This document shows, one piece after another, positions 1 to 64,000 of a stretch of DNA of 64,000 bases. The stretch covers positions 10,465,943 to 10,529,942 of the forward strand of contig CM041199.1 in the NCBI GenBank assembly GCA_023078555.1. The letters run 5' to 3'. How positions within the stretch are numbered: position 1 is the stretch's first letter; every line of letters starts with the position of its first letter. Position numbers and translations under genes: made by a program. The DNA comes from Ulva prolifera (Eukaryota > Chlorophyta > Ulvophyceae > Ulvales > Ulvaceae). Below the pieces are notes generated by a model that had not been told where the DNA came from, made no database searches, and worked only from the letters and a program-made list of their open reading frames with translations.

Positions 1-435
1 AGATCTAGGACGTCAAGTATGCATTGCACAGTTGTTGCTAACTCCTAGGAGTGGCGTGGAACAAAAGTGCACACTTTTCACCAACCATGTGAATGGACTT
101 GGTTGTAGCCACGCAACCCCCCGCGCAGCAAAAGGTACGTCGCCATCAACATTCCAAGATGTTGGAGGGTATGGGATGTCCATCATTCATTGCGTATTTT
201 CTGCAGACACCATGGAGTGGTGTAATGCAAAAGTGCACACTTTCCACCAACCCATGTGAATGGACTTGGTTGTAGCCACGCAACCCCCCGCGCATCAAAA
301 GGTACGTCGCCATGAACATTCCAAGATGTTTGGGGGTATGGGATGATTATCATTCATTGCATATTTGCTGCTGACTCCCAGGAGTGGCGTGGGGCAAAAG
401 TGCACACTTTTCACCAACCTTGTGAATGGACTTGG
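1..435 (+). repeat. HOR block 0, partial: (A)-B-C
   Basis: The window opens inside the A monomer, exactly at AGATCT; 102 of 165 bp are present. B is 103-269 with GTTGGAGGG and GTAATGC; C is 270-435 with a private GTTTGGGGG. The full block would be 498 bp. Confidence 0.92.
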
Positions 436-600
436 CTATACACAAGCATACCCCCGCGCACCATAGGGAAGTTGCCAGAAACATCCTTTGATTCTGAAAG
501 ATCTAGGACGTCAAGTATGCATTGCACAGTTGTTGCTAACTCCCAGGAGTGGCGTGGAACAAAAGTGCACACTTTTCACCAACCATGTGAATGGACTTGG
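436..600 (+). repeat. Class A (block head) monomer, type example
   Basis: 165 bp, starting CTATA(G/C)ACAAGC and ending GAATGGACTTGG. It is the most diverged class. The middle part (GGGAAGTTGCCAGAAACATC, then GATTCTGAAAGATCTAGG) aligns only loosely with other monomers, while the last 60 bp match well. Most copies hold a BglII site (AGATCT). Sixty-five A monomers occur, one per block, never two adjacent and never inside a block. Sub-lineages differ after TTGTTGCTAACT: CCCAGG, CCTAGG, ACTAGG, CCCAAG, or CCCAGGACTGG. Confidence 0.95.
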
Positions 601-644
601 TTGTAGCCACGCAACCCCCCGCGCAGCAAAAGGTACGTTGCCAT

Positions 645-662
645 CAACATTCCAAGATGTTG
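645..662. repeat. Second dyad, CAACAT/ATGTTG (example)
   Basis: CAACAT and ATGTTG flank TCCAAG. This 6-bp-arm inverted repeat recurs in monomers with the CATCAAC form; the CATGAAC form keeps 5-bp arms (AACAT/ATGTT). It lies about 75 bp upstream of the AAAGTG dyad. Confidence 0.85.
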
Positions 663-727
663 GGGGGTATGGGATGTCCATCATTCATTGCGTATTTTCT
701 GCAGACACCATGGAGTGGTGTGGTGCA

Positions 728-741
728 AAAGTGTACACTTT
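728..741. repeat. Perfect 14-bp palindrome in B monomers (example)
   Basis: AAAGTGTACACTTT equals its own reverse complement. It arises in B monomers with GTGTAC instead of the usual GTGCAC. A and C monomers have arms AAAAGTG and CACTTTT around a 2-base centre. In B a further TGGTG/CACCA pair lies outside (721-725 and 743-747), so every monomer has a dyad here. Confidence 0.9.
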
Positions 742-934
742 CCACCAACCCATGTGAATGGACTTGGTTGTAGCCACGCAACCCCCCGCGCATCAAAAGG
801 TACATCGCCATCAACATTCCAAGATGTTGGGGGGTATGGGATGTCCATCATTCATTGCGTATTTTCTGCAGACACCATGGAGTGGTGTGGTGCAAAAGTG
901 CACACTTTCCACCAACCCATGTGAATGGACTTGG

Positions 935-1100
935 TTGTAGCCACGCAACCCCCCGCGCATCAAAAGGTACGTCGCCATGAACATTCCAAGATGTTAGGGG
1001 GTATGGGATGATTATCATTCATTGCATATTTGCTGCTGACTCCCAGGAGTGGCGTGGGGCAAAAGTGCACACTTTTCACCAACCATGTGAATGGACTTGG
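935..1100 (+). repeat. Class C (block end) monomer, type example
   Basis: 166 bp. The first half is B-like (TTGTAGCC, GTACGTCGCCATGAACATTC). The second half switches at GGGATGATTATC to an A-like sequence (TTTGCTGCTGACTCCCAGG, GTGGCGTGGGGC). The last C of a block usually ends ACCTTGTGAATGG and joins CTATAG of the next A. A preceding C, where present, ends ACCATGTG and joins TTGTAG. The mosaic suggests an ancient A x B recombinant (inference). Confidence 0.93.
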
Positions 1101-1265
1101 TTGTAGCCACGCAACCCCCCGCGCATCAAAAGGTAGTCGCCATGAACATTCCAAGATGTTGGAGGGTATGGGATGATTATCATTCATTGCATATTTGCTG
1201 CTGACTCCCAGGAGTGGCGTGGGGCAAAAGTGCACACTTTTCACCAACCTTGTGAATGGACTTGG

Positions 1266-2428
1266 CTATAGACAAGCATACCCCCGCGCACCATAGGGAA
1301 GTTGCCAGAAACATCCTTTGATTCTGAAAGATCTAGGACGTCAAGTATGCATTGCACAGTTGTTGCTAACTCCCAGGAGTGGCGTGGAACAAAAGTGCAC
1401 ACTTTTCACCAACCATGTGAATGGACTTGGTTGTAGCCACGCAACCCCCCGCGCAGCAAAAGGTACGTTGCCATCAACATTCAAAGATGTTGGGGGGTAT
1501 GAGATGTCCATCATTCATTGCGTATTTTCTGCAGACACCATGGAGTGGTGTAATGCAAAAGTGCACACTTTCCACCAACCCATGTGAACGGACTTGGTTG
1601 CAGCCACGCAACCCCCCGCACATCAAAGGTACGACTACATGAACATTCCAAGATGTTGGGGGGTATGGGATGTCCATCATTCATTGCGTATTTTCTGCAG
1701 ACACCATGGAGTGGTGTAATGCAAAAGTGCACACTTTCCACCAACCCATGTGAACGGACTTGGTTGCAGCCACGCAACCCCCCGCACATCAAAGGTACGA
1801 CTACATGAACATTCCAAGATGTTGGGGGGCATGGGATGTCCATCATTCATTGCGTATTTTCTGCAGACACCATGGAGTGGTGTGGTGCAAAAGTGCACAC
1901 TTTCCACCAACCCATGTGAATGGACTTGGTTGTAGCCACGCAACCCCCCGCGCATCAAAAGGTACGTCGACATGAACATTCAAAGATGTTGGGGGGTATG
2001 GGATGTCCATCATTCATTGCGTATTTTCTGCAGACACCATGGAGTGGTGTGGTGCAAAAGTGCACACTTTCCACCAACCCATGTGAATGGACTTGGTTGT
2101 AGCCACGCAACCCCCCGCGCATCAAAGGGTACGTCGCCATGAACATTCCAAGATGTTAGGGGGTATGGGATGATTATCATTCATTGCATATTTGCTGCTG
2201 ACTCCCAGGAGTGGCGTGGGGCAAAAGTGCACACTTTTCACCAACCATGTGAATGGACTTGGTTGTAGCCACGCAACCCCCCGCGCATCAAAAGGTACGT
2301 CGCCATGAACATTCCAAGATGTTGGAGGGTATGGGATGATTATCATTCATTGCATATTTGCTGCTGACTCCCAGGAGTGGCGTGGGGCAAAAGTGCACAC
2401 TTTTCACCAACCTTGTGAATGGACTTGG
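1266..2428 (+). repeat. HOR block 2: A-B-D-D-B-C-C (7)
   Basis: 1,163 bp. Two D monomers (1598-1763, 1764-1929) follow the first B. The B at 1930 has GTCGACATGAACATTCAAAG, a variant seen after D throughout the array. Confidence 0.93.
1598..1763 (+). repeat. Class D monomer, type example
   Basis: 166 bp. A B relative starting TTGCAGCCACGC with CGCACATCAAAGG and TACGACTACATG or TACGATGACATG. It always follows a monomer ending GTAATGC...GAACGGACTTGG, so the two variants travel together as a linked pair. D occurs in blocks 2, 6, 9, 12, 13, 15-17, 19, 22, 24, 27, 35, 37, 40, 42, 43, 47, 54 and 61, at most three in a row. Confidence 0.93.
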
Positions 2429-3924
2429 CTATAGACAAGCATACCCCCGCGCACTATAGGGAAGTTGCCAGAAACATCCTTTGATTCTGAAAGATCTAGG
2501 ACGTCAAGTATGCATTGCACAGTTGTTGCTAACTCCTAGGAGTGGCGTGGAACAAAAGTGCACACTTTTTACCAACCATGTGAATGGACTTGGTTGTAGC
2601 CACGCAACCCCCCGCGCAGCAAAAGGTACGTCGCCATCAACATTCCAAGATTTTGGGGGGTATGGGATGTCCATCATTCATTGCGTATTTTCTGCAGACA
2701 CCATGGCGTGGTGTGGTGCAAAAGTGCACATTTTCCACCAACCCATGTGAATGGACTTGGTTGTACCCACGCACCCCCTGCGCATCAAAAGGTACGTCGC
2801 CATCAACATTCCAAGATGTTGGGGGTATGGGATGTCCATCATTCATTGCGTATTTTCTGCAGACACCATGGAGTGGTGTGGTGCAAAAGTGCACACTTTC
2901 CACCAACCCATGTGAATGGATTTGGTTGTAGCCACGCAACCCCCCGCGCATCAAAAGGTACGTCCCCATGAACATCCAAAGATGTTGGGGGGTATGGGAT
3001 GTCCATCATCCATTGCGTATTTTCTGCAGACACCATGGAGTGGTGTGGTGCAAAAGTGCACACTTTCCACCAACCCATGTGAATGGACTTGGTTGTAGCC
3101 ACGCAACCCCCCGCGCAGCAAAAGGTACGTCGCCATCAACATTCCAAGATTTTGGGGGGTATGGGATGTCCATCATTCATTGCGTATTTTCTGCAGACAC
3201 CATGGCGTGGTGTGGTGCAAAATTGCACATTTTCCACCAACCCATGTGAATGGACTTGGTTGTACCCACGCACCCCCTGCGCATCAAAAGGTACGTCGCC
3301 ATCAACATTCCAAGATGTTGGGGGTATGGGATGTCCATCATTCATTGCGTATTTTCTGCAGACACCATGGAGTGGTGTGGTGCAAAAGTGCACACTTTCC
3401 ACCAACCCATGTGAATGGACTTGGTTGTAGCCACGCAACCCCCCGCGCATCAAAAGGTACGTCCCCATGAACATTCAAAGATGTTGGGGGGTATGGGATG
3501 TCCATCATCCATTGCGTATTTTCTGCAGACACCATGGAGTGGTGTGGTGCAAAAGTGTACACTTTCCACCAACCCATGTGAATGGACTTGGTTGTAGCCA
3601 CGCAACCCCCCGCGCATCAAAAGGTACATCGCCATCAACATTCCAAGATGTTGGGGGGTATGGGATGTCCATCATTCATTGCGTATTTTCTGCAGACACC
3701 ATGGAGTGGTGTGGTGCAAAAGTGCACACTTTCCACCAACCCATGTGAATGGACTTGGTTGTAGCCACGCAACCCCCCGCGCATCAAAAGGTACGTCGCC
3801 ATGAACATTCCAAGATGTTGGGGGGTATGGGATGATTATCATTCATTGCATATTTGCTGCTGACTCCCAGGAGTGGCGTGGGGCAAAAGTGCACACTTTT
3901 CACCAACCTTGTGAATGGACTTGG
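2429..3924 (+). repeat. HOR block 3: A-B-E-B-B-E-B-B-C (9)
   Basis: 1,496 bp. Contains an internal tandem copy of a 499-bp B-E-B unit (2594-3092 and 3093-3591). The second copy differs by AAATTGCACATTTT and a few bases. The head carries GCACTATAGGG. Confidence 0.93.
2761..2925 (+). repeat. Class E monomer, type example
   Basis: 165 bp. A B relative starting TTGTACCCACGCACCCCC with CTGCGCATC, shorter than B by one base in the C run and one in the G run. It is always preceded by a B with GTGCACATTTTCC (or TTGCACATTTTCC) and always followed by a B. It occurs only in blocks 3, 29, 30, 33, 35, 40, 45, 49 and 51. Confidence 0.93.
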
Positions 3925-4422
3925 CTATAGACAAGCATACCCCCGCGCACCATAGGGAAGTTGCCAAAAACATCCTTTGATTCTGAAAGATGTAGGACGT
4001 CAAGTATGCATTGCACAGTTGTTGCTAACTCCTAGGAGTGGCGTGGAACAAAAGTGCACACTTTTCACCAACCATGTGAATGGACTTGGTTGTAGCCACG
4101 CAACCCCCCGCGCAGCAAAAGGTACGTCGCCATCAACATTCCAAGATGTTGGAGGGTATGGGATGTCCATCATTCATTGCGTATTTTCTGCAGACACCAT
4201 GGAGTGGTGTAATGCAAAAGTGCACACTTTCCACCAACCCATGTGAATGGACTTGGTTGTAGCCACGCAACCCCCCGCGCATGAAAAGGTGCGTCGCCAT
4301 GAACATTCCAAGATGTTGGGGGGTATGGGATGATTATCATTCATTGCATATTTGCTGCTGACTCCCAGGAGTGGCGTGGGGCAAAAGTGCACACTTTTCA
4401 CCAACCATGTGAATGGACTTGG
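3925..4422 (+). repeat. HOR block 4: A-B-C (3)
   Basis: 498 bp. The head has AGATGTAGG, which removes the BglII site. C has CATGAAAAGGTGCGTCG and ends ACCATGTG directly before CTATAG, marking a C-to-A junction unlike the usual ACCTTGTG. Confidence 0.93.
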
Positions 4423-5253
4423 CTATAGACAAGCATACCCCCGCGCACCATAGGGAAGTTGCCAGAAACATCCTTTGATTCTGAAAGATCTAGGACGTCA
4501 AGTATGCATTGCACAGTTGTTGCTAACTCCCAGGACTGGCGTGGAACAAAAGTGCACACTTTTCACCAACCATGTGAATGGACTTGGTTGTAGCCACGCA
4601 ACCCCCCGCGCAGCAAAAGGTACGTTGCCATCAACATTCCAAGATGTTGGGGGGTATGGGATGTCCATCATTCATTGCGTATTTTCTGCAGACACCATGG
4701 AGTGGTGTGGTGCAAAAGTGTACACTTTCCACCAACCCATGTGAATGGACTTGGTTGTAGCCACGCAACCCCCCGCGCATCAAAAGGTACATCGCCATCA
4801 ACATTCCAAGATGTTGGGGGGTATGGGATGTCCATCATTCATTGCGTATTTTCTGCAGACACCATGGAGTGGTGTGGTGCAAAAGTGCACACTGTCCACC
4901 AACCCATGTGAATGGACTTGGTTGTAGCCACGCAACCCCCCGCGCATCAAAAGGCACGTCGCCATGAACATTCCAAGATGTTAGGGGGTATGGGATGATT
5001 ATCATTCATTGCATATTTGCTGCTGACTCCCAGGAGTGGCGTGGGGCAAAAGTGCACACTTTTCACCAACCATGTGAACGGACTTGGTTGTAGCCACGCA
5101 ACCCCCCGCGCATCAAAAGGTACGTCGCCATGAACATTCCAAGATGTTGGAGGGTATGGGATGATTATCATTCATTGCATATTTGCTGCTGACTCCCAGG
5201 AGTGGCGTGGGGCAAAAGTGCACACTTTTCACCAACCTTGTGAATGGACTTGG
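4423..5253 (+). repeat. HOR block 5: A-B-B-C-C (5)
   Basis: 831 bp. Markers: CCCAGGACTGG in A, CACACTGTCC in the second B, GTTAGGGGG in the first C. The same marker set recurs at 54311, 56971, 57802 and 58800. Confidence 0.93.
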
Positions 5254-6584
5254 CTATAGACAAGCATACCCCCGCGCACCATAGGGAAGTTGCCAGAAAC
5301 ATCCTTTGATTCTGAAAGATCTAGGACGTCAAGTATGCATTGCACAGTTGTTGCTAACTCCCAGGAGTGGCGTGGAACAAAAGTGCACACTTTTCACCAA
5401 CCATGTGAATGGACTTGGTTGTAGCCACGCAACCCCCCGCGCAGCAAAAGGTACGTTGCCATCAACATTCAGAGATGTTGGGGGGTATGAGATGTCCATC
5501 ATTCATTGCGTATTTTCTGCAGACACCATGGAGTGGTGTAATGCAAAAGTGCACACTTTCCACCAACCCATGTGAACGGACTTGGTTGCAGCCACGCAAC
5601 CCCCCGCACATCAAAGGTACGACTACATGAACATTCCAAGATGTTGGGGGGCATGGGATGTCCATCATTCATTGCGTATTTTCTGCAGACACCATGGAGT
5701 GGTGTGGTGCAAAAGTGCACACTTTCCACCAACCCATGTGAATGGACTTGGTTGTAGCCACGCAACCCCCCGCGCATCAAAAGGTACGTCGACATGAACA
5801 TTCAAAGATGTTGGGGGGTATGGGATGTCCATCATTCATTGCGTATTTTCTGCAGACACCATGGAGTGGTGTAATGCAAAAGTGCACACTTTCCACCAAC
5901 CCATGTGAACGGACTTGGTTGCAGCCACGCAACCCCCCGCACATCAAATGTACGATGACATGAACATTCCAAGATGTTGGGGGGTATGGGATGTCCATCA
6001 TTCATTGCGTATTTTCTGCAGACACCATGGAGTGGTGTAATGCAAAAGTGCACACTTTCCACCAACCCATGTGAATGGACTTGGTTGTAGCCACGCAACC
6101 CCCCGCGCATCAAAAGGTACGTCCCCATGAACATTCAAAGATGTTGGGGGGTATGGGATGTCCATCATCCATTGCGTATTTTCTGCAGACACCATGGAGT
6201 GGTGTGGTGCAAAAGTGTACACTTTCCACCAACCCATGTGAATGGACTTGGTTGTAGCCACGCAACCCCCCGCGCATCAAAAGGTACATCGCCATCAACA
6301 TTCCAAGATGTTGGGGGGTATGGGATGTCCATCATTCATTGCTTATTTTCTGCAGACACCATGGAGTGGTGTGGTGCAAAAGTGCACACTTTCCACCAAC
6401 CCATGTGAATGGACTTGGTTGTAGCCACGCAACCCCCCGCGCATCAAAAGGTACGTCGCCATGAACATTCCAAGATGTTGGGGGGTATGGGATGATTATC
6501 ATTCATTGCATATTTGCTGCTGACTCCCAGGAGTGGCGTGGGGCAAAAGTGCACACTTTTCACCAACCTTGTGAATGGACTTGG
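5254..6584 (+). repeat. HOR block 6: A-B-D-B-D-B-B-C (8)
   Basis: 1,331 bp. First B has ACATTCAGAGATG and TATGAGATG. D and B alternate. The last B has the rare TGCTTATTTTCTG. The same 8-mer recurs at 17893, 55142 and 61293. Confidence 0.93.
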
Positions 6585-7082
6585 CTATAGACAAGCATAC
6601 CCCCGCGCACCATAGGGAAGTTGCCAGAAACATCCTTTGATTCTGAAAGATCTAGGACGTCAAGTATGCATTGCACAGTTGTTGCTAACTCCTAGGAGTG
6701 GCGTGGAACAAAAGTGCACACTTTTCACCAACCATGTGAATGGACTTGGTTGTAGCCACGCAACCCCCCGCGCAGCAAAAGGTACGTCGCCATCAACATT
6801 CCAAGATGTTGGAGGGTATGGGATGTCCATCATTCATTGCGTATTTTCTGCAGACACCATGGAGTGGTGTAATGCAAAAGTGCACACTTTCCACCAACCC
6901 ATGTGAATGGACTTGGTTGTAGCCACGCAACCCCCCGCGCATGAAAAGGTGCGTCGCCATGAACATTCCAAGATGTTGGGGGGTATGGGATGATTATCAT
7001 TCATTGCATATTTGCTGCTGACTCCCAGGAGTGGCGTGGGGCAAAAGTGCACACTTTTCACCAACCATGTGAATGGACTTGG
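6585..7082 (+). repeat. HOR block 7: A-B-C (3)
   Basis: 498 bp; like block 4 with GAAAAGGTGCG in C, but the head keeps AGATCTAGG. Confidence 0.93.
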
Positions 7083-7747
7083 CTATAGACAAGCATACCC
7101 CCGCGCACCATAGGGAAGTTGCCAGAAACATCCTTTGATTCTGAAAGATCTAGGACGTCAAGTATGCATTGCACAGTTGTTGCTGACTCCCAGGAGTGGC
7201 GTGGAACAAAAGTGCACACTTTTCACCAACCATGTGAATGGACTTGGTTGTAGCCACGCAACCCCCCGCGCAGCAAAAGGTACGTTGCCATCAACATTCC
7301 AAGATGTTGGGGGGTATGGGATGTCCATCATTCATTGCGTATTTTCTGCAGAAACCATGGAGTGGTGTGGTGCAAAAGTGTACACTTTCCACCAACCCAT
7401 GTGAATGGACTTGGTTGTAGCCACGCAACCCCCCGCGCATCAAAAGGTACATCGCCATCAACATTCCAAGATGTTGGGGGGTATGGGATGTCCATCATTC
7501 ATTGCGTATTTTCTGCATACACCATGGAGTGGTGTGGTGCAAAAGTGCACACTTTCCACCAACCCATGTGAATGGACTTGGTTGTAGCCACGCAACCCCC
7601 CGCGCATCAAAAGGTACGTCGCCATGAACATTCCAAGATGTTGGAGGGTATGGGATGATTATCATTCATTGCATATTTGCTGCTGACTCCCAGGAGTGGC
7701 GTGGGGCAAAAGTGCACACTTTTCACCAACCTTGTGAATGGACTTGG
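7083..7747 (+). repeat. HOR block 8: A-B-B-C (4)
   Basis: 665 bp. Markers: TTGTTGCTGACTCC in A, CTGCAGAAACC in the first B, CTGCATACACC in the second (PstI lost). Copies at 9912, 19722, 21218 and 24047 share all three. Confidence 0.93.
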
Positions 7748-9413
7748 CTATAGACAAGCATACCCCCGCGCACCATAGGGAAGTTGCCAGAAACATCCTT
7801 TGATTCTGAAAGATCTAGGACGTCAAGTATGCATTGCACTGTTGTTGCTAACTCCCAGGAGTGGCGTGGAACAAAAGTGCACACTTTTCACCAACCATGT
7901 GAATGGACTTGGTTGTAGCCACGCAACCCCCCGCGCAGCAAAAGGTACGTTGCCATCAACATTCAGAGATGTTGGGGGGTATGAGATGTCCATCATTCAT
8001 TGCGTATTTTCTGCAGACACCATGGAGTGGTGTAATGCAAAAGTGCACACTTTCCACCAACCCATGTGAACGGACTTGGTTGCAGCCACGCAACCCCCCG
8101 CACATCAAAGATACGACTACATGAACATTCCAAGATGTTGGGGGGCATGGGATGTCCATCATTCATTGCGTATTTTCTGCAGACACCATGGAGTGGTGTG
8201 GTGCAAAAGTGCACACTTTCCACCAACCCATGTGAATGGACTTGGTTGTAGCCACGCAACCCCCCGCGCATCAAAAGGTACGTCGACATGAACATTCAAA
8301 GATGTTGGGGGGTATGGGATGTCCATCATTCATTGCGTATTTTCTGCAGACACCATGGCGTGGTGTGGTGCAAAAGTGCACACTTTCCACCAACCCATGT
8401 GAATGGACTTGGTTGTAGCCACGCAACCCCCCGCGCATCAAAAGGTACGTCGCCATGAACATTCAAAGATGTTGGGGGGTATGAGATGTCCATCATTCAT
8501 TGCGTATTTTCTGCAGACACCATGGAGTGGTGTGGTGCAAAAATGCACACTTTCCACCAACCCATGTGAATGGACTTGGTTGTAGCCACGCAACCCCCCG
8601 CGCAGCAAAAGGTACGTTGCCATCAACATTCCAAGATGTTGGGGGGTATGGGATGTCCATCATTCATTGCGTATTTTCTGCAGACACCATGGCGTGGTGT
8701 GGTGCAAAAGTGTACACTTTCCACCAACCCATGTGAATGGACTTGGTTGTAGCCACGCAACCCCCCGCGCATCAAAAGGTACATCGCCATCAACATTCCA
8801 AGATGTTGGGGGGTATGGGATGTCCATCATTCATTGCGTATTTTCTGCAGACACCATGGAGTGGTGTGGTGCAAAAGTGCACACTTTCCACCAACCCATG
8901 TGAATGGACTTGGTTGTAGCCACGCAACCCCCCGCGCATCAAAAGGTACGTCGCCATGAACATTCCAAGATGTTGGGGGGTATGGGATGTCCATCATTCA
9001 TTGCGTATTTTCTGCAGACACCATGGAGTGGTGTGGTGCAAAAGTGTACACTTTCCACCAACCCATGTGAATGGACTTGGTTGTAGCCACGCAACCCCCC
9101 GCGCATCAAAAGGTACATCGCCATCAACATTCCAAGATGTTGGGGGGTATGGGATGTCCATCATTCATTGCTTATTTTCTGCAGACACCATGGAGTGGTG
9201 TGGTGCAAAAGTGCACACTTTCCACCAACCCATGTGAATGGACTTGGTTGTAGCCACGCAACCCCCCGCGCATCAAAAGGTACGTCGCCATGAACATTCC
9301 AAGATGTTGGGGGGTATGGGATGATTATCATTCATTGCATATTTGCTGCTGACTCCCAGGAGTGGCGTGGGGCAAAAGTGCACACTTTTCACCAACCTTG
9401 TGAATGGACTTGG
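7748..9413 (+). repeat. HOR block 9: A-B-D-B-B-B-B-B-B-C (10)
   Basis: 1,666 bp. Head marker GCACTGTTG. An internal GCGCAGC-type B (8580-8746) sits away from A, a relic of an earlier recombination. The last B has TGCTTATTTTC. Confidence 0.93.
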
Positions 9414-9911
9414 CTATAGACAAGCATACCCCCGCGCACCATAGGGAAGTTGCCAGAAACATCCTTTGATTCTGAAAGATCTAGGACGTCAAGTATGCAT
9501 TGCACAGTTGTTGCTAACTCCTAGGAGTGGCGTGGAACAAAAGTGCACACTTTTCACCAACCATGTGAATGGACTTGGTTGTAGCCACGCAACCCCCCGC
9601 GCAGCAAAAGGTACGTCGCCATCAACATTCCAAGATGTTGGAGGGTATGGGATGTCCATCATTCATTGCGTATTTTTTGCAGACACCATGGAGTGGTGTA
9701 ATGCAAAAGTGCACACTTTCCACCAACCCATGTGAATGGACTTGGTTGTAGCCACGCAACCCCCCGCGCATGAAAAGGTGCGTCGCCATGAACATTCCAA
9801 GATGTTGGGGGGTATGGGATGATTATCATTCATTGCATATTTGCTGCTGACTCCCAGGAGTGGCGTGGGGCAAAAGTGCACACTTTTCACCAACCATGTG
9901 AATGGACTTGG
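9414..9911 (+). repeat. HOR block 10: A-B-C (3)
   Basis: 498 bp copy of block 7, 2,829 bp downstream of it; private change TATTTTTTGCAG in B. Confidence 0.93.
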
Positions 9912-10576
9912 CTATAGACAAGCATACCCCCGCGCACCATAGGGAAGTTGCCAGAAACATCCTTTGATTCTGAAAGATCTAGGACGTCAAGTATGCATTG
10001 CACAGTTGTTGCTGACTCCCAGGAGTGGCGTGGAACAAAAGTGCACACTTTTCACCAACCATGTGAATGGACTTGGTTGTAGCCACGCAACCCCCCGCGC
10101 AGCAAAAGGTACGTTGCCATCAACATTCCAAGATGTTGGGGGGTATGGGATGTCCATCATTCATTGCGTATTTTCTGCAGAAACCATGGAGTGGTGTGGT
10201 GCAAAAGTGTACACTTTCCACCAACCCATGTGAATGGACTTGGTTGTAGCCACGCAACCCCCCGCGCATCAAAAGGTACATCGCCATCAACATTCCAAGA
10301 TGTTGGGGGGTATGGGATGTCCATCATTCATTGCGTATTTTCTGCATACACCATGGAGTGGTGTGGTGCAAAAGTGCACACTTTCCACCAACCCATGTGA
10401 ATGGACTTGGTTGTAGCCACGCAACCCCCCGCGCATCAAAAGGTACGTCGCCATGAACATTCCAAGATGTTGGAGGGTATGGGATGATTATCATTCATTG
10501 CATATTTGCTGCTGACTCCCAGGAGTGGCGTGGGGCAAAAGTGCACACTTTTCACCAACCTTGTGAATGGACTTGG
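9912..10576 (+). repeat. HOR block 11: A-B-B-C (4)
   Basis: 665 bp copy of block 8, shifted by 2,829 bp, with all three of its markers. Confidence 0.93.
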
Positions 10577-12575
10577 CTATAGACAAGCATACCCCCGCGC
10601 ACCATAGGGAAGTTGCCAGAAACATCCTTTGATTCTGAAAGATCTAGGACGTCAAGTATGCATTGCACTGTTGTTGCTAACTCCCAGGAGTGGCGTGGAA
10701 CAAAAGTGCACACTTTTCACCAACCATGTGAATGGACTTGGTTGTAGCCACGCAACCCCCCGCGCAGCAAAAGGTACGTTGCCATCAACATTCAGAGATG
10801 TTGGGGGGTATGAGATGTCCATCATTCATTGCGTATTTTCTGCAGACACCATGGAGTGGTGTAATGCAAAAGTGCACACTTTCCACCAACCCATGTGAAC
10901 GGACTTGGTTGCAGCCACGCAACCCCCCGCACATCAAAGATACGACTACATGAACATTCCAAGATGTTGGGGGGCATGGGATGTCCATCATTCATTGCGT
11001 ATTTTCTGCAGACACCATGGAGTGGTGTGGTGCAAAAGTGCACACTTTCCACCAACCCATGTGAATGGACTTGGTTGTAGCCACGCAACCCCCCGCGCAT
11101 CAAAAGGTACGTCGACATGAACATTCAAAGATGTTGGGGGGTATGGGATGTCCATCATTCATTGCGTATTTTCTGCAGACACCATGGCGTGGTGTGGTGC
11201 AAAAGTGCACACTTTCCACCAACCCATGTGAATGGACTTGGTTGTAGCCACGCAACCCCCCGCGCATCAAAAGGTACGTCGCCATGAACATTCAAAGATG
11301 TTGGGGGGTATGAGATGTCCATCATTCATTGCGTATTTTCTGCAGACACCATGGAGTGGTGTGGTGCAAAAATGCACACTTTCCACCAACCCATGTGAAT
11401 GGACTTGGTTGTAGCCACGCAACCCCCCGCGCAGCAAAAGGTACGTTGCCATCAACATTCCAAGATGTTGGGGGGTATGGGATGTCCATCATTCATTGCG
11501 TATTTTCTGCAGACACCATGGCGTGGTGTGGTGCAAAAGTGTACACTTTCCACCAACCCATGTGAATGGACTTGGTTGTAGCCACGCAACCCCCCGCGCA
11601 TCAAAAGGTACATCGCCATCAACATTCCAAGATGTTGGGGGGTATGGGATGTCCATCATTCATTGCGTATTTTCTGCAGACACCATGGAGTGGTGTGGTG
11701 CAAAAGTGCACACTTTCCACCAACCCATGTGAATGGACTTGGTTGTAGCCACGCAACCCCCCGCGCATCAAAAGGTACGTCGCCATGAACATTCCAAGAT
11801 GTTGGGGGGTATGGGATGATTATCATTCATTGCATATTTGCTGCTGACTCCTAGGAGTGGCGTGGGGCAAAAGTGCACACTTTTCACCAACCATGTGAAT
11901 GGACTTGGTTGTAGCCACGCAACCCCCCGCGCAGCAAAAGGTACGTTGCCATCAACATTCCAAGATGTTGGGGGGTATGGGATGTCCATCATTCATTGCG
12001 TATTTTCTGCAGACACCATGGCGTGGTGTGGTGCAAAAGTGCACACTTTCCACCAACCCATGTGAATGGACTTGGTTGTAGCCACGCAACCCCCCGCGCA
12101 TCAAAAGGTACGTCGCCATGAACATTCAAAGATGTTGGGGGGTATGAGATGTCCATCATTCATTGCGTATTTTCTGCAGACACCATGGAGTGGTGTGGTG
12201 CAAAAATGCACACTTTCCACCAACCCATGTGAATGGACTTGGTTGTAGCCACGCAACCCCCCGCGCAGCAAAAGGTACGTTGCCATCAACATTCCAAGAT
12301 GTTGGGGGGTATGGGATGTCCATCATTCATTGCGTATTTTCTGCATACACCATGGAGTGGTGTGGTGCAAAAGTGCACACTTTCCACCAACCCATGTGAA
12401 TGGACTTGGTTGTAGCCACGCAACCCCCCGCGCATCAAAAGGTACGTCGCCATGAACATTCCAAGATGTTGGAGGGTATGGGATGATTATCATTCATTGC
12501 ATATTTGCTGCTGACTCCCAGGAGTGGCGTGGGGCAAAAGTGCACACTTTTCACCAACCTTGTGAATGGACTTGG
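10577..12575 (+). repeat. HOR block 12: A-B-D-B-B-B-B-C-B-B-B-C (12)
   Basis: 1,999 bp. A C monomer (11743-11908) sits inside the block and is followed by a GCGCAGC-type B, breaking the C-last rule. Likely a fusion of two blocks with loss of the second A. Confidence 0.93.
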
Positions 12576-13406
12576 CTATAGACAAGCATACCCCCGCGCA
12601 CCATAGGGAAGTTGCCAGAAACATCCTTTGATTCTGAAAGATCTAGGACGTCAAGTATGCATTGCACTGTTGTTGCTAACTCCCAGGAGTGGCGTGGAAC
12701 AAAAGTGCACACTTTTCACCAACCATGTGAATGGACTTGGTTGTAGCCACGCAACCCCCCGCGCAGCAAAAGGTACGTTGCCATCAACATTCAGAGATGT
12801 TGGGGGGTATGAGATGTCCATCATTCATTGCGTATTTTCTGCAGACACCATGGAGTGGTGTAATGCAAAAGTGCACACTTTCCACCAACCCATGTGAACG
12901 GACTTGGTTGCAGCCACGCAACCCCCCGCACATCAAAGATACGACTACATGAACATTCCAAGATGTTGGGGGGCATGGGATGTCCATCATTCATTGCGTA
13001 TTTTCTGCAGACACCATGGAGTGGTGTGGTGCAAAAGTGCACACTTTCCACCAACCCATGTGAATGGACTTGGTTGTAGCCACGCAACCCCCCGCGCATC
13101 AAAAGGTACGTCGACATGAACATTCAAAGATGTTGGGGGGTATGGGATGTCCATCATTCATTGCGTATTTTCTGCAGACACCATGGCGTGGTGTGGTGCA
13201 AAAGTGCACACTTTCCACCAACCCATGTGAATGGACTTGGTTGTAGCCACGCAACCCCCCGCGCATCAAAAGGTACGTCGCCATGAACATTCCAAGATGT
13301 TGGAGGGTATGGGATGATTATCATTCATTGCATATTTGCTGCTGACTCCCAGGAGTGGCGTGGGGCAAAAGTGCACACTTTTCACCAACCTTGTGAATGG
13401 ACTTGG
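12576..13406 (+). repeat. HOR block 13: A-B-D-B-C (5)
   Basis: 831 bp, the same length as A-B-B-C-C but a different composition. Head marker GCACTGTTG, as in block 9. Confidence 0.93.
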
Positions 13407-13900
13407 CTATAGACAAGCATACCCCCGCGCACCATAGGGAAGTTGCCAGAAACATCCTTTCTGAAAGATCTAGGACGTCAAGTATGCATTGCACAGTTGT
13501 TGCTAACTCCCAAGAGTGGCGTGGAACAAAAGTGCACACTTTTCATCAACCATGTGAATGGACTTGGTTGTAGCCACGCAACCCCCCGCGCAGCAAAAGG
13601 TACGTTGCCATCAACATTCCAAGATGTTGGGGGGTATGGGATGTCCATCATTCATTGCGTATTTTCTGCAGACACCATGGAGTGGTGTGGTGCAAAAGTG
13701 TACACTTTCCACCAACCCATGTGAATGGACTTGGTTGTAGCCACGCAACCCCCCGCGCATCAAAAGGTACATCGCCATCAACATTTTAAGATGTTGGGGG
13801 GTATGGGATGTCCATCATTCATTGCATATTTGCTGCTGACTCCCAGGAGTGGCGTGGGGCAAAAGTGCACACTTTTCACCAACCTTGTGAATGGACTTGG
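13407..13900 (+). repeat. HOR block 14: A-B-(B/C hybrid) (3)
   Basis: 494 bp. The head lacks four bases (CATCCTTTCTGAAAG, at 13460/13461). Head has CCCAAGAGTGG and the private TTTCATCAACC. The third monomer is a B/C hybrid (13735-13900). Confidence 0.93.
13735..13900 (+). repeat. Late-switch B/C hybrid monomer
   Basis: Front from the ACATTTTAAG-type B, keeping GATGTCCATC, then TTGCATATTTGCTGCTG of C. The exchange lies in the shared CATTCATTGC near 13815-13825. A copy lies at 17727-17892. Confidence 0.88.
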
Positions 13901-14564
13901 CTATAGACAAGCATACCCCCGCGCACCATAGGGAAGTTGCCAGAAACATCCTTTGATTCTGAAAGATCTAGGACGTCAAGTATGCATTGCACAGTTGTTG
14001 CTAACTCCCAGGAGTGGCGTGGAACAAAAGTGCACACTTTTCACCAACCATGTGAATGGACTTGGTTGTAGCCACGCAACCCCCCGCGCAGCAAAAGGTA
14101 CGTTGCCATCAACATTCAGAGATGTTGGGGGGTATGAGATGTCCATCATTCATTGCGTATTTTCTGCAGACACCATGGAGTGGTGTAATGCAAAAGTGCA
14201 CACTTTCCACCAACCCATGTGAACGGACTTGGTTGCAGCCACGCAACCCCCCGCACATCAAAGGTACGACTACATGAACATTCCAAGATGTTGGGGGGCA
14301 TGGGATGTCCATCATTCATTGCGTATTTTCTGCAGACACCATGGAGTGGTGTGGTGCAAAAGTGTACACTTTCCACCAACCCATGTGAATGGACTTGGTT
14401 GTAGCCACGCAACCCCCCGCGCATCAAAAGGTACGTCGCCATGAACATTCCAAGATGTTGGAGGGTATGGGATGATTATCATTCATTGCATATTTGCTGC
14501 TGACTCCCAGGAGTGGCGTGGGGCAAAAGTGCACACTTTTCACCAACCTTGTGAATGGACTTGG
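13901..14564 (+). repeat. HOR block 15: A-B-D-C (4)
   Basis: 664 bp. D (14234-14399) ends with GTGTACAC, a B-type end unusual for D, and joins C directly. Probably a deletion product of a block-6-like unit. Confidence 0.91.
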
Positions 14565-16563
14565 CTATAGACAAGCATACCCCCGCGCACCATAGGGAAG
14601 TTGCCAGAAACATCCTTTGATTCTGAAAGATCTAGGACGTCAAGTATGCATTGCACTGTTGTTGCTAACTCCCAGGAGTGGCGTGGAACAAAAGTGCACA
14701 CTTTTCACCAACCATGTGAATGGACTTGGTTGTAGCCACGCAACCCCCCGCGCAGCAAAAGGTACGTTGCCATCAACATTCAGAGATGTTGGGGGGTATG
14801 AGATGTCCATCATTCATTGCGTATTTTCTGCAGACACCATGGAGTGGTGTAATGCAAAAGTGCACACTTTCCACCAACCCATGTGAACGGACTTGGTTGC
14901 AGCCACGCAACCCCCCGCACATCAAAGATACGACTACATGAACATTCCAAGATGTTGGGGGGCATGGGATGTCCATCATTCATTGCGTATTTTCTGCAGA
15001 CACCATGGAGTGGTGTGGTGCAAAAGTGCACACTTTCCACCAACCCATGTGAATGGACTTGGTTGTAGCCACGCAACCCCCCGCGCATCAAAAGGTACGT
15101 CGACATGAACATTCAAAGATGTTGGGGGGTATGGGATGTCCATCATTCATTGCGTATTTTCTGCAGACACCATGGCGTGGTGTGGTGCAAAAGTGCACAC
15201 TTTCCACCAACCCATGTGAATGGACTTGGTTGTAGCCACGCAACCCCCCGCGCATCAAAAGGTACGTCGCCATGAACATTCAAAGATGTTGGGGGGTATG
15301 AGATGTCCATCATTCATTGCGTATTTTCTGCAGACACCATGGAGTGGTGTGGTGCAAAAATGCACACTTTCCACCAACCCATGTGAATGGACTTGGTTGT
15401 AGCCACGCAACCCCCCGCGCAGCAAAAGGTACGTTGCCATCAACATTCCAAGATGTTGGGGGGTATGGGATGTCCATCATTCATTGCGTATTTTCTGCAG
15501 ACACCATGGCGTGGTGTGGTGCAAAAGTGTACACTTTCCACCAACCCATGTGAATGGACTTGGTTGTAGCCACGCAACCCCCCGCGCATCAAAAGGTACA
15601 TCGCCATCAACATTCCAAGATGTTGGGGGGTATGGGATGTCCATCATTCATTGCGTATTTTCTGCAGACACCATGGAGTGGTGTGGTGCAAAAGTGCACA
15701 CTTTCCACCAACCCATGTGAATGGACTTGGTTGTAGCCACGCAACCCCCCGCGCATCAAAAGGTACGTCGCCATGAACATTCCAAGATGTTGGGGGGTAT
15801 GGGATGATTATCATTCATTGCATATTTGCTGCTGACTCCTAGGAGTGGCGTGGGGCAAAAGTGCACACTTTTCACCAACCATGTGAATGGACTTGGTTGT
15901 AGTCACGCAACCCCTCGCGCAGCAAAAGGTACGTTGCCATCAACATTCCAAGATGTTGGGGGGTATGGGATGTCCATCATTCATTGCGTATTTTCTGCAG
16001 ACACCATGGCGTGGTGTGGTGCAAAAGTGCACACTTTCCACCAACCCATGTGAATGGACTTGGTTGTAGCCACGCAACCCCCCGCGCATCAAAAGGTACG
16101 TCGCCATGAACATTCAAAGATGTTGGGGGGTATGAGATGTCCATCATTCATTGCGTATTTTCTGCAGACACCATGGAGTGGTGTGGTGCAAAAATGCACA
16201 CTTTCCACCAACCCATGTGAATGGACTTGGTTGTAGCCACGCAACCCCCCGCGCAGCAAAAGGTACGTTGCCATCAACATTCCAAGATGTTGGGGGGTAT
16301 GGGATGTCCATCATTCATTGCGTATTTTCTGCATACACCATGGAGTGGTGTGGTGCAAAAGTGCACACTTTCCACCAACCCATGTGAATGGACTTGGTTG
16401 TAGCCACGCAACCCCCCGCGCATCAAAAGGTACGTCGCCATGAACATTCCAAGATGTTGGAGGGTATGGGATGATTATCATTCATTGCATATTTGCTGCT
16501 GACTCCCAGGAGTGGCGTGGGGCAAAAGTGCACACTTTTCACCAACCTTGTGAATGGACTTGG
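14565..16563 (+). repeat. HOR block 16: A-B-D-B-B-B-B-C-B-B-B-C (12)
   Basis: 1,999 bp copy of block 12, shifted by 3,988 bp. Private changes TTGTAGTCACGC and CCCCTCGCGC lie near 15897-15920. Confidence 0.93.
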
Positions 16564-17394
16564 CTATAGACAAGCATACCCCCGCGCACCATAGGGAAGT
16601 TGCCAGAAACATCCTTTGATTCTGAAAGATCTAGGACGTCAAGTATGCATTGCACTGTTGTTGCTAACTCCCAGGAGTGGCGTGGAACAAAAGTGCACAC
16701 TTTTCACCAACCATGTGAATGGACTTGGTTGTAGCCACGCAACCCCCCGCGCAGCAAAAGGTACGTTGCCATCAACATTCAGAGATGTTGGGGGGTATGA
16801 GATGTCCATCATTCATTGCGTATTTTCTGCAGACACCATGGAGTGGTGTAATGCAAAAGTGCACACTTTCCACCAACCCATGTGAACGGACTTGGTTGCA
16901 GCCACGCAACCCCCCGCACATCAAAGATACGACTACATGAACATTCCAAGATGTTGGGGGGCATGGGATGTCCATCATTCATTGCGTATTTTCTGCAGAC
17001 ACCATGGAGTGGTGTGGTGCAAAAGTGCACACTTTCCACCAACCCATGTGAATGGACTTGGTTGTAGCCACGCAACCCCCCGCGCATCAAAAGGTACGTC
17101 GACATGAACATTCAAAGATGTTGGGGGGTATGGGATGTCCATCATTCATTGCGTATTTTCTGCAGACACCATGGCGTGGTGTGGTGCAAAAGTGCACACT
17201 TTCCACCAACCCATGTGAATGGACTTGGTTGTAGCCACGCAACCCCCCGCGCATCAAAAGGTACGTCGCCATGAACATTCCAAGATGTTGGAGGGTATGG
17301 GATGATTATCATTCATTGCATATTTGCTGCTGACTCCCAGGAGTGGCGTGGGGCAAAAGTGCACACTTTTCACCAACCTTGTGAATGGACTTGG
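16564..17394 (+). repeat. HOR block 17: A-B-D-B-C (5)
   Basis: 831 bp copy of block 13, shifted by 3,988 bp. Confidence 0.93.
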
Positions 17395-17892
17395 CTATAG
17401 ACAAGCATACCCCCGCGCACCATAGGGAAGTTGCCAGAAACATCCTTTGATTCTGAAAGATCTAGGACGTCAAGTATGCATTGCACAGTTGTTGCTAACT
17501 CCCAAGAGTGGCGTGGAACAAAAGTGCACACTTTTCACCAACCATGTGAATGGACTTGGTTGTAGCCACGCAACCCCCCGCGCAGCAAAAGGTACGTTGC
17601 CATCAACATTCCAAGATGTTGGGGGGTATGGGATGTCCATCATTCATTGCGTATTTTCTGCAGACACCATGGAGTGGTGTGGTGCAAAAGTGTACACTTT
17701 CCACCAACCCATGTGAATGGACTTGGTTGTAGCCACGCAACCCCCCGCGCATCAAAAGGTACATCGCCATCAACATTTTAAGATGTTGGGGGGTATGGGA
17801 TGTCCATCATTCATTGCATATTTGCTGCTGACTCCCAGGAGTGGCGTGGGGCAAAAGTGCACACTTTTCACCAACCTTGTGAATGGACTTGG
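17395..17892 (+). repeat. HOR block 18: A-B-(B/C hybrid) (3)
   Basis: 498 bp copy of block 14 with the four head bases present, so the deletion in block 14 came after the duplication. Hybrid monomer 17727-17892. Confidence 0.93.
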
Positions 17893-19223
17893 CTATAGAC
17901 AAGCATACCCCCGCGCACCATAGGGAAGTTGCCAGAAACATCCTTTGATTCTGAAAGATCTAGGACGTCAAGTATGCATTGCACAGTTGTTGCTAACTCC
18001 CAGGAGTGGCGTGGAACAAAAGTGCACACTTTTCACCAACCATGTGAATGGACTTGGTTGTAGCCACGCAACCCCCCGCGCAGCAAAAGGTACGTTGCCA
18101 TCAACATTCAGAGATGTTGGGGGGTATGAGATGTCCATCATTCATTGCGTATTTTCTGCAGACACCATGGAGTGGTGTAATGCAAAAGTGCACACTTTCC
18201 ACCAACCCATGTGAACGGACTTGGTTGCAGCCACGCAACCCCCCGCACATCAAAGGTACGACTACATGAACATTCCAAGATGTTGGGGGGCATGGGATGT
18301 CCATCATTCATTGCGTATTTTCTGCAGACACCATGGAGTGGTGTGGTGCAAAAGTGCACACTTTCCACCAACCCATGTGAATGGACTTGGTTGTAGCCAC
18401 GCAACCCCCCGCGCATCAAAAGGTACGTCGACATGAACATTCAAAGATGTTGGGGGGTATGGGATGTCCATCATTCATTGCGTATTTTCTGCAGACACCA
18501 TGGAGTGGTGTAATGCAAAAGTGCACACTTTCCACCAACCCATGTGAACGGACTTGGTTGCAGCCACGCAACCCCCCGCACATCAAATGTACGATGACAT
18601 GAACATTCCAAGATGTTGGGGGGTATGGGATGTCCATCATTCATTGCGTATTTTCTGCAGACACCATGGAGTGGTGTAATGCAAAAGTGCACACTTTCCA
18701 CCAACCCATGTGAATGGACTTGGTTGTAGCCACGCAACCCCCCGCGCATCAAAAGGTACGTCCCCATGAACATTCAAAGATGTTGGGGGGTATGGGATGT
18801 CCATCATCCATTGCGTATTTTCTGCAGACACCATGGAGTGGTGTGGTGCAAAAGTGTACACTTTCCACCAACCCATGTGAATGGACTTGGTTGTAGCCAC
18901 GCAACCCCCCGCGCATCAAAAGGTACATCGCCATCAACATTCCAAGATGTTGGGGGGTATGGGATGTCCATCATTCATTGCTTATTTTCTGCAGACACCA
19001 TGGAGTGGTGTGGTGCAAAAGTGCACACTTTCCACCAACCCATGTGAATGGACTTGGTTGTAGCCACGCAACCCCCCGCGCATCAAAAGGTACGTCGCCA
19101 TGAACATTCCAAGATGTTGGGGGGTATGGGATGATTATCATTCATTGCATATTTGCTGCTGACTCCCAGGAGTGGCGTGGGGCAAAAGTGCACACTTTTC
19201 ACCAACCTTGTGAATGGACTTGG
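17893..19223 (+). repeat. HOR block 19: A-B-D-B-D-B-B-C (8)
   Basis: 1,331 bp copy of block 6, shifted by 12,639 bp, including TGCTTATTTTC. Confidence 0.93.
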
Positions 19224-19721
19224 CTATAGACAAGCATACCCCCGCGCACCATAGGGAAGTTGCCAGAAACATCCTTTGATTCTGAAAGATCTAGGACGTC
19301 AAGTATGCATTGCACAGTTGTTGCTAACTCCTAGGAGTGGCGTGGAACAAAAGTGCACACTTTTCACCAACCATGTGAATGGACTTGGTTGTAGCCACGC
19401 AACCCCCCGCGCAGCAAAAGGTACGTCGCCATCAACATTCCAAGATGTTGGAGGGTATGGGATGTCCATCATTCATTGCGTATTTTCTGCAGACACCATG
19501 GAGTGGTGTAATGCAAAAGTGCACACTTTCCACCAACCCATGTGAATGGACTTGGTTGTAGCCACGCAACCCCCCGCGCATGAAAAGGTGCGTCGCCATG
19601 AACATTCCAAGATGTTGGGGGGTATGGGATGATTATCATTCATTGCATATTTGCTGCTGACTCCCAGGAGTGGCGTGGGGCAAAAGTGCACACTTTTCAC
19701 CAACCATGTGAATGGACTTGG
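19224..19721 (+). repeat. HOR block 20: A-B-C (3)
   Basis: 498 bp copy of block 7, shifted by 12,639 bp (GAAAAGGTGCG family). Confidence 0.93.
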
Positions 19722-20386
19722 CTATAGACAAGCATACCCCCGCGCACCATAGGGAAGTTGCCAGAAACATCCTTTGATTCTGAAAGATCTAGGACGTCAA
19801 GTATGCATTGCACAGTTGTTGCTGACTCCCAGGAGTGGCGTGGAACAAAAGTGCACACTTTTCACCAACCATGTGAATGGACTTGGTTGTAGCCACGCAA
19901 CCCCCCGCGCAGCAAAAGGTACGTTGCCATCAACATTCCAAGATGTTGGGGGGTATGGGATGTCCATCATTCATTGCGTATTTTCTGCAGAAACCATGGA
20001 GTGGTGTGGTGCAAAAGTGTACACTTTCCACCAACCCATGTGAATGGACTTGGTTGTAGCCACGCAACCCCCCGCGCATCAAAAGGTACATCGCCATCAA
20101 CATTCCAAGATGTTGGGGGGTATGGGATGTCCATCATTCATTGCGTATTTTCTGCATACACCATGGAGTGGTGTGGTGCAAAAGTGCACACTTTCCACCA
20201 ACCCATGTGAATGGACTTGGTTGTAGCCACGCAACCCCCCGCGCATCAAAAGGTACGTCGCCATGAACATTCCAAGATGTTGGAGGGTATGGGATGATTA
20301 TCATTCATTGCATATTTGCTGCTGACTCCCAGGAGTGGCGTGGGGCAAAAGTGCACACTTTTCACCAACCTTGTGAATGGACTTGG
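19722..20386 (+). repeat. HOR block 21: A-B-B-C (4)
   Basis: 665 bp copy of block 8 with GCTGACTCC, CAGAAACC and CATACACC. Confidence 0.93.
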
Positions 20387-21217
20387 CTATAGACAAGCAT
20401 ACCCCCGCGCACCATAGGGAAGTTGCCAGAAACATCCTTTGATTCTGAAAGATCTAGGACGTCAAGTATGCATTGCACTGTTGTTGCTAACTCCCAGGAG
20501 TGGCGTGGAACAAAAGTGCACACTTTTCACCAACCATGTGAATGGACTTGGTTGTAGCCACGCAACCCCCCGCGCAGCAAAAGGTACGTTGCCATCAACA
20601 TTCAGAGATGTTGGGGGGTATGAGATGTCCATCATTCATTGCGTATTTTCTGCAGACACCATGGAGTGGTGTAATGCAAAAGTGCACACTTTCCACCAAC
20701 CCATGTGAACGGACTTGGTTGCAGCCACGCAACCCCCCGCACATCAAAGATACGACTACATGAACATTCCAAGATGTTGGGGGGCATGGGATGTCCATCA
20801 TTCATTGCGTATTTTCTGCAGACACCATGGAGTGGTGTGGTGCAAAAGTGCACACTTTCCACCAACCCATGTGAATGGACTTGGTTGTAGCCACGCAACC
20901 CCCCGCGCATCAAAAGGTACGTCGACATGAACATTCAAAGATGTTGGGGGGTATGGGATGTCCATCATTCATTGCGTATTTTCTGCAGACACCATGGCGT
21001 GGTGTGGTGCAAAAGTGCACACTTTCCACCAACCCATGTGAATGGACTTGGTTGTAGCCACGCAACCCCCCGCGCATCAAAAGGTACGTCGCCATGAACA
21101 TTCAAAGATGTTGGGGGGTATGAGATGTCCATCATTCATTGCGTATTTTCTGCAGACACCATGGAGTGGTGTGGTGCAAAAGTGCACACTTTTCACCAAC
21201 CATGTGAATGGACTTGG
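20387..21217 (+). repeat. HOR block 22: A-B-D-B-(B/C hybrid) (5)
   Basis: 831 bp. Starts like block 9, then the fifth monomer (21052-21217) switches to a C end that joins the next A. This is the junction of a 1,496-bp tandem duplication. Confidence 0.93.
21052..21217 (+). repeat. B/C hybrid monomer at duplication joint
   Basis: B up to GTGGTGCAAAAGTGCACACTTT, then TCACCAACCATGTG and CTATAG as in a C-to-A junction. The exchange lies in the dyad box near 21180. Confidence 0.88.
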
Positions 21218-21882
21218 CTATAGACAAGCATACCCCCGCGCACCATAGGGAAGTTGCCAGAAACATCCTTTGATTCTGAAAGATCTAGGACGTCAAGTAT
21301 GCATTGCACAGTTGTTGCTGACTCCCAGGAGTGGCGTGGAACAAAAGTGCACACTTTTCACCAACCATGTGAATGGACTTGGTTGTAGCCACGCAACCCC
21401 CCGCGCAGCAAAAGGTACGTTGCCATCAACATTCCAAGATGTTGGGGGGTATGGGATGTCCATCATTCATTGCGTATTTTCTGCAGAAACCATGGAGTGG
21501 TGTGGTGCAAAAGTGTACACTTTCCACCAACCCATGTGAATGGACTTGGTTGTAGCCACGCAACCCCCCGCGCATCAAAAGGTACATCGCCATCAACATT
21601 CCAAGATGTTGGGGGGTATGGGATGTCCATCATTCATTGCGTATTTTCTGCATACACCATGGAGTGGTGTGGTGCAAAAGTGCACACTTTCCACCAACCC
21701 ATGTGAATGGACTTGGTTGTAGCCACGCAACCCCCCGCGCATCAAAAGGTACGTCGCCATGAACATTCCAAGATGTTGGAGGGTATGGGATGATTATCAT
21801 TCATTGCATATTTGCTGCTGACTCCCAGGAGTGGCGTGGGGCAAAAGTGCACACTTTTCACCAACCTTGTGAATGGACTTGG
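21218..21882 (+). repeat. HOR block 23: A-B-B-C (4)
   Basis: 665 bp; second copy of block 21, shifted by 1,496 bp. Confidence 0.93.
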
Positions 21883-23548
21883 CTATAGACAAGCATACCC
21901 CCGCGCACCATAGGGAAGTTGCCAGAAACATCCTTTGATTCTGAAAGATCTAGGACGTCAAGTATGCATTGCACTGTTGTTGCTAACTCCCAGGAGTGGC
22001 GTGGAACAAAAGTGCACACTTTTCACCAACCATGTGAATGGACTTGGTTGTAGCCACGCAACCCCCCGCGCAGCAAAAGGTACGTTGCCATCAACATTCA
22101 GAGATGTTGGGGGGTATGAGATGTCCATCATTCATTGCGTATTTTCTGCAGACACCATGGAGTGGTGTAATGCAAAAGTGCACACTTTCCACCAACCCAT
22201 GTGAACGGACTTGGTTGCAGCCACGCAACCCCCCGCACATCAAAGATACGACTACATGAACATTCCAAGATGTTGGGGGGCATGGGATGTCCATCATTCA
22301 TTGCGTATTTTCTGCAGACACCATGGAGTGGTGTGGTGCAAAAGTGCACACTTTCCACCAACCCATGTGAATGGACTTGGTTGTAGCCACGCAACCCCCC
22401 GCGCATCAAAAGGTACGTCGACATGAACATTCAAAGATGTTGGGGGGTATGGGATGTCCATCATTCATTGCGTATTTTCTGCAGACACCATGGCGTGGTG
22501 TGGTGCAAAAGTGCACACTTTCCACCAACCCATGTGAATGGACTTGGTTGTAGCCACGCAACCCCCCGCGCATCAAAAGGTACGTCGCCATGAACATTCA
22601 AAGATGTTGGGGGGTATGAGATGTCCATCATTCATTGCGTATTTTCTGCAGACACCATGGAGTGGTGTGGTGCAAAAATGCACACTTTCCACCAACCCAT
22701 GTGAATGGACTTGGTTGTAGCCACGCAACCCCCCGCGCAGCAAAAGGTACGTTGCCATCAACATTCCAAGATGTTGGGGGGTATGGGATGTCCATCATTC
22801 ATTGCGTATTTTCTGCAGACACCATGGCGTGGTGTGGTGCAAAAGTGTACACTTTCCACCAACCCATGTGAATGGACTTGGTTGTAGCCACGCAACCCCC
22901 CGCGCATCAAAAGGTACATCGCCATCAACATTCCAAGATGTTGGGGGGTATGGGATGTCCATCATTCATTGCGTATTTTCTGCAGACACCATGGAGTGGT
23001 GTGGTGCAAAAGTGCACACTTTCCACCAACCCATGTGAATGGACTTGGTTGTAGCCACGCAACCCCCCGCGCATCAAAAGGTACGTCGCCATGAACATTC
23101 CAAGATGTTGGGGGGTATGGGATGTCCATCATTCATTGCGTATTTTCTGCAGACACCATGGAGTGGTGTGGTGCAAAAGTGTACACTTTCCACCAACCCA
23201 TGTGAATGGACTTGGTTGTAGCCACGCAACCCCCCGCGCATCAAAAGGTACATCGCCATCAACATTCCAAGATGTTGGGGGGTATGGGATGTCCATCATT
23301 CATTGCTTATTTTCTGCAGACACCATGGAGTGGTGTGGTGCAAAAGTGCACACTTTCCACCAACCCATGTGAATGGACTTGGTTGTAGCCACGCAACCCC
23401 CCGCGCATCAAAAGGTACGTCGCCATGAACATTCCAAGATGTTGGGGGGTATGGGATGATTATCATTCATTGCATATTTGCTGCTGACTCCCAGGAGTGG
23501 CGTGGGGCAAAAGTGCACACTTTTCACCAACCTTGTGAATGGACTTGG
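21883..23548 (+). repeat. HOR block 24: A-B-D-B-B-B-B-B-B-C (10)
   Basis: 1,666 bp copy of block 9, shifted by 14,135 bp. Confidence 0.93.
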
Positions 23549-24046
23549 CTATAGACAAGCATACCCCCGCGCACCATAGGGAAGTTGCCAGAAACATCCT
23601 TTGATTCTGAAAGATCTAGGACGTCAAGTATGCATTGCACAGTTGTTGCTAACTCCTAGGAGTGGCGTGGAACAAAAGTGCACACTTTTCACCAACCATG
23701 TGAATGGACTTGGTTGTAGCCACGCAACCCCCCGCGCAGCAAAAGGTACGTCGCCATCAACATTCCAAGATGTTGGAGGGTATGGGATGTCCATCATTCA
23801 TTGCGTATTTTCTGCAGACACCATGGAGTGGTGTAATGCAAAAGTGCACACTTTCCACCAACCCATGTGAATGGACTTGGTTGTAGCCACGCAACCCCCC
23901 GCGCATGAAAAGGTGCGTCGCCATGAACATTCCAAGATGTTGGGGGGTATGGGATGATTATCATTCATTGCATATTTGCTGCTGACTCCAAGGAGTGGCG
24001 TGGGGCAAAAGTGCACACTTTTCACCAACCATGTGAATGGACTTGG
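23549..24046 (+). repeat. HOR block 25: A-B-C (3)
   Basis: 498 bp, GAAAAGGTGCG family; private CTCCAAGGAGTGG in C. Confidence 0.93.
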
Positions 24047-24711
24047 CTATAGACAAGCATACCCCCGCGCACCATAGGGAAGTTGCCAGAAACATCCTTT
24101 GATTCTGAAAGATCTAGGACGTCAAGTATGCATTGCACAGTTGTTGCTGACTCCCAGGAGTGGCGTGGAACAAAAGTGCACACTTTTCACCAACCATGTG
24201 AATGGACTTGGTTGTAGCCACGCAACCCCCCGCGCAGCAAAAGGTACGTTGCCATCAACATTCCAAGATGTTGGGGGGTATGGGATGTCCATCATTCATT
24301 GCGTATTTTCTGCAGAAACCATGGAGTGGTGTGGTGCAAAAGTGTACACTTTCCACCAACCCATGTGAATGGACTTGGTTGTAGCCACGCAACCCCCCGC
24401 GCATCAAAAGGTACATCGCCATCAACATTCCAAGATGTTGGGGGGTATGGGATGTCCATCATTCATTGCGTATTTTCTGCATACACCATGGAGTGGTGTG
24501 GTGCAAAAGTGCACACTTTCCACCAACCCATGTGAATGGACTTGGTTGTAGCCACGCAACCCCCCGCGCATCAAAAGGTACGTCGCCATGAACATTCCAA
24601 GATGTTGGAGGGTATGGGATGATTATCATTCATTGCATATTTGCTGCTGACTCCCAGGAGTGGCGTGGGGCAAAAGTGCACACTTTTCACCAACCTTGTG
24701 AATGGACTTGG
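24047..24711 (+). repeat. HOR block 26: A-B-B-C (4)
   Basis: 665 bp copy of block 11, shifted by 14,135 bp. Confidence 0.93.
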
Positions 24712-26210
24712 CTATAGACAAGCATACCCCCGCGCACCATAGGGAAGTTGCCAGAAACATCCTTTGATTCTGAAAGATCTAGGACGTCAAGTATGCATTG
24801 CACTGTTGTTGCTAACTCCCAGGAGTGGCGTGGAACAAAAGTGCACACTTTTCACCAACCATGTGAATGGACTTGGTTGTAGCCACGCAACCCCCCCGCG
24901 CAGCAAAAGGTACGTTGCCATCAACATTCAGAGATGTTGGGGGGTATGAGATGTCCATCATTCATTGCGTATTTTCTGCAGACACCATGGAGTGGTGTAA
25001 TGCAAAAGTGCACACTTTCCACCAACCCATGTGAACGGACTTGGTTGCAGCCACGCAACCCCCCGCACATCAAAGATACGACTACATGAACATTCCAAGA
25101 TGTTGGGGGGCATGGGATGTCCATCATTCATTGCGTATTTTCTGCAGACACCATGGAGTGGTGTGGTGCAAAAGTGCACACTTTCCACCAACCCATGTGA
25201 ATGGACTTGGTTGTAGCCACGCAACCCCCCGCGCATCAAAAGGTACGTCGACATGAACATTCAAAGATGTTGGGGGGTATGGGATGTCCATCATTCATTG
25301 CGTATTTTCTGCAGACACCATGGCGTGGTGTGGTGCAAAAGTGCACACTTTCCACCAACCCATGTGAATGGACTTGGTTGTAGCCACGCAACCCCCCGCG
25401 CATCAAAAGGTACGTCGCCATGAACATTCAAAGATGTTGGGGGGTATGAGATGTCCATCATTCATTGCGTATTTTCTGCAGACACCATGGAGTGGTGTGG
25501 TGCAAAAATGCACACTTTCCACCAACCCATGTGAATGGACTTGGTTGTAGCCACGCAACCCCCCGCGCAGCAAAAGGTACGTTGCCATCAACATTCCAAG
25601 ATGTTGGGGGGTATGGGATGTCCATCATTCATTGCGTATTTTCTGCAGACACCATGGCGTGGTGTGGTGCAAAAGTGTACACTTTCCACCAACCCATGTG
25701 AATGGACTTGGTTGTAGCCACGCAACCCCCCGCGCATCAAAAGGTACATCGCCATCAACATTCCAAGATGTTGGGGGGTATGGGATGTCCATCATTCATT
25801 GCGTATTTTCTGCAGACACCATGGAGTGGTGTGGTGCAAAAGTGCACACTTTCCACCAACCCATGTGAATGGACTTGGTTGTAGCCACGCAACCCCCCGC
25901 GCATCAAAAGGTACGTCGCCATGAACATTCCAAGATGTTGGGGGGTATGGGATGATTATCATTCATTGCATATTTGCTGCTGACTCCTAGGAGTGGCGTG
26001 GGGCAAAAGTGCACACTTTTCACCAACCATGTGAATGGACTTGGTTGTAGCCACGCAACCCCCCGCGCATCAAAAGGTACGTCGCCATGAACATTCCAAG
26101 ATGTTGGAGGGTATGGGATGATTATCATTCATTGCATATTTGCTGCTGACTCCCAGGAGTGGCGTGGGGCAAAAGTGCACACTTTTCACCAACCTTGTGA
26201 ATGGACTTGG
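24712..26210 (+). repeat. HOR block 27: A-B-D-B-B-B-B-C-C (9)
   Basis: 1,499 bp. The first B has a C7 run (24891-24897) instead of C6, one extra base. Follows block 12 up to the internal C, then ends with a normal C, so it may represent the form before the block-12 fusion. Confidence 0.93.
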
Positions 26211-27041
26211 CTATAGACAAGCATACCCCCGCGCACCATAGGGAAGTTGCCAGAAACATCCTTTGATTCTGAAAGATCTAGGACGTCAAGTATGCATTGC
26301 ACAGTTGTTGCTAACTCCCAAGAGTGGCGTGGAACAAAAGTGCACACTTTTCACCAACCATGTGAATGGACTTGGTTGTAGCCACGCAACCCCCCGCGCA
26401 GCAAAAGGTACGTTGCCATCAACATTCCAAGATGTTGGGGGGTATGGGATGTCCATCATTCATTGCGTATTTTCTGCAGACACCATGGAGTGGTGTGGTG
26501 CAAAAGTGTACACTTTCCACCAACCCATGTGAATGGACTTGGTTGTAGCCACGCAACCCCCCGCGCATCAAAAGGTACATCGCCATCAACATTTTAAGAT
26601 GTTGGGGGGTATGGGATGTCCATCATTCATTGCGTATTTTCTGCAGACACCATGGAGTGGTGTGGTGCAAAAGTGCACACTTTCCACCAACCCATGTGAA
26701 TGGACTTGGTTGTAGCCACGCAACCCCCCGCGCATCAAAAGGTACGTCGCCATGAACATTCCAAGATGTTAGGGGGTATGGGATGATTATCATTCATTGC
26801 ATATTTGCTGCTGACTCCCAGGAGTGGCGTGGGGCAAAAGTGCACACTTTTCACCAACCATGTGAATGGACTTGGTTGTAGCCACGCAACCCCCCGCGCA
26901 TCAAAAGGTACGTCGCCATGAACATTCCAAGATGTTGGAGGGTATGGGATGATTATCATTCATTGCATATTTGCTGCTGACTCCCAGGAGTGGCGTGGGG
27001 CAAAAGTGCACACTTTTCACCAACCTTATGAATGGACTTGG
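26211..27041 (+). repeat. HOR block 28: A-B-B-C-C (5)
   Basis: 831 bp. Head CCCAAGAGTGG; second B has ACATTTTAAG; first C has GTTAGGGGG. This is the likely parent form of trimer blocks 14, 18, 41 and 46. Private CTTATGAATGG near the end. Confidence 0.93.
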
Positions 27042-28703
27042 CTATAGACAAGCATACCCCCGCGCACTATAGGGAAGTTGCCAGAAACATCCTTTGATTC
27101 TGAAAGATCTAGGACGTCAAGTATGCATTGCACAGTTGTTGCTAACTCCTAGGAGTGGCGTGGAACAAAAGTGCACACTTTTTACCAACCATGTGAATGG
27201 ACTTGGTTGTAGCCACGCAACCCCCCGCGCAGCAAAAGGTACGTCGCCATCAACATTCCAAGATTTTGGGGGGTATGGGATGTCCATCATTCATTGCGTA
27301 TTTTCTGCAGACACCATGGCGTGGTGTGGTGCAAAAGTGCACATTTTCCACCAACCCATGTGAATGGACTTGGTTGTACCCACGCACCCCCTGCGCATCA
27401 AAAGGTACGTCGCCATCAACATTCCAAGATGTTGGGGGTATGGGATGTCCATCATTCATTGCGTATTTTCTGCAGACACCATGGAGTGGTGTGGTGCAAA
27501 AGTGCACACTTTCCACCAACCCATGTGAATGGATTTGGTTGTAGCCACGCAACCCCCCGCGCATCAAAAGGTACGTCCCCATGAACATCCAAAGATGTTG
27601 GGGGGTATGGGATGTCCATCATCCATTGCGTATTTTCTGCAGACACCATGGAGTGGTGTGGTGCAAAAGTGCACACTTTCCACCAACCCATGTGAATGGA
27701 CTTGGTTGTAGCCACGCAACCCCCCGCGCAGCAAAAGGTACGTCGCCATCAACATTCCAAGATTTTGGGGGGTATGGGATGTCCATCATTCATTGCGTAT
27801 TTTCTGCAGACACCATGGCGTGGTGTGGTGCAAAAGTGCACATTTTCCACCAACCCATGTGAATGGACTTGGTTGTACCCACGCACCCCCTGCGCATCAA
27901 AAGGTACGTCGCCATCAACATTCCAAGATGTTGGGGGTATGGGATGTCCATCATTCATTGCGTATTTTCTGCAGACACCATGGAGTGGTGTGGTGCAAAA
28001 GTGCACACTTTCCACCAACCCATGTGAATGGACTTGGTTGTAGCCACGCAACCCCCCGCGCATCAAAAGGTACGTCCCCATGAACATTCAAAGATGTTGG
28101 GGGGTATGGGATGTCCATCATCCATTGCGTATTTTCTGCAGACACCATGGAGTGGTGTGGTGCAAAAGTGTACACTTTCCACCAACCCATGTGAATGGAC
28201 TTGGTTGTAGCCACGCAACCCCCCGCGCATCAAAAGGTACATCGCCATCAACATTCCAAGATGTTGGGGGGTATGGGATGTCCATCATTCATTGCGTATT
28301 TTCTGCAGACACCATGGAGTGGTGTGGTGCAAAAGTGCACACTTTCCACCAACCCATGTGAATGGACTTGGTTGTAGCCACGCAACCCCCCGCGCATCAA
28401 AAGGTACGTCGCCATGAACATTCCAAGATGTTGGGGGGTATGGGATGATTATCATTCATTGCATATTTGCTGCTGACTCCCAGGAGTGGCGTGGGGCAAA
28501 AGTGCACACTTTTCACCAACCATGTGAATGGACTTGGTTGTAGCCACGCAACCCCCCGTGCATCAAAAGGTACGTCGCCATGAACATTCCAAGATGTTGG
28601 AGGGTATGGGATGATTATCATTCATTGCATATTTGCTGCTGACTCCCAGGAGTGGCGTGGGGCAAAAGTGCACACTTTTCACCAACCTTGTGAATGGACT
28701 TGG
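27042..28703 (+). repeat. HOR block 29: A-B-E-B-B-E-B-B-C-C (10)
   Basis: 1,662 bp. Block 3 plus one extra C. The head shares GCACTATAGGG with block 3. The second C has CCCCGTGCATC. Confidence 0.93.
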
Positions 28704-30034
28704 CTATAGACAAGCATACCCCCGCGCACCATAGGGAAGTTGCCAGAAACATCCTTTGATTCTGAAAGATCTAGGACGTCAAGTATGCATTGCACAGTTG
28801 TTGCTAACTCCTAGGAGTGGCGTGGAACAAAAGTGCACACTTTTCACCAACCATGTGAATGGACTTGGTTGTAGCCACGCAACCCCCCGCGCAGCAAAAG
28901 GTACGTCGCCATCAACATTCCAAGATTTTGGGGGGTATGGGATGTCCATCATTCATTGCGTATTTTCTGCAGACACCATGGCGTGGTGTGGTGCAAAAGT
29001 GCACACTTTCCACCAACCCATGTGAATGGACTTGGTTGTAGCCACGCAACCCCCCGCGCAGCAAAAGGTACATCGCGATCAACATTCCAAGATGTTGGGG
29101 GGTATGGGATGTCCATCATTCATTGCGTATTTTCTGCAGACACCATGGCGTGGTGTGGTGCAAAAGTGCACATTTTCCACCAACCCATGTGAATGGACTT
29201 GGTTGTACCCACGCACCCCCTGCGCATCAAAAGGTACGTCGCCATCAACATTCCAAGATGTTGGGGGTATGGGATGTCCATCATTCATTGCGTATTTTCT
29301 GCAGACACCATGGAGTGGTGTGGTGCAAAAGTGCACACTTTCCACCAACCCATGTGAATGGACTTGGTTGTAGCCACGCAACCCCCCGCGCATCAAAAGG
29401 TACGTCCCCATGAACATTCAAAGATGTTGGGGGGTATGGGATGTCCATCGTCCATTGCGTATTTTCTGCAGACACCATGGAGTGGTGTGGTGCAAAAGTG
29501 CACACTTTCCACCAACCCATGTGAATGGACTTGGTTGTAGCCACGCAACCCCCCGCGCATCAAAAGGTACGTCCCCATGAACATTCAAAGATGTTGGGGG
29601 GTATGGGATGTCCATCATCCATTGCGTATTTTCTGCAGACACCATGGAGTGGTGTGGTGCAAAAGTGTACACTTTCCACCAACCCATGTGAATGGACTTG
29701 GTTGTAGCCACGCAACCCCCTGCGCATCAAAAGGTACATCGCCATCAACATTCCAAGATGTTGGGGGGTATGGGATGTCCATCATTCATTGCGTATTTTC
29801 TGCAGACACCATGGAGTGGTGTGGTGCAAAAGTGCACACTTTCCACCAACCCATGTGAATGGACTTGGTTGTAGCCACGCAACCCCCCGCGCATCAAAAG
29901 GTACGTCGCCATGAACATTCCAAGATGTTGGGGGGTATGGGATGATTATCATTCATTGCATATTTGCTGCTGACTCCCAGGAGTGGCGTGGGGCAAAAGT
30001 GCACACTTTTCACCAACCTTGTGAATGGACTTGG
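28704..30034 (+). repeat. HOR block 30: A-B-B-E-B-B-B-C (8)
   Basis: 1,331 bp, the same length as A-B-D-B-D-B-B-C but unrelated in composition. Second B has ACATCGCGATCAAC; CATCGTCCATTGCG marks the B after E. Confidence 0.93.
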
Positions 30035-30532
30035 CTATAGACAAGCATACCCCCGCGCACCATAGGGAAGTTGCCAGAAACATCCTTTGATTCTGAAAGA
30101 TCTAGGACGTCAAGTATGCATTGCACAGTTGATGCTAACTCCTAGGAGTGGCGTGGAACAAAAGTGCACACTTTTCACCAACCATGTGAATGGACTTGGT
30201 TGTAGCCACGCAACCCCCCGCGCAGCAAAAGGTACGTTGCCATCAACATTCCAAGATGTTGGGGGGTATGGGATGTCCATCATTCATTGCGTATTTTCTG
30301 CAGACACCATGGAGTGGTGTGGTGCAAAAGTGTACACTTTCCACCAACCCATGTGAATGGACTTGGTTGTAGCCACGCAACCCCCCGCGCATCAAAGGGT
30401 ACATCGCCATCAACATTTTAAGATGTTGGGGGGTATGGGATGATTATCATTCATTGCATATTTGCTGCTGACTCCCAGGAGTGGCGTGGGGCAAAAGTGC
30501 ACACTTTTCACCAACCTTGTGAATGGACTTGG
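30035..30532 (+). repeat. HOR block 31: A-B-(B/C hybrid) (3)
   Basis: 498 bp. Head marker GTTGATGCTAAC. The third monomer has a B front (AAAGGGTACATCGCC, ACATTTTAAG) and switches to C before GATGATTATC. Confidence 0.93.
30367..30532 (+). repeat. Early-switch B/C hybrid monomer
   Basis: Same B front (GGGTACATCGCC, ACATTTTAAG), but already C at GATGATTATC, so its exchange point is upstream of that in the late-switch type. Same form at 31862-32027, 38848-39013, 42010-42175 and 48495-48660. Confidence 0.87.
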
Positions 30533-31030
30533 CTATAGACAAGCATACCCCCGCGCACCATAGGGAAGTTGCCAGAAACATCCTTTGATTCTGAAAGATC
30601 TAGGACGTCAAGTATGCATTGCACAGTTGTTGCTAACTCCCAGGAGTGGCGTGGAACAAAAGTGCACACTTTTCACCAACCATGTGAATGGACTTGGTTG
30701 TAGCCACGCAACCCCCCGCGCAGCAAAAGGTACGTTGCCATCAACATTCAGAGATGTTGGGGGGTATGAGATGTCCATCATTCATTGCGTATTTTCTGCA
30801 GACACCATGGAGTGGTGTGGTGCAAAAGTGCACACTTTCCACCAACCCATGTGAATGGACTTGGTTGTAGCCACGCAACCCCCCGTGCATCAAAAGGTAC
30901 GTCGCCATGAACATTCCAAGATGTTGGAGGGTATGGGATGATTATCATTCATTGCATATTTGCTGCTGACTCCCAGGAGTGGCGTGGGGCAAAAGTGCAC
31001 ACTTTTCACCAACCTTGTGAATGGACTTGG
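30533..31030 (+). repeat. HOR block 32: A-B-C (3)
   Basis: 498 bp. First B of the CAGAGATG type but ending GTGGTGC; C with CCCCGTGCATC and GTTGGAGGG. A different trimer lineage from block 31. Confidence 0.93.
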
Positions 31031-32027
31031 CTATAGACAAGCATACCCCCGCGCACCATAGGGAAGTTGCCAGAAACATCCTTTGATTCTGAAAGATCTA
31101 GGACGTCAAGTATGCATTGCACAGTTGTTGCTAACTACTAGGAGTGGCGTGGAACAAAAGTGCACACTTTTCACCAACCATGTGAATGGACTTGGTTGTA
31201 GCCACGCAACCCCCCGCGCAGCAAAAGGTACGTCGCCATCAACATTCCAAGATTTTGGGGGGTATGGGATGTCCATCATTCATTGCGTATTTTCTGCAGA
31301 CACCATGGCGTGGTGTGGTGCAAAAGTGCACCTTTTCCACCAACCCATGTGAATGGACTTGGTTGTAGCCACGCAACCCCCCGCGCAGCAAAAGGTACAT
31401 CGCGATCAACATTCCAAGATGTTGGGGGGTATGGGATGTCCATCATTCATTGCGTATTTTCTGCAGACACCATGGCGTGGTGTGGTGCAAAAGTGCACAT
31501 TTTCCACCAACCCATGTGAATGGACTTGGTTGTACCCACGCACCCCCTGCGCATCAAAAGGTACGTCGCCATCAACATTCCAAGATGTTGGGGGTATGGG
31601 ATGTCCATCATTCATTGCGTATTTTCTGCAGACACCATGGAGTGGTGTGGTGCAAAAGTGCACACTTTCCACCAACCCATGTGAATGGACTTGGTTGTAG
31701 CCACGCAACCCCCCGCGCATCAAAAGGTACGTCCCCATGAACATTCAAAGATGTTGGGGGGTATGGGATGTCCATCGTCCATTGCGTATTTTCTGCAGAC
31801 ACCATGGAGTGGTGTGGTGCAAAAGTGTACACTTTCCACCAACCCATGTGAATGGACTTGGTTGTAGCCACGCAACCCCCCGCGCATCAAAGGGTACATC
31901 GCCATCAACATTTTAAGATGTTGGGGGGTATGGGATGATTATCATTCATTGCATATTTGCTGCTGACTCCCAGGAGTGGCGTGGGGCAAAAGTGCACACT
32001 TTTCACCAACCTTGTGAATGGACTTGG
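31031..32027 (+). repeat. HOR block 33: A-B-B-E-B-(B/C hybrid) (6)
   Basis: 997 bp. Head marker CTAACTACTAGG. First B has GTGCACCTTTTCC. The last monomer (31862-32027) is the same early-switch hybrid as in block 31. Confidence 0.93.
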
Positions 32028-32525
32028 CTATAGACAAGCATACCCCCGCGCACCATAGGGAAGTTGCCAGAAACATCCTTTGATTCTGAAAGATCTAGGA
32101 CGTCAAGTATGCATTGCACAGTTGTTGCTAACTCCCAGGAGTGGCGTGGAACAAAAGTGCACACTTTTCACCAACCATGTGAATGGACTTGGTTGTAGCC
32201 ACGCAACCCCCCGCGCAGCAAAAGGTACGTTGCCATCAACATTCAGAGATGTTGGGGGGTATGAGATGTCCATCATTCATTGCGTATTTTCTGCAGACAC
32301 CATGGAGTGGTGTGGTGCAAAAGTGCACACTTTCCACCAACCCATGTGAATGGACTTGGTTGTAGCCACGCAACCCCCCGTGCATCAAAAGGTACGTCGC
32401 CATGAACATTCCAAGATGTTGGAGGGTATGGGATGATTATCATTCATTGCATATTTGCTGCTGACTCCCAGGAGTGGCGTGGGGCAAAAGTGCACACTTT
32501 TCACCAACCTTGTGAATGGACTTGG
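32028..32525 (+). repeat. HOR block 34: A-B-C (3)
   Basis: 498 bp copy of block 32, 1,495 bp downstream. Confidence 0.93.
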
Positions 32526-35500
32526 CTATAGACAAGCATACCCCCGCGCACCATAGGGAAGTTGCCAGAAACATCCTTTGATTCTGAAAGATCTAGGACG
32601 TCAAGTATGCATTGCACAGTTGTTGCTAACTACTAGGAGTGGCGTGGAACAAAAGTGCACACTTTTCACCAACCATGTGAATGGACTTGGTTGTAGCCAC
32701 GCAACCCCCCGCGCAGCAAAAGGTACGTCGCCATCAACATTCCAAGATTTTGGGGGGTATGGGATGTCCATCATTCATTGCGTATTTTCTGCAGACACCA
32801 TGGCGTGGTGTGGTGCAAAAGTGCACACTTTCCACCAACCCATGTGAATGGACTTGGTTGTAGCCACGCAACCCCCCGCGCAGCAAAAGGTACATCGCGA
32901 TCAACATTCCAAGATGTTGGGGGGTATGGGATGTCCATCATTCATTGCGTATTTTCTGCAGACACCATGGCGTGGTGTGGTGCAAAAGTGCACATTTTCC
33001 ACCAACCCATGTGAATGGACTTGGTTGTACCCACGCACCCCCTGCGCATCAAAAGGTACGTCGCCATCAACATTCCAAGATGTTGGGGGTATGGGATGTC
33101 CATCATTCATTGCGTATTTTCTGCAGACACCATGGAGTGGTGTGGTGCAAAAGTGCACACTTTCCACCAACCCATGTGAATGGACTTGGTTGTAGCCACG
33201 CAACCCCCCGCGCATCAAAAGGTACGTCCCCATGAACATTCAAAGATGTTGGGGGGTATGGGATGTCCATCGTCCATTGCGTATTTTCTGCAGACACCAT
33301 GGAGTGGTGTGGTGCAAAAGTGCACACTTTCCACCAACCCATGTGAATGGACTTGGTTGTAGCCACGCAACCCCCCGCGCATCAAAAGGTACGTCCCCAT
33401 GAACATTCAAAGATGTTGGGGGGTATGGGATGTCCATCATCCATTGCGTATTTTCTGCAGACACCATGGAGTGGTGTGGTGCAAAAGTGCACACTTTCCA
33501 CCAACCCATGTGAATGGATTTGGTTGTAGCCACGCAACCCCCCGCGCATCAAAAGGTACGTCCCCATGAACATCCAAAGATGTTGGGGGGTATGGGATGT
33601 CCATCATCCATTGCGTATTTTCTGCAGACACCATGGAGTGGTGTGGTGCAAAAGTGCACACTTTCCACCAACCCATGTGAATGGACTTGGTTGTAGCCAC
33701 GCAACCCCCCGCGCAGCAAAAGGTACGTCGCCATCAACATTCCAAGATTTTGGGGGGTATGGGATGTCCATCATTCATTGCGTATTTTCTGCAGACACCA
33801 TGGAGTGGTGTAATGCAAAAGTGCACACTTTCCACCAACCCATGTGAACGGACTTGGTTGCAGCCACGCAACCCCCCGCACATCAAAGGTACGACTACAT
33901 GAACATTCCAAGATGTTGGGGGGTATGGGATGTCCATCATTCATTGCGTATTTTCTGCAGACACCATGGAGTGGTGTAATGCAAAAGTGCACACTTTCCA
34001 CCAACCCATGTGAACGGACTTGGTTGCAGCCACGCAACCCCCCGCACATCAAAGGTACGACTACATGAACATTCCAAGATGTTGGGGGGCATGGGATGTC
34101 CATCATTCATTGCGTATTTTCTGCAGACACCATGGAGTGGTGTGGTGCAAAAGTGCACACTTTCCACCAACCCATGTGAATGGACTTGGTTGTAGCCACG
34201 CAACCCCCCGCGCATCAAAAGGTACGTCGACATGAACATTCAAAGATGTTGGGGGGTATGGGATGTCCATCATTCATTGCGTATTTTCTGCAGACACCAT
34301 GGAGTGGTGTAATGCAAAAGTGCACACTTTCCACCAACCCATGTGAACGGACTTGGTTGCAGCCACGCAACCCCCCGCACATCAAAGGTACGATGACATG
34401 AACATTCCAAGATGTTGGGGGGTATGGGATGTCCATCATTCATTGCGTATTTTCTGCAGACACCATGGAGTGGTGTAATGCAAAAGTGCACACTTTCCAC
34501 CAACCCATGTGAACGGACTTGGTTGCAGCCACGCAACCCCCCGCACATCAAAGGTACGATGACATGAACATTCCAAGATGTTGGGGGGTATGGGATGTCC
34601 ATCATTCATTGCGTATTTTCTGCAGTTACCATGGAGTGGTGTAATGCAAAAGTGCACACTTTCCACCAACCCATGTGAACGGACTTGGTTGCAGCCACGC
34701 AACCCCCCGCACATCAAAGGTACGACTACATGAACATTCCAAGATGTTGGGGGGCATGGGATGTCCATCATTCATTGCGTATTTTCTGCAGACACCATGG
34801 AGTGGTGTGGTGCAAAAGTGCACACTTTCCACCAACCCATGTGAATGGACTTGGTTGTAGCCACGCAACCCCCCGCGCATCAAAAGGTACGTCGCCATGA
34901 ACATTCAAAGATGTTGGGGGGTATGAGATGTCCATCATTCATTGCGTATTTTCTGCAGACACCATGGAGTGGTGTGGTGCAAAAATGCACACTTTCCACC
35001 AACCCATGTGAATGGACTTGGTTGTAGCCACGCAACCCCCCGCGCAGCAAAAGGTACGTTGCCATCAACATTCCAAGATGTTGGGGGGTATGGGATGTCC
35101 ATCATTCATTGCGTATTTTCTGCAGACACCATGGCGTGGTGTGGTGCAAAAGTGTACACTTTCCACCAACCCATGTGAATGGACTTGGTTGTAGCCACGC
35201 AACCCCCCGCGCATCAAAAGGTACATCGCCATCAACATTTTAAGATGTTGGGGGGTATGGGATGTCCATCATTCATTGCGTATTTTCTGCAGACACCATG
35301 GAGTGGTGTGGTGCAAAAGTGCACACTTTCCACCAACCCATGTGAATGGACTTGGTTGTAGCCACGCAACCCCCCGCGCATCAAAAGGTACGTCGCCATG
35401 AACATTCCAAGATGTTGGGGGGTATGGGATGATTATCATTCATTGCATATTTGCTGCTGACTCCTAGGAGTGGCGTGGGGCAAAAGTGCACACTTTTCAC

Positions 35501-35687
35501 CAACCATGTGAATGGACTTGGTTGTAGCCACGCAACCCCCCGTGCATCAAAAGGTACGTCGCCATGAACATTCCAAGATGTTGGAGGGTATGGGATGATT
35601 ATCATTCATTGCATATTTGCTGCTGACTCCCAGGAGTGGCGTGGGGCAAAAGTGCACACTTTTCACCAACCTTGTGAATGGACTTGG
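32526..35687 (+). repeat. HOR block 35: A-B-B-E-B-B-B-B-D-D-B-D-D-D-B-B-B-C-C (19)
   Basis: 3,162 bp, the longest block. Combines the E-rich front of block 30, two D runs and an A-B-B-C-C-like tail. A private CTGCAGTTACC lies near 34622. Confidence 0.93.
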
Positions 35688-36519
35688 CTATAGACAAGCA
35701 TACCCCCGCGCACCATAGGGAAGTTGCCAGAAACATCCTTTGATTCTGAAAGATCTAGGACGTCAAGTATGCATTGCACAGTTGTTGCTAACTACTAGGA
35801 GTGGCGTGGAACAAAAGTGCACACTTTTCACCAACCATGTGAATGGACTTGGTTGTAGCCACGCAACCCCCCGCGCAGCAAAAGGTACGTCGCCATCAAC
35901 ATTCCAAGATTTTGGGGGGTATGGGATGTCCATCATTCATTGCGTATTTTCTGCAGACACCATGGAGTGGTGTGGTGCAAAAGTGCACACTTTCCACCAA
36001 CCCATGTGAATGGACTTGGTTGTAGCCACGCAACCCCCCGCGCATCAAAAGGTACGTCCCCATGAACATTCAAAGATGTTGGGGGGTATGGGATGTCCAT
36101 CATCCATTGCGTATTTTCTGCAGACACCATGGAGTGGTGTGGTGCAAAAGTGTACACTTTCCACCAACCCATGTGAATGGACTTGGTTGTAGCCACGCAA
36201 CCCCCTGCGCATCAAAAGGTACATCGCCATCAACATTCCAAGATGTTGGGGGGTATGGGATGTCCATCATTCATTGCGTATTTTCTGCAGACACCATGGA
36301 GTGGTGTGGTGCAAAAGTGCACACTTTCCACCAACCCATGTGAATGGACTTGGTTGTAGCCACGCAACCCCCCGCGCATCAAAAGGTACGTCGCCATGAA
36401 CATTCCAAGATGTTGGGGGGTATGGGATGATTATCATTCATTGCATATTTGCTGCTGACTCCCAGGAGTGGCGTGGGGCAAAAGTGCACACTTTTCACCA
36501 ACCTTGTGAATGGACTTGG
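35688..36519 (+). repeat. HOR block 36: A-B-B-B-C (5)
   Basis: 832 bp, a third kind of pentamer. Head CTAACTACTAGG. The third B has CCCCCTGCGCATC and GTACATCGCC. Confidence 0.93.
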
Positions 36520-36685
36520 CTATAGACAAGCATACCCCCGCGCACCATAGGGAAGTTGCCAGAAACATCCTTTGATTCTGAAAGATCTAGGACGTCAAGT
36601 ATGCATTGCACAGTTGTTGCTAACTCCCAAGAGTGGCGTGGAACAAAAGTGCACACTTTCCACCAACCCATGTGAACGGACTTGG
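36520..36685 (+). repeat. A/B hybrid head monomer
   Basis: A up to GGAACAAAAGTGCACACTTT, then the CCACCAACCCATGTGAACGG end of a B that precedes D. The exchange is in the same box as at 21180. Confidence 0.88.
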
Positions 36686-37683
36686 TTGCAGCCACGCAAC
36701 CCCCCGCACATCAAAGGTACGACTACATGAACATTCCAAGATGTTGGGGGGCATGGGATGTCCATCATTCATTGCGTATTTTCTGCAGACACCATGGAGT
36801 GGTGTGGTGCAAAAGTGCACACTTTCCACCAACCCATGTGAATGGACTTGGTTGTAGCCACGCAACCCCCCGCGCATCAAAAGGTACGTCGACATGAACA
36901 TTCAAAGATGTTGGGGGGTATGGGATGTCCATCATTCATTGCGTATTTTCTGCAGACACCATGGAGTGGTGTAATGCAAAAGTGCACACTTTCCACCAAC
37001 CCATGTGAACGGACTTGGTTGCAGCCACGCAACCCCCCGCACATCAAAGGTACGATGACATGAACATTCCAAGATGTTGGGGGGTATGGGATGTCCATCA
37101 TTCATTGCGTATTTTCTGCAGACACCATGGAGTGGTGTAATGCAAAAGTGCACACTTTCCACCAACCCATGTGAACGGACTTGGTTGCAGCCACGCAACC
37201 CCCCGCACATCAAAGGTACGACTACATGAACATTCCAAGATGTTGGGGGGCATGGGATGCCCATCATTCATTGCGTATTTTCTGCAGACACCATGGCGTG
37301 GTGTGGTGCAAAAGTGCACACTTTCCACCAACCCATGTGAATGGACTTGGTTGTAGCCACGCAACCCCCCGCGCAGCAAAAGGTACATCGCGATCAACAT
37401 TCCAAGATGTTGGGGGGTATGGGATGTCCATCATTCATTGCGTATTTTCTGCAGACACCATGGAGTGGTGTGGTGCAAAAGTGCACACTTTCCACCAACC
37501 CATGTGAATGGACTTGGTTGTAGCCACGCAACCCCCCGTGCATCAAAAGGTACGTCGCCATGAACATTCCAAGATGTTGGAGGGTATGGGATGATTATCA
37601 TTCATTGCATATTTGCTGCTGACTCCCAGGAGTGGCGTGGGGCAAAAGTGCACACTTTTCACCAACCTTGTGAATGGACTTGG
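36520..37683 (+). repeat. HOR block 37: (A/B hybrid)-D-B-D-D-B-C (7)
   Basis: 1,164 bp. The only block whose head runs straight into D: the A monomer changes to a B-type end (36520-36685), so the GCGCAGC B is missing. Contains the private GGGATGCCCATC. Confidence 0.93.
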
Positions 37684-38515
37684 CTATAGACAAGCATACC
37701 CCCGCGCACCATAGGGAAGTTGCCAGAAACATCCTTTGATTCTGAAAGATCTAGGACGTCAAGTATGCATTGCACAGTTGTTGCTAACTACTAGGAGTGG
37801 CGTGGAACAAAAGTGCACACTTTTCACCAACCATGTGAATGGACTTGGTTGTAGCCACGCAACCCCCCGCGCAGCAAAAGGTACGTCGCCATCAACATTC
37901 CAAGATTTTGGGGGGTATGGGATGTCCATCATTCATTGCGTATTTTCTGCAGACACCATGGAGTGGTGTGGTGCAAAAGTGCACACTTTCCACCAACCCA
38001 TGTGAATGGACTTGGTTGTAGCCACGCAACCCCCCGCGCATCAAAAGGTACGTCCCCATGAACATTCAAAGATGTTGGGGGGTATGGGATGTCCATCATC
38101 CATTGCGTATTTTCTGCAGACACCATGGAGTGGTGTGGTGCAAAAGTGTACACTTTCCACCAACCCATGTGAATGGACTTGGTTGTAGCCACGCAACCCC
38201 CTGCGCATCAAAAGGTACATCGCCATCAACATTCCAAGATGTTGGGGGGTATGGGATGTCCATCATTCATTGCGTATTTTCTGCAGACACCATGGAGTGG
38301 TGTGGTGCAAAAGTGCACACTTTCCACCAACCCATGTGAATGGACTTGGTTGTAGCCACGCAACCCCCCGCGCATCAAAAGGTACGTCGCCATGAACATT
38401 CCAAGATGTTGGGGGGTATGGGATGATTATCATTCATTGCATATTTGCTGCTGACTCCCAGGAGTGGCGTGGGGCAAAAGTGCACACTTTTCACCAACCT
38501 TGTGAATGGACTTGG
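37684..38515 (+). repeat. HOR block 38: A-B-B-B-C (5)
   Basis: 832 bp copy of block 36, shifted by 1,996 bp. Confidence 0.93.
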
Positions 38516-39013
38516 CTATAGACAAGCATACCCCCGCGCACCATAGGGAAGTTGCCAGAAACATCCTTTGATTCTGAAAGATCTAGGACGTCAAGTATGC
38601 ATTGCACAGTTGATGCTAACTCCTAGGAGTGGCGTGGAACAAAAGTGCACACTTTTCACCAACCATGTGAATGGACTTGGTTGTAGCCACGCAACCCCCC
38701 GCGCAGCAAAAGGTACGTTGCCATCAACATTCCAAGATGTTGGGGGGTATGGGATGTCCATCATTCATTGCGTATTTTCTGCAGACACCATGGAGTGGTG
38801 TGGTGCAAAAGTGTACACTTTCCACCAACCCATGTGAATGGACTTGGTTGTAGCCACGCAACCCCCCGCGCATCAAAGGGTACATCGCCATCAACATTTT
38901 AAGATGTTGGGGGGTATGGGATGATTATCATTCATTGCATATTTGCTGCTGACTCCCAGGAGTGGCGTGGGGCAAAAGTGCACACTTTTCACCAACCTTG
39001 TGAATGGACTTGG
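38516..39013 (+). repeat. HOR block 39: A-B-(B/C hybrid) (3)
   Basis: 498 bp copy of block 31 (GTTGATGCTAAC), shifted by 8,481 bp. Hybrid monomer 38848-39013. Confidence 0.93.
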
Positions 39014-41677
39014 CTATAGACAAGCATACCCCCGCGCACCATAGGGAAGTTGCCAGAAACATCCTTTGATTCTGAAAGATCTAGGACGTCAAGTATGCAT
39101 TGCACAGTTGTTGCTAACTACTAGGAGTGGCGTGGAACAAAAGTGCACACTTTTCACCAACCATGTGAATGGACTTGGTTGTAGCCACGCAACCCCCCGC
39201 GCAGCAAAAGGTACGTCGCCATCAACATTCCAAGATTTTGGGGGGTATGGGATGTCCATCATTCATTGCGTATTTTCTGCAGACACCATGGCGTGGTGTG
39301 GTGCAAAAGTGCACACTTTCCACCAACCCATGTGAATGGACTTGGTTGTAGCCACGCAACCCCCCGCGCAGCAAAAGGTACATCGCGATCAACATTCCAA
39401 GATGTTGGGGGGTATGGGATGTCCATCATTCATTGCGTATTTTCTGCAGACACCATGGCGTGGTGTGGTGCAAAAGTGCACATTTTCCACCAACCCATGT
39501 GAATGGACTTGGTTGTACCCACGCACCCCCTGCGCATCAAAAGGTACGTCGCCATCAACATTCCAAGATGTTGGGGGTATGGGATGTCCATCATTCATTG
39601 CGTATTTTCTGCAGACACCATGGAGTGGTGTGGTGCAAAAGTGCACACTTTCCACCAACCCATGTGAATGGACTTGGTTGTAGCCACGCAACCCCCCGCG
39701 CATCAAAAGGTACGTCCCCATGAACATTCAAAGATGTTGGGGGGTATGGGATGTCCATCGTCCATTGCGTATTTTCTGCAGACACCATGGAGTGGTGTGG
39801 TGCAAAAGTGCACACTTTCCACCAACCCATGTGAATGGACTTGGTTGTAGCCACGCAACCCCCCGCGCATCAAAAGGTACGTCCCCATGAACATTCAAAG
39901 ATGTTGGGGGGTATGGGATGTCCATCATCCATTGCGTATTTTCTGCAGACACCATGGAGTGGTGTGGTGCAAAAGTGCACACTTTCCACCAACCCATGTG
40001 AATGGATTTGGTTGTAGCCACGCAACCCCCCGCGCATCAAAAGGTACGTCCCCATGAACATCCAAAGATGTTGGGGGGTATGGGATGTCCATCATCCATT
40101 GCGTATTTTCTGCAGACACCATGGAGTGGTGTGGTGCAAAAGTGCACACTTTCCACCAACCCATGTGAATGGACTTGGTTGTAGCCACGCAACCCCCCGC
40201 GCAGCAAAAGGTACGTCGCCATCAACATTCCAAGATTTTGGGGGGTATGGGATGTCCATCATTCATTGCGTATTTTCTGCAGACACCATGGAGTGGTGTA
40301 ATGCAAAAGTGCACACTTTCCACCAACCCATGTGAACGGACTTGGTTGCAGCCACGCAACCCCCCGCACATCAAAGGTACGACTACATGAACATTCCAAG
40401 ATGTTGGGGGGTATGGGATGTCCATCATTCATTGCGTATTTTCTGCAGACACCATGGAGTGGTGTAATGCAAAAGTGCACACTTTCCACCAACCCATGTG
40501 AACGGACTTGGTTGCAGCCACGCAACCCCCCGCACATCAAAGGTACGACTACATGAACATTCCAAGATGTTGGGGGGCATGGGATGTCCATCATTCATTG
40601 CGTATTTTCTGCAGACACCATGGAGTGGTGTGGTGCAAAAGTGCACACTTTCCACCAACCCATGTGAATGGACTTGGTTGTAGCCACGCAACCCCCCGCG
40701 CATCAAAAGGTACGTCGACATGAACATTCAAAGATGTTGGGGGGTATGGGATGTCCATCATTTATTGCGTATTTTCTGCAGACACCATGGCGTGGTGTGG
40801 TGCAAAAGTGCACACTTTCCACCAACCCATGTGAATGGACTTGGTTGTAGCCACGCAACCCCCCGCGCATCAAAAGGTACGTCGCCATGAACATTCAAAG
40901 ATGTTGGGGGGTATGAGATGTCCATCATTCATTGCGTATTTTCTGCAGACACCATGGAGTGGTGTGGTGCAAAAATGCACACTTTCCACCAACCCATGTG
41001 AATGGACTTGGTTGTAGCCACGCAACCCCCCGCGCAGCAAAAGGTACGTTGCCATCAACATTCCAAGATGTTGGGGGGTATGGGATGTCCATCATTCATT
41101 GCGTATTTTCTGCAGACACCATGGCGTGGTGTGGTGCAAAAGTGTACACTTTCCACCAACCCATGTGAATGGACTTGGTTGTAGCCACGCAACCCCCCGC
41201 GCATCAAAAGGTACATCGCCATCAACATTTTAAGATGTTGGGGGGTATGGGATGTCCATCATTCATTGCGTATTTTCTGCAGACACCATGGAGTGGTGTG
41301 GTGCAAAAGTGCACACTTTCCACCAACCCATGTGAATGGACTTGGTTGTAGCCACGCAACCCCCCGCGCATCAAAAGGTACGTCGCCATGAACATTCCAA
41401 GATGTTGGGGGGTATGGGATGATTATCATTCATTGCATATTTGCTGCTGACTCCTAGGAGTGGCGTGGGGCAAAAGTGCACACTTTTCACCAACCATGTG
41501 AATGGACTTGGTTGTAGCCACGCAACCCCCCGCGCATCAAAAGGTACGTCGCCATGAACATTCCAAGATGTTGGAGGGTATGGGATGATTATCATTCATT
41601 GCATATTTGCTGCTGACTCCCAGGAGTGGCGTGGGGTAAAAGTGCACACTTTTCACCAACCTTGTGAATGGACTTGG
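39014..41677 (+). repeat. HOR block 40: A-B-B-E-B-B-B-B-D-D-B-B-B-B-C-C (16)
   Basis: 2,664 bp. Block 35 with a net loss of three monomers in the D region. The B after D-D has ATCATTTATTGCG. Confidence 0.93.
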
Positions 41678-41730
41678 CTATAGACAAGCATACCCCCGCG
41701 CACCATAGGGAAGTTGCCAGAAACATCCTT
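39014..41730. repeat. Distant copy of 32526-35740 with three monomers fewer
   Basis: The shift is 6,488 bp up to about 40750, then 5,990 bp to the end of block 40. The difference of 498 bp equals the three monomers missing from the D region. Confidence 0.85.
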
Positions 41731-42175
41731 TGATTCTGAAAGATCTAGGACGTCAAGTATGCATTGCACAGTTGTTGCTAACTCCCAAGAGTGGCGTGGA
41801 ACAAAAGTGCACACTTTTCACCAACCATGTGAATGGACTTGGTTGTAGCCACGCAACCCCCCGCGCAGCAAAAGGTACGTTGCCATCAACATTCCAAGAT
41901 GTTGGGGGGTATGGGATGTCCATCATTCATTGCGTATTTTCTGCAGACACCATGGAGTGGTGTGGTGCAAAAGTGTACACTTTCCACCAACCCATGTGAA
42001 TGGACTTGGTTGTAGCCACGCAACCCCCCGCGCATCAAAGGGTACATCGCCATCAACATTTTAAGATGTTGGGGGGTATGGGATGATTATCATTCATTGC
42101 ATATTTGCTGCTGACTCCCAGGAGTGGCGTGGGGCAAAAGTGCACACTGTTCACCAACCTTGTGAATGGACTTGG
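41678..42175 (+). repeat. HOR block 41: A-B-(B/C hybrid) (3)
   Basis: 498 bp. Head CCCAAGAGTGG. Early-switch hybrid 42010-42175, with a private CACACTGTTCACC. Confidence 0.93.
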
Positions 42176-44504
42176 CTATAGACAAGCATACCCCCGCGCA
42201 CCATAGGGAAGTTGCCAGAAACATCCTTTGATTCTGAAAGATCTAGGACGTCAAGTATGCATTGCACAGTTGTTGCTAACTCCCAGGAGTGGCGTGGAAC
42301 AAAAGTGCACACTTTTCACCAACCATGTGAATGGACTTGGTTGTAGCCACGCAACCCCCCGCGCAGCAAAAGGTACGTTGCCATCAACATTCAGAGATGT
42401 TGGGGGGTATGAGATGTCCATCATTCATTGCGTATTTTCTGCAGACACCATGGAGTGGTGTAATGCAAAAGTGCACACTTTCCACCAACCCATGTGAACG
42501 GACTTGGTTGCAGCCACGCAACCCCCCGCACATCAAAGGTACGACTACATGAACATTCCAAGATGTTGGGGGGTATGGGATGTCCATCATTCATTGCGTA
42601 TTTTCTGCAGACACCATGGAGTGGTGTAATGCAAAAGTGCACACTTTCCACCAACCCATGTGAACGGACTTGGTTGCAGCCACGCAACCCCCCGCACATC
42701 AAAGGTACGACTACATGAACATTCCAAGATGTTGGGGGGCATGGGATGTCCATCATTCATTGCGTATTTTCTGCAGACACCATGGAGTGGTGTGGTGCAA
42801 AAGTGCACACTTTCCACCAACCCATGTGAATGGACTTGGTTGTAGCCACGCAACCCCCCGCGCATCAAAAGGTACGTCGACATGAACATTCAAAGATGTT
42901 GGGGGGTATGGGATGTCCATCATTCATTGCGTATTTTCTGCAGACACCATGGAGTGGTGTAATGCAAAAGTGCACACTTTCCACCAACCCATGTGAACGG
43001 ACTTGGTTGCAGCCACGCAACCCCCCGCACATCAAAGGTACGATGACATGAACATTCCAAGATGTTGGGGGGTATGGGATGTCCATCATTCATTGCGTAT
43101 TTTCTGCAGACACCATGGAGTGGTGTAATGCAAAAGTGCACACTTTCCACCAACCCATGTGAACGGACTTGGTTGCAGCCACGCAACCCCCCGCACATCA
43201 AAGGTACGATGACATGAACATTCCAAGATGTTGGGGGGTATGGGATGTCCATCATTCATTGCGTATTTTCTGCAGACACCATGGAGTGGTGTAATGCAAA
43301 AGTGCACACTTTCCACCAACCCATGTGAACGGACTTGGTTGCAGCCACGCAACCCCCCGCACATCAAAGGTACGACTACATGAACATTCCAAGATGTTGG
43401 GGGGCATGGGATGTCCATCATTCATTGCGTATTTTCTGCAGACACCATGGAGTGGTGTGGTGCAAAAGTGCACACTTTCCACCAACCCATGTGAATGGAC
43501 TTGGTTGTAGCCACGCAACCCCCCGCGCATCAAAAGGTACGTCGACATGAACATTCAAAGATGTTGGGGGGTATGGGATGTCCATCATTTATTGCGTATT
43601 TTCTGCAGACACCATGGCGTGGTGTGGTGCAAAAGTGCACACTTTCCACCAACCCATGTGAATGGACTTGGTTGTAGCCACGCAACCCCCCGCGCATCAA
43701 AAGGTACGTCGCCATGAACATTCAAAGATGTTGGGGGGTATGAGCTGTCCATCATTCATTGCGTATTTTCTGCAGACACCATGGAGTGGTGTGGTGCAAA
43801 AATGCACACTTTCCACCAACCCATGTGAATGGACTTGGTTGTAGCCACGCAACCCCCCGCGCAGCAAAAGGTACGTTGCCATCAACATTCCAAGATGTTG
43901 GGGGGTATGGGATGTCCATCATTCATTGCGTATTTTCTGCAGACACCATGGCGTGGTGTGGTGCAAAAGTGTACACTTTCCACCAACCCATGTGAATGGA
44001 CTTGGTTGTAGCCACGCAACCCCCCGCGCATCAAAAGGTACATCGCCATCAACATTTTAAGATGTTGGGGGGTATGGGATGTCCATCATTCATTGCGTAT
44101 TTTCTGCAGACACCATGGAGTGGTGTGGTGCAAAAGTGCACACTTTCCACCAACCCATGTGAATGGACTTGGTTGTAGCCACGCAACCCCCCGCGCATCA
44201 AAAGGTACGTCGCCATGAACATTCCAAGATGTTGGGGGGTATGGGATGATTATCATTCATTGCATATTTGCTGCTGACTCCTAGGAGTGGCGTGGGGCAA
44301 AAGTGCACACTTTTCACCAACCATGTGAATGGACTTGGTTGTAGCCACGCAACCCCCCGCGCATCAAAAGGTACGTCGCCATGAACATTCCAAGATGTTG
44401 GAGGGTATGGGATGATTATCATTCATTGCATATTTGCTGCTGACTCCCAGGAGTGGCGTGGGGCAAAAGTGCACACTTTTCACCAACCTTGTGAATGGAC
44501 TTGG
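42176..44504 (+). repeat. HOR block 42: A-B-D-D-B-D-D-D-B-B-B-B-C-C (14)
   Basis: 2,329 bp. Shares the D-D-B-D-D-D run with block 35 and the B-B-B-B-C-C tail with block 40. Private TATGAGCTGTCC near 43740. Confidence 0.93.
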
Positions 44505-45834
44505 CTATAGACAAGCATACCCCCGCGCACCATAGGGAAGTTGCCAGAAACATCCTTTGATTCTGAAAGATCTAGGACGTCAAGTATGCATTGCACAGTT
44601 GTTGCTAACTCCCAGGAGTGGCGTGGAACAAAAGTGCACACTTTTCACCAACCATGTGAATGGACTTGGTTGTAGCCACGCAACCCCCCGCGCAGCAAAA
44701 GGTACGTTGCCATCAACATTCAGAGATGTTGGGGGGTATGAGATGTCCATCATTCATTGCGTATTTTCTGCAGACACCATGGAGTGGTGTAATGCAAAAG
44801 TGCACACTTTCCACCAACCCATGTGAACGGACTTGGTTGCAGCCACGCAACCCCCCGCACATCAAAGGTACGACTACATGAACATTCCAAGATGTTGGGG
44901 GGTATGGGATGTCCATCATTCATTGCGTATTTTCTGCAGACACCATGGAGTGGTGTAATGCAAAAGTGCACACTTTCCACCAACCCATGTGAACGGACTT
45001 GGTTGCAGCCACGCAACCCCCCGCACATCAAAGGTACGACTACATGAACATTCCAAGATGTTGGGGGGCATGGGATGTCCATCATTCATTGCGTATTTTC
45101 TGCAGACACCATGGAGTGGTGTGGTGCAAAAGTGCACACTTTCCACCAACCCATGTGAATGGACTTGGTTGTAGCCACGCAACCCCCCGCGCATCAAAAG
45201 GTACGTCGACATGAACATTCAAAGATGTTGGGGGGTATGGGATGTCCATCATTCATTGCGTATTTTCTGCAGACACCATGGAGTGGTGTAATGCAAAAGT
45301 GCACACTTTCCACCAACCCATGTGAATGGACTTGGTTGTAGCCACGCAACCCCCCGCGCATCAAAAGGTACATCGCCATCAACATTCCAAGATGTTGGGG
45401 GGTATGGGATGTCCATCATTCATTGCGTATTTTCTGCAGACACCATGGAGTGGTGTGGTGCAAAAGTGCACACTTTCCACCAACCCATGTGAATGGACTT
45501 GGTTGTAGCCACGCAACCCCCCGCGCATCAAAAGGTACGTCGCCATGAACATTCCAAGATGTTGGGGGGTATGGGATGATTATCATTCATTGCATATTTG
45601 CTGCTGACTCCTAGGAGTGGCGTGGGGCAAAAGTGCACACTTTTCACCAACCATGTGAATGGACTTGGTTGTAGCCACGCAACCCCCCGCGCATCAAAAG
45701 GTACGTCGCCATGAACATTCCAAGATGTTGGAGGGTATGGGATGATTATCATTCATTGCATATTTGCTGCTGACTCCCAGGAGTGGCGTGGGGCAAAAGT
45801 GCACACTTTTCACCAACCTTGTGAATGGACTTGG
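44505..45834 (+). repeat. HOR block 43: A-B-D-D-B-B-C-C (8)
   Basis: 1,330 bp. A third kind of 8-mer. The B at 45169 ends GTAATGC yet joins another B, not D. Confidence 0.93.
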
Positions 45835-46665
45835 CTATAGACAAGCATACCCCCGCGCACCATAGGGAAGTTGCCAGAAACATCCTTTGATTCTGAAAGA
45901 TCTAGGACGTCAAGTATGCATTGCACAGTTGTTGCTAACTCCCAAGAGTGGCGTGGAACAAAAGTGCACACTTTTCACCAACCATGTGAATGGACTTGGT
46001 TGTAGCCACGCAACCCCCCGCGCAGCAAAAGGTACGTTGCCATCAACATTCCAAGATGTTGGGGGGTATGGGATGTCCATCATTCATTGCGTATTTTCTG
46101 CAGACACCATGGAGTGGTGTGGTGCAAAAGTGTACACTTTCCACCAACCCATGTGAATGGACTTGGTTGTAGCCACGCAACCCCCCGCGCATCAAAAGGT
46201 ACATCGCCATCAACATTTTAAGATGTTGGGGGGTATGGGATGTCCATCATTCATTGCGTATTTTCTGCAGACACCATGGAGTGGTGTGGTGCAAAAGTGC
46301 ACACTTTCCACCAACCCATGTGAATGGACTTGGTTGTAGCCACGCAACCCCCCGCGCATCAAAAGGTACGTCGCCATGAACATTCCAAGATGTTAGGGGG
46401 TATGGGATGATTATCATTCATTGCATATTTGCTGCTGACTCCCAGGAGTGGCGTGGGGCAAAAGTGCACACTTTTCACCAACCATGTGAATGGACTTGGT
46501 TGTAGCCACGCAACCCCCCGCGCATCAAAAGGTACGTCGCCATGAACATTCCAAGATGTTGGAGGGTATGGGATGATTATCATTCATTGCATATTTGCTG
46601 CTGACTCCCAGGAGTGGCGTGGGGCAAAAGTGCACACTTTTCACCAACCTTGTGAATGGACTTGG
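45835..46665 (+). repeat. HOR block 44: A-B-B-C-C (5)
   Basis: 831 bp copy of block 28 (CCCAAG head, ACATTTTAAG second B). Confidence 0.93.
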
Positions 46666-48162
46666 CTATAGACAAGCATACCCCCGCGCACTATAGGGAA
46701 GTTGCCAGAAACATCCTTTGATTCTGAAAGATCTAGGACGTCAAGTATGCATTGCACAGTTGTTGCTAACTCCTAGGAGTGGCGTGGAACAAAAGTGCAC
46801 ACTTTTTACCAACCATGTGAATGGACTTGGTTGTAGCCACGCAACCCCCCGCGCAGCAAAAGGTACGTCGCCATCAACATTCCAAGATTTTGGGGGGTAT
46901 GGGATGTCCATCATTCATTGCGTATTTTCTGCAGACACCATGGCGTGGTGTGGTGCAAAAGTGCACATTTTCCACCAACCCATGTGAATGGACTTGGTTG
47001 TACCCACGCACCCCCTGCGCATCAAAAGGTACGTCGCCATCAACATTCCAAGATGTTGGGGGTATGGGATGTCCATCATTCATTGCGTATTTTCTGCAGA
47101 CACCATGGAGTGGTGTGGTGCAAAAGTGCACACTTTCCACCAACCCATGTGAATGGATTTGGTTGTAGCCACGCAACCCCCCGCGCATCAAAAGGTACGT
47201 CCCCATGAACATCCAAAGATGTTGGGGGGTATGGGATGTCCATCATCCATTGCGTATTTTCTGCAGACACCATGGAGTGGTGTGGTGCAAAAGTGCACAC
47301 TTTCCACCAACCCTTGTGAATGGACTTGGTTGTAGCCACGCAACCCCCCGCGCAGCAAAAGGTACGTCGCCATCAACATTCCAAGATGTTGGGGGGTATG
47401 GGATGTCCATCATTCATTGCGTATTTTCTGCAGACACCATGGCGTGGTGTGGTGCAAAATTGCACATTTTCCACCAACCCATGTGAATGGACTTGGTTGT
47501 AGCCACGCAACCCCCCGCGCAGCAAAAGGTACGTTGCCATCAACATTCCAAGATGTTGGGGGGTATGGGATGTCCATCATTCATTGCGTATTTTCTGCAG
47601 ACACCATGGCGTGGTGTGGTGCAAAAGTGTACACTTTCCACCAACCCATGTGAATGGACTTGGTTGTAGCCACGCAACCCCCCGCGCATCAAAAGGTACA
47701 TCGCCATCAACATTCCAAGATGTTGGGGGGTATGGGATGTCCATCATTCATTGCGTATTTTCTGCAGACACCATGGAGTGGTGTGGTGCAAAAGTGCACA
47801 CTTTCCACCAACCCATGTGAATGGACTTGGTTGTAGCCACGCAATCCCCCGCGCATCAAAAGGTACGTCGCCATGAACATTCCAAGATGTTGGGGGGTAT
47901 GGGATGATTATCATTCATTGCATATTTGCTGCTGACTCCTAGGAGTGGCGTGGGGCAAAAGTGCACACTTTTCACCAACCATGTGAATGGCCTTGGTTGT
48001 AGCCACGCAACCCCCCGCGCATCAAAAGGTACGTCGCCATGAACATTCCAAGATGTTGGAGGGTATGGGATGATTATCATTCATTGCATATTTGCTGCTG
48101 ACTCCCAGGAGTGGCGTGGGGCAAAAGTGCACACTTTTCACCAACCTTGTGAATGGACTTGG
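46666..48162 (+). repeat. HOR block 45: A-B-E-B-B-B-B-C-C (9)
   Basis: 1,497 bp. Starts as block 3. Then two GCGCAGC-type B monomers in a row (47330, 47497) show a recombination joint with a block-12-like tail. Private CAATCCCCCG and GTGAATGGCCTTGG. Confidence 0.93.
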
Positions 48163-48660
48163 CTATAGACAAGCATACCCCCGCGCACCATAGGGAAGTT
48201 GCCAGAAACATCCTTTGATTCTGAAAGATCTAGGACGTCAAGTATGCATTGCACAGTTGTTGCTAACTCCCAAGAGTGGCGTGGAACAAAAGTGCACACT
48301 TTTCACCAACCATGTGAATGGACTTGGTTGTAGCCACGCAACCCCCCGCGCAGCAAAAGGTACGTTGCCATCAACATTCCAAGATGTTGGGGGGTATGGG
48401 ATGTCCATCATTCATTGCGTATTTTCTGCAGACACCATGGAGTGGTGTGGTGCAAAAGTGTACACTTTCCACCAACCCATGTGAATGGACTTGGTTGTAG
48501 CCACGCAACCCCCCGCGCATCAAAGGGTACATCGCCATCAACATTTTAAGATGTTGGGGGGTATGGGATGATTATCATTCATTGCATATTTGCTGCTGAC
48601 TCCCAGGAGTGGCGTGGGGCAAAAGTGCACACTTTTCACCAACCTTGTGAATGGACTTGG
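48163..48660 (+). repeat. HOR block 46: A-B-(B/C hybrid) (3)
   Basis: 498 bp copy of block 41, shifted by 6,485 bp. Hybrid monomer 48495-48660. Confidence 0.93.
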
Positions 48661-49990
48661 CTATAGACAAGCATACCCCCGCGCACCATAGGGAAGTTGC
48701 CAGAAACATCCTTTGATTCTGAAAGATCTAGGACGTCAAGTATGCATTGCACAGTTGTTGCTAACTCCCAGGAGTGGCGTGGAACAAAAGTGCACACTTT
48801 TCACCAACCATGTGAATGGACTTGGTTGTAGCCACGCAACCCCCCGCGCAGCAAAAGGTACGTTGCCATCAACATTCAGAGATGTTGGGGGGTATGAGAT
48901 GTCCATCATTCATTGCGTATTTTCTGCAGACACCATGGAGTGGTGTAATGCAAAAGTGCACACTTTCCACCAACCCATGTGAACGGACTTGGTTGCAGCC
49001 ACGCAACCCCCCGCACATCAAAGGTACGACTACATGAACATTCCAAGATGTTGGGGGGTATGGGATGTCCATCATTCATTGCGTATTTTCTGCAGACACC
49101 ATGGAGTGGTGTAATGCAAAAGTGCACACTTTCCACCAACCCATGTGAACGGACTTGGTTGCAGCCACGCAACCCCCCGCACATCAAAGGTACGACTACA
49201 TGAACATTCCAAGATGTTGGGGGGCATGGGATGTCCATCATTCATTGCGTATTTTCTGCAGACACCATGGAGTGGTGTGGTGCAAAAGTGCACACTTTCC
49301 ACCAACCCATGTGAATGGACTTGGTTGTAGCCACGCAACCCCCCGCGCATCAAAAGGTACGTCGACATGAACATTCAAAGATGTTGGGGGGTATGGGATG
49401 TCCATCATTCATTGCGTATTTTCTGCAGACACCATGGAGTGGTGTAATGCAAAAGTGCACACTTTCCACCAACCCATGTGAATGGACTTGGTTGTAGCCA
49501 CGCAACCCCCCGCGCATCAAAAGGTACATCGCCATCAACATTCCAAGATGTTGGGGGGTATGGGATGTCCATCATTCATTGCGTATTTTCTGCAGACACC
49601 ATGGAGTGGTGTGGTGCAAAAGTGCACACTTTCCACCAACCCATGTGAATGGACTTGGTTGTAGCCACGCAACCCCCCGCGCATCAAAAGGTACGTCGCC
49701 ATGAACATTCCAAGATGTTGGGGGGTATGGGATGATTATCATTCATTGCATATTTGCTGCTGACTCCTAGGAGTGGCGTGGGGCAAAAGTGCACACTTTT
49801 CACCAACCATGTGAATGGACTTGGTTGTAGCCACGCAACCCCCCGCGCATCAAAAGGTACGTCGCCATGAACATTCCAAGATGTTGGAGGGTATGGGATG
49901 ATTATCATTCATTGCATATTTGCTGCTGACTCCCAGGAGTGGCGTGGGGCAAAAGTGCACACTTTTCACCAACCTTGTGAATGGACTTGG
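48661..49990 (+). repeat. HOR block 47: A-B-D-D-B-B-C-C (8)
   Basis: 1,330 bp copy of block 43, shifted by 4,156 bp. Confidence 0.93.
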
Positions 49991-50821
49991 CTATAGACAA
50001 GCATACCCCCGCGCACCATAGGGAAGTTGCCAGAAACATCCTTTGATTCTGAAAGATCTAGGACGTCAAGTATGCATTGCACAGTTGTTGCTAACTCCCA
50101 AGAGTGGCGTGGAACAAAAGTGCACACTTTTCACCAACCATGTGAATGGACTTGGTTGTAGCCACGCAACCCCCCGCGCAGCAAAAGGTACGTTGCCATC
50201 AACATTCCAAGATGTTGGGGGGTATGGGATGTCCATCATTCATTGCGTATTTTCTGCAGACACCATGGAGTGGTGTGGTGCAAAAGTGTACACTTTCCAC
50301 CAACCCATGTGAATGGACTTGGTTGTAGCCACGCAACCCCCCGCGCATCAAAAGGTACATCGCCATCAACATTTTAAGATGTTGGGGGGTATGGGATGTC
50401 CATCATTCATTGCGTATTTTCTGCAGACACCATGGAGTGGTGTGGTGCAAAAGTGCACACTTTCCACCAACCCATGTGAATGGACTTGGTTGTAGCCACG
50501 CAACCCCCCGCGCATCAAAAGGTACGTCGCCATGAACATTCCAAGATGTTAGGGGGTATGGGATGATTATCATTCATTGCATATTTGCTGCTGACTCCCA
50601 GGAGTGGCGTGGGGCAAAAGTGCACACTTTTCACCAACCATGTGAATGGACTTGGTTGTAGCCACGCAACCCCCCGCGCATCAAAAGGTACGTCGCCATG
50701 AACATTCCAAGATGTTGGAGGGTATGGGATGATTATCATTCATTGCATATTTGCTGCTGACTCCCAGGAGTGGCGTGGGGCAAAAGTGCACACTTTTCAC
50801 CAACCTTGTGAATGGACTTGG
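49991..50821 (+). repeat. HOR block 48: A-B-B-C-C (5)
   Basis: 831 bp copy of block 44, shifted by 4,156 bp. Confidence 0.93.
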
Positions 50822-52317
50822 CTATAGACAAGCATACCCCCGCGCACTATAGGGAAGTTGCCAGAAACATCCTTTGATTCTGAAAGATCTAGGACGTCAA
50901 GTATGCATTGCACAGTTGTTGCTAACTCCTAGGAGTGGCGTGGAACAAAAGTGCACACTTTTTACCAACCATGTGAATGGACTTGGTTGTAGCCACGCAA
51001 CCCCCCGCGCAGCAAAAGGTACGTCGCCATCAACATTCCAAGATTTTGGGGGGTATGGGATGTCCATCATTCATTGCGTATTTTCTGCAGACACCATGGC
51101 GTGGTGTGGTGCAAAAGTGCACATTTTCCACCAACCCATGTGAATGGACTTGGTTGTACCCACGCACCCCCTGCGCATCAAAAGGTACGTCGCCATCAAC
51201 ATTCCAAGATGTTGGGGGTATGGGATGTCCATCATTCATTGCGTATTTTCTGCAGACACCATGGAGTGGTGTGGTGCAAAAGTGCACACTTTCCACCAAC
51301 CCATGTGAATGGATTTGGTTGTAGCCACGCAACCCCCCGCGCATCAAAAGGTACGTCCCCATGAACATCCAAAGATGTTGGGGGGTATGGGATGTCCATC
51401 ATCCATTGCGTATTTTCTGCAGACACCATGGAGTGGTGTGGTGCAAAAGTGCACACTTTCCACCAACCCTTGTGAATGGACTTGGTTGTAGCCACGCAAC
51501 CCCCCGCGCAGCAAAAGGTACGTCGCCATCAACATTCCAAGATTTTGGGGGGTATGGGATGTCCATCATTCATTGCGTATTTTCTGCAGACACCATGGCG
51601 TGGTGTGGTGCAAAATTGCACATTTTCCACCAACCCATGTGAATGGACTTGGTTGTACCCACGCACCCCCTGCGCATCAAAAGGTACGTCGCCATCAACA
51701 TTCCAAGATGTTGGGGGTATGGGATGTCCATCATTCATTGCGTATTTTCTGCAGACACCATGGAGTGGTGTGGTGCAAAAGTGCACACTTTCCACCAACC
51801 CATGTGAATGGACTTGGTTGTAGCCACGCAACCCCCCGCGCATCAAAAGGTACGTCCCCATGAACATTCAAAGATGTTGGGGGGTATGGGATGTCCATCA
51901 TCCATTGCGTATTTTCTGCAGACACCATGGAGTGGTGTGGTGCAAAAGTGTACACTTTCCACCAACCCATGTGAATGGACTTGGTTGTAGCCACGCAACC
52001 CCCCGCGCATCAAAAGGTACATCGCCATCAACATTCCAAGATGTTGGGGGGTATGGGATGTCCATCATTCATTGCGTATTTTCTGCAGACACCATGGAGT
52101 GGTGTGGTGCAAAAGTGCACACTTTCCACCAACCCATGTGAATGGACTTGGTTGTAGCCACGCAACCCCCCGCGCATCAAAAGGTACGTCGCCATGAACA
52201 TTCCAAGATGTTGGGGGGTATGGGATGATTATCATTCATTGCATATTTGCTGCTGACTCCCAGGAGTGGCGTGGGGCAAAAGTGCACACTTTTCACCAAC
52301 CTTGTGAATGGACTTGG
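50822..52317 (+). repeat. HOR block 49: A-B-E-B-B-E-B-B-C (9)
   Basis: 1,496 bp. Same order as block 3, including AAATTGCACATTTT. Shares CCAACCCTTGTG with block 45. Confidence 0.93.
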
Positions 52318-52815
52318 CTATAGACAAGCATACCCCCGCGCACCATAGGGAAGTTGCCAGAAACATCCTTTGATTCTGAAAGATGTAGGACGTCAAGTAT
52401 GCATTGCACAGTTGTTGCTAACTCCTAGGAGTGGCGTGGAACAAAAGTGCACACTTTTCACCAACCATGTGAATGGACTTGGTTGTAGCCACGCAACCCC
52501 CCGCGCAGCAAAAGGTACGTCGCCATCAACATTCCAAGATGTTGGAGGGTATGGGATGTCCATCATTCATTGCGTATTTTCTGCAGACACCATGGAGTGG
52601 TGTAATGCAAAAGTGCACACATTCCACCAACCCATGTGAATGGACTTGGTTGTAGCCACGCAACCCCCCGCGCATGAAAAGCTGCGTCGCCATGAACATT
52701 CCAAGATGTTGGGGGGTATGGGATGATTATCATTCATTGCATATTTGCTGCTGACTCCCAGGAGTGGCGTGGGGCAAAAGTGCACACTTTTCACCAACCA
52801 TGTGAATGGACTTGG
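52318..52815 (+). repeat. HOR block 50: A-B-C (3)
   Basis: 498 bp. AGATGTAGG head (no BglII site). Private CACACATTCC and GAAAAGCTGCG. Confidence 0.93.
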
Positions 52816-53812
52816 CTATAGACAAGCATACCCCCGCGCACCATAGGGAAGTTGCCAGAAACATCCTTTGATTCTGAAAGATCTAGGACGTCAAGTATGC
52901 ATTGCACAGTTGTTGCTAACTCCCAGGACTGGCGTGGAACAAAAGTGCACACTTTTCACCAACCATGTGAATGGACTTGGTTGTAGCCACGCAACCCCCC
53001 GCGCAGCAAAAGGTACGTCGCCATCAACATTCCAAGATTTTGGGGGGTATGGGATGTCCATCATTCATTGCGTATTTTCTGCAGACACCATGGCGTGGTG
53101 TGGTGCAAAATTGCACATTTTCCACCAACCCATGTGAATGGACTTGGTTGTACCCACGCACCCCCTGCGCATCAAAAGGTACGTCGCCATCAACATTCCA
53201 AGATGTTGGGGGTATGGGATGTCCATCATTCATTGCGTATTTTCTGCAGACACCATGGAGTGGTGTGGTGCAAAAGTGCACACTTTCCACCAACCCATGT
53301 GAATGGACTTGGTTGTAGCCACGCAACCCCCCGCGCATCAAAAGGTACGTCCCCATGAACATTCAAAGATGTTGGGGGGTATGGGATGTCCATCATCCAT
53401 TGCGTATTTTCTGCAGACACCATGGAGTGGTGTGGTGCAAAAGTGTACACTTTCCACCAACCCATGTGAATGGACTTGGTTGTAGCCACGCAACCCCCCG
53501 CGCATCAAAAGGTACATCGCCATCAACATTCCAAGATGTTGGGGGGTATGGGATGTCCATCATTCATTGCGTATTTTCTGCAGACACCATGGAGTGGTGT
53601 GGTGCAAAAGTGCACACTTTCCACCAACCCATGTGAATGGACTTGGTTGTAGCCACGCAACCCCCCGCGCATCAAAAGGTACGTCGCCATGAACATTCCA
53701 AGATGTTGGGGGGTATGGGATGATTATCATTCATTGCATATTTGCTGCTGACTCCCAGGAGTGGCGTGGGGCAAAAGTGCACACTTTTCACCAACCTTGT
53801 GAATGGACTTGG
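52816..53812 (+). repeat. HOR block 51: A-B-E-B-B-C (6)
   Basis: 997 bp. A CCAGGACTGG head, normally found on A-B-B-C-C, is joined to the E-B-B-C tail of block 49. It marks the joint of a 9-monomer tandem duplication. Confidence 0.93.
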
Positions 53813-54310
53813 CTATAGACAAGCATACCCCCGCGCACCATAGGGAAGTTGCCAGAAACATCCTTTGATTCTGAAAGATGTAGGACGTCAAGTATGCATT
53901 GCACAGTTGTTGCTAACTCCTAGGAGTGGCGTGGAACAAAAGTGCACACTTTTCACCAACCATGTGAATGGACTTGGTTGTAGCCACGCAACCCCCCGCG
54001 CAGCAAAAGGTACGTCGCCATCAACATTCCAAGATGTTGGAGGGTATGGGATGTCCATCATTCATTGCGTATTTTCTGCAGACACCATGGAGTGGTGTAA
54101 TGCAAAAGTGCACACTTTCCACCAACCCATGTGAATGGACTTGGTTGTAGCCACGCAACCCCCCGCGCATGAAAAGGTGCGTCGCCATGAACATTCCAAG
54201 ATGTTGGGGGGTATGGGATGATTATCATTCATTGCATATTTGCTGCTGACTCCCAGGAGTGGCGTGGGGCAAAAGTGCACACTTTTCACCAACCATGTGA
54301 ATGGACTTGG
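53813..54310 (+). repeat. HOR block 52: A-B-C (3)
   Basis: 498 bp, AGATGTAGG head; copy of block 4, shifted by 49,888 bp. Confidence 0.93.
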
Positions 54311-55141
54311 CTATAGACAAGCATACCCCCGCGCACCATAGGGAAGTTGCCAGAAACATCCTTTGATTCTGAAAGATCTAGGACGTCAAGTATGCATTGC
54401 ACAGTTGTTGCTAACTCCCAGGACTGGCGTGGAACAAAAGTGCACACTTTTCACCAACCATGTGAATGGACTTGGTTGTAGCCACGCAACCCCCCGCGCA
54501 GCAAAAGGTACGTTGCCATCAACATTCCAAGATGTTGGGGGGTATGGGATGTCCATCATTCATTGCGTATTTTCTGCAGACACCATGGAGTGGTGTGGTG
54601 CAAAAGTGTACACTTTCCACCAACCCATGTGAATGGACTTGGTTGTAGCCACGCAACCCCCCGCGCATCAAAAGGTACATCGCCATCAACATTCCAAGAT
54701 GTTGGGGGGTATGGGATGTCCATCATTCATTGCGTATTTTCTGCAGACACCATGGAGTGGTGTGGTGCAAAAGTGCACACTGTCCACCAACCCATGTGAA
54801 TGGACTTGGTTGTAGCCACGCAACCCCCCGCGCATCAAAAGGTACGTCGCCATGAACATTCCAAGATGTTAGGGGGTATGGGATGATTATCATTCATTGC
54901 ATATTTGCTGCTGACTCCCAGGAGTGGCGTGGGGCAAAAGTGCACACTTTTCACCAACCATGTGAATGGACTTGGTTGTAGCCACGCAACCCCCCGCGCA
55001 TCAAAAGGTACGTCGCCATGAACATTCCAAGATGTTGGAGGGTATGGGATGATTATCATTCATTGCATATTTGCTGCTGACTCCCAGGAGTGGCGTGGGG
55101 CAAAAGTGCACACTTTTCACCAACCTTGTGAATGGACTTGG
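54311..55141 (+). repeat. HOR block 53: A-B-B-C-C (5)
   Basis: 831 bp copy of block 5 (CCAGGACTGG, CACACTGTCC, GTTAGGGGG). Confidence 0.93.
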
Positions 55142-56472
55142 CTATAGACAAGCATACCCCCGCGCACCATAGGGAAGTTGCCAGAAACATCCTTTGATTC
55201 TGAAAGATCTAGGACGTCAAGTATGCATTGCACAGTTGTTGCTAACTCCCAGGAGTGGCGTGGAACAAAAGTGCACACTTTTCACCAACCATGTGAATGG
55301 ACTTGGTTGTAGCCACGCAACCCCCCGCGCAGCAAAAGGTACGTTGCCATCAACATTCAGAGATGTTGGGGGGTATGAGATGTCCATCATTCATTGCGTA
55401 TTTTCTGCAGACACCATGGAGTGGTGTAATGCAAAAGTGCACACTTTCCACCAACCCATGTGAACGGACTTGGTTGCAGCCACGCAACCCCCCGCACATC
55501 AAAGGTACGACTACATGAACATTCCAAGATGTTGGGGGGCATGGGATGTCCATCATTCATTGCGTATTTTCTGCAGACACCATGGAGTGGTGTGGTGCAA
55601 AAGTGCACACTTTCCACCAACCCATGTGAATGGACTTGGTTGTAGCCACGCAACCCCCCGCGCATCAAAAGGTACGTCGACATGAACATTCCAAGATGTT
55701 GGGGGGTATGGGATGTCCATCATTCATTGCGTATTTTCTGCAGACACCATGGAGTGGTGTAATGCAAAAGTGCACACTTTCCACCAACCCATGTGAACGG
55801 ACTTGGTTGCAGCCACGCAACCCCCCGCACATCAAAGGTACGATAACATGAACATTCCAAGATGTTGGGGGGTATGGGATGTCCATCATTCATTGCGTAT
55901 TTTCTGCAGACACCATGGAGTGGTGTAATGCAAAAGTGCACACTTTCCACCAACCCATGTGAATGGACTTGGTTGTAGCCACGCAACCCCCCGCGCATCA
56001 AAAGGTACGTCCCCATGAACATTCAAAGATGTTGGGGGGTATGGGATGTCCATCATCCATTGCGTATTTTCTGCAGACACCATGGAGTGGTGTGGTGCAA
56101 AAGTGTACACTTTCCACCAACCCATGTGAATGGACTTGGTTGTAGCCACGCAACCCCCCGCGCATCAAAAGGTACATCGCCATCAACATTCCAAGATGTT
56201 GGGGGGTATGGGATGTCCATCATTCATTGCGTATTTTCTGCAGACACCATGGAGTGGTGTGGTGCAAAAGTGCACACTTTCCACCAACCCATGTGAATGG
56301 ACTTGGTTGTAGCCACGCAACCCCCCGCGCATCAAAAGGTACGTCGCCATGAACATTCCAAGATGTTGGGGGGTATGGGATGATTATCATTCATTGCATA
56401 TTTGCTGCTGACTCCCAGGAGTGGCGTGGGGCAAAAGTGCACACTTTTCACCAACCTTGTGAATGGACTTGG
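55142..56472 (+). repeat. HOR block 54: A-B-D-B-D-B-B-C (8)
   Basis: 1,331 bp copy of block 6, but with TGCGTATTTTC in the last B and TACGATAACATG in one D. Confidence 0.93.
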
Positions 56473-56970
56473 CTATAGACAAGCATACCCCCGCGCACCA
56501 TAGGGAAGTTGCCAGAAACATCCTTTGATTCTGAAAGATGTAGGACGTCAAGTATGCATTGCACAGTTGTTGCTAACTCCTAGGAGTGGCGTGGAACAAA
56601 AGTGCACACTTTTCACCAACCATGTGAATGGACTTGGTTGTAGCCACGCAACCCCCCGCGCAGCAAAAGGTACGTCGCCATCAACATTCCAAGATGTTGG
56701 AGGGTATGGGATGTCCATCATTCATTGCGTATTTTCTGCAGACACCATGGAGTGGTGTAATGCAAAAGTGCACACTTTCCACCAACCCATGTGAATGGAC
56801 TTGGTTGTAGCCACGCAACCCCCCGCGCATGAAAAGGTGCGTCGCCATGAACATTCCAAGATGTTGGGGGGTATGGGATGATTATCATTCATTGCATATT
56901 TGCTGCTGACTCCCAGGAGTGGCGTGGGGCAAAAGTGCACACTTTTCACCAACCATGTGAATGGACTTGG
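56473..56970 (+). repeat. HOR block 55: A-B-C (3)
   Basis: 498 bp, AGATGTAGG head; copy of block 52, shifted by 2,660 bp. Confidence 0.93.
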
Positions 56971-57801
56971 CTATAGACAAGCATACCCCCGCGCACCATA
57001 GGGAAGTTGCCAGAAACATCCTTTGATTCTGAAAGATCTAGGACGTCAAGTATGCATTGCACAGTTGTTGCTAACTCCTAGGACTGGCGTGGAACAAAAG
57101 TGCACACTTTTCACCAACCATGTGAATGGACTTGGTTGTAGCCACGCAACCCCCCGCGCAGCAAAAGGTACGTTGCCATCAACATTCCAAGATGTTGGGG
57201 GGTATGGGATGTCCATCATTCATTGCGTATTTTCTGCAGACACCATGGAGTGGTGTGGTGCAAAAGTGTACACTTTCCACCAACCCATGTGAATGGACTT
57301 GGTTGTAGCCACGCAACCCCCCGCGCATCAAAAGGTACATCGCCATCAACATTCCAAGATGTTGGGGGGTATGGGATGTCCATCATTCATTGCGTATTTT
57401 CTGCAGACACCATGGAGTGGTGTGGTGCAAAAGTGCACACTGTCCACCAACCCATGTGAATGGACTTGGTTGTAGCCACGCAACCCCCCGCGCATCAAAA
57501 GGTACGTCGCCATGAACATTCCAAGATGTTAGGGGGTATGGGATGATTATCATTCATTGCATATTTGCTGCTGACTCCCAGGAGTGGCGTGGGGCAAAAG
57601 TGCACACTTTTCACCAACCATGTGAATGGACTTGGTTGTAGCCACGCAACCCCCCGCGCATCAAAAGGTACGTCGCCATGAACATTCCAAGATGTTGGAG
57701 GGTATGGGATGATTATCATTCATTGCATATTTGCTGCTGACTCCCAGGAGTGGCGTGGGGCAAAAGTGCACACTTTTCACCAACCTTGTGAATGGACTTG
57801 G
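56971..57801 (+). repeat. HOR block 56: A-B-B-C-C (5)
   Basis: 831 bp, block 5 lineage, with CCTAGGACTGG in the head. Confidence 0.93.
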
Positions 57802-58799
57802 CTATAGACAAGCATACCCCCGCGCACCATAGGGAAGTTGCCAGAAACATCCTTTGATTCTGAAAGATCTAGGACGTCAAGTATGCATTGCACAGTTGTT
57901 GCTAACTCCCAGGACTGGCGTGGAACAAAAGTGCACACTTTTCACCAACCATGTGAATGGACTTGGTTGTAGCCACGCAACCCCCCGCGCAGCAAAAGGT
58001 ACGTTGCCATCAACATTCCAAGATGTTGGGGGGTATGGGATGTCCATCATTCATTGCGTATTTTCTGCAGACACCATGGAGTGGTGTGGTGCAAAAGTGT
58101 ACACTTTCCACCAACCCATGTGAATGGACTTGGTTGTAGCCACGCAACCCCCCGCGCATCAAAAGGTACATCGCCATCAACATTCCAAGATGTTGGGGGG
58201 TATGGGATGTCCATCATTCATTGCGTATTTTCTGCAGACACCATGGAGTGGTGTGGTGCAAAAGTGCACACTGTCCACCAACCCATGTGAATGGACTTGG
58301 TTGTAGCCACGCAACCCCCCGCGCATCAAAAGGTACGTCGCCATGAACATTCCAAGATGTTAGGGGGTATGGGATGATTATCATTCATTGCATATTTGCT
58401 GCTGACTCCCAGGAGTGGCGTGGGGCAAAAGTGCACACTTTTCACCAACCATGTGAATGGACTTGGTTGTAGCCACGCAACCCCCCGCGCATCAAAAGGT
58501 ACGTCGCCATGAACATTCCAAGATGTTGGAGGGTATGGGATGTCCATCATTCATTGCGTATTTTCTGCAGACACCATGGAGTGGTGTAATGCAAAAGTGC
58601 ACACTTTCCACCAACCCATGTGAATGGACTTGGTTGTAGCCACGCAACCCCCCGCGCATGAAAAGGTGCGTCGCCATGAACATTCCAAGATGTTGGGGGG
58701 TATGGGATGATTATCATTCATTGCATATTTGCTGCTGACTCCCAGGAGTGGCGTGGGGCAAAAGTGCACACTTTTCACCAACCATGTGAATGGACTTGG
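57802..58799 (+). repeat. HOR block 57: A-B-B-C-B-C (6)
   Basis: 998 bp. A C in the middle is followed by a GCGCATC-type B with GTTGGAGGG and GTAATGC, then a GAAAAGGTGCG-type C. Looks like a pentamer fused to the tail of a block-55-type trimer. Confidence 0.93.
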
Positions 58800-59630
58800 C
58801 TATAGACAAGCATACCCCCGCGCACCATAGGGAAGTTGCCAGAAACATCCTTTGATTCTGAAAGATCTAGGACGTCAAGTATGCATTGCACAGTTGTTGC
58901 TAACTCCCAGGACTGGCGTGGAACAAAAGTGCACACTTTTCACCAACCATGTGAATGGACTTGGTTGTAGCCACGCAACCCCCCGCGCAGCAAAAGGTAC
59001 GTTGCCATCAACATTCCAAGATGTTGGGGGGTATGGGATGTCCATCATTCATTGCGTATTTTCTGCAGACACCATGGAGTGGTGTGGTGCAAAAGTGTAC
59101 ACTTTCCACCAACCCATGTGAATGGACTTGGTTGTAGCCACGCAACCCCCCGCGCATCAAAAGGTACATCGCCATCAACATTCCAAGATGTTGGGGGGTA
59201 TGGGATGTCCATCATTCATTGCGTATTTTCTGCAGACACCATGGAGTGGTGTGGTGCAAAAGTGCACACTGTCCACCAACCCATGTGAATGGACTTGGTT
59301 GTAGCCACGCAACCCCCCGCGCATCAAAAGGTACGTCGCCATGAACATTCCAAGATGTTAGGGGGTATGGGATGATTATCATTCATTGCATATTTGCTGC
59401 TGACTCCCAGGAGTGGCGTGGGGCAAAAGTGCACACTTTTCACCAACCATGTGAATGGACTTGGTTGTAGCCACGCAACCCCCCGCGCATCAAAAGGTAC
59501 GTCGCCATGAACATTCCAAGATGTTGGAGGGTATGGGATGATTATCATTCATTGCATATTTGCTGCTGACTCCCAGGAGTGGCGTGGGGCAAAAGTGCAC
59601 ACTTTTCACCAACCTTGTGAATGGACTTGG
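58800..59630 (+). repeat. HOR block 58: A-B-B-C-C (5)
   Basis: 831 bp, block 5 lineage (CCAGGACTGG). Confidence 0.93.
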
Positions 59631-60461
59631 CTATAGACAAGCATACCCCCGCGCACCATAGGGAAGTTGCCAGAAACATCCTTTGATTCTGAAAGATCTA
59701 GGACGTCAAGTATGCATTGCACAGTTGTTGCTAACTCCTAGGAGTGGCGTGGAACAAAAGTGCACACTTTTCACCAACCATGTGAATGGACTTGGTTGTA
59801 GCCACGCAACCCCCCGCGCAGCAAAAGGTACGTCGCCATCAACATTCCAAGATGTTGGGGGGTATGGGATGTCCATCATTCATTGCGTATTTTCTGCAGA
59901 CACCATGGAGTGGTGTGGTGCAAAAGTGTACACTTTCCACCAACCCATGTGAATGGACTTGGTTGTAGCCACGCAACCCCCCGCGCATCAAAAGGTACAT
60001 CGCCATCAACATTCCAAGATGTTGGGGGGTATGGGATGTCCATCATTCATTGCGTATTTTCTGCAGACACCATGGAGTGGTGTGGTGCAAAAGTGCACAC
60101 TGTCCACCAACCCATGTGAATGGACTTGGTTGTAGCCACGCAACCCCCCGCGCATCAAAAGGTACGTCGCCATGAACATTCCAAGATGTTAGGGGGTATG
60201 GGATGATTATCATTCATTGCATATTTGCTGCTGACTCCCAGGAGTGGCGTGGGGCAAAAGTGCACACTTTTCACCAACCATGTGAATGGACTTGGTTGTA
60301 GCCACGCAACCCCCCGCGCATCAAAAGGTACGTCGCCATGAACATTCCAAGATGTTGGAGGGTATGGGATGATTATCATTCATTGCATATTTGCTGCTGA
60401 CTCCCAGGAGTGGCGTGGGGCAAAAGTGCACACTTTTCACCAACCTTGTGAATGGACTTGG
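59631..60461 (+). repeat. HOR block 59: A-B-B-C-C (5)
   Basis: 831 bp. CCTAGGAGTGG head and ACGTCGCC first B, joined to the CACACTGTCC second B. Confidence 0.93.
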
Positions 60462-61292
60462 CTATAGACAAGCATACCCCCGCGCACCATAGGGAAGTTG
60501 CCAGAAACATCCTTTGATTCTGAAAGATCTAGGACGTCAAGTATGCATTGCACAGTTGTTGCTAACTCCTAGGAGTGGCGTGGAACAAAAGTGCACACTT
60601 TTCACCAACCATGTGAATGGACTTGGTTGTAGCCACGCAACCCCCCGCGCAGCAAAAGGTACGTCGCCATCAACATTCCAAGATGTTGGGGGGTATGGGA
60701 TGTCCATCATTCATTGCGTATTTTCTGCAGACACCATGGAGTGGTGTGGTGCAAAAGTGTACACTTTCCACCAACCCATGTGAATGGACTTGGTTGTAGC
60801 CACGCAACCCCCCGCGCATCAAAAGGTACATCGCCATCAACATTCCAAGATGTTGGGGGGTATGGGATGTCCATCATTCATTGCGTATTTTCTGCAGACA
60901 CCATGGAGTGGTGTGGTGCAAAAGTGCACACTGTCCACCAACCCATGTGAATGGACTTGGTTGTAGCCACGCAACCCCCCGCGCATCAAAAGGTACGTCG
61001 CCATGAACATTCCAAGATGTTAGGGGGTATGGGATGATTATCATTCATTGCATATTTGCTGCTGACTCCCAGGAGTGGCGTGGGGCAAAAGTGCACACTT
61101 TTCACCAACCATGTGAATGGACTTGGTTGTAGCCACGCAACCCCCCGCGCATCAAAAGGTACGTCGCCATGAACATTCCAAGATGTTGGAGGGTATGGGA
61201 TGATTATCATTCATTGCATATTTGCTGCTGACTCCCAGGAGTGGCGTGGGGCAAAAGTGCACACTTTTCACCAACCTTGTGAATGGACTTGG
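60462..61292 (+). repeat. HOR block 60: A-B-B-C-C (5)
   Basis: 831 bp. I found no difference from block 59 by eye, so this is the youngest-looking duplication in the window. Confidence 0.93.
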
Positions 61293-62623
61293 CTATAGAC
61301 AAGCATACCCCCGCGCACCATAGGGAAGTTGCCAGAAACATCCTTTGATTCTGAAAGATCTAGGACGTCAAGTATGCATTGCACAGTTGTTGCTAACTCC
61401 CAGGAGTGGCGTGGAACAAAAGTGCACACTTTTCACCAACCATGTGAATGGACTTGGTTGTAGCCACGCAACCCCCCGCGCAGCAAAAGGTACGTTGCCA
61501 TCAACATTCAGAGATGTTGGGGGGTATGAGATGTCCATCATTCATTGCGTATTTTCTGCAGACACCATGGAGTGGTGTAATGCAAAAGTGCACACTTTCC
61601 ACCAACCCATGTGAACGGACTTGGTTGCAGCCACGCAACCCCCCGCACATCAAAGGTACGACTACATGAACATTCCAAGATGTTGGGGGGCATGGGATGT
61701 CCATCATTCATTGCGTATTTTCTGCAGACACCATGGAGTGGTGTGGTGCAAAAGTGCACACTTTCCACCAACCCATGTGAATGGACTTGGTTGTAGCCAC
61801 GCAACCCCCCGCGCATCAAAAGGTACGTCGACATGAACATTCCAAGATGTTGGGGGGTATGGGATGTCCATCATTCATTGCGTATTTTCTGCAGACACCA
61901 TGGAGTGGTGTAATGCAAAAGTGCACACTTTCCACCAACCCATGTGAACGGACTTGGTTGCAGCCACGCAACCCCCCGCACATCAAAGGTACGATGACAT
62001 GAACATTCCAAGATGTTGGGGGGTATGGGATGTCCATCATTCATTGCGTATTTTCTGCAGACACCATGGAGTGGTGTAATGCAAAAGTGCACACTTTCCA
62101 CCAACCCATGTGAATGGACTTGGTTGTAGCCACGCAACCCCCCGCGCATCAAAAGGTACGTCCCCATGAACATTCAAAGATGTTGGGGGGTATGGGATGT
62201 CCATCATCCATTGCGTATTTTCTGCAGACACCATGGAGTGGTGTGGTGCAAAAGTGTACACTTTCCACCAACCCATGTGAATGGACTTGGTTGTAGCCAC
62301 GCAACCCCCCGCGCATCAAAAGGTACATCGCCATCAACATTCCAAGATGTTGGGGGGTATGGGATGTCCATCATTCATTGCGTATTTTCTGCAGACACCA
62401 TGGAGTGGTGTGGTGCAAAAGTGCACACTTTCCACCAACCCATGTGAATGGACTTGGTTGTAGCCACGCAACCCCCCGCGCATCAAAAGGTACGTCGCCA
62501 TGAACATTCCAAGATGTTGGGGGGTATGGGATGATTATCATTCATTGCATATTTGCTGCTGACTCCCAGGAGTGGCGTGGGGCAAAAGTGCACACTTTTC
62601 ACCAACCTTGTGAATGGACTTGG
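61293..62623 (+). repeat. HOR block 61: A-B-D-B-D-B-B-C (8)
   Basis: 1,331 bp copy of the block 6/54 type. Confidence 0.93.
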
Positions 62624-63121
62624 CTATAGACAAGCATACCCCCGCGCACCATAGGGAAGTTGCCAGAAACATCCTTTGATTCTGAAAGATCTAGGACGTC
62701 AAGTATGCATTGCACAGTTGTTGCTAACTCCTAGGAGTGGCGTGGAACAAAAGTGCACACTTTTCACCAACCATGTGAATGGACTTGGTTGTAGCCACGC
62801 AACCCCCCGCGCAGCAAAAGGTACGTCGCCATCAACATTCCAAGATGTTGGAGGGTATGGGATGTCCATCATTCATTGCGTATTTTCTGCAGACACCATG
62901 GAGTGGTGTAATGCAAAAGTGCACACTTTCCACCAACCCATGTGAATGGACTTGGTTGTAGCCACGCAACCCCCCGCGCATGAAAAGGTGCGTCGCCATG
63001 AACATTCCAAGATGTTGGGGGGTATGGGATGATTATCATTCATTGCATATTTGCTGCTGACTCCCAGGAGTGGCGTGGGGCAAAAGTGCACACTTTTCAC
63101 CAACCATGTGAATGGACTTGG
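62624..63121 (+). repeat. HOR block 62: A-B-C (3)
   Basis: 498 bp, GAAAAGGTGCG family, AGATCTAGG head; copy of the block 7 type. Confidence 0.93.
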
Positions 63122-63784
63122 CTATAGACAAGCATACCCCCGCGCACCATAGGGAAGTTGCCAGAAACATCCTTTGATTCTGAAAGATCTAGGACGTCAA
63201 GTATGCATTGCACAGTTGTTGCTAACTCCCAGGAGTGGCGTGGAACAAAAGTGCACACTTTTCACCAACCATGTGAATGGACTTGGTTGTAGCCACGCAA
63301 CCCCCCGCGCAGCAAAAGGTACGTTGCCATCAACATTCCAAGATGTTGGGGGGTATGGGATGTCCATCATTCATTGCGTATTTTCTGCAGAAACCATGGA
63401 GTGGTGTGGTGCAAAAGTGCACACTTTCCACCAACCCATGTGAACGGACTTGGTTGCAGCCACGCAACCCCCCGCACATCAAAGGTACGTCGCCATGAAC
63501 ATTCCAAGATCTTAGGGGGTATGGGATGATTATCATTCATTGCATATTTGCTGCTGACTCCCAGGAGTGGCGTGGGGCAAAAGTGCACACTTTTCACCAA
63601 CCATGTGAATGGACTTGGTTGTAGCCACGCAACCCCCCGCGCATCAAAAGGTACGTCGCCATGAACATTCCAAGATGTTGGAGGGTATGGGATGATTATC
63701 ATTCATTGCATATTTGCTGCTGACTCCCAGGAGTGGCGTGGGGCAAAAGTGCACACTTTTCACCAACCTTGTGAATGGACTTGG
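63122..63784 (+). repeat. HOR block 63: A-B-(D/C hybrid)-C (4)
   Basis: 663 bp. The first B has the block-8 marker CAGAAACC but ends GAACGG. The third monomer (63454-63618) starts as D and ends as C, with a private AAGATCTTAGGGGG that creates an extra BglII site. Confidence 0.93.
63454..63618 (+). repeat. D/C hybrid monomer
   Basis: D start (TTGCAGCC, CGCACATCAAAGG), then GTACGTCGCCATG and the C body. The exchange lies near the GGTACG shared by both. Confidence 0.85.
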
Positions 63785-64000
63785 CTATAGACAAGCATAC
63801 CCCCGCGCACCATAGGGAAGTTGCCAGAAACATCCTTTGATTCTGAAAGATCTAGGACGTCAAGTATGCATTGCACAGTTGTTGCTAACTCCCAGGAGTG
63901 GCGTGGAACAAAAGTGCACACTTTTCACCAACCATGTGAATGGACTTGGTTGTAGCCACGCAACCCCCCGCGCAGCAAAAGGTACGTTGCCATCAACATT
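63785..64000 (+). repeat. HOR block 64, partial: A-(B)
   Basis: A complete A (63785-63949, CCCAGGAGTGG) and 51 bp of a GCGCAGC-type B with ACGTTGCC. The array runs off the window edge. Confidence 0.92.

Follow-up and report, generated by a model that had tools for sequence, protein, structure and literature searches.

The closest described systems are the structural variants (StVs) of alpha-satellite higher-order repeats (HORs), which are accompanied by hybrid monomers (PMC9549924, PMC8336445), and the cascading HORs of human chromosome 3, in which the monomers within a unit differ by about 20-40% (PMC11157248). Smith's unequal-crossover model, as described in PMC8122249, holds that out-of-register exchange both makes and homogenises tandem repeats without selection. 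In mouse-cell reporters, sequence divergence suppresses repeat-mediated deletion by way of MSH2/MSH6/MLH1 (PMC9881173). The green-algal centromeres described in PMC11005252 are largely made of transposable elements and not of satellite HORs.

We analysed a stretch of 64,000 nucleotides from the green alga Ulva prolifera (hereafter, the window), which belongs to one long head-to-tail array of a single monomer family and is thus a satellite in the broad sense.

1..64000, + strand: part of a satellite array of head-to-tail 165-167-bp monomers, with all pattern matches on the same strand.

The array extends over ~1.08 Mb, from C4:~10,095,520 up to an N run at 11,177,226; the sequence read here covers all but about 0.78 Mb of it. 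A genome-wide pattern search returned 5503 forward and 0 reverse matches; those listed were all on C4, and the total does not exceed the ~6000 expected from the C4 array alone. The exact plant-type telomere pattern gave 0 matches, a result of little informative value. Multi-monomer units recur, and copies of the same monomer class are more alike (window mean identity 0.951-0.989) than different classes (0.706-0.949); the array is therefore a higher-order-repeat array with structural variants. By the strict Willard-type or cascading alpha-satellite standard (~20-40% monomer difference), class A alone qualifies; another cascading trait, repetition of one monomer type within a unit, is present (e.g., ABDDDDDC).

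The 384 complete monomers of the window include 64 of class A, giving 63 complete A-to-A blocks; as blocks are cut at A by definition, each necessarily holds a single A. The first-pass annotation had described fixed ends around a variable middle, and this holds in the window: 62 of the 63 blocks open with A followed by a GCGCAGC B, 60 end in C, and lengths range from 3 to 19 monomers. The most frequent forms were ABC (15), ABDCC (10) and ABDC (6), of which the first two are candidates for a canonical unit. The terminal C is doubled in 20 of the 63 blocks and, this terminal run aside, C occurs inside a block in three (ABDDDEDCEDEC twice, ABDCDC once). Three blocks lack a plain C end (ABH twice, ABDDD once), though the end of the H monomer is partly c-type. 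Because a 17-base B motif had 83 matches versus 0.00 expected in shuffles, the grammar is not due to chance.

381..1210, + strand: first complete block, an example of the ABDCC form.

Consensus comparisons reveal where these ends come from. A is 0.726 identical to D and 0.73-0.75 to the others, whereas the consensuses of B, C, D and E share 0.90-0.98 identity with one another. Columns 0-55 of A and D differ at five positions only, with every other difference in columns 56-167; similarly, the differences between C and D (94.6% identical) are confined to the last 35 columns. The monomer frame divides a single diverged cassette of ~240 bp into the slices that appear as the C, A and B ends, and a frame of this kind can make one diverged segment look like a grammar with two conserved ends.

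381..545, + strand: example A monomer in the frame GGAGTGG, similar to other monomers over columns 0-55 and diverged over columns 56-167.
345..583, + strand: example of the whole cassette, comprising the c-junction (C end), A and the a-junction (B start).

D equals C up to column b joined to B from column b onward, exactly, for b of 102-133, and E has the same construction for b of 38-82. D and E can be read as mosaics of C and B; equally, B and C can be read as canonical monomers bearing the edges of A's cassette. In a census of A states, 277 A monomers scored 14-16 of 16 and 1469 other monomers scored 0-1, with no broken or intermediate A among them, although the window and its copy (below) are not independent. 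The earlier proposal that A is too diverged to exchange with other monomers is thus borne out for the diverged stretch of A. Its extension to C is not borne out, given the identity of C with D and the pairing of the two at observed exchange points.

A copy of the window lies 333 kb away and is 99.95% identical to it. Comparison by unique 100-mers and monomer alignment (270 monomers aligned) found 22 substitutions and four clean whole-monomer structural changes, namely one D, a block ABC, a block ABDDC and a 22-mer; among 25 of the 685 blastn alignments of window against copy, only shifted ones at 86-87% appeared. The middles were altered between the copies and the ends were not. Several multi-block repeats also occur inside the window, and near-identical segment alignments numbered at least 6 for WIN/RIGHT and at least 6 for RIGHT/RIGHT.

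1983..2051, + strand: exchange site at which 22 monomers of the copy are missing, with the break between D and C/B-type monomers.
6196..6362, + strand: D monomer present in the window and missing from the copy.
21163..21327, + strand: the sole window A with a d-type start, following D and not C (block ABDDD).
35633..36464, + strand: five-monomer block ABDDC, missing from the copy, with a C-A register break.
38912..39120, + strand: site where the copy gains one ABC block; the exchange interval runs from C column 120 to A column 160.

From 50 event rows, three were dropped (split cost 81-140) and 47 were merged by hand into 20 exchange sites: 12 between canonical monomers, six in registers including A-A, one BB/CC/DD and one E-A, in the undiverged third of A. 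In the d-start A of the window, the E/A switch lies within 6 bp (21176-21182), in A's undiverged 5' third. It had been suggested that exchange may be limited to B, D and E; we found four of the 20 sites wholly in the C-A register, and exchange also occurs inside C and A, like paired with like. Events with two-sided gaps or flanks of more than 4 differences were excluded, which hides A/D hybrids and biases the site list against them, and for this reason we do not use a P of 0.018 for the exchange sites as proof. The census of A states is the sole evidence free of this bias. Exchange mass close to the monomer boundary (8.1 of 13 vs 5.9 expected, p 0.06) does not lead us to claim a hot spot there, the region having been chosen post hoc.

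Ends and interiors are looser in the left part of the array (C4:10.095-10.280 Mb; 161 complete blocks, 7 of 1049 intervals dropped as flank and insertion), and the grammar is consequently not array-wide. There, 130 of the 161 blocks start with A-B and 106 end in C, with 3 more ending in k, which has a c-type end as well. Interior C occurs in 41 of the 161 blocks, a finding named beforehand as contrary evidence; its counterpart for A is impossible, since A defines the blocks. The C end is missing ahead of 47 of the 163 left-part A monomers. Among these 47 d-start A, 17 are 166 bp long and 29 are 182-183 bp, a length masked in the monomer alignment, which discards insertions; both of the two longer ones inspected had a non-homologous join. 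In-register D-to-A switches number 18 genome-wide, all within 10.160-10.345 Mb, with 16 pattern matches in the left part. One out-of-register, non-homologous join to A is present in 43 identical copies, all at 10.217-10.309 Mb, left of the window.

We simulated identity-dependent exchange (beta) and type-blind exchange from an ABDDDC start, with 20 runs per setting; the sizes used in the simulation were taken from 21 values listed by hand, and simulated C-end counts include k. At beta 0.3-0.6 the identity model gave C ends of 0.95-0.99, hybrid A of 0-0.01 and interior C of 0.01-0.04, whereas the type-blind model gave 0.84, 0.18 and 0.15; the observed window values are 0.95, 0 and 0.05. GCGCAGC retention was 0.98 in the window versus 0.86-0.89 in the model (beta 0.3-0.6), a gap of about one standard deviation. 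Simulated A-A neighbours averaged 1.85 at beta 0.3 and 6.5 with a 25-bp window, in some settings only; the observed monomers contain none. Doubled C and long blocks are not derived from the model. Given an ABC start, runs of the identity model attained, on average, the length spread in one of six settings, and retention there was only 0.82 for C ends and 0.54 for GCGCAGC, so a longer starting block must be assumed; a pure ABC trimer as simulated ancestor fits poorly and is not claimed. With a nine-monomer start, type-blind exchange kept 0.92 of C ends and broke 7% of A; here end statistics discriminate weakly, as ~47 events suffice. The simulations show that identity-dependent exchange is sufficient for the window grammar from a six-monomer start, and speak to sufficiency alone. 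An identity-only model reproducing the pattern, anticipated by the first-pass annotation as a refutation of its proposal, was thus obtained from six monomers and not from ABC.

We consider it likely that the grammar was left by homologous exchange out of register, itself less probable where local mismatch is greater. The events could be unequal crossovers or repair, involving sister or neighbouring repeats. The canonical B, C, D and E monomers would pair with one another, changing the number of D/E units, while the diverged 112 bp of A would pair with A alone, so that entire blocks would move as units with A unbroken. The C end and B start would travel with A through physical linkage; because both junctions are joined to A, blocks would mostly keep their A-B and C ends without selection. 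On rare occasions the C side may be lost, either when exchange switches in register within the similar 5' third of A or when a non-homologous join forms; the C-less variants would then amplify locally. The molecular pathway we infer is mismatch-sensitive exchange, as in heteroduplex rejection. A special constraint on block ends is unnecessary, as ordinary unequal exchange can explain the rule: the simulations do without one, and for C the left part contradicts it.

Recent descent could by itself account for the pattern if wholesale copying of a small number of multi-block segments had left few independent blocks. The near-identical copy and the internal multi-block repeats do put the number of independent events far below 63, and the single odd join in 43 copies fits as well. 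Between copies, however, middles changed and ends did not, and the left part, which yielded no near-identical alignment to the window over the score limit, has many additional block forms, yet no broken A. Recent descent alone is therefore unlikely, and is best regarded as a component of the main explanation. We give slightly less credence to selection on the A cassette or C end, for example as a protein-binding boundary, with products that break the cassette being lost. A is the most uniform window class (mean pairwise identity 0.989), none of the 277 A is broken, and the difference between window and left part is smaller for A (0.033) than for C (0.038), D (0.057) or E (0.035). But B differs even less (0.0225), so the uniformity of A is not special, the C side is absent ahead of more than a quarter of left-part A, and the identity model alone, from six monomers, yields zero or near-zero broken A. 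Assembly error is a very improbable source of the copy or of the differences in block length. The array does stop at an N run of exactly 5,000, and the irregular monomers (162-169) of the final 3.6 kb ahead of it point to a weaker consensus in that stretch; against this, window and copy differ by substitutions and clean whole-monomer changes, and the window's 385 anchors are spaced 165-167 bp apart with a single exception of 161.

Taking mismatch-dependent exchange as the preferred reading, the array offers a natural, clean test of how much divergence halts exchange within a tandem repeat. About the sharp boundary in A, in-register exchange with other monomers is seen solely on the similar side. 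More tentatively, this ~1-Mb higher-order satellite is a possible candidate for the centromere of its chromosome, the A cassette being a periodic element that low exchange would preserve.

Compared with alpha-satellite StVs, the array shares whole-monomer insertions and deletions of a primary unit, length-keeping hybrid monomers and a hybrid picture that depends on the monomer start chosen (PMC9549924, PMC8336445). Unlike them, it is not alpha satellite, the mosaics D and E form the largest window group, and a single monomer is strongly diverged. As in the cascading HORs of human chromosome 3, a monomer type repeats within the unit and inner multiplication varies its length (PMC11157248), although here the differences among the consensuses of B, C, D and E are 2-10%. 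Out-of-register exchange without selection is common to Smith's model (PMC8122249), to which we add a dependence on local identity that preserves A in simulation. MSH2/MSH6/MLH1 suppression provides a known route from repeat mismatch to less exchange, the mouse-cell evidence serving as analogy only for an alga (PMC9881173). Finally, green-algal centromeres (PMC11005252) are a candidate setting for the array and, if it is centromeric, satellite HORs would join the centromere types described in green algae.

We cut monomers at GGAGTGG and assigned classes by diagnostic columns, yielding 384 monomers in the window, 64 A monomers and 63 complete blocks (runs cut at each A). The first-pass annotation had described blocks that open with A and a GCGCAGC B, end with C and vary in the middle. 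This description is correct for the window: 62/63 blocks open with A-B carrying GCGCAGC, 60/63 end with C, and lengths range from 3 to 19 monomers (mean 6.05). C was present in the interior of 3/63 blocks and doubled at the end of 20/63. The rule is kept in a near-identical stretch downstream (C end 44/47, A-B start 46/47):

Window 48-45,900 versus C4:10,795,802-10,844,700 (loci L030 and L032-L035, read from C4), copy ~333 kb downstream of the window, 99.95% identity

The window (C4:10,465,943-10,529,942) lies within one satellite array of a genome of 88.9 Mb and 44 contigs. The array starts near C4:10,095,520 and ends at exactly 5,000 N (position 11,177,226), a run 6.4 kb from the end of contig C4 that may be an assembly gap. 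Beyond the run in which the array ends (L029:1-8623), only ~1.4 kb of other sequence was present, and monomer lengths were 162-169 in the final 3.6 kb of array ahead of the N, which suggests a weaker consensus at that place. We analysed 10.095-10.280 Mb (the left part), the window, 10.795-10.845 Mb and the final 3.6 kb; eight further short array loci were read but excluded from counts. A 19-base satellite pattern had 5503 forward and 0 reverse matches genome-wide. Its density in the analysed stretches predicts ~6000 from the C4 array alone, which gives no indication of a second large array, with listed places reaching only up to C4. Rubisco small-subunit genes are present on two contigs, and we infer that the host is a green alga.

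Consensus identity was 0.73-0.75 between A and the other classes and 0.90-0.98 among B, C, D and E. Compared with D, A has 5 differing columns in 0-55 and its remaining differences in 56-167; B has 8 differing columns (5 within the first 38) and C has 9, every one in the last 35. Given these positions, the distinctive part of C is the piece just 5' of A, and the distinctive start of B is the piece just 3' of A. With the frame begun at the junction, window monomers were (d,d) 211, (a,b) 63, (c,x) 63, (d,b) 22, (c,d) 21 and 4 others; the C end ceases to be a separate type, and each block becomes the cassette plus a variable run. Switching from C to B at any of columns 102-133 reproduces the D consensus, and switching from C to B at columns 38-82 reproduces the E consensus, each with zero mismatch. 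For alpha satellite, it is already known that hybrid monomers depend on the monomer start site (PMC9549924, section 2.5.2; likewise in the excerpted text of PMC8336445). All five class consensuses, A included, carry AAAAGTGCACACTTT with the dyad AAAGTG-CA-CACTTT at columns ~15-30, within the part of A similar to other monomers.

The block rule is not general along the array. Among 161 complete blocks in the left part, 106 end with C and the others with E (38), B (7), H (6), k (3) or D (1); 130/161 start with A-B. C in block interiors elsewhere in the array, named in the first-pass annotation as evidence against its grammar, was found in 41/161 left-part blocks and in 2/47 blocks of the copy. 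Left-part A starts (n = 163) were c-type (113), d-type (47) or unclear (3), and the d-type starts had two lengths: 18 were 165-166 bp (in register) and 29 were 182-183 bp. In two inspected examples of the latter, a canonical monomer extends past its usual boundary before jumping back to A. This out-of-register join has 43 genome copies, with no mismatch in any, all within C4:10,216,695-10,309,224 (~93 kb); the canonical-to-A join is one non-homologous event, amplified later. The in-register D-to-A form had 18 pattern matches genome-wide, all in 10.160-10.345 Mb and 16 in the left part. The cassette 3' end and C-to-A patterns had at least 942 and at least 826 matches, both undercounts (112 and 80 matches for 163 left-part A; 63 and 63 for 64 window A). 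A was unbroken beyond column 56 in every long stretch read: 277 A scored 14-16 of 16 A-states and 1469 non-A monomers 0-1, in a census where window and copy are not independent. Block order across C4:10,095,520-10,280,000 (L010-L028) is far looser than in the window, no near-identical multi-block segment common to both was found above the score limit, and the left part may represent an older array flank.

The copy covers the first 45.8 kb of the window, as far as the retrieved sequence extends. Across 270 aligned monomers there were 22 differences (0.0005 per site) and four structural changes, involving 22 monomers, one D, ABDDC and ABC. Adding other near-identical segments gave 20 exchange sites: 12 between canonical monomers (B, C, D, E), 4 entirely in C-A register, a further 2 in registers including A-A, and 1 in BB/CC/DD. 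One E-A switch, placed within 6 bp in the undiverged third of A, produced a block ABDDD without C. These sites show that exchange points do occur in block ends, with like matched to like.

We then simulated exchange in arrays of consensus monomers started as ABDDDC, with block sizes drawn from observed values listed by hand. The acceptance probability of an exchange was exp(-beta x m), where m is the number of mismatches in 51 bp and beta the strength of identity dependence, and runs (20 each) stopped at a block-length spread of 3.4.

Simulated and observed fractions
Setting; hybrid A; C end; GCGCAGC start; interior C
beta 0 (type-blind); 0.18; 0.84; 0.84; 0.15
beta 0.1; 0.09; 0.84; 0.88; 0.09
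beta 0.3; 0.01; 0.95; 0.86; 0.04
beta 0.6; 0; 0.99; 0.89; 0.01
beta 1; 0; 1.00; 0.95; 0
Observed; 0; 0.95; 0.98; 0.05

Other start lengths and mismatch windows were given 8 runs each. With six-monomer starts, 51- and 101-bp mismatch windows agreed; 25 bp at beta 0.5 fitted more poorly (C end 0.90, GCGCAGC 0.78, and 6.5 A-A neighbours versus none observed). Nine-monomer starts kept both ends at 0.96-1.00 under identity models, but the type-blind model also kept them at 0.92 and 0.94, with 7% of A broken, and mean length remained near 9, whereas the observed mean is 6.05. With three-monomer starts, 1/6 identity settings attained the spread on average, and ends were poorly kept in that setting.

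The grammar probably reflects out-of-register exchange that is rarer with local mismatch. The first-pass annotation had proposed either that block ends are constrained or that A and C are too diverged to pair with other monomers, and had named an identity-only model as the contrary case. Such a model reproduces the pattern from the six-monomer start but does poorly from the three-monomer start; in the simulations, identity dependence is sufficient from a suitable start, which is not itself derived by the model. Constraint is not required, as the identity-only model suffices from such a start. Divergence holds as an explanation for A, distant from the other classes and unbroken in all 277 copies, but fails for C, which is canonical.

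The setting of the array may be more interesting than its block grammar. Green-algal centromeres are largely transposable elements in the available portion of PMC11005252, and no green-algal satellite HOR centromere was recognised among the literature matches listed. That the array is itself a centromere is possible but not likely. One element lies inside the array, outside the window:

C4:10,120,162-10,130,512 (L013-L014), Ty3-type LTR retroelement with chromodomain, 10,351 bp; RVT_1, RNase H, integrase zinc-binding and Chromo matches

Its ends are TG...CA, with the 5-bp sequence CGTGG as the apparent target duplication. An open stretch in the array's left flank (L010:540-2650) looks, by eye, like a transposase of hAT type carrying a BED-like zinc finger.

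Out-of-register exchange as the origin of satellites is traced to Smith in the excerpt of PMC8122249, and in mouse cells divergence suppresses repeat-mediated deletion via MSH2/MSH6/MLH1, per the excerpt of PMC9881173. Whole-monomer structural variants are reported to occur in all human HORs, with hybrid monomers abundant (PMC9549924). Units with repeated monomer types are termed cascading HORs in the accessible text of PMC11157248; B, C, D and E of the Ulva array fall outside the monomer-divergence criterion in that text, so we class the array only as an HOR-type satellite in the broad sense. It is a further example of an already known kind.
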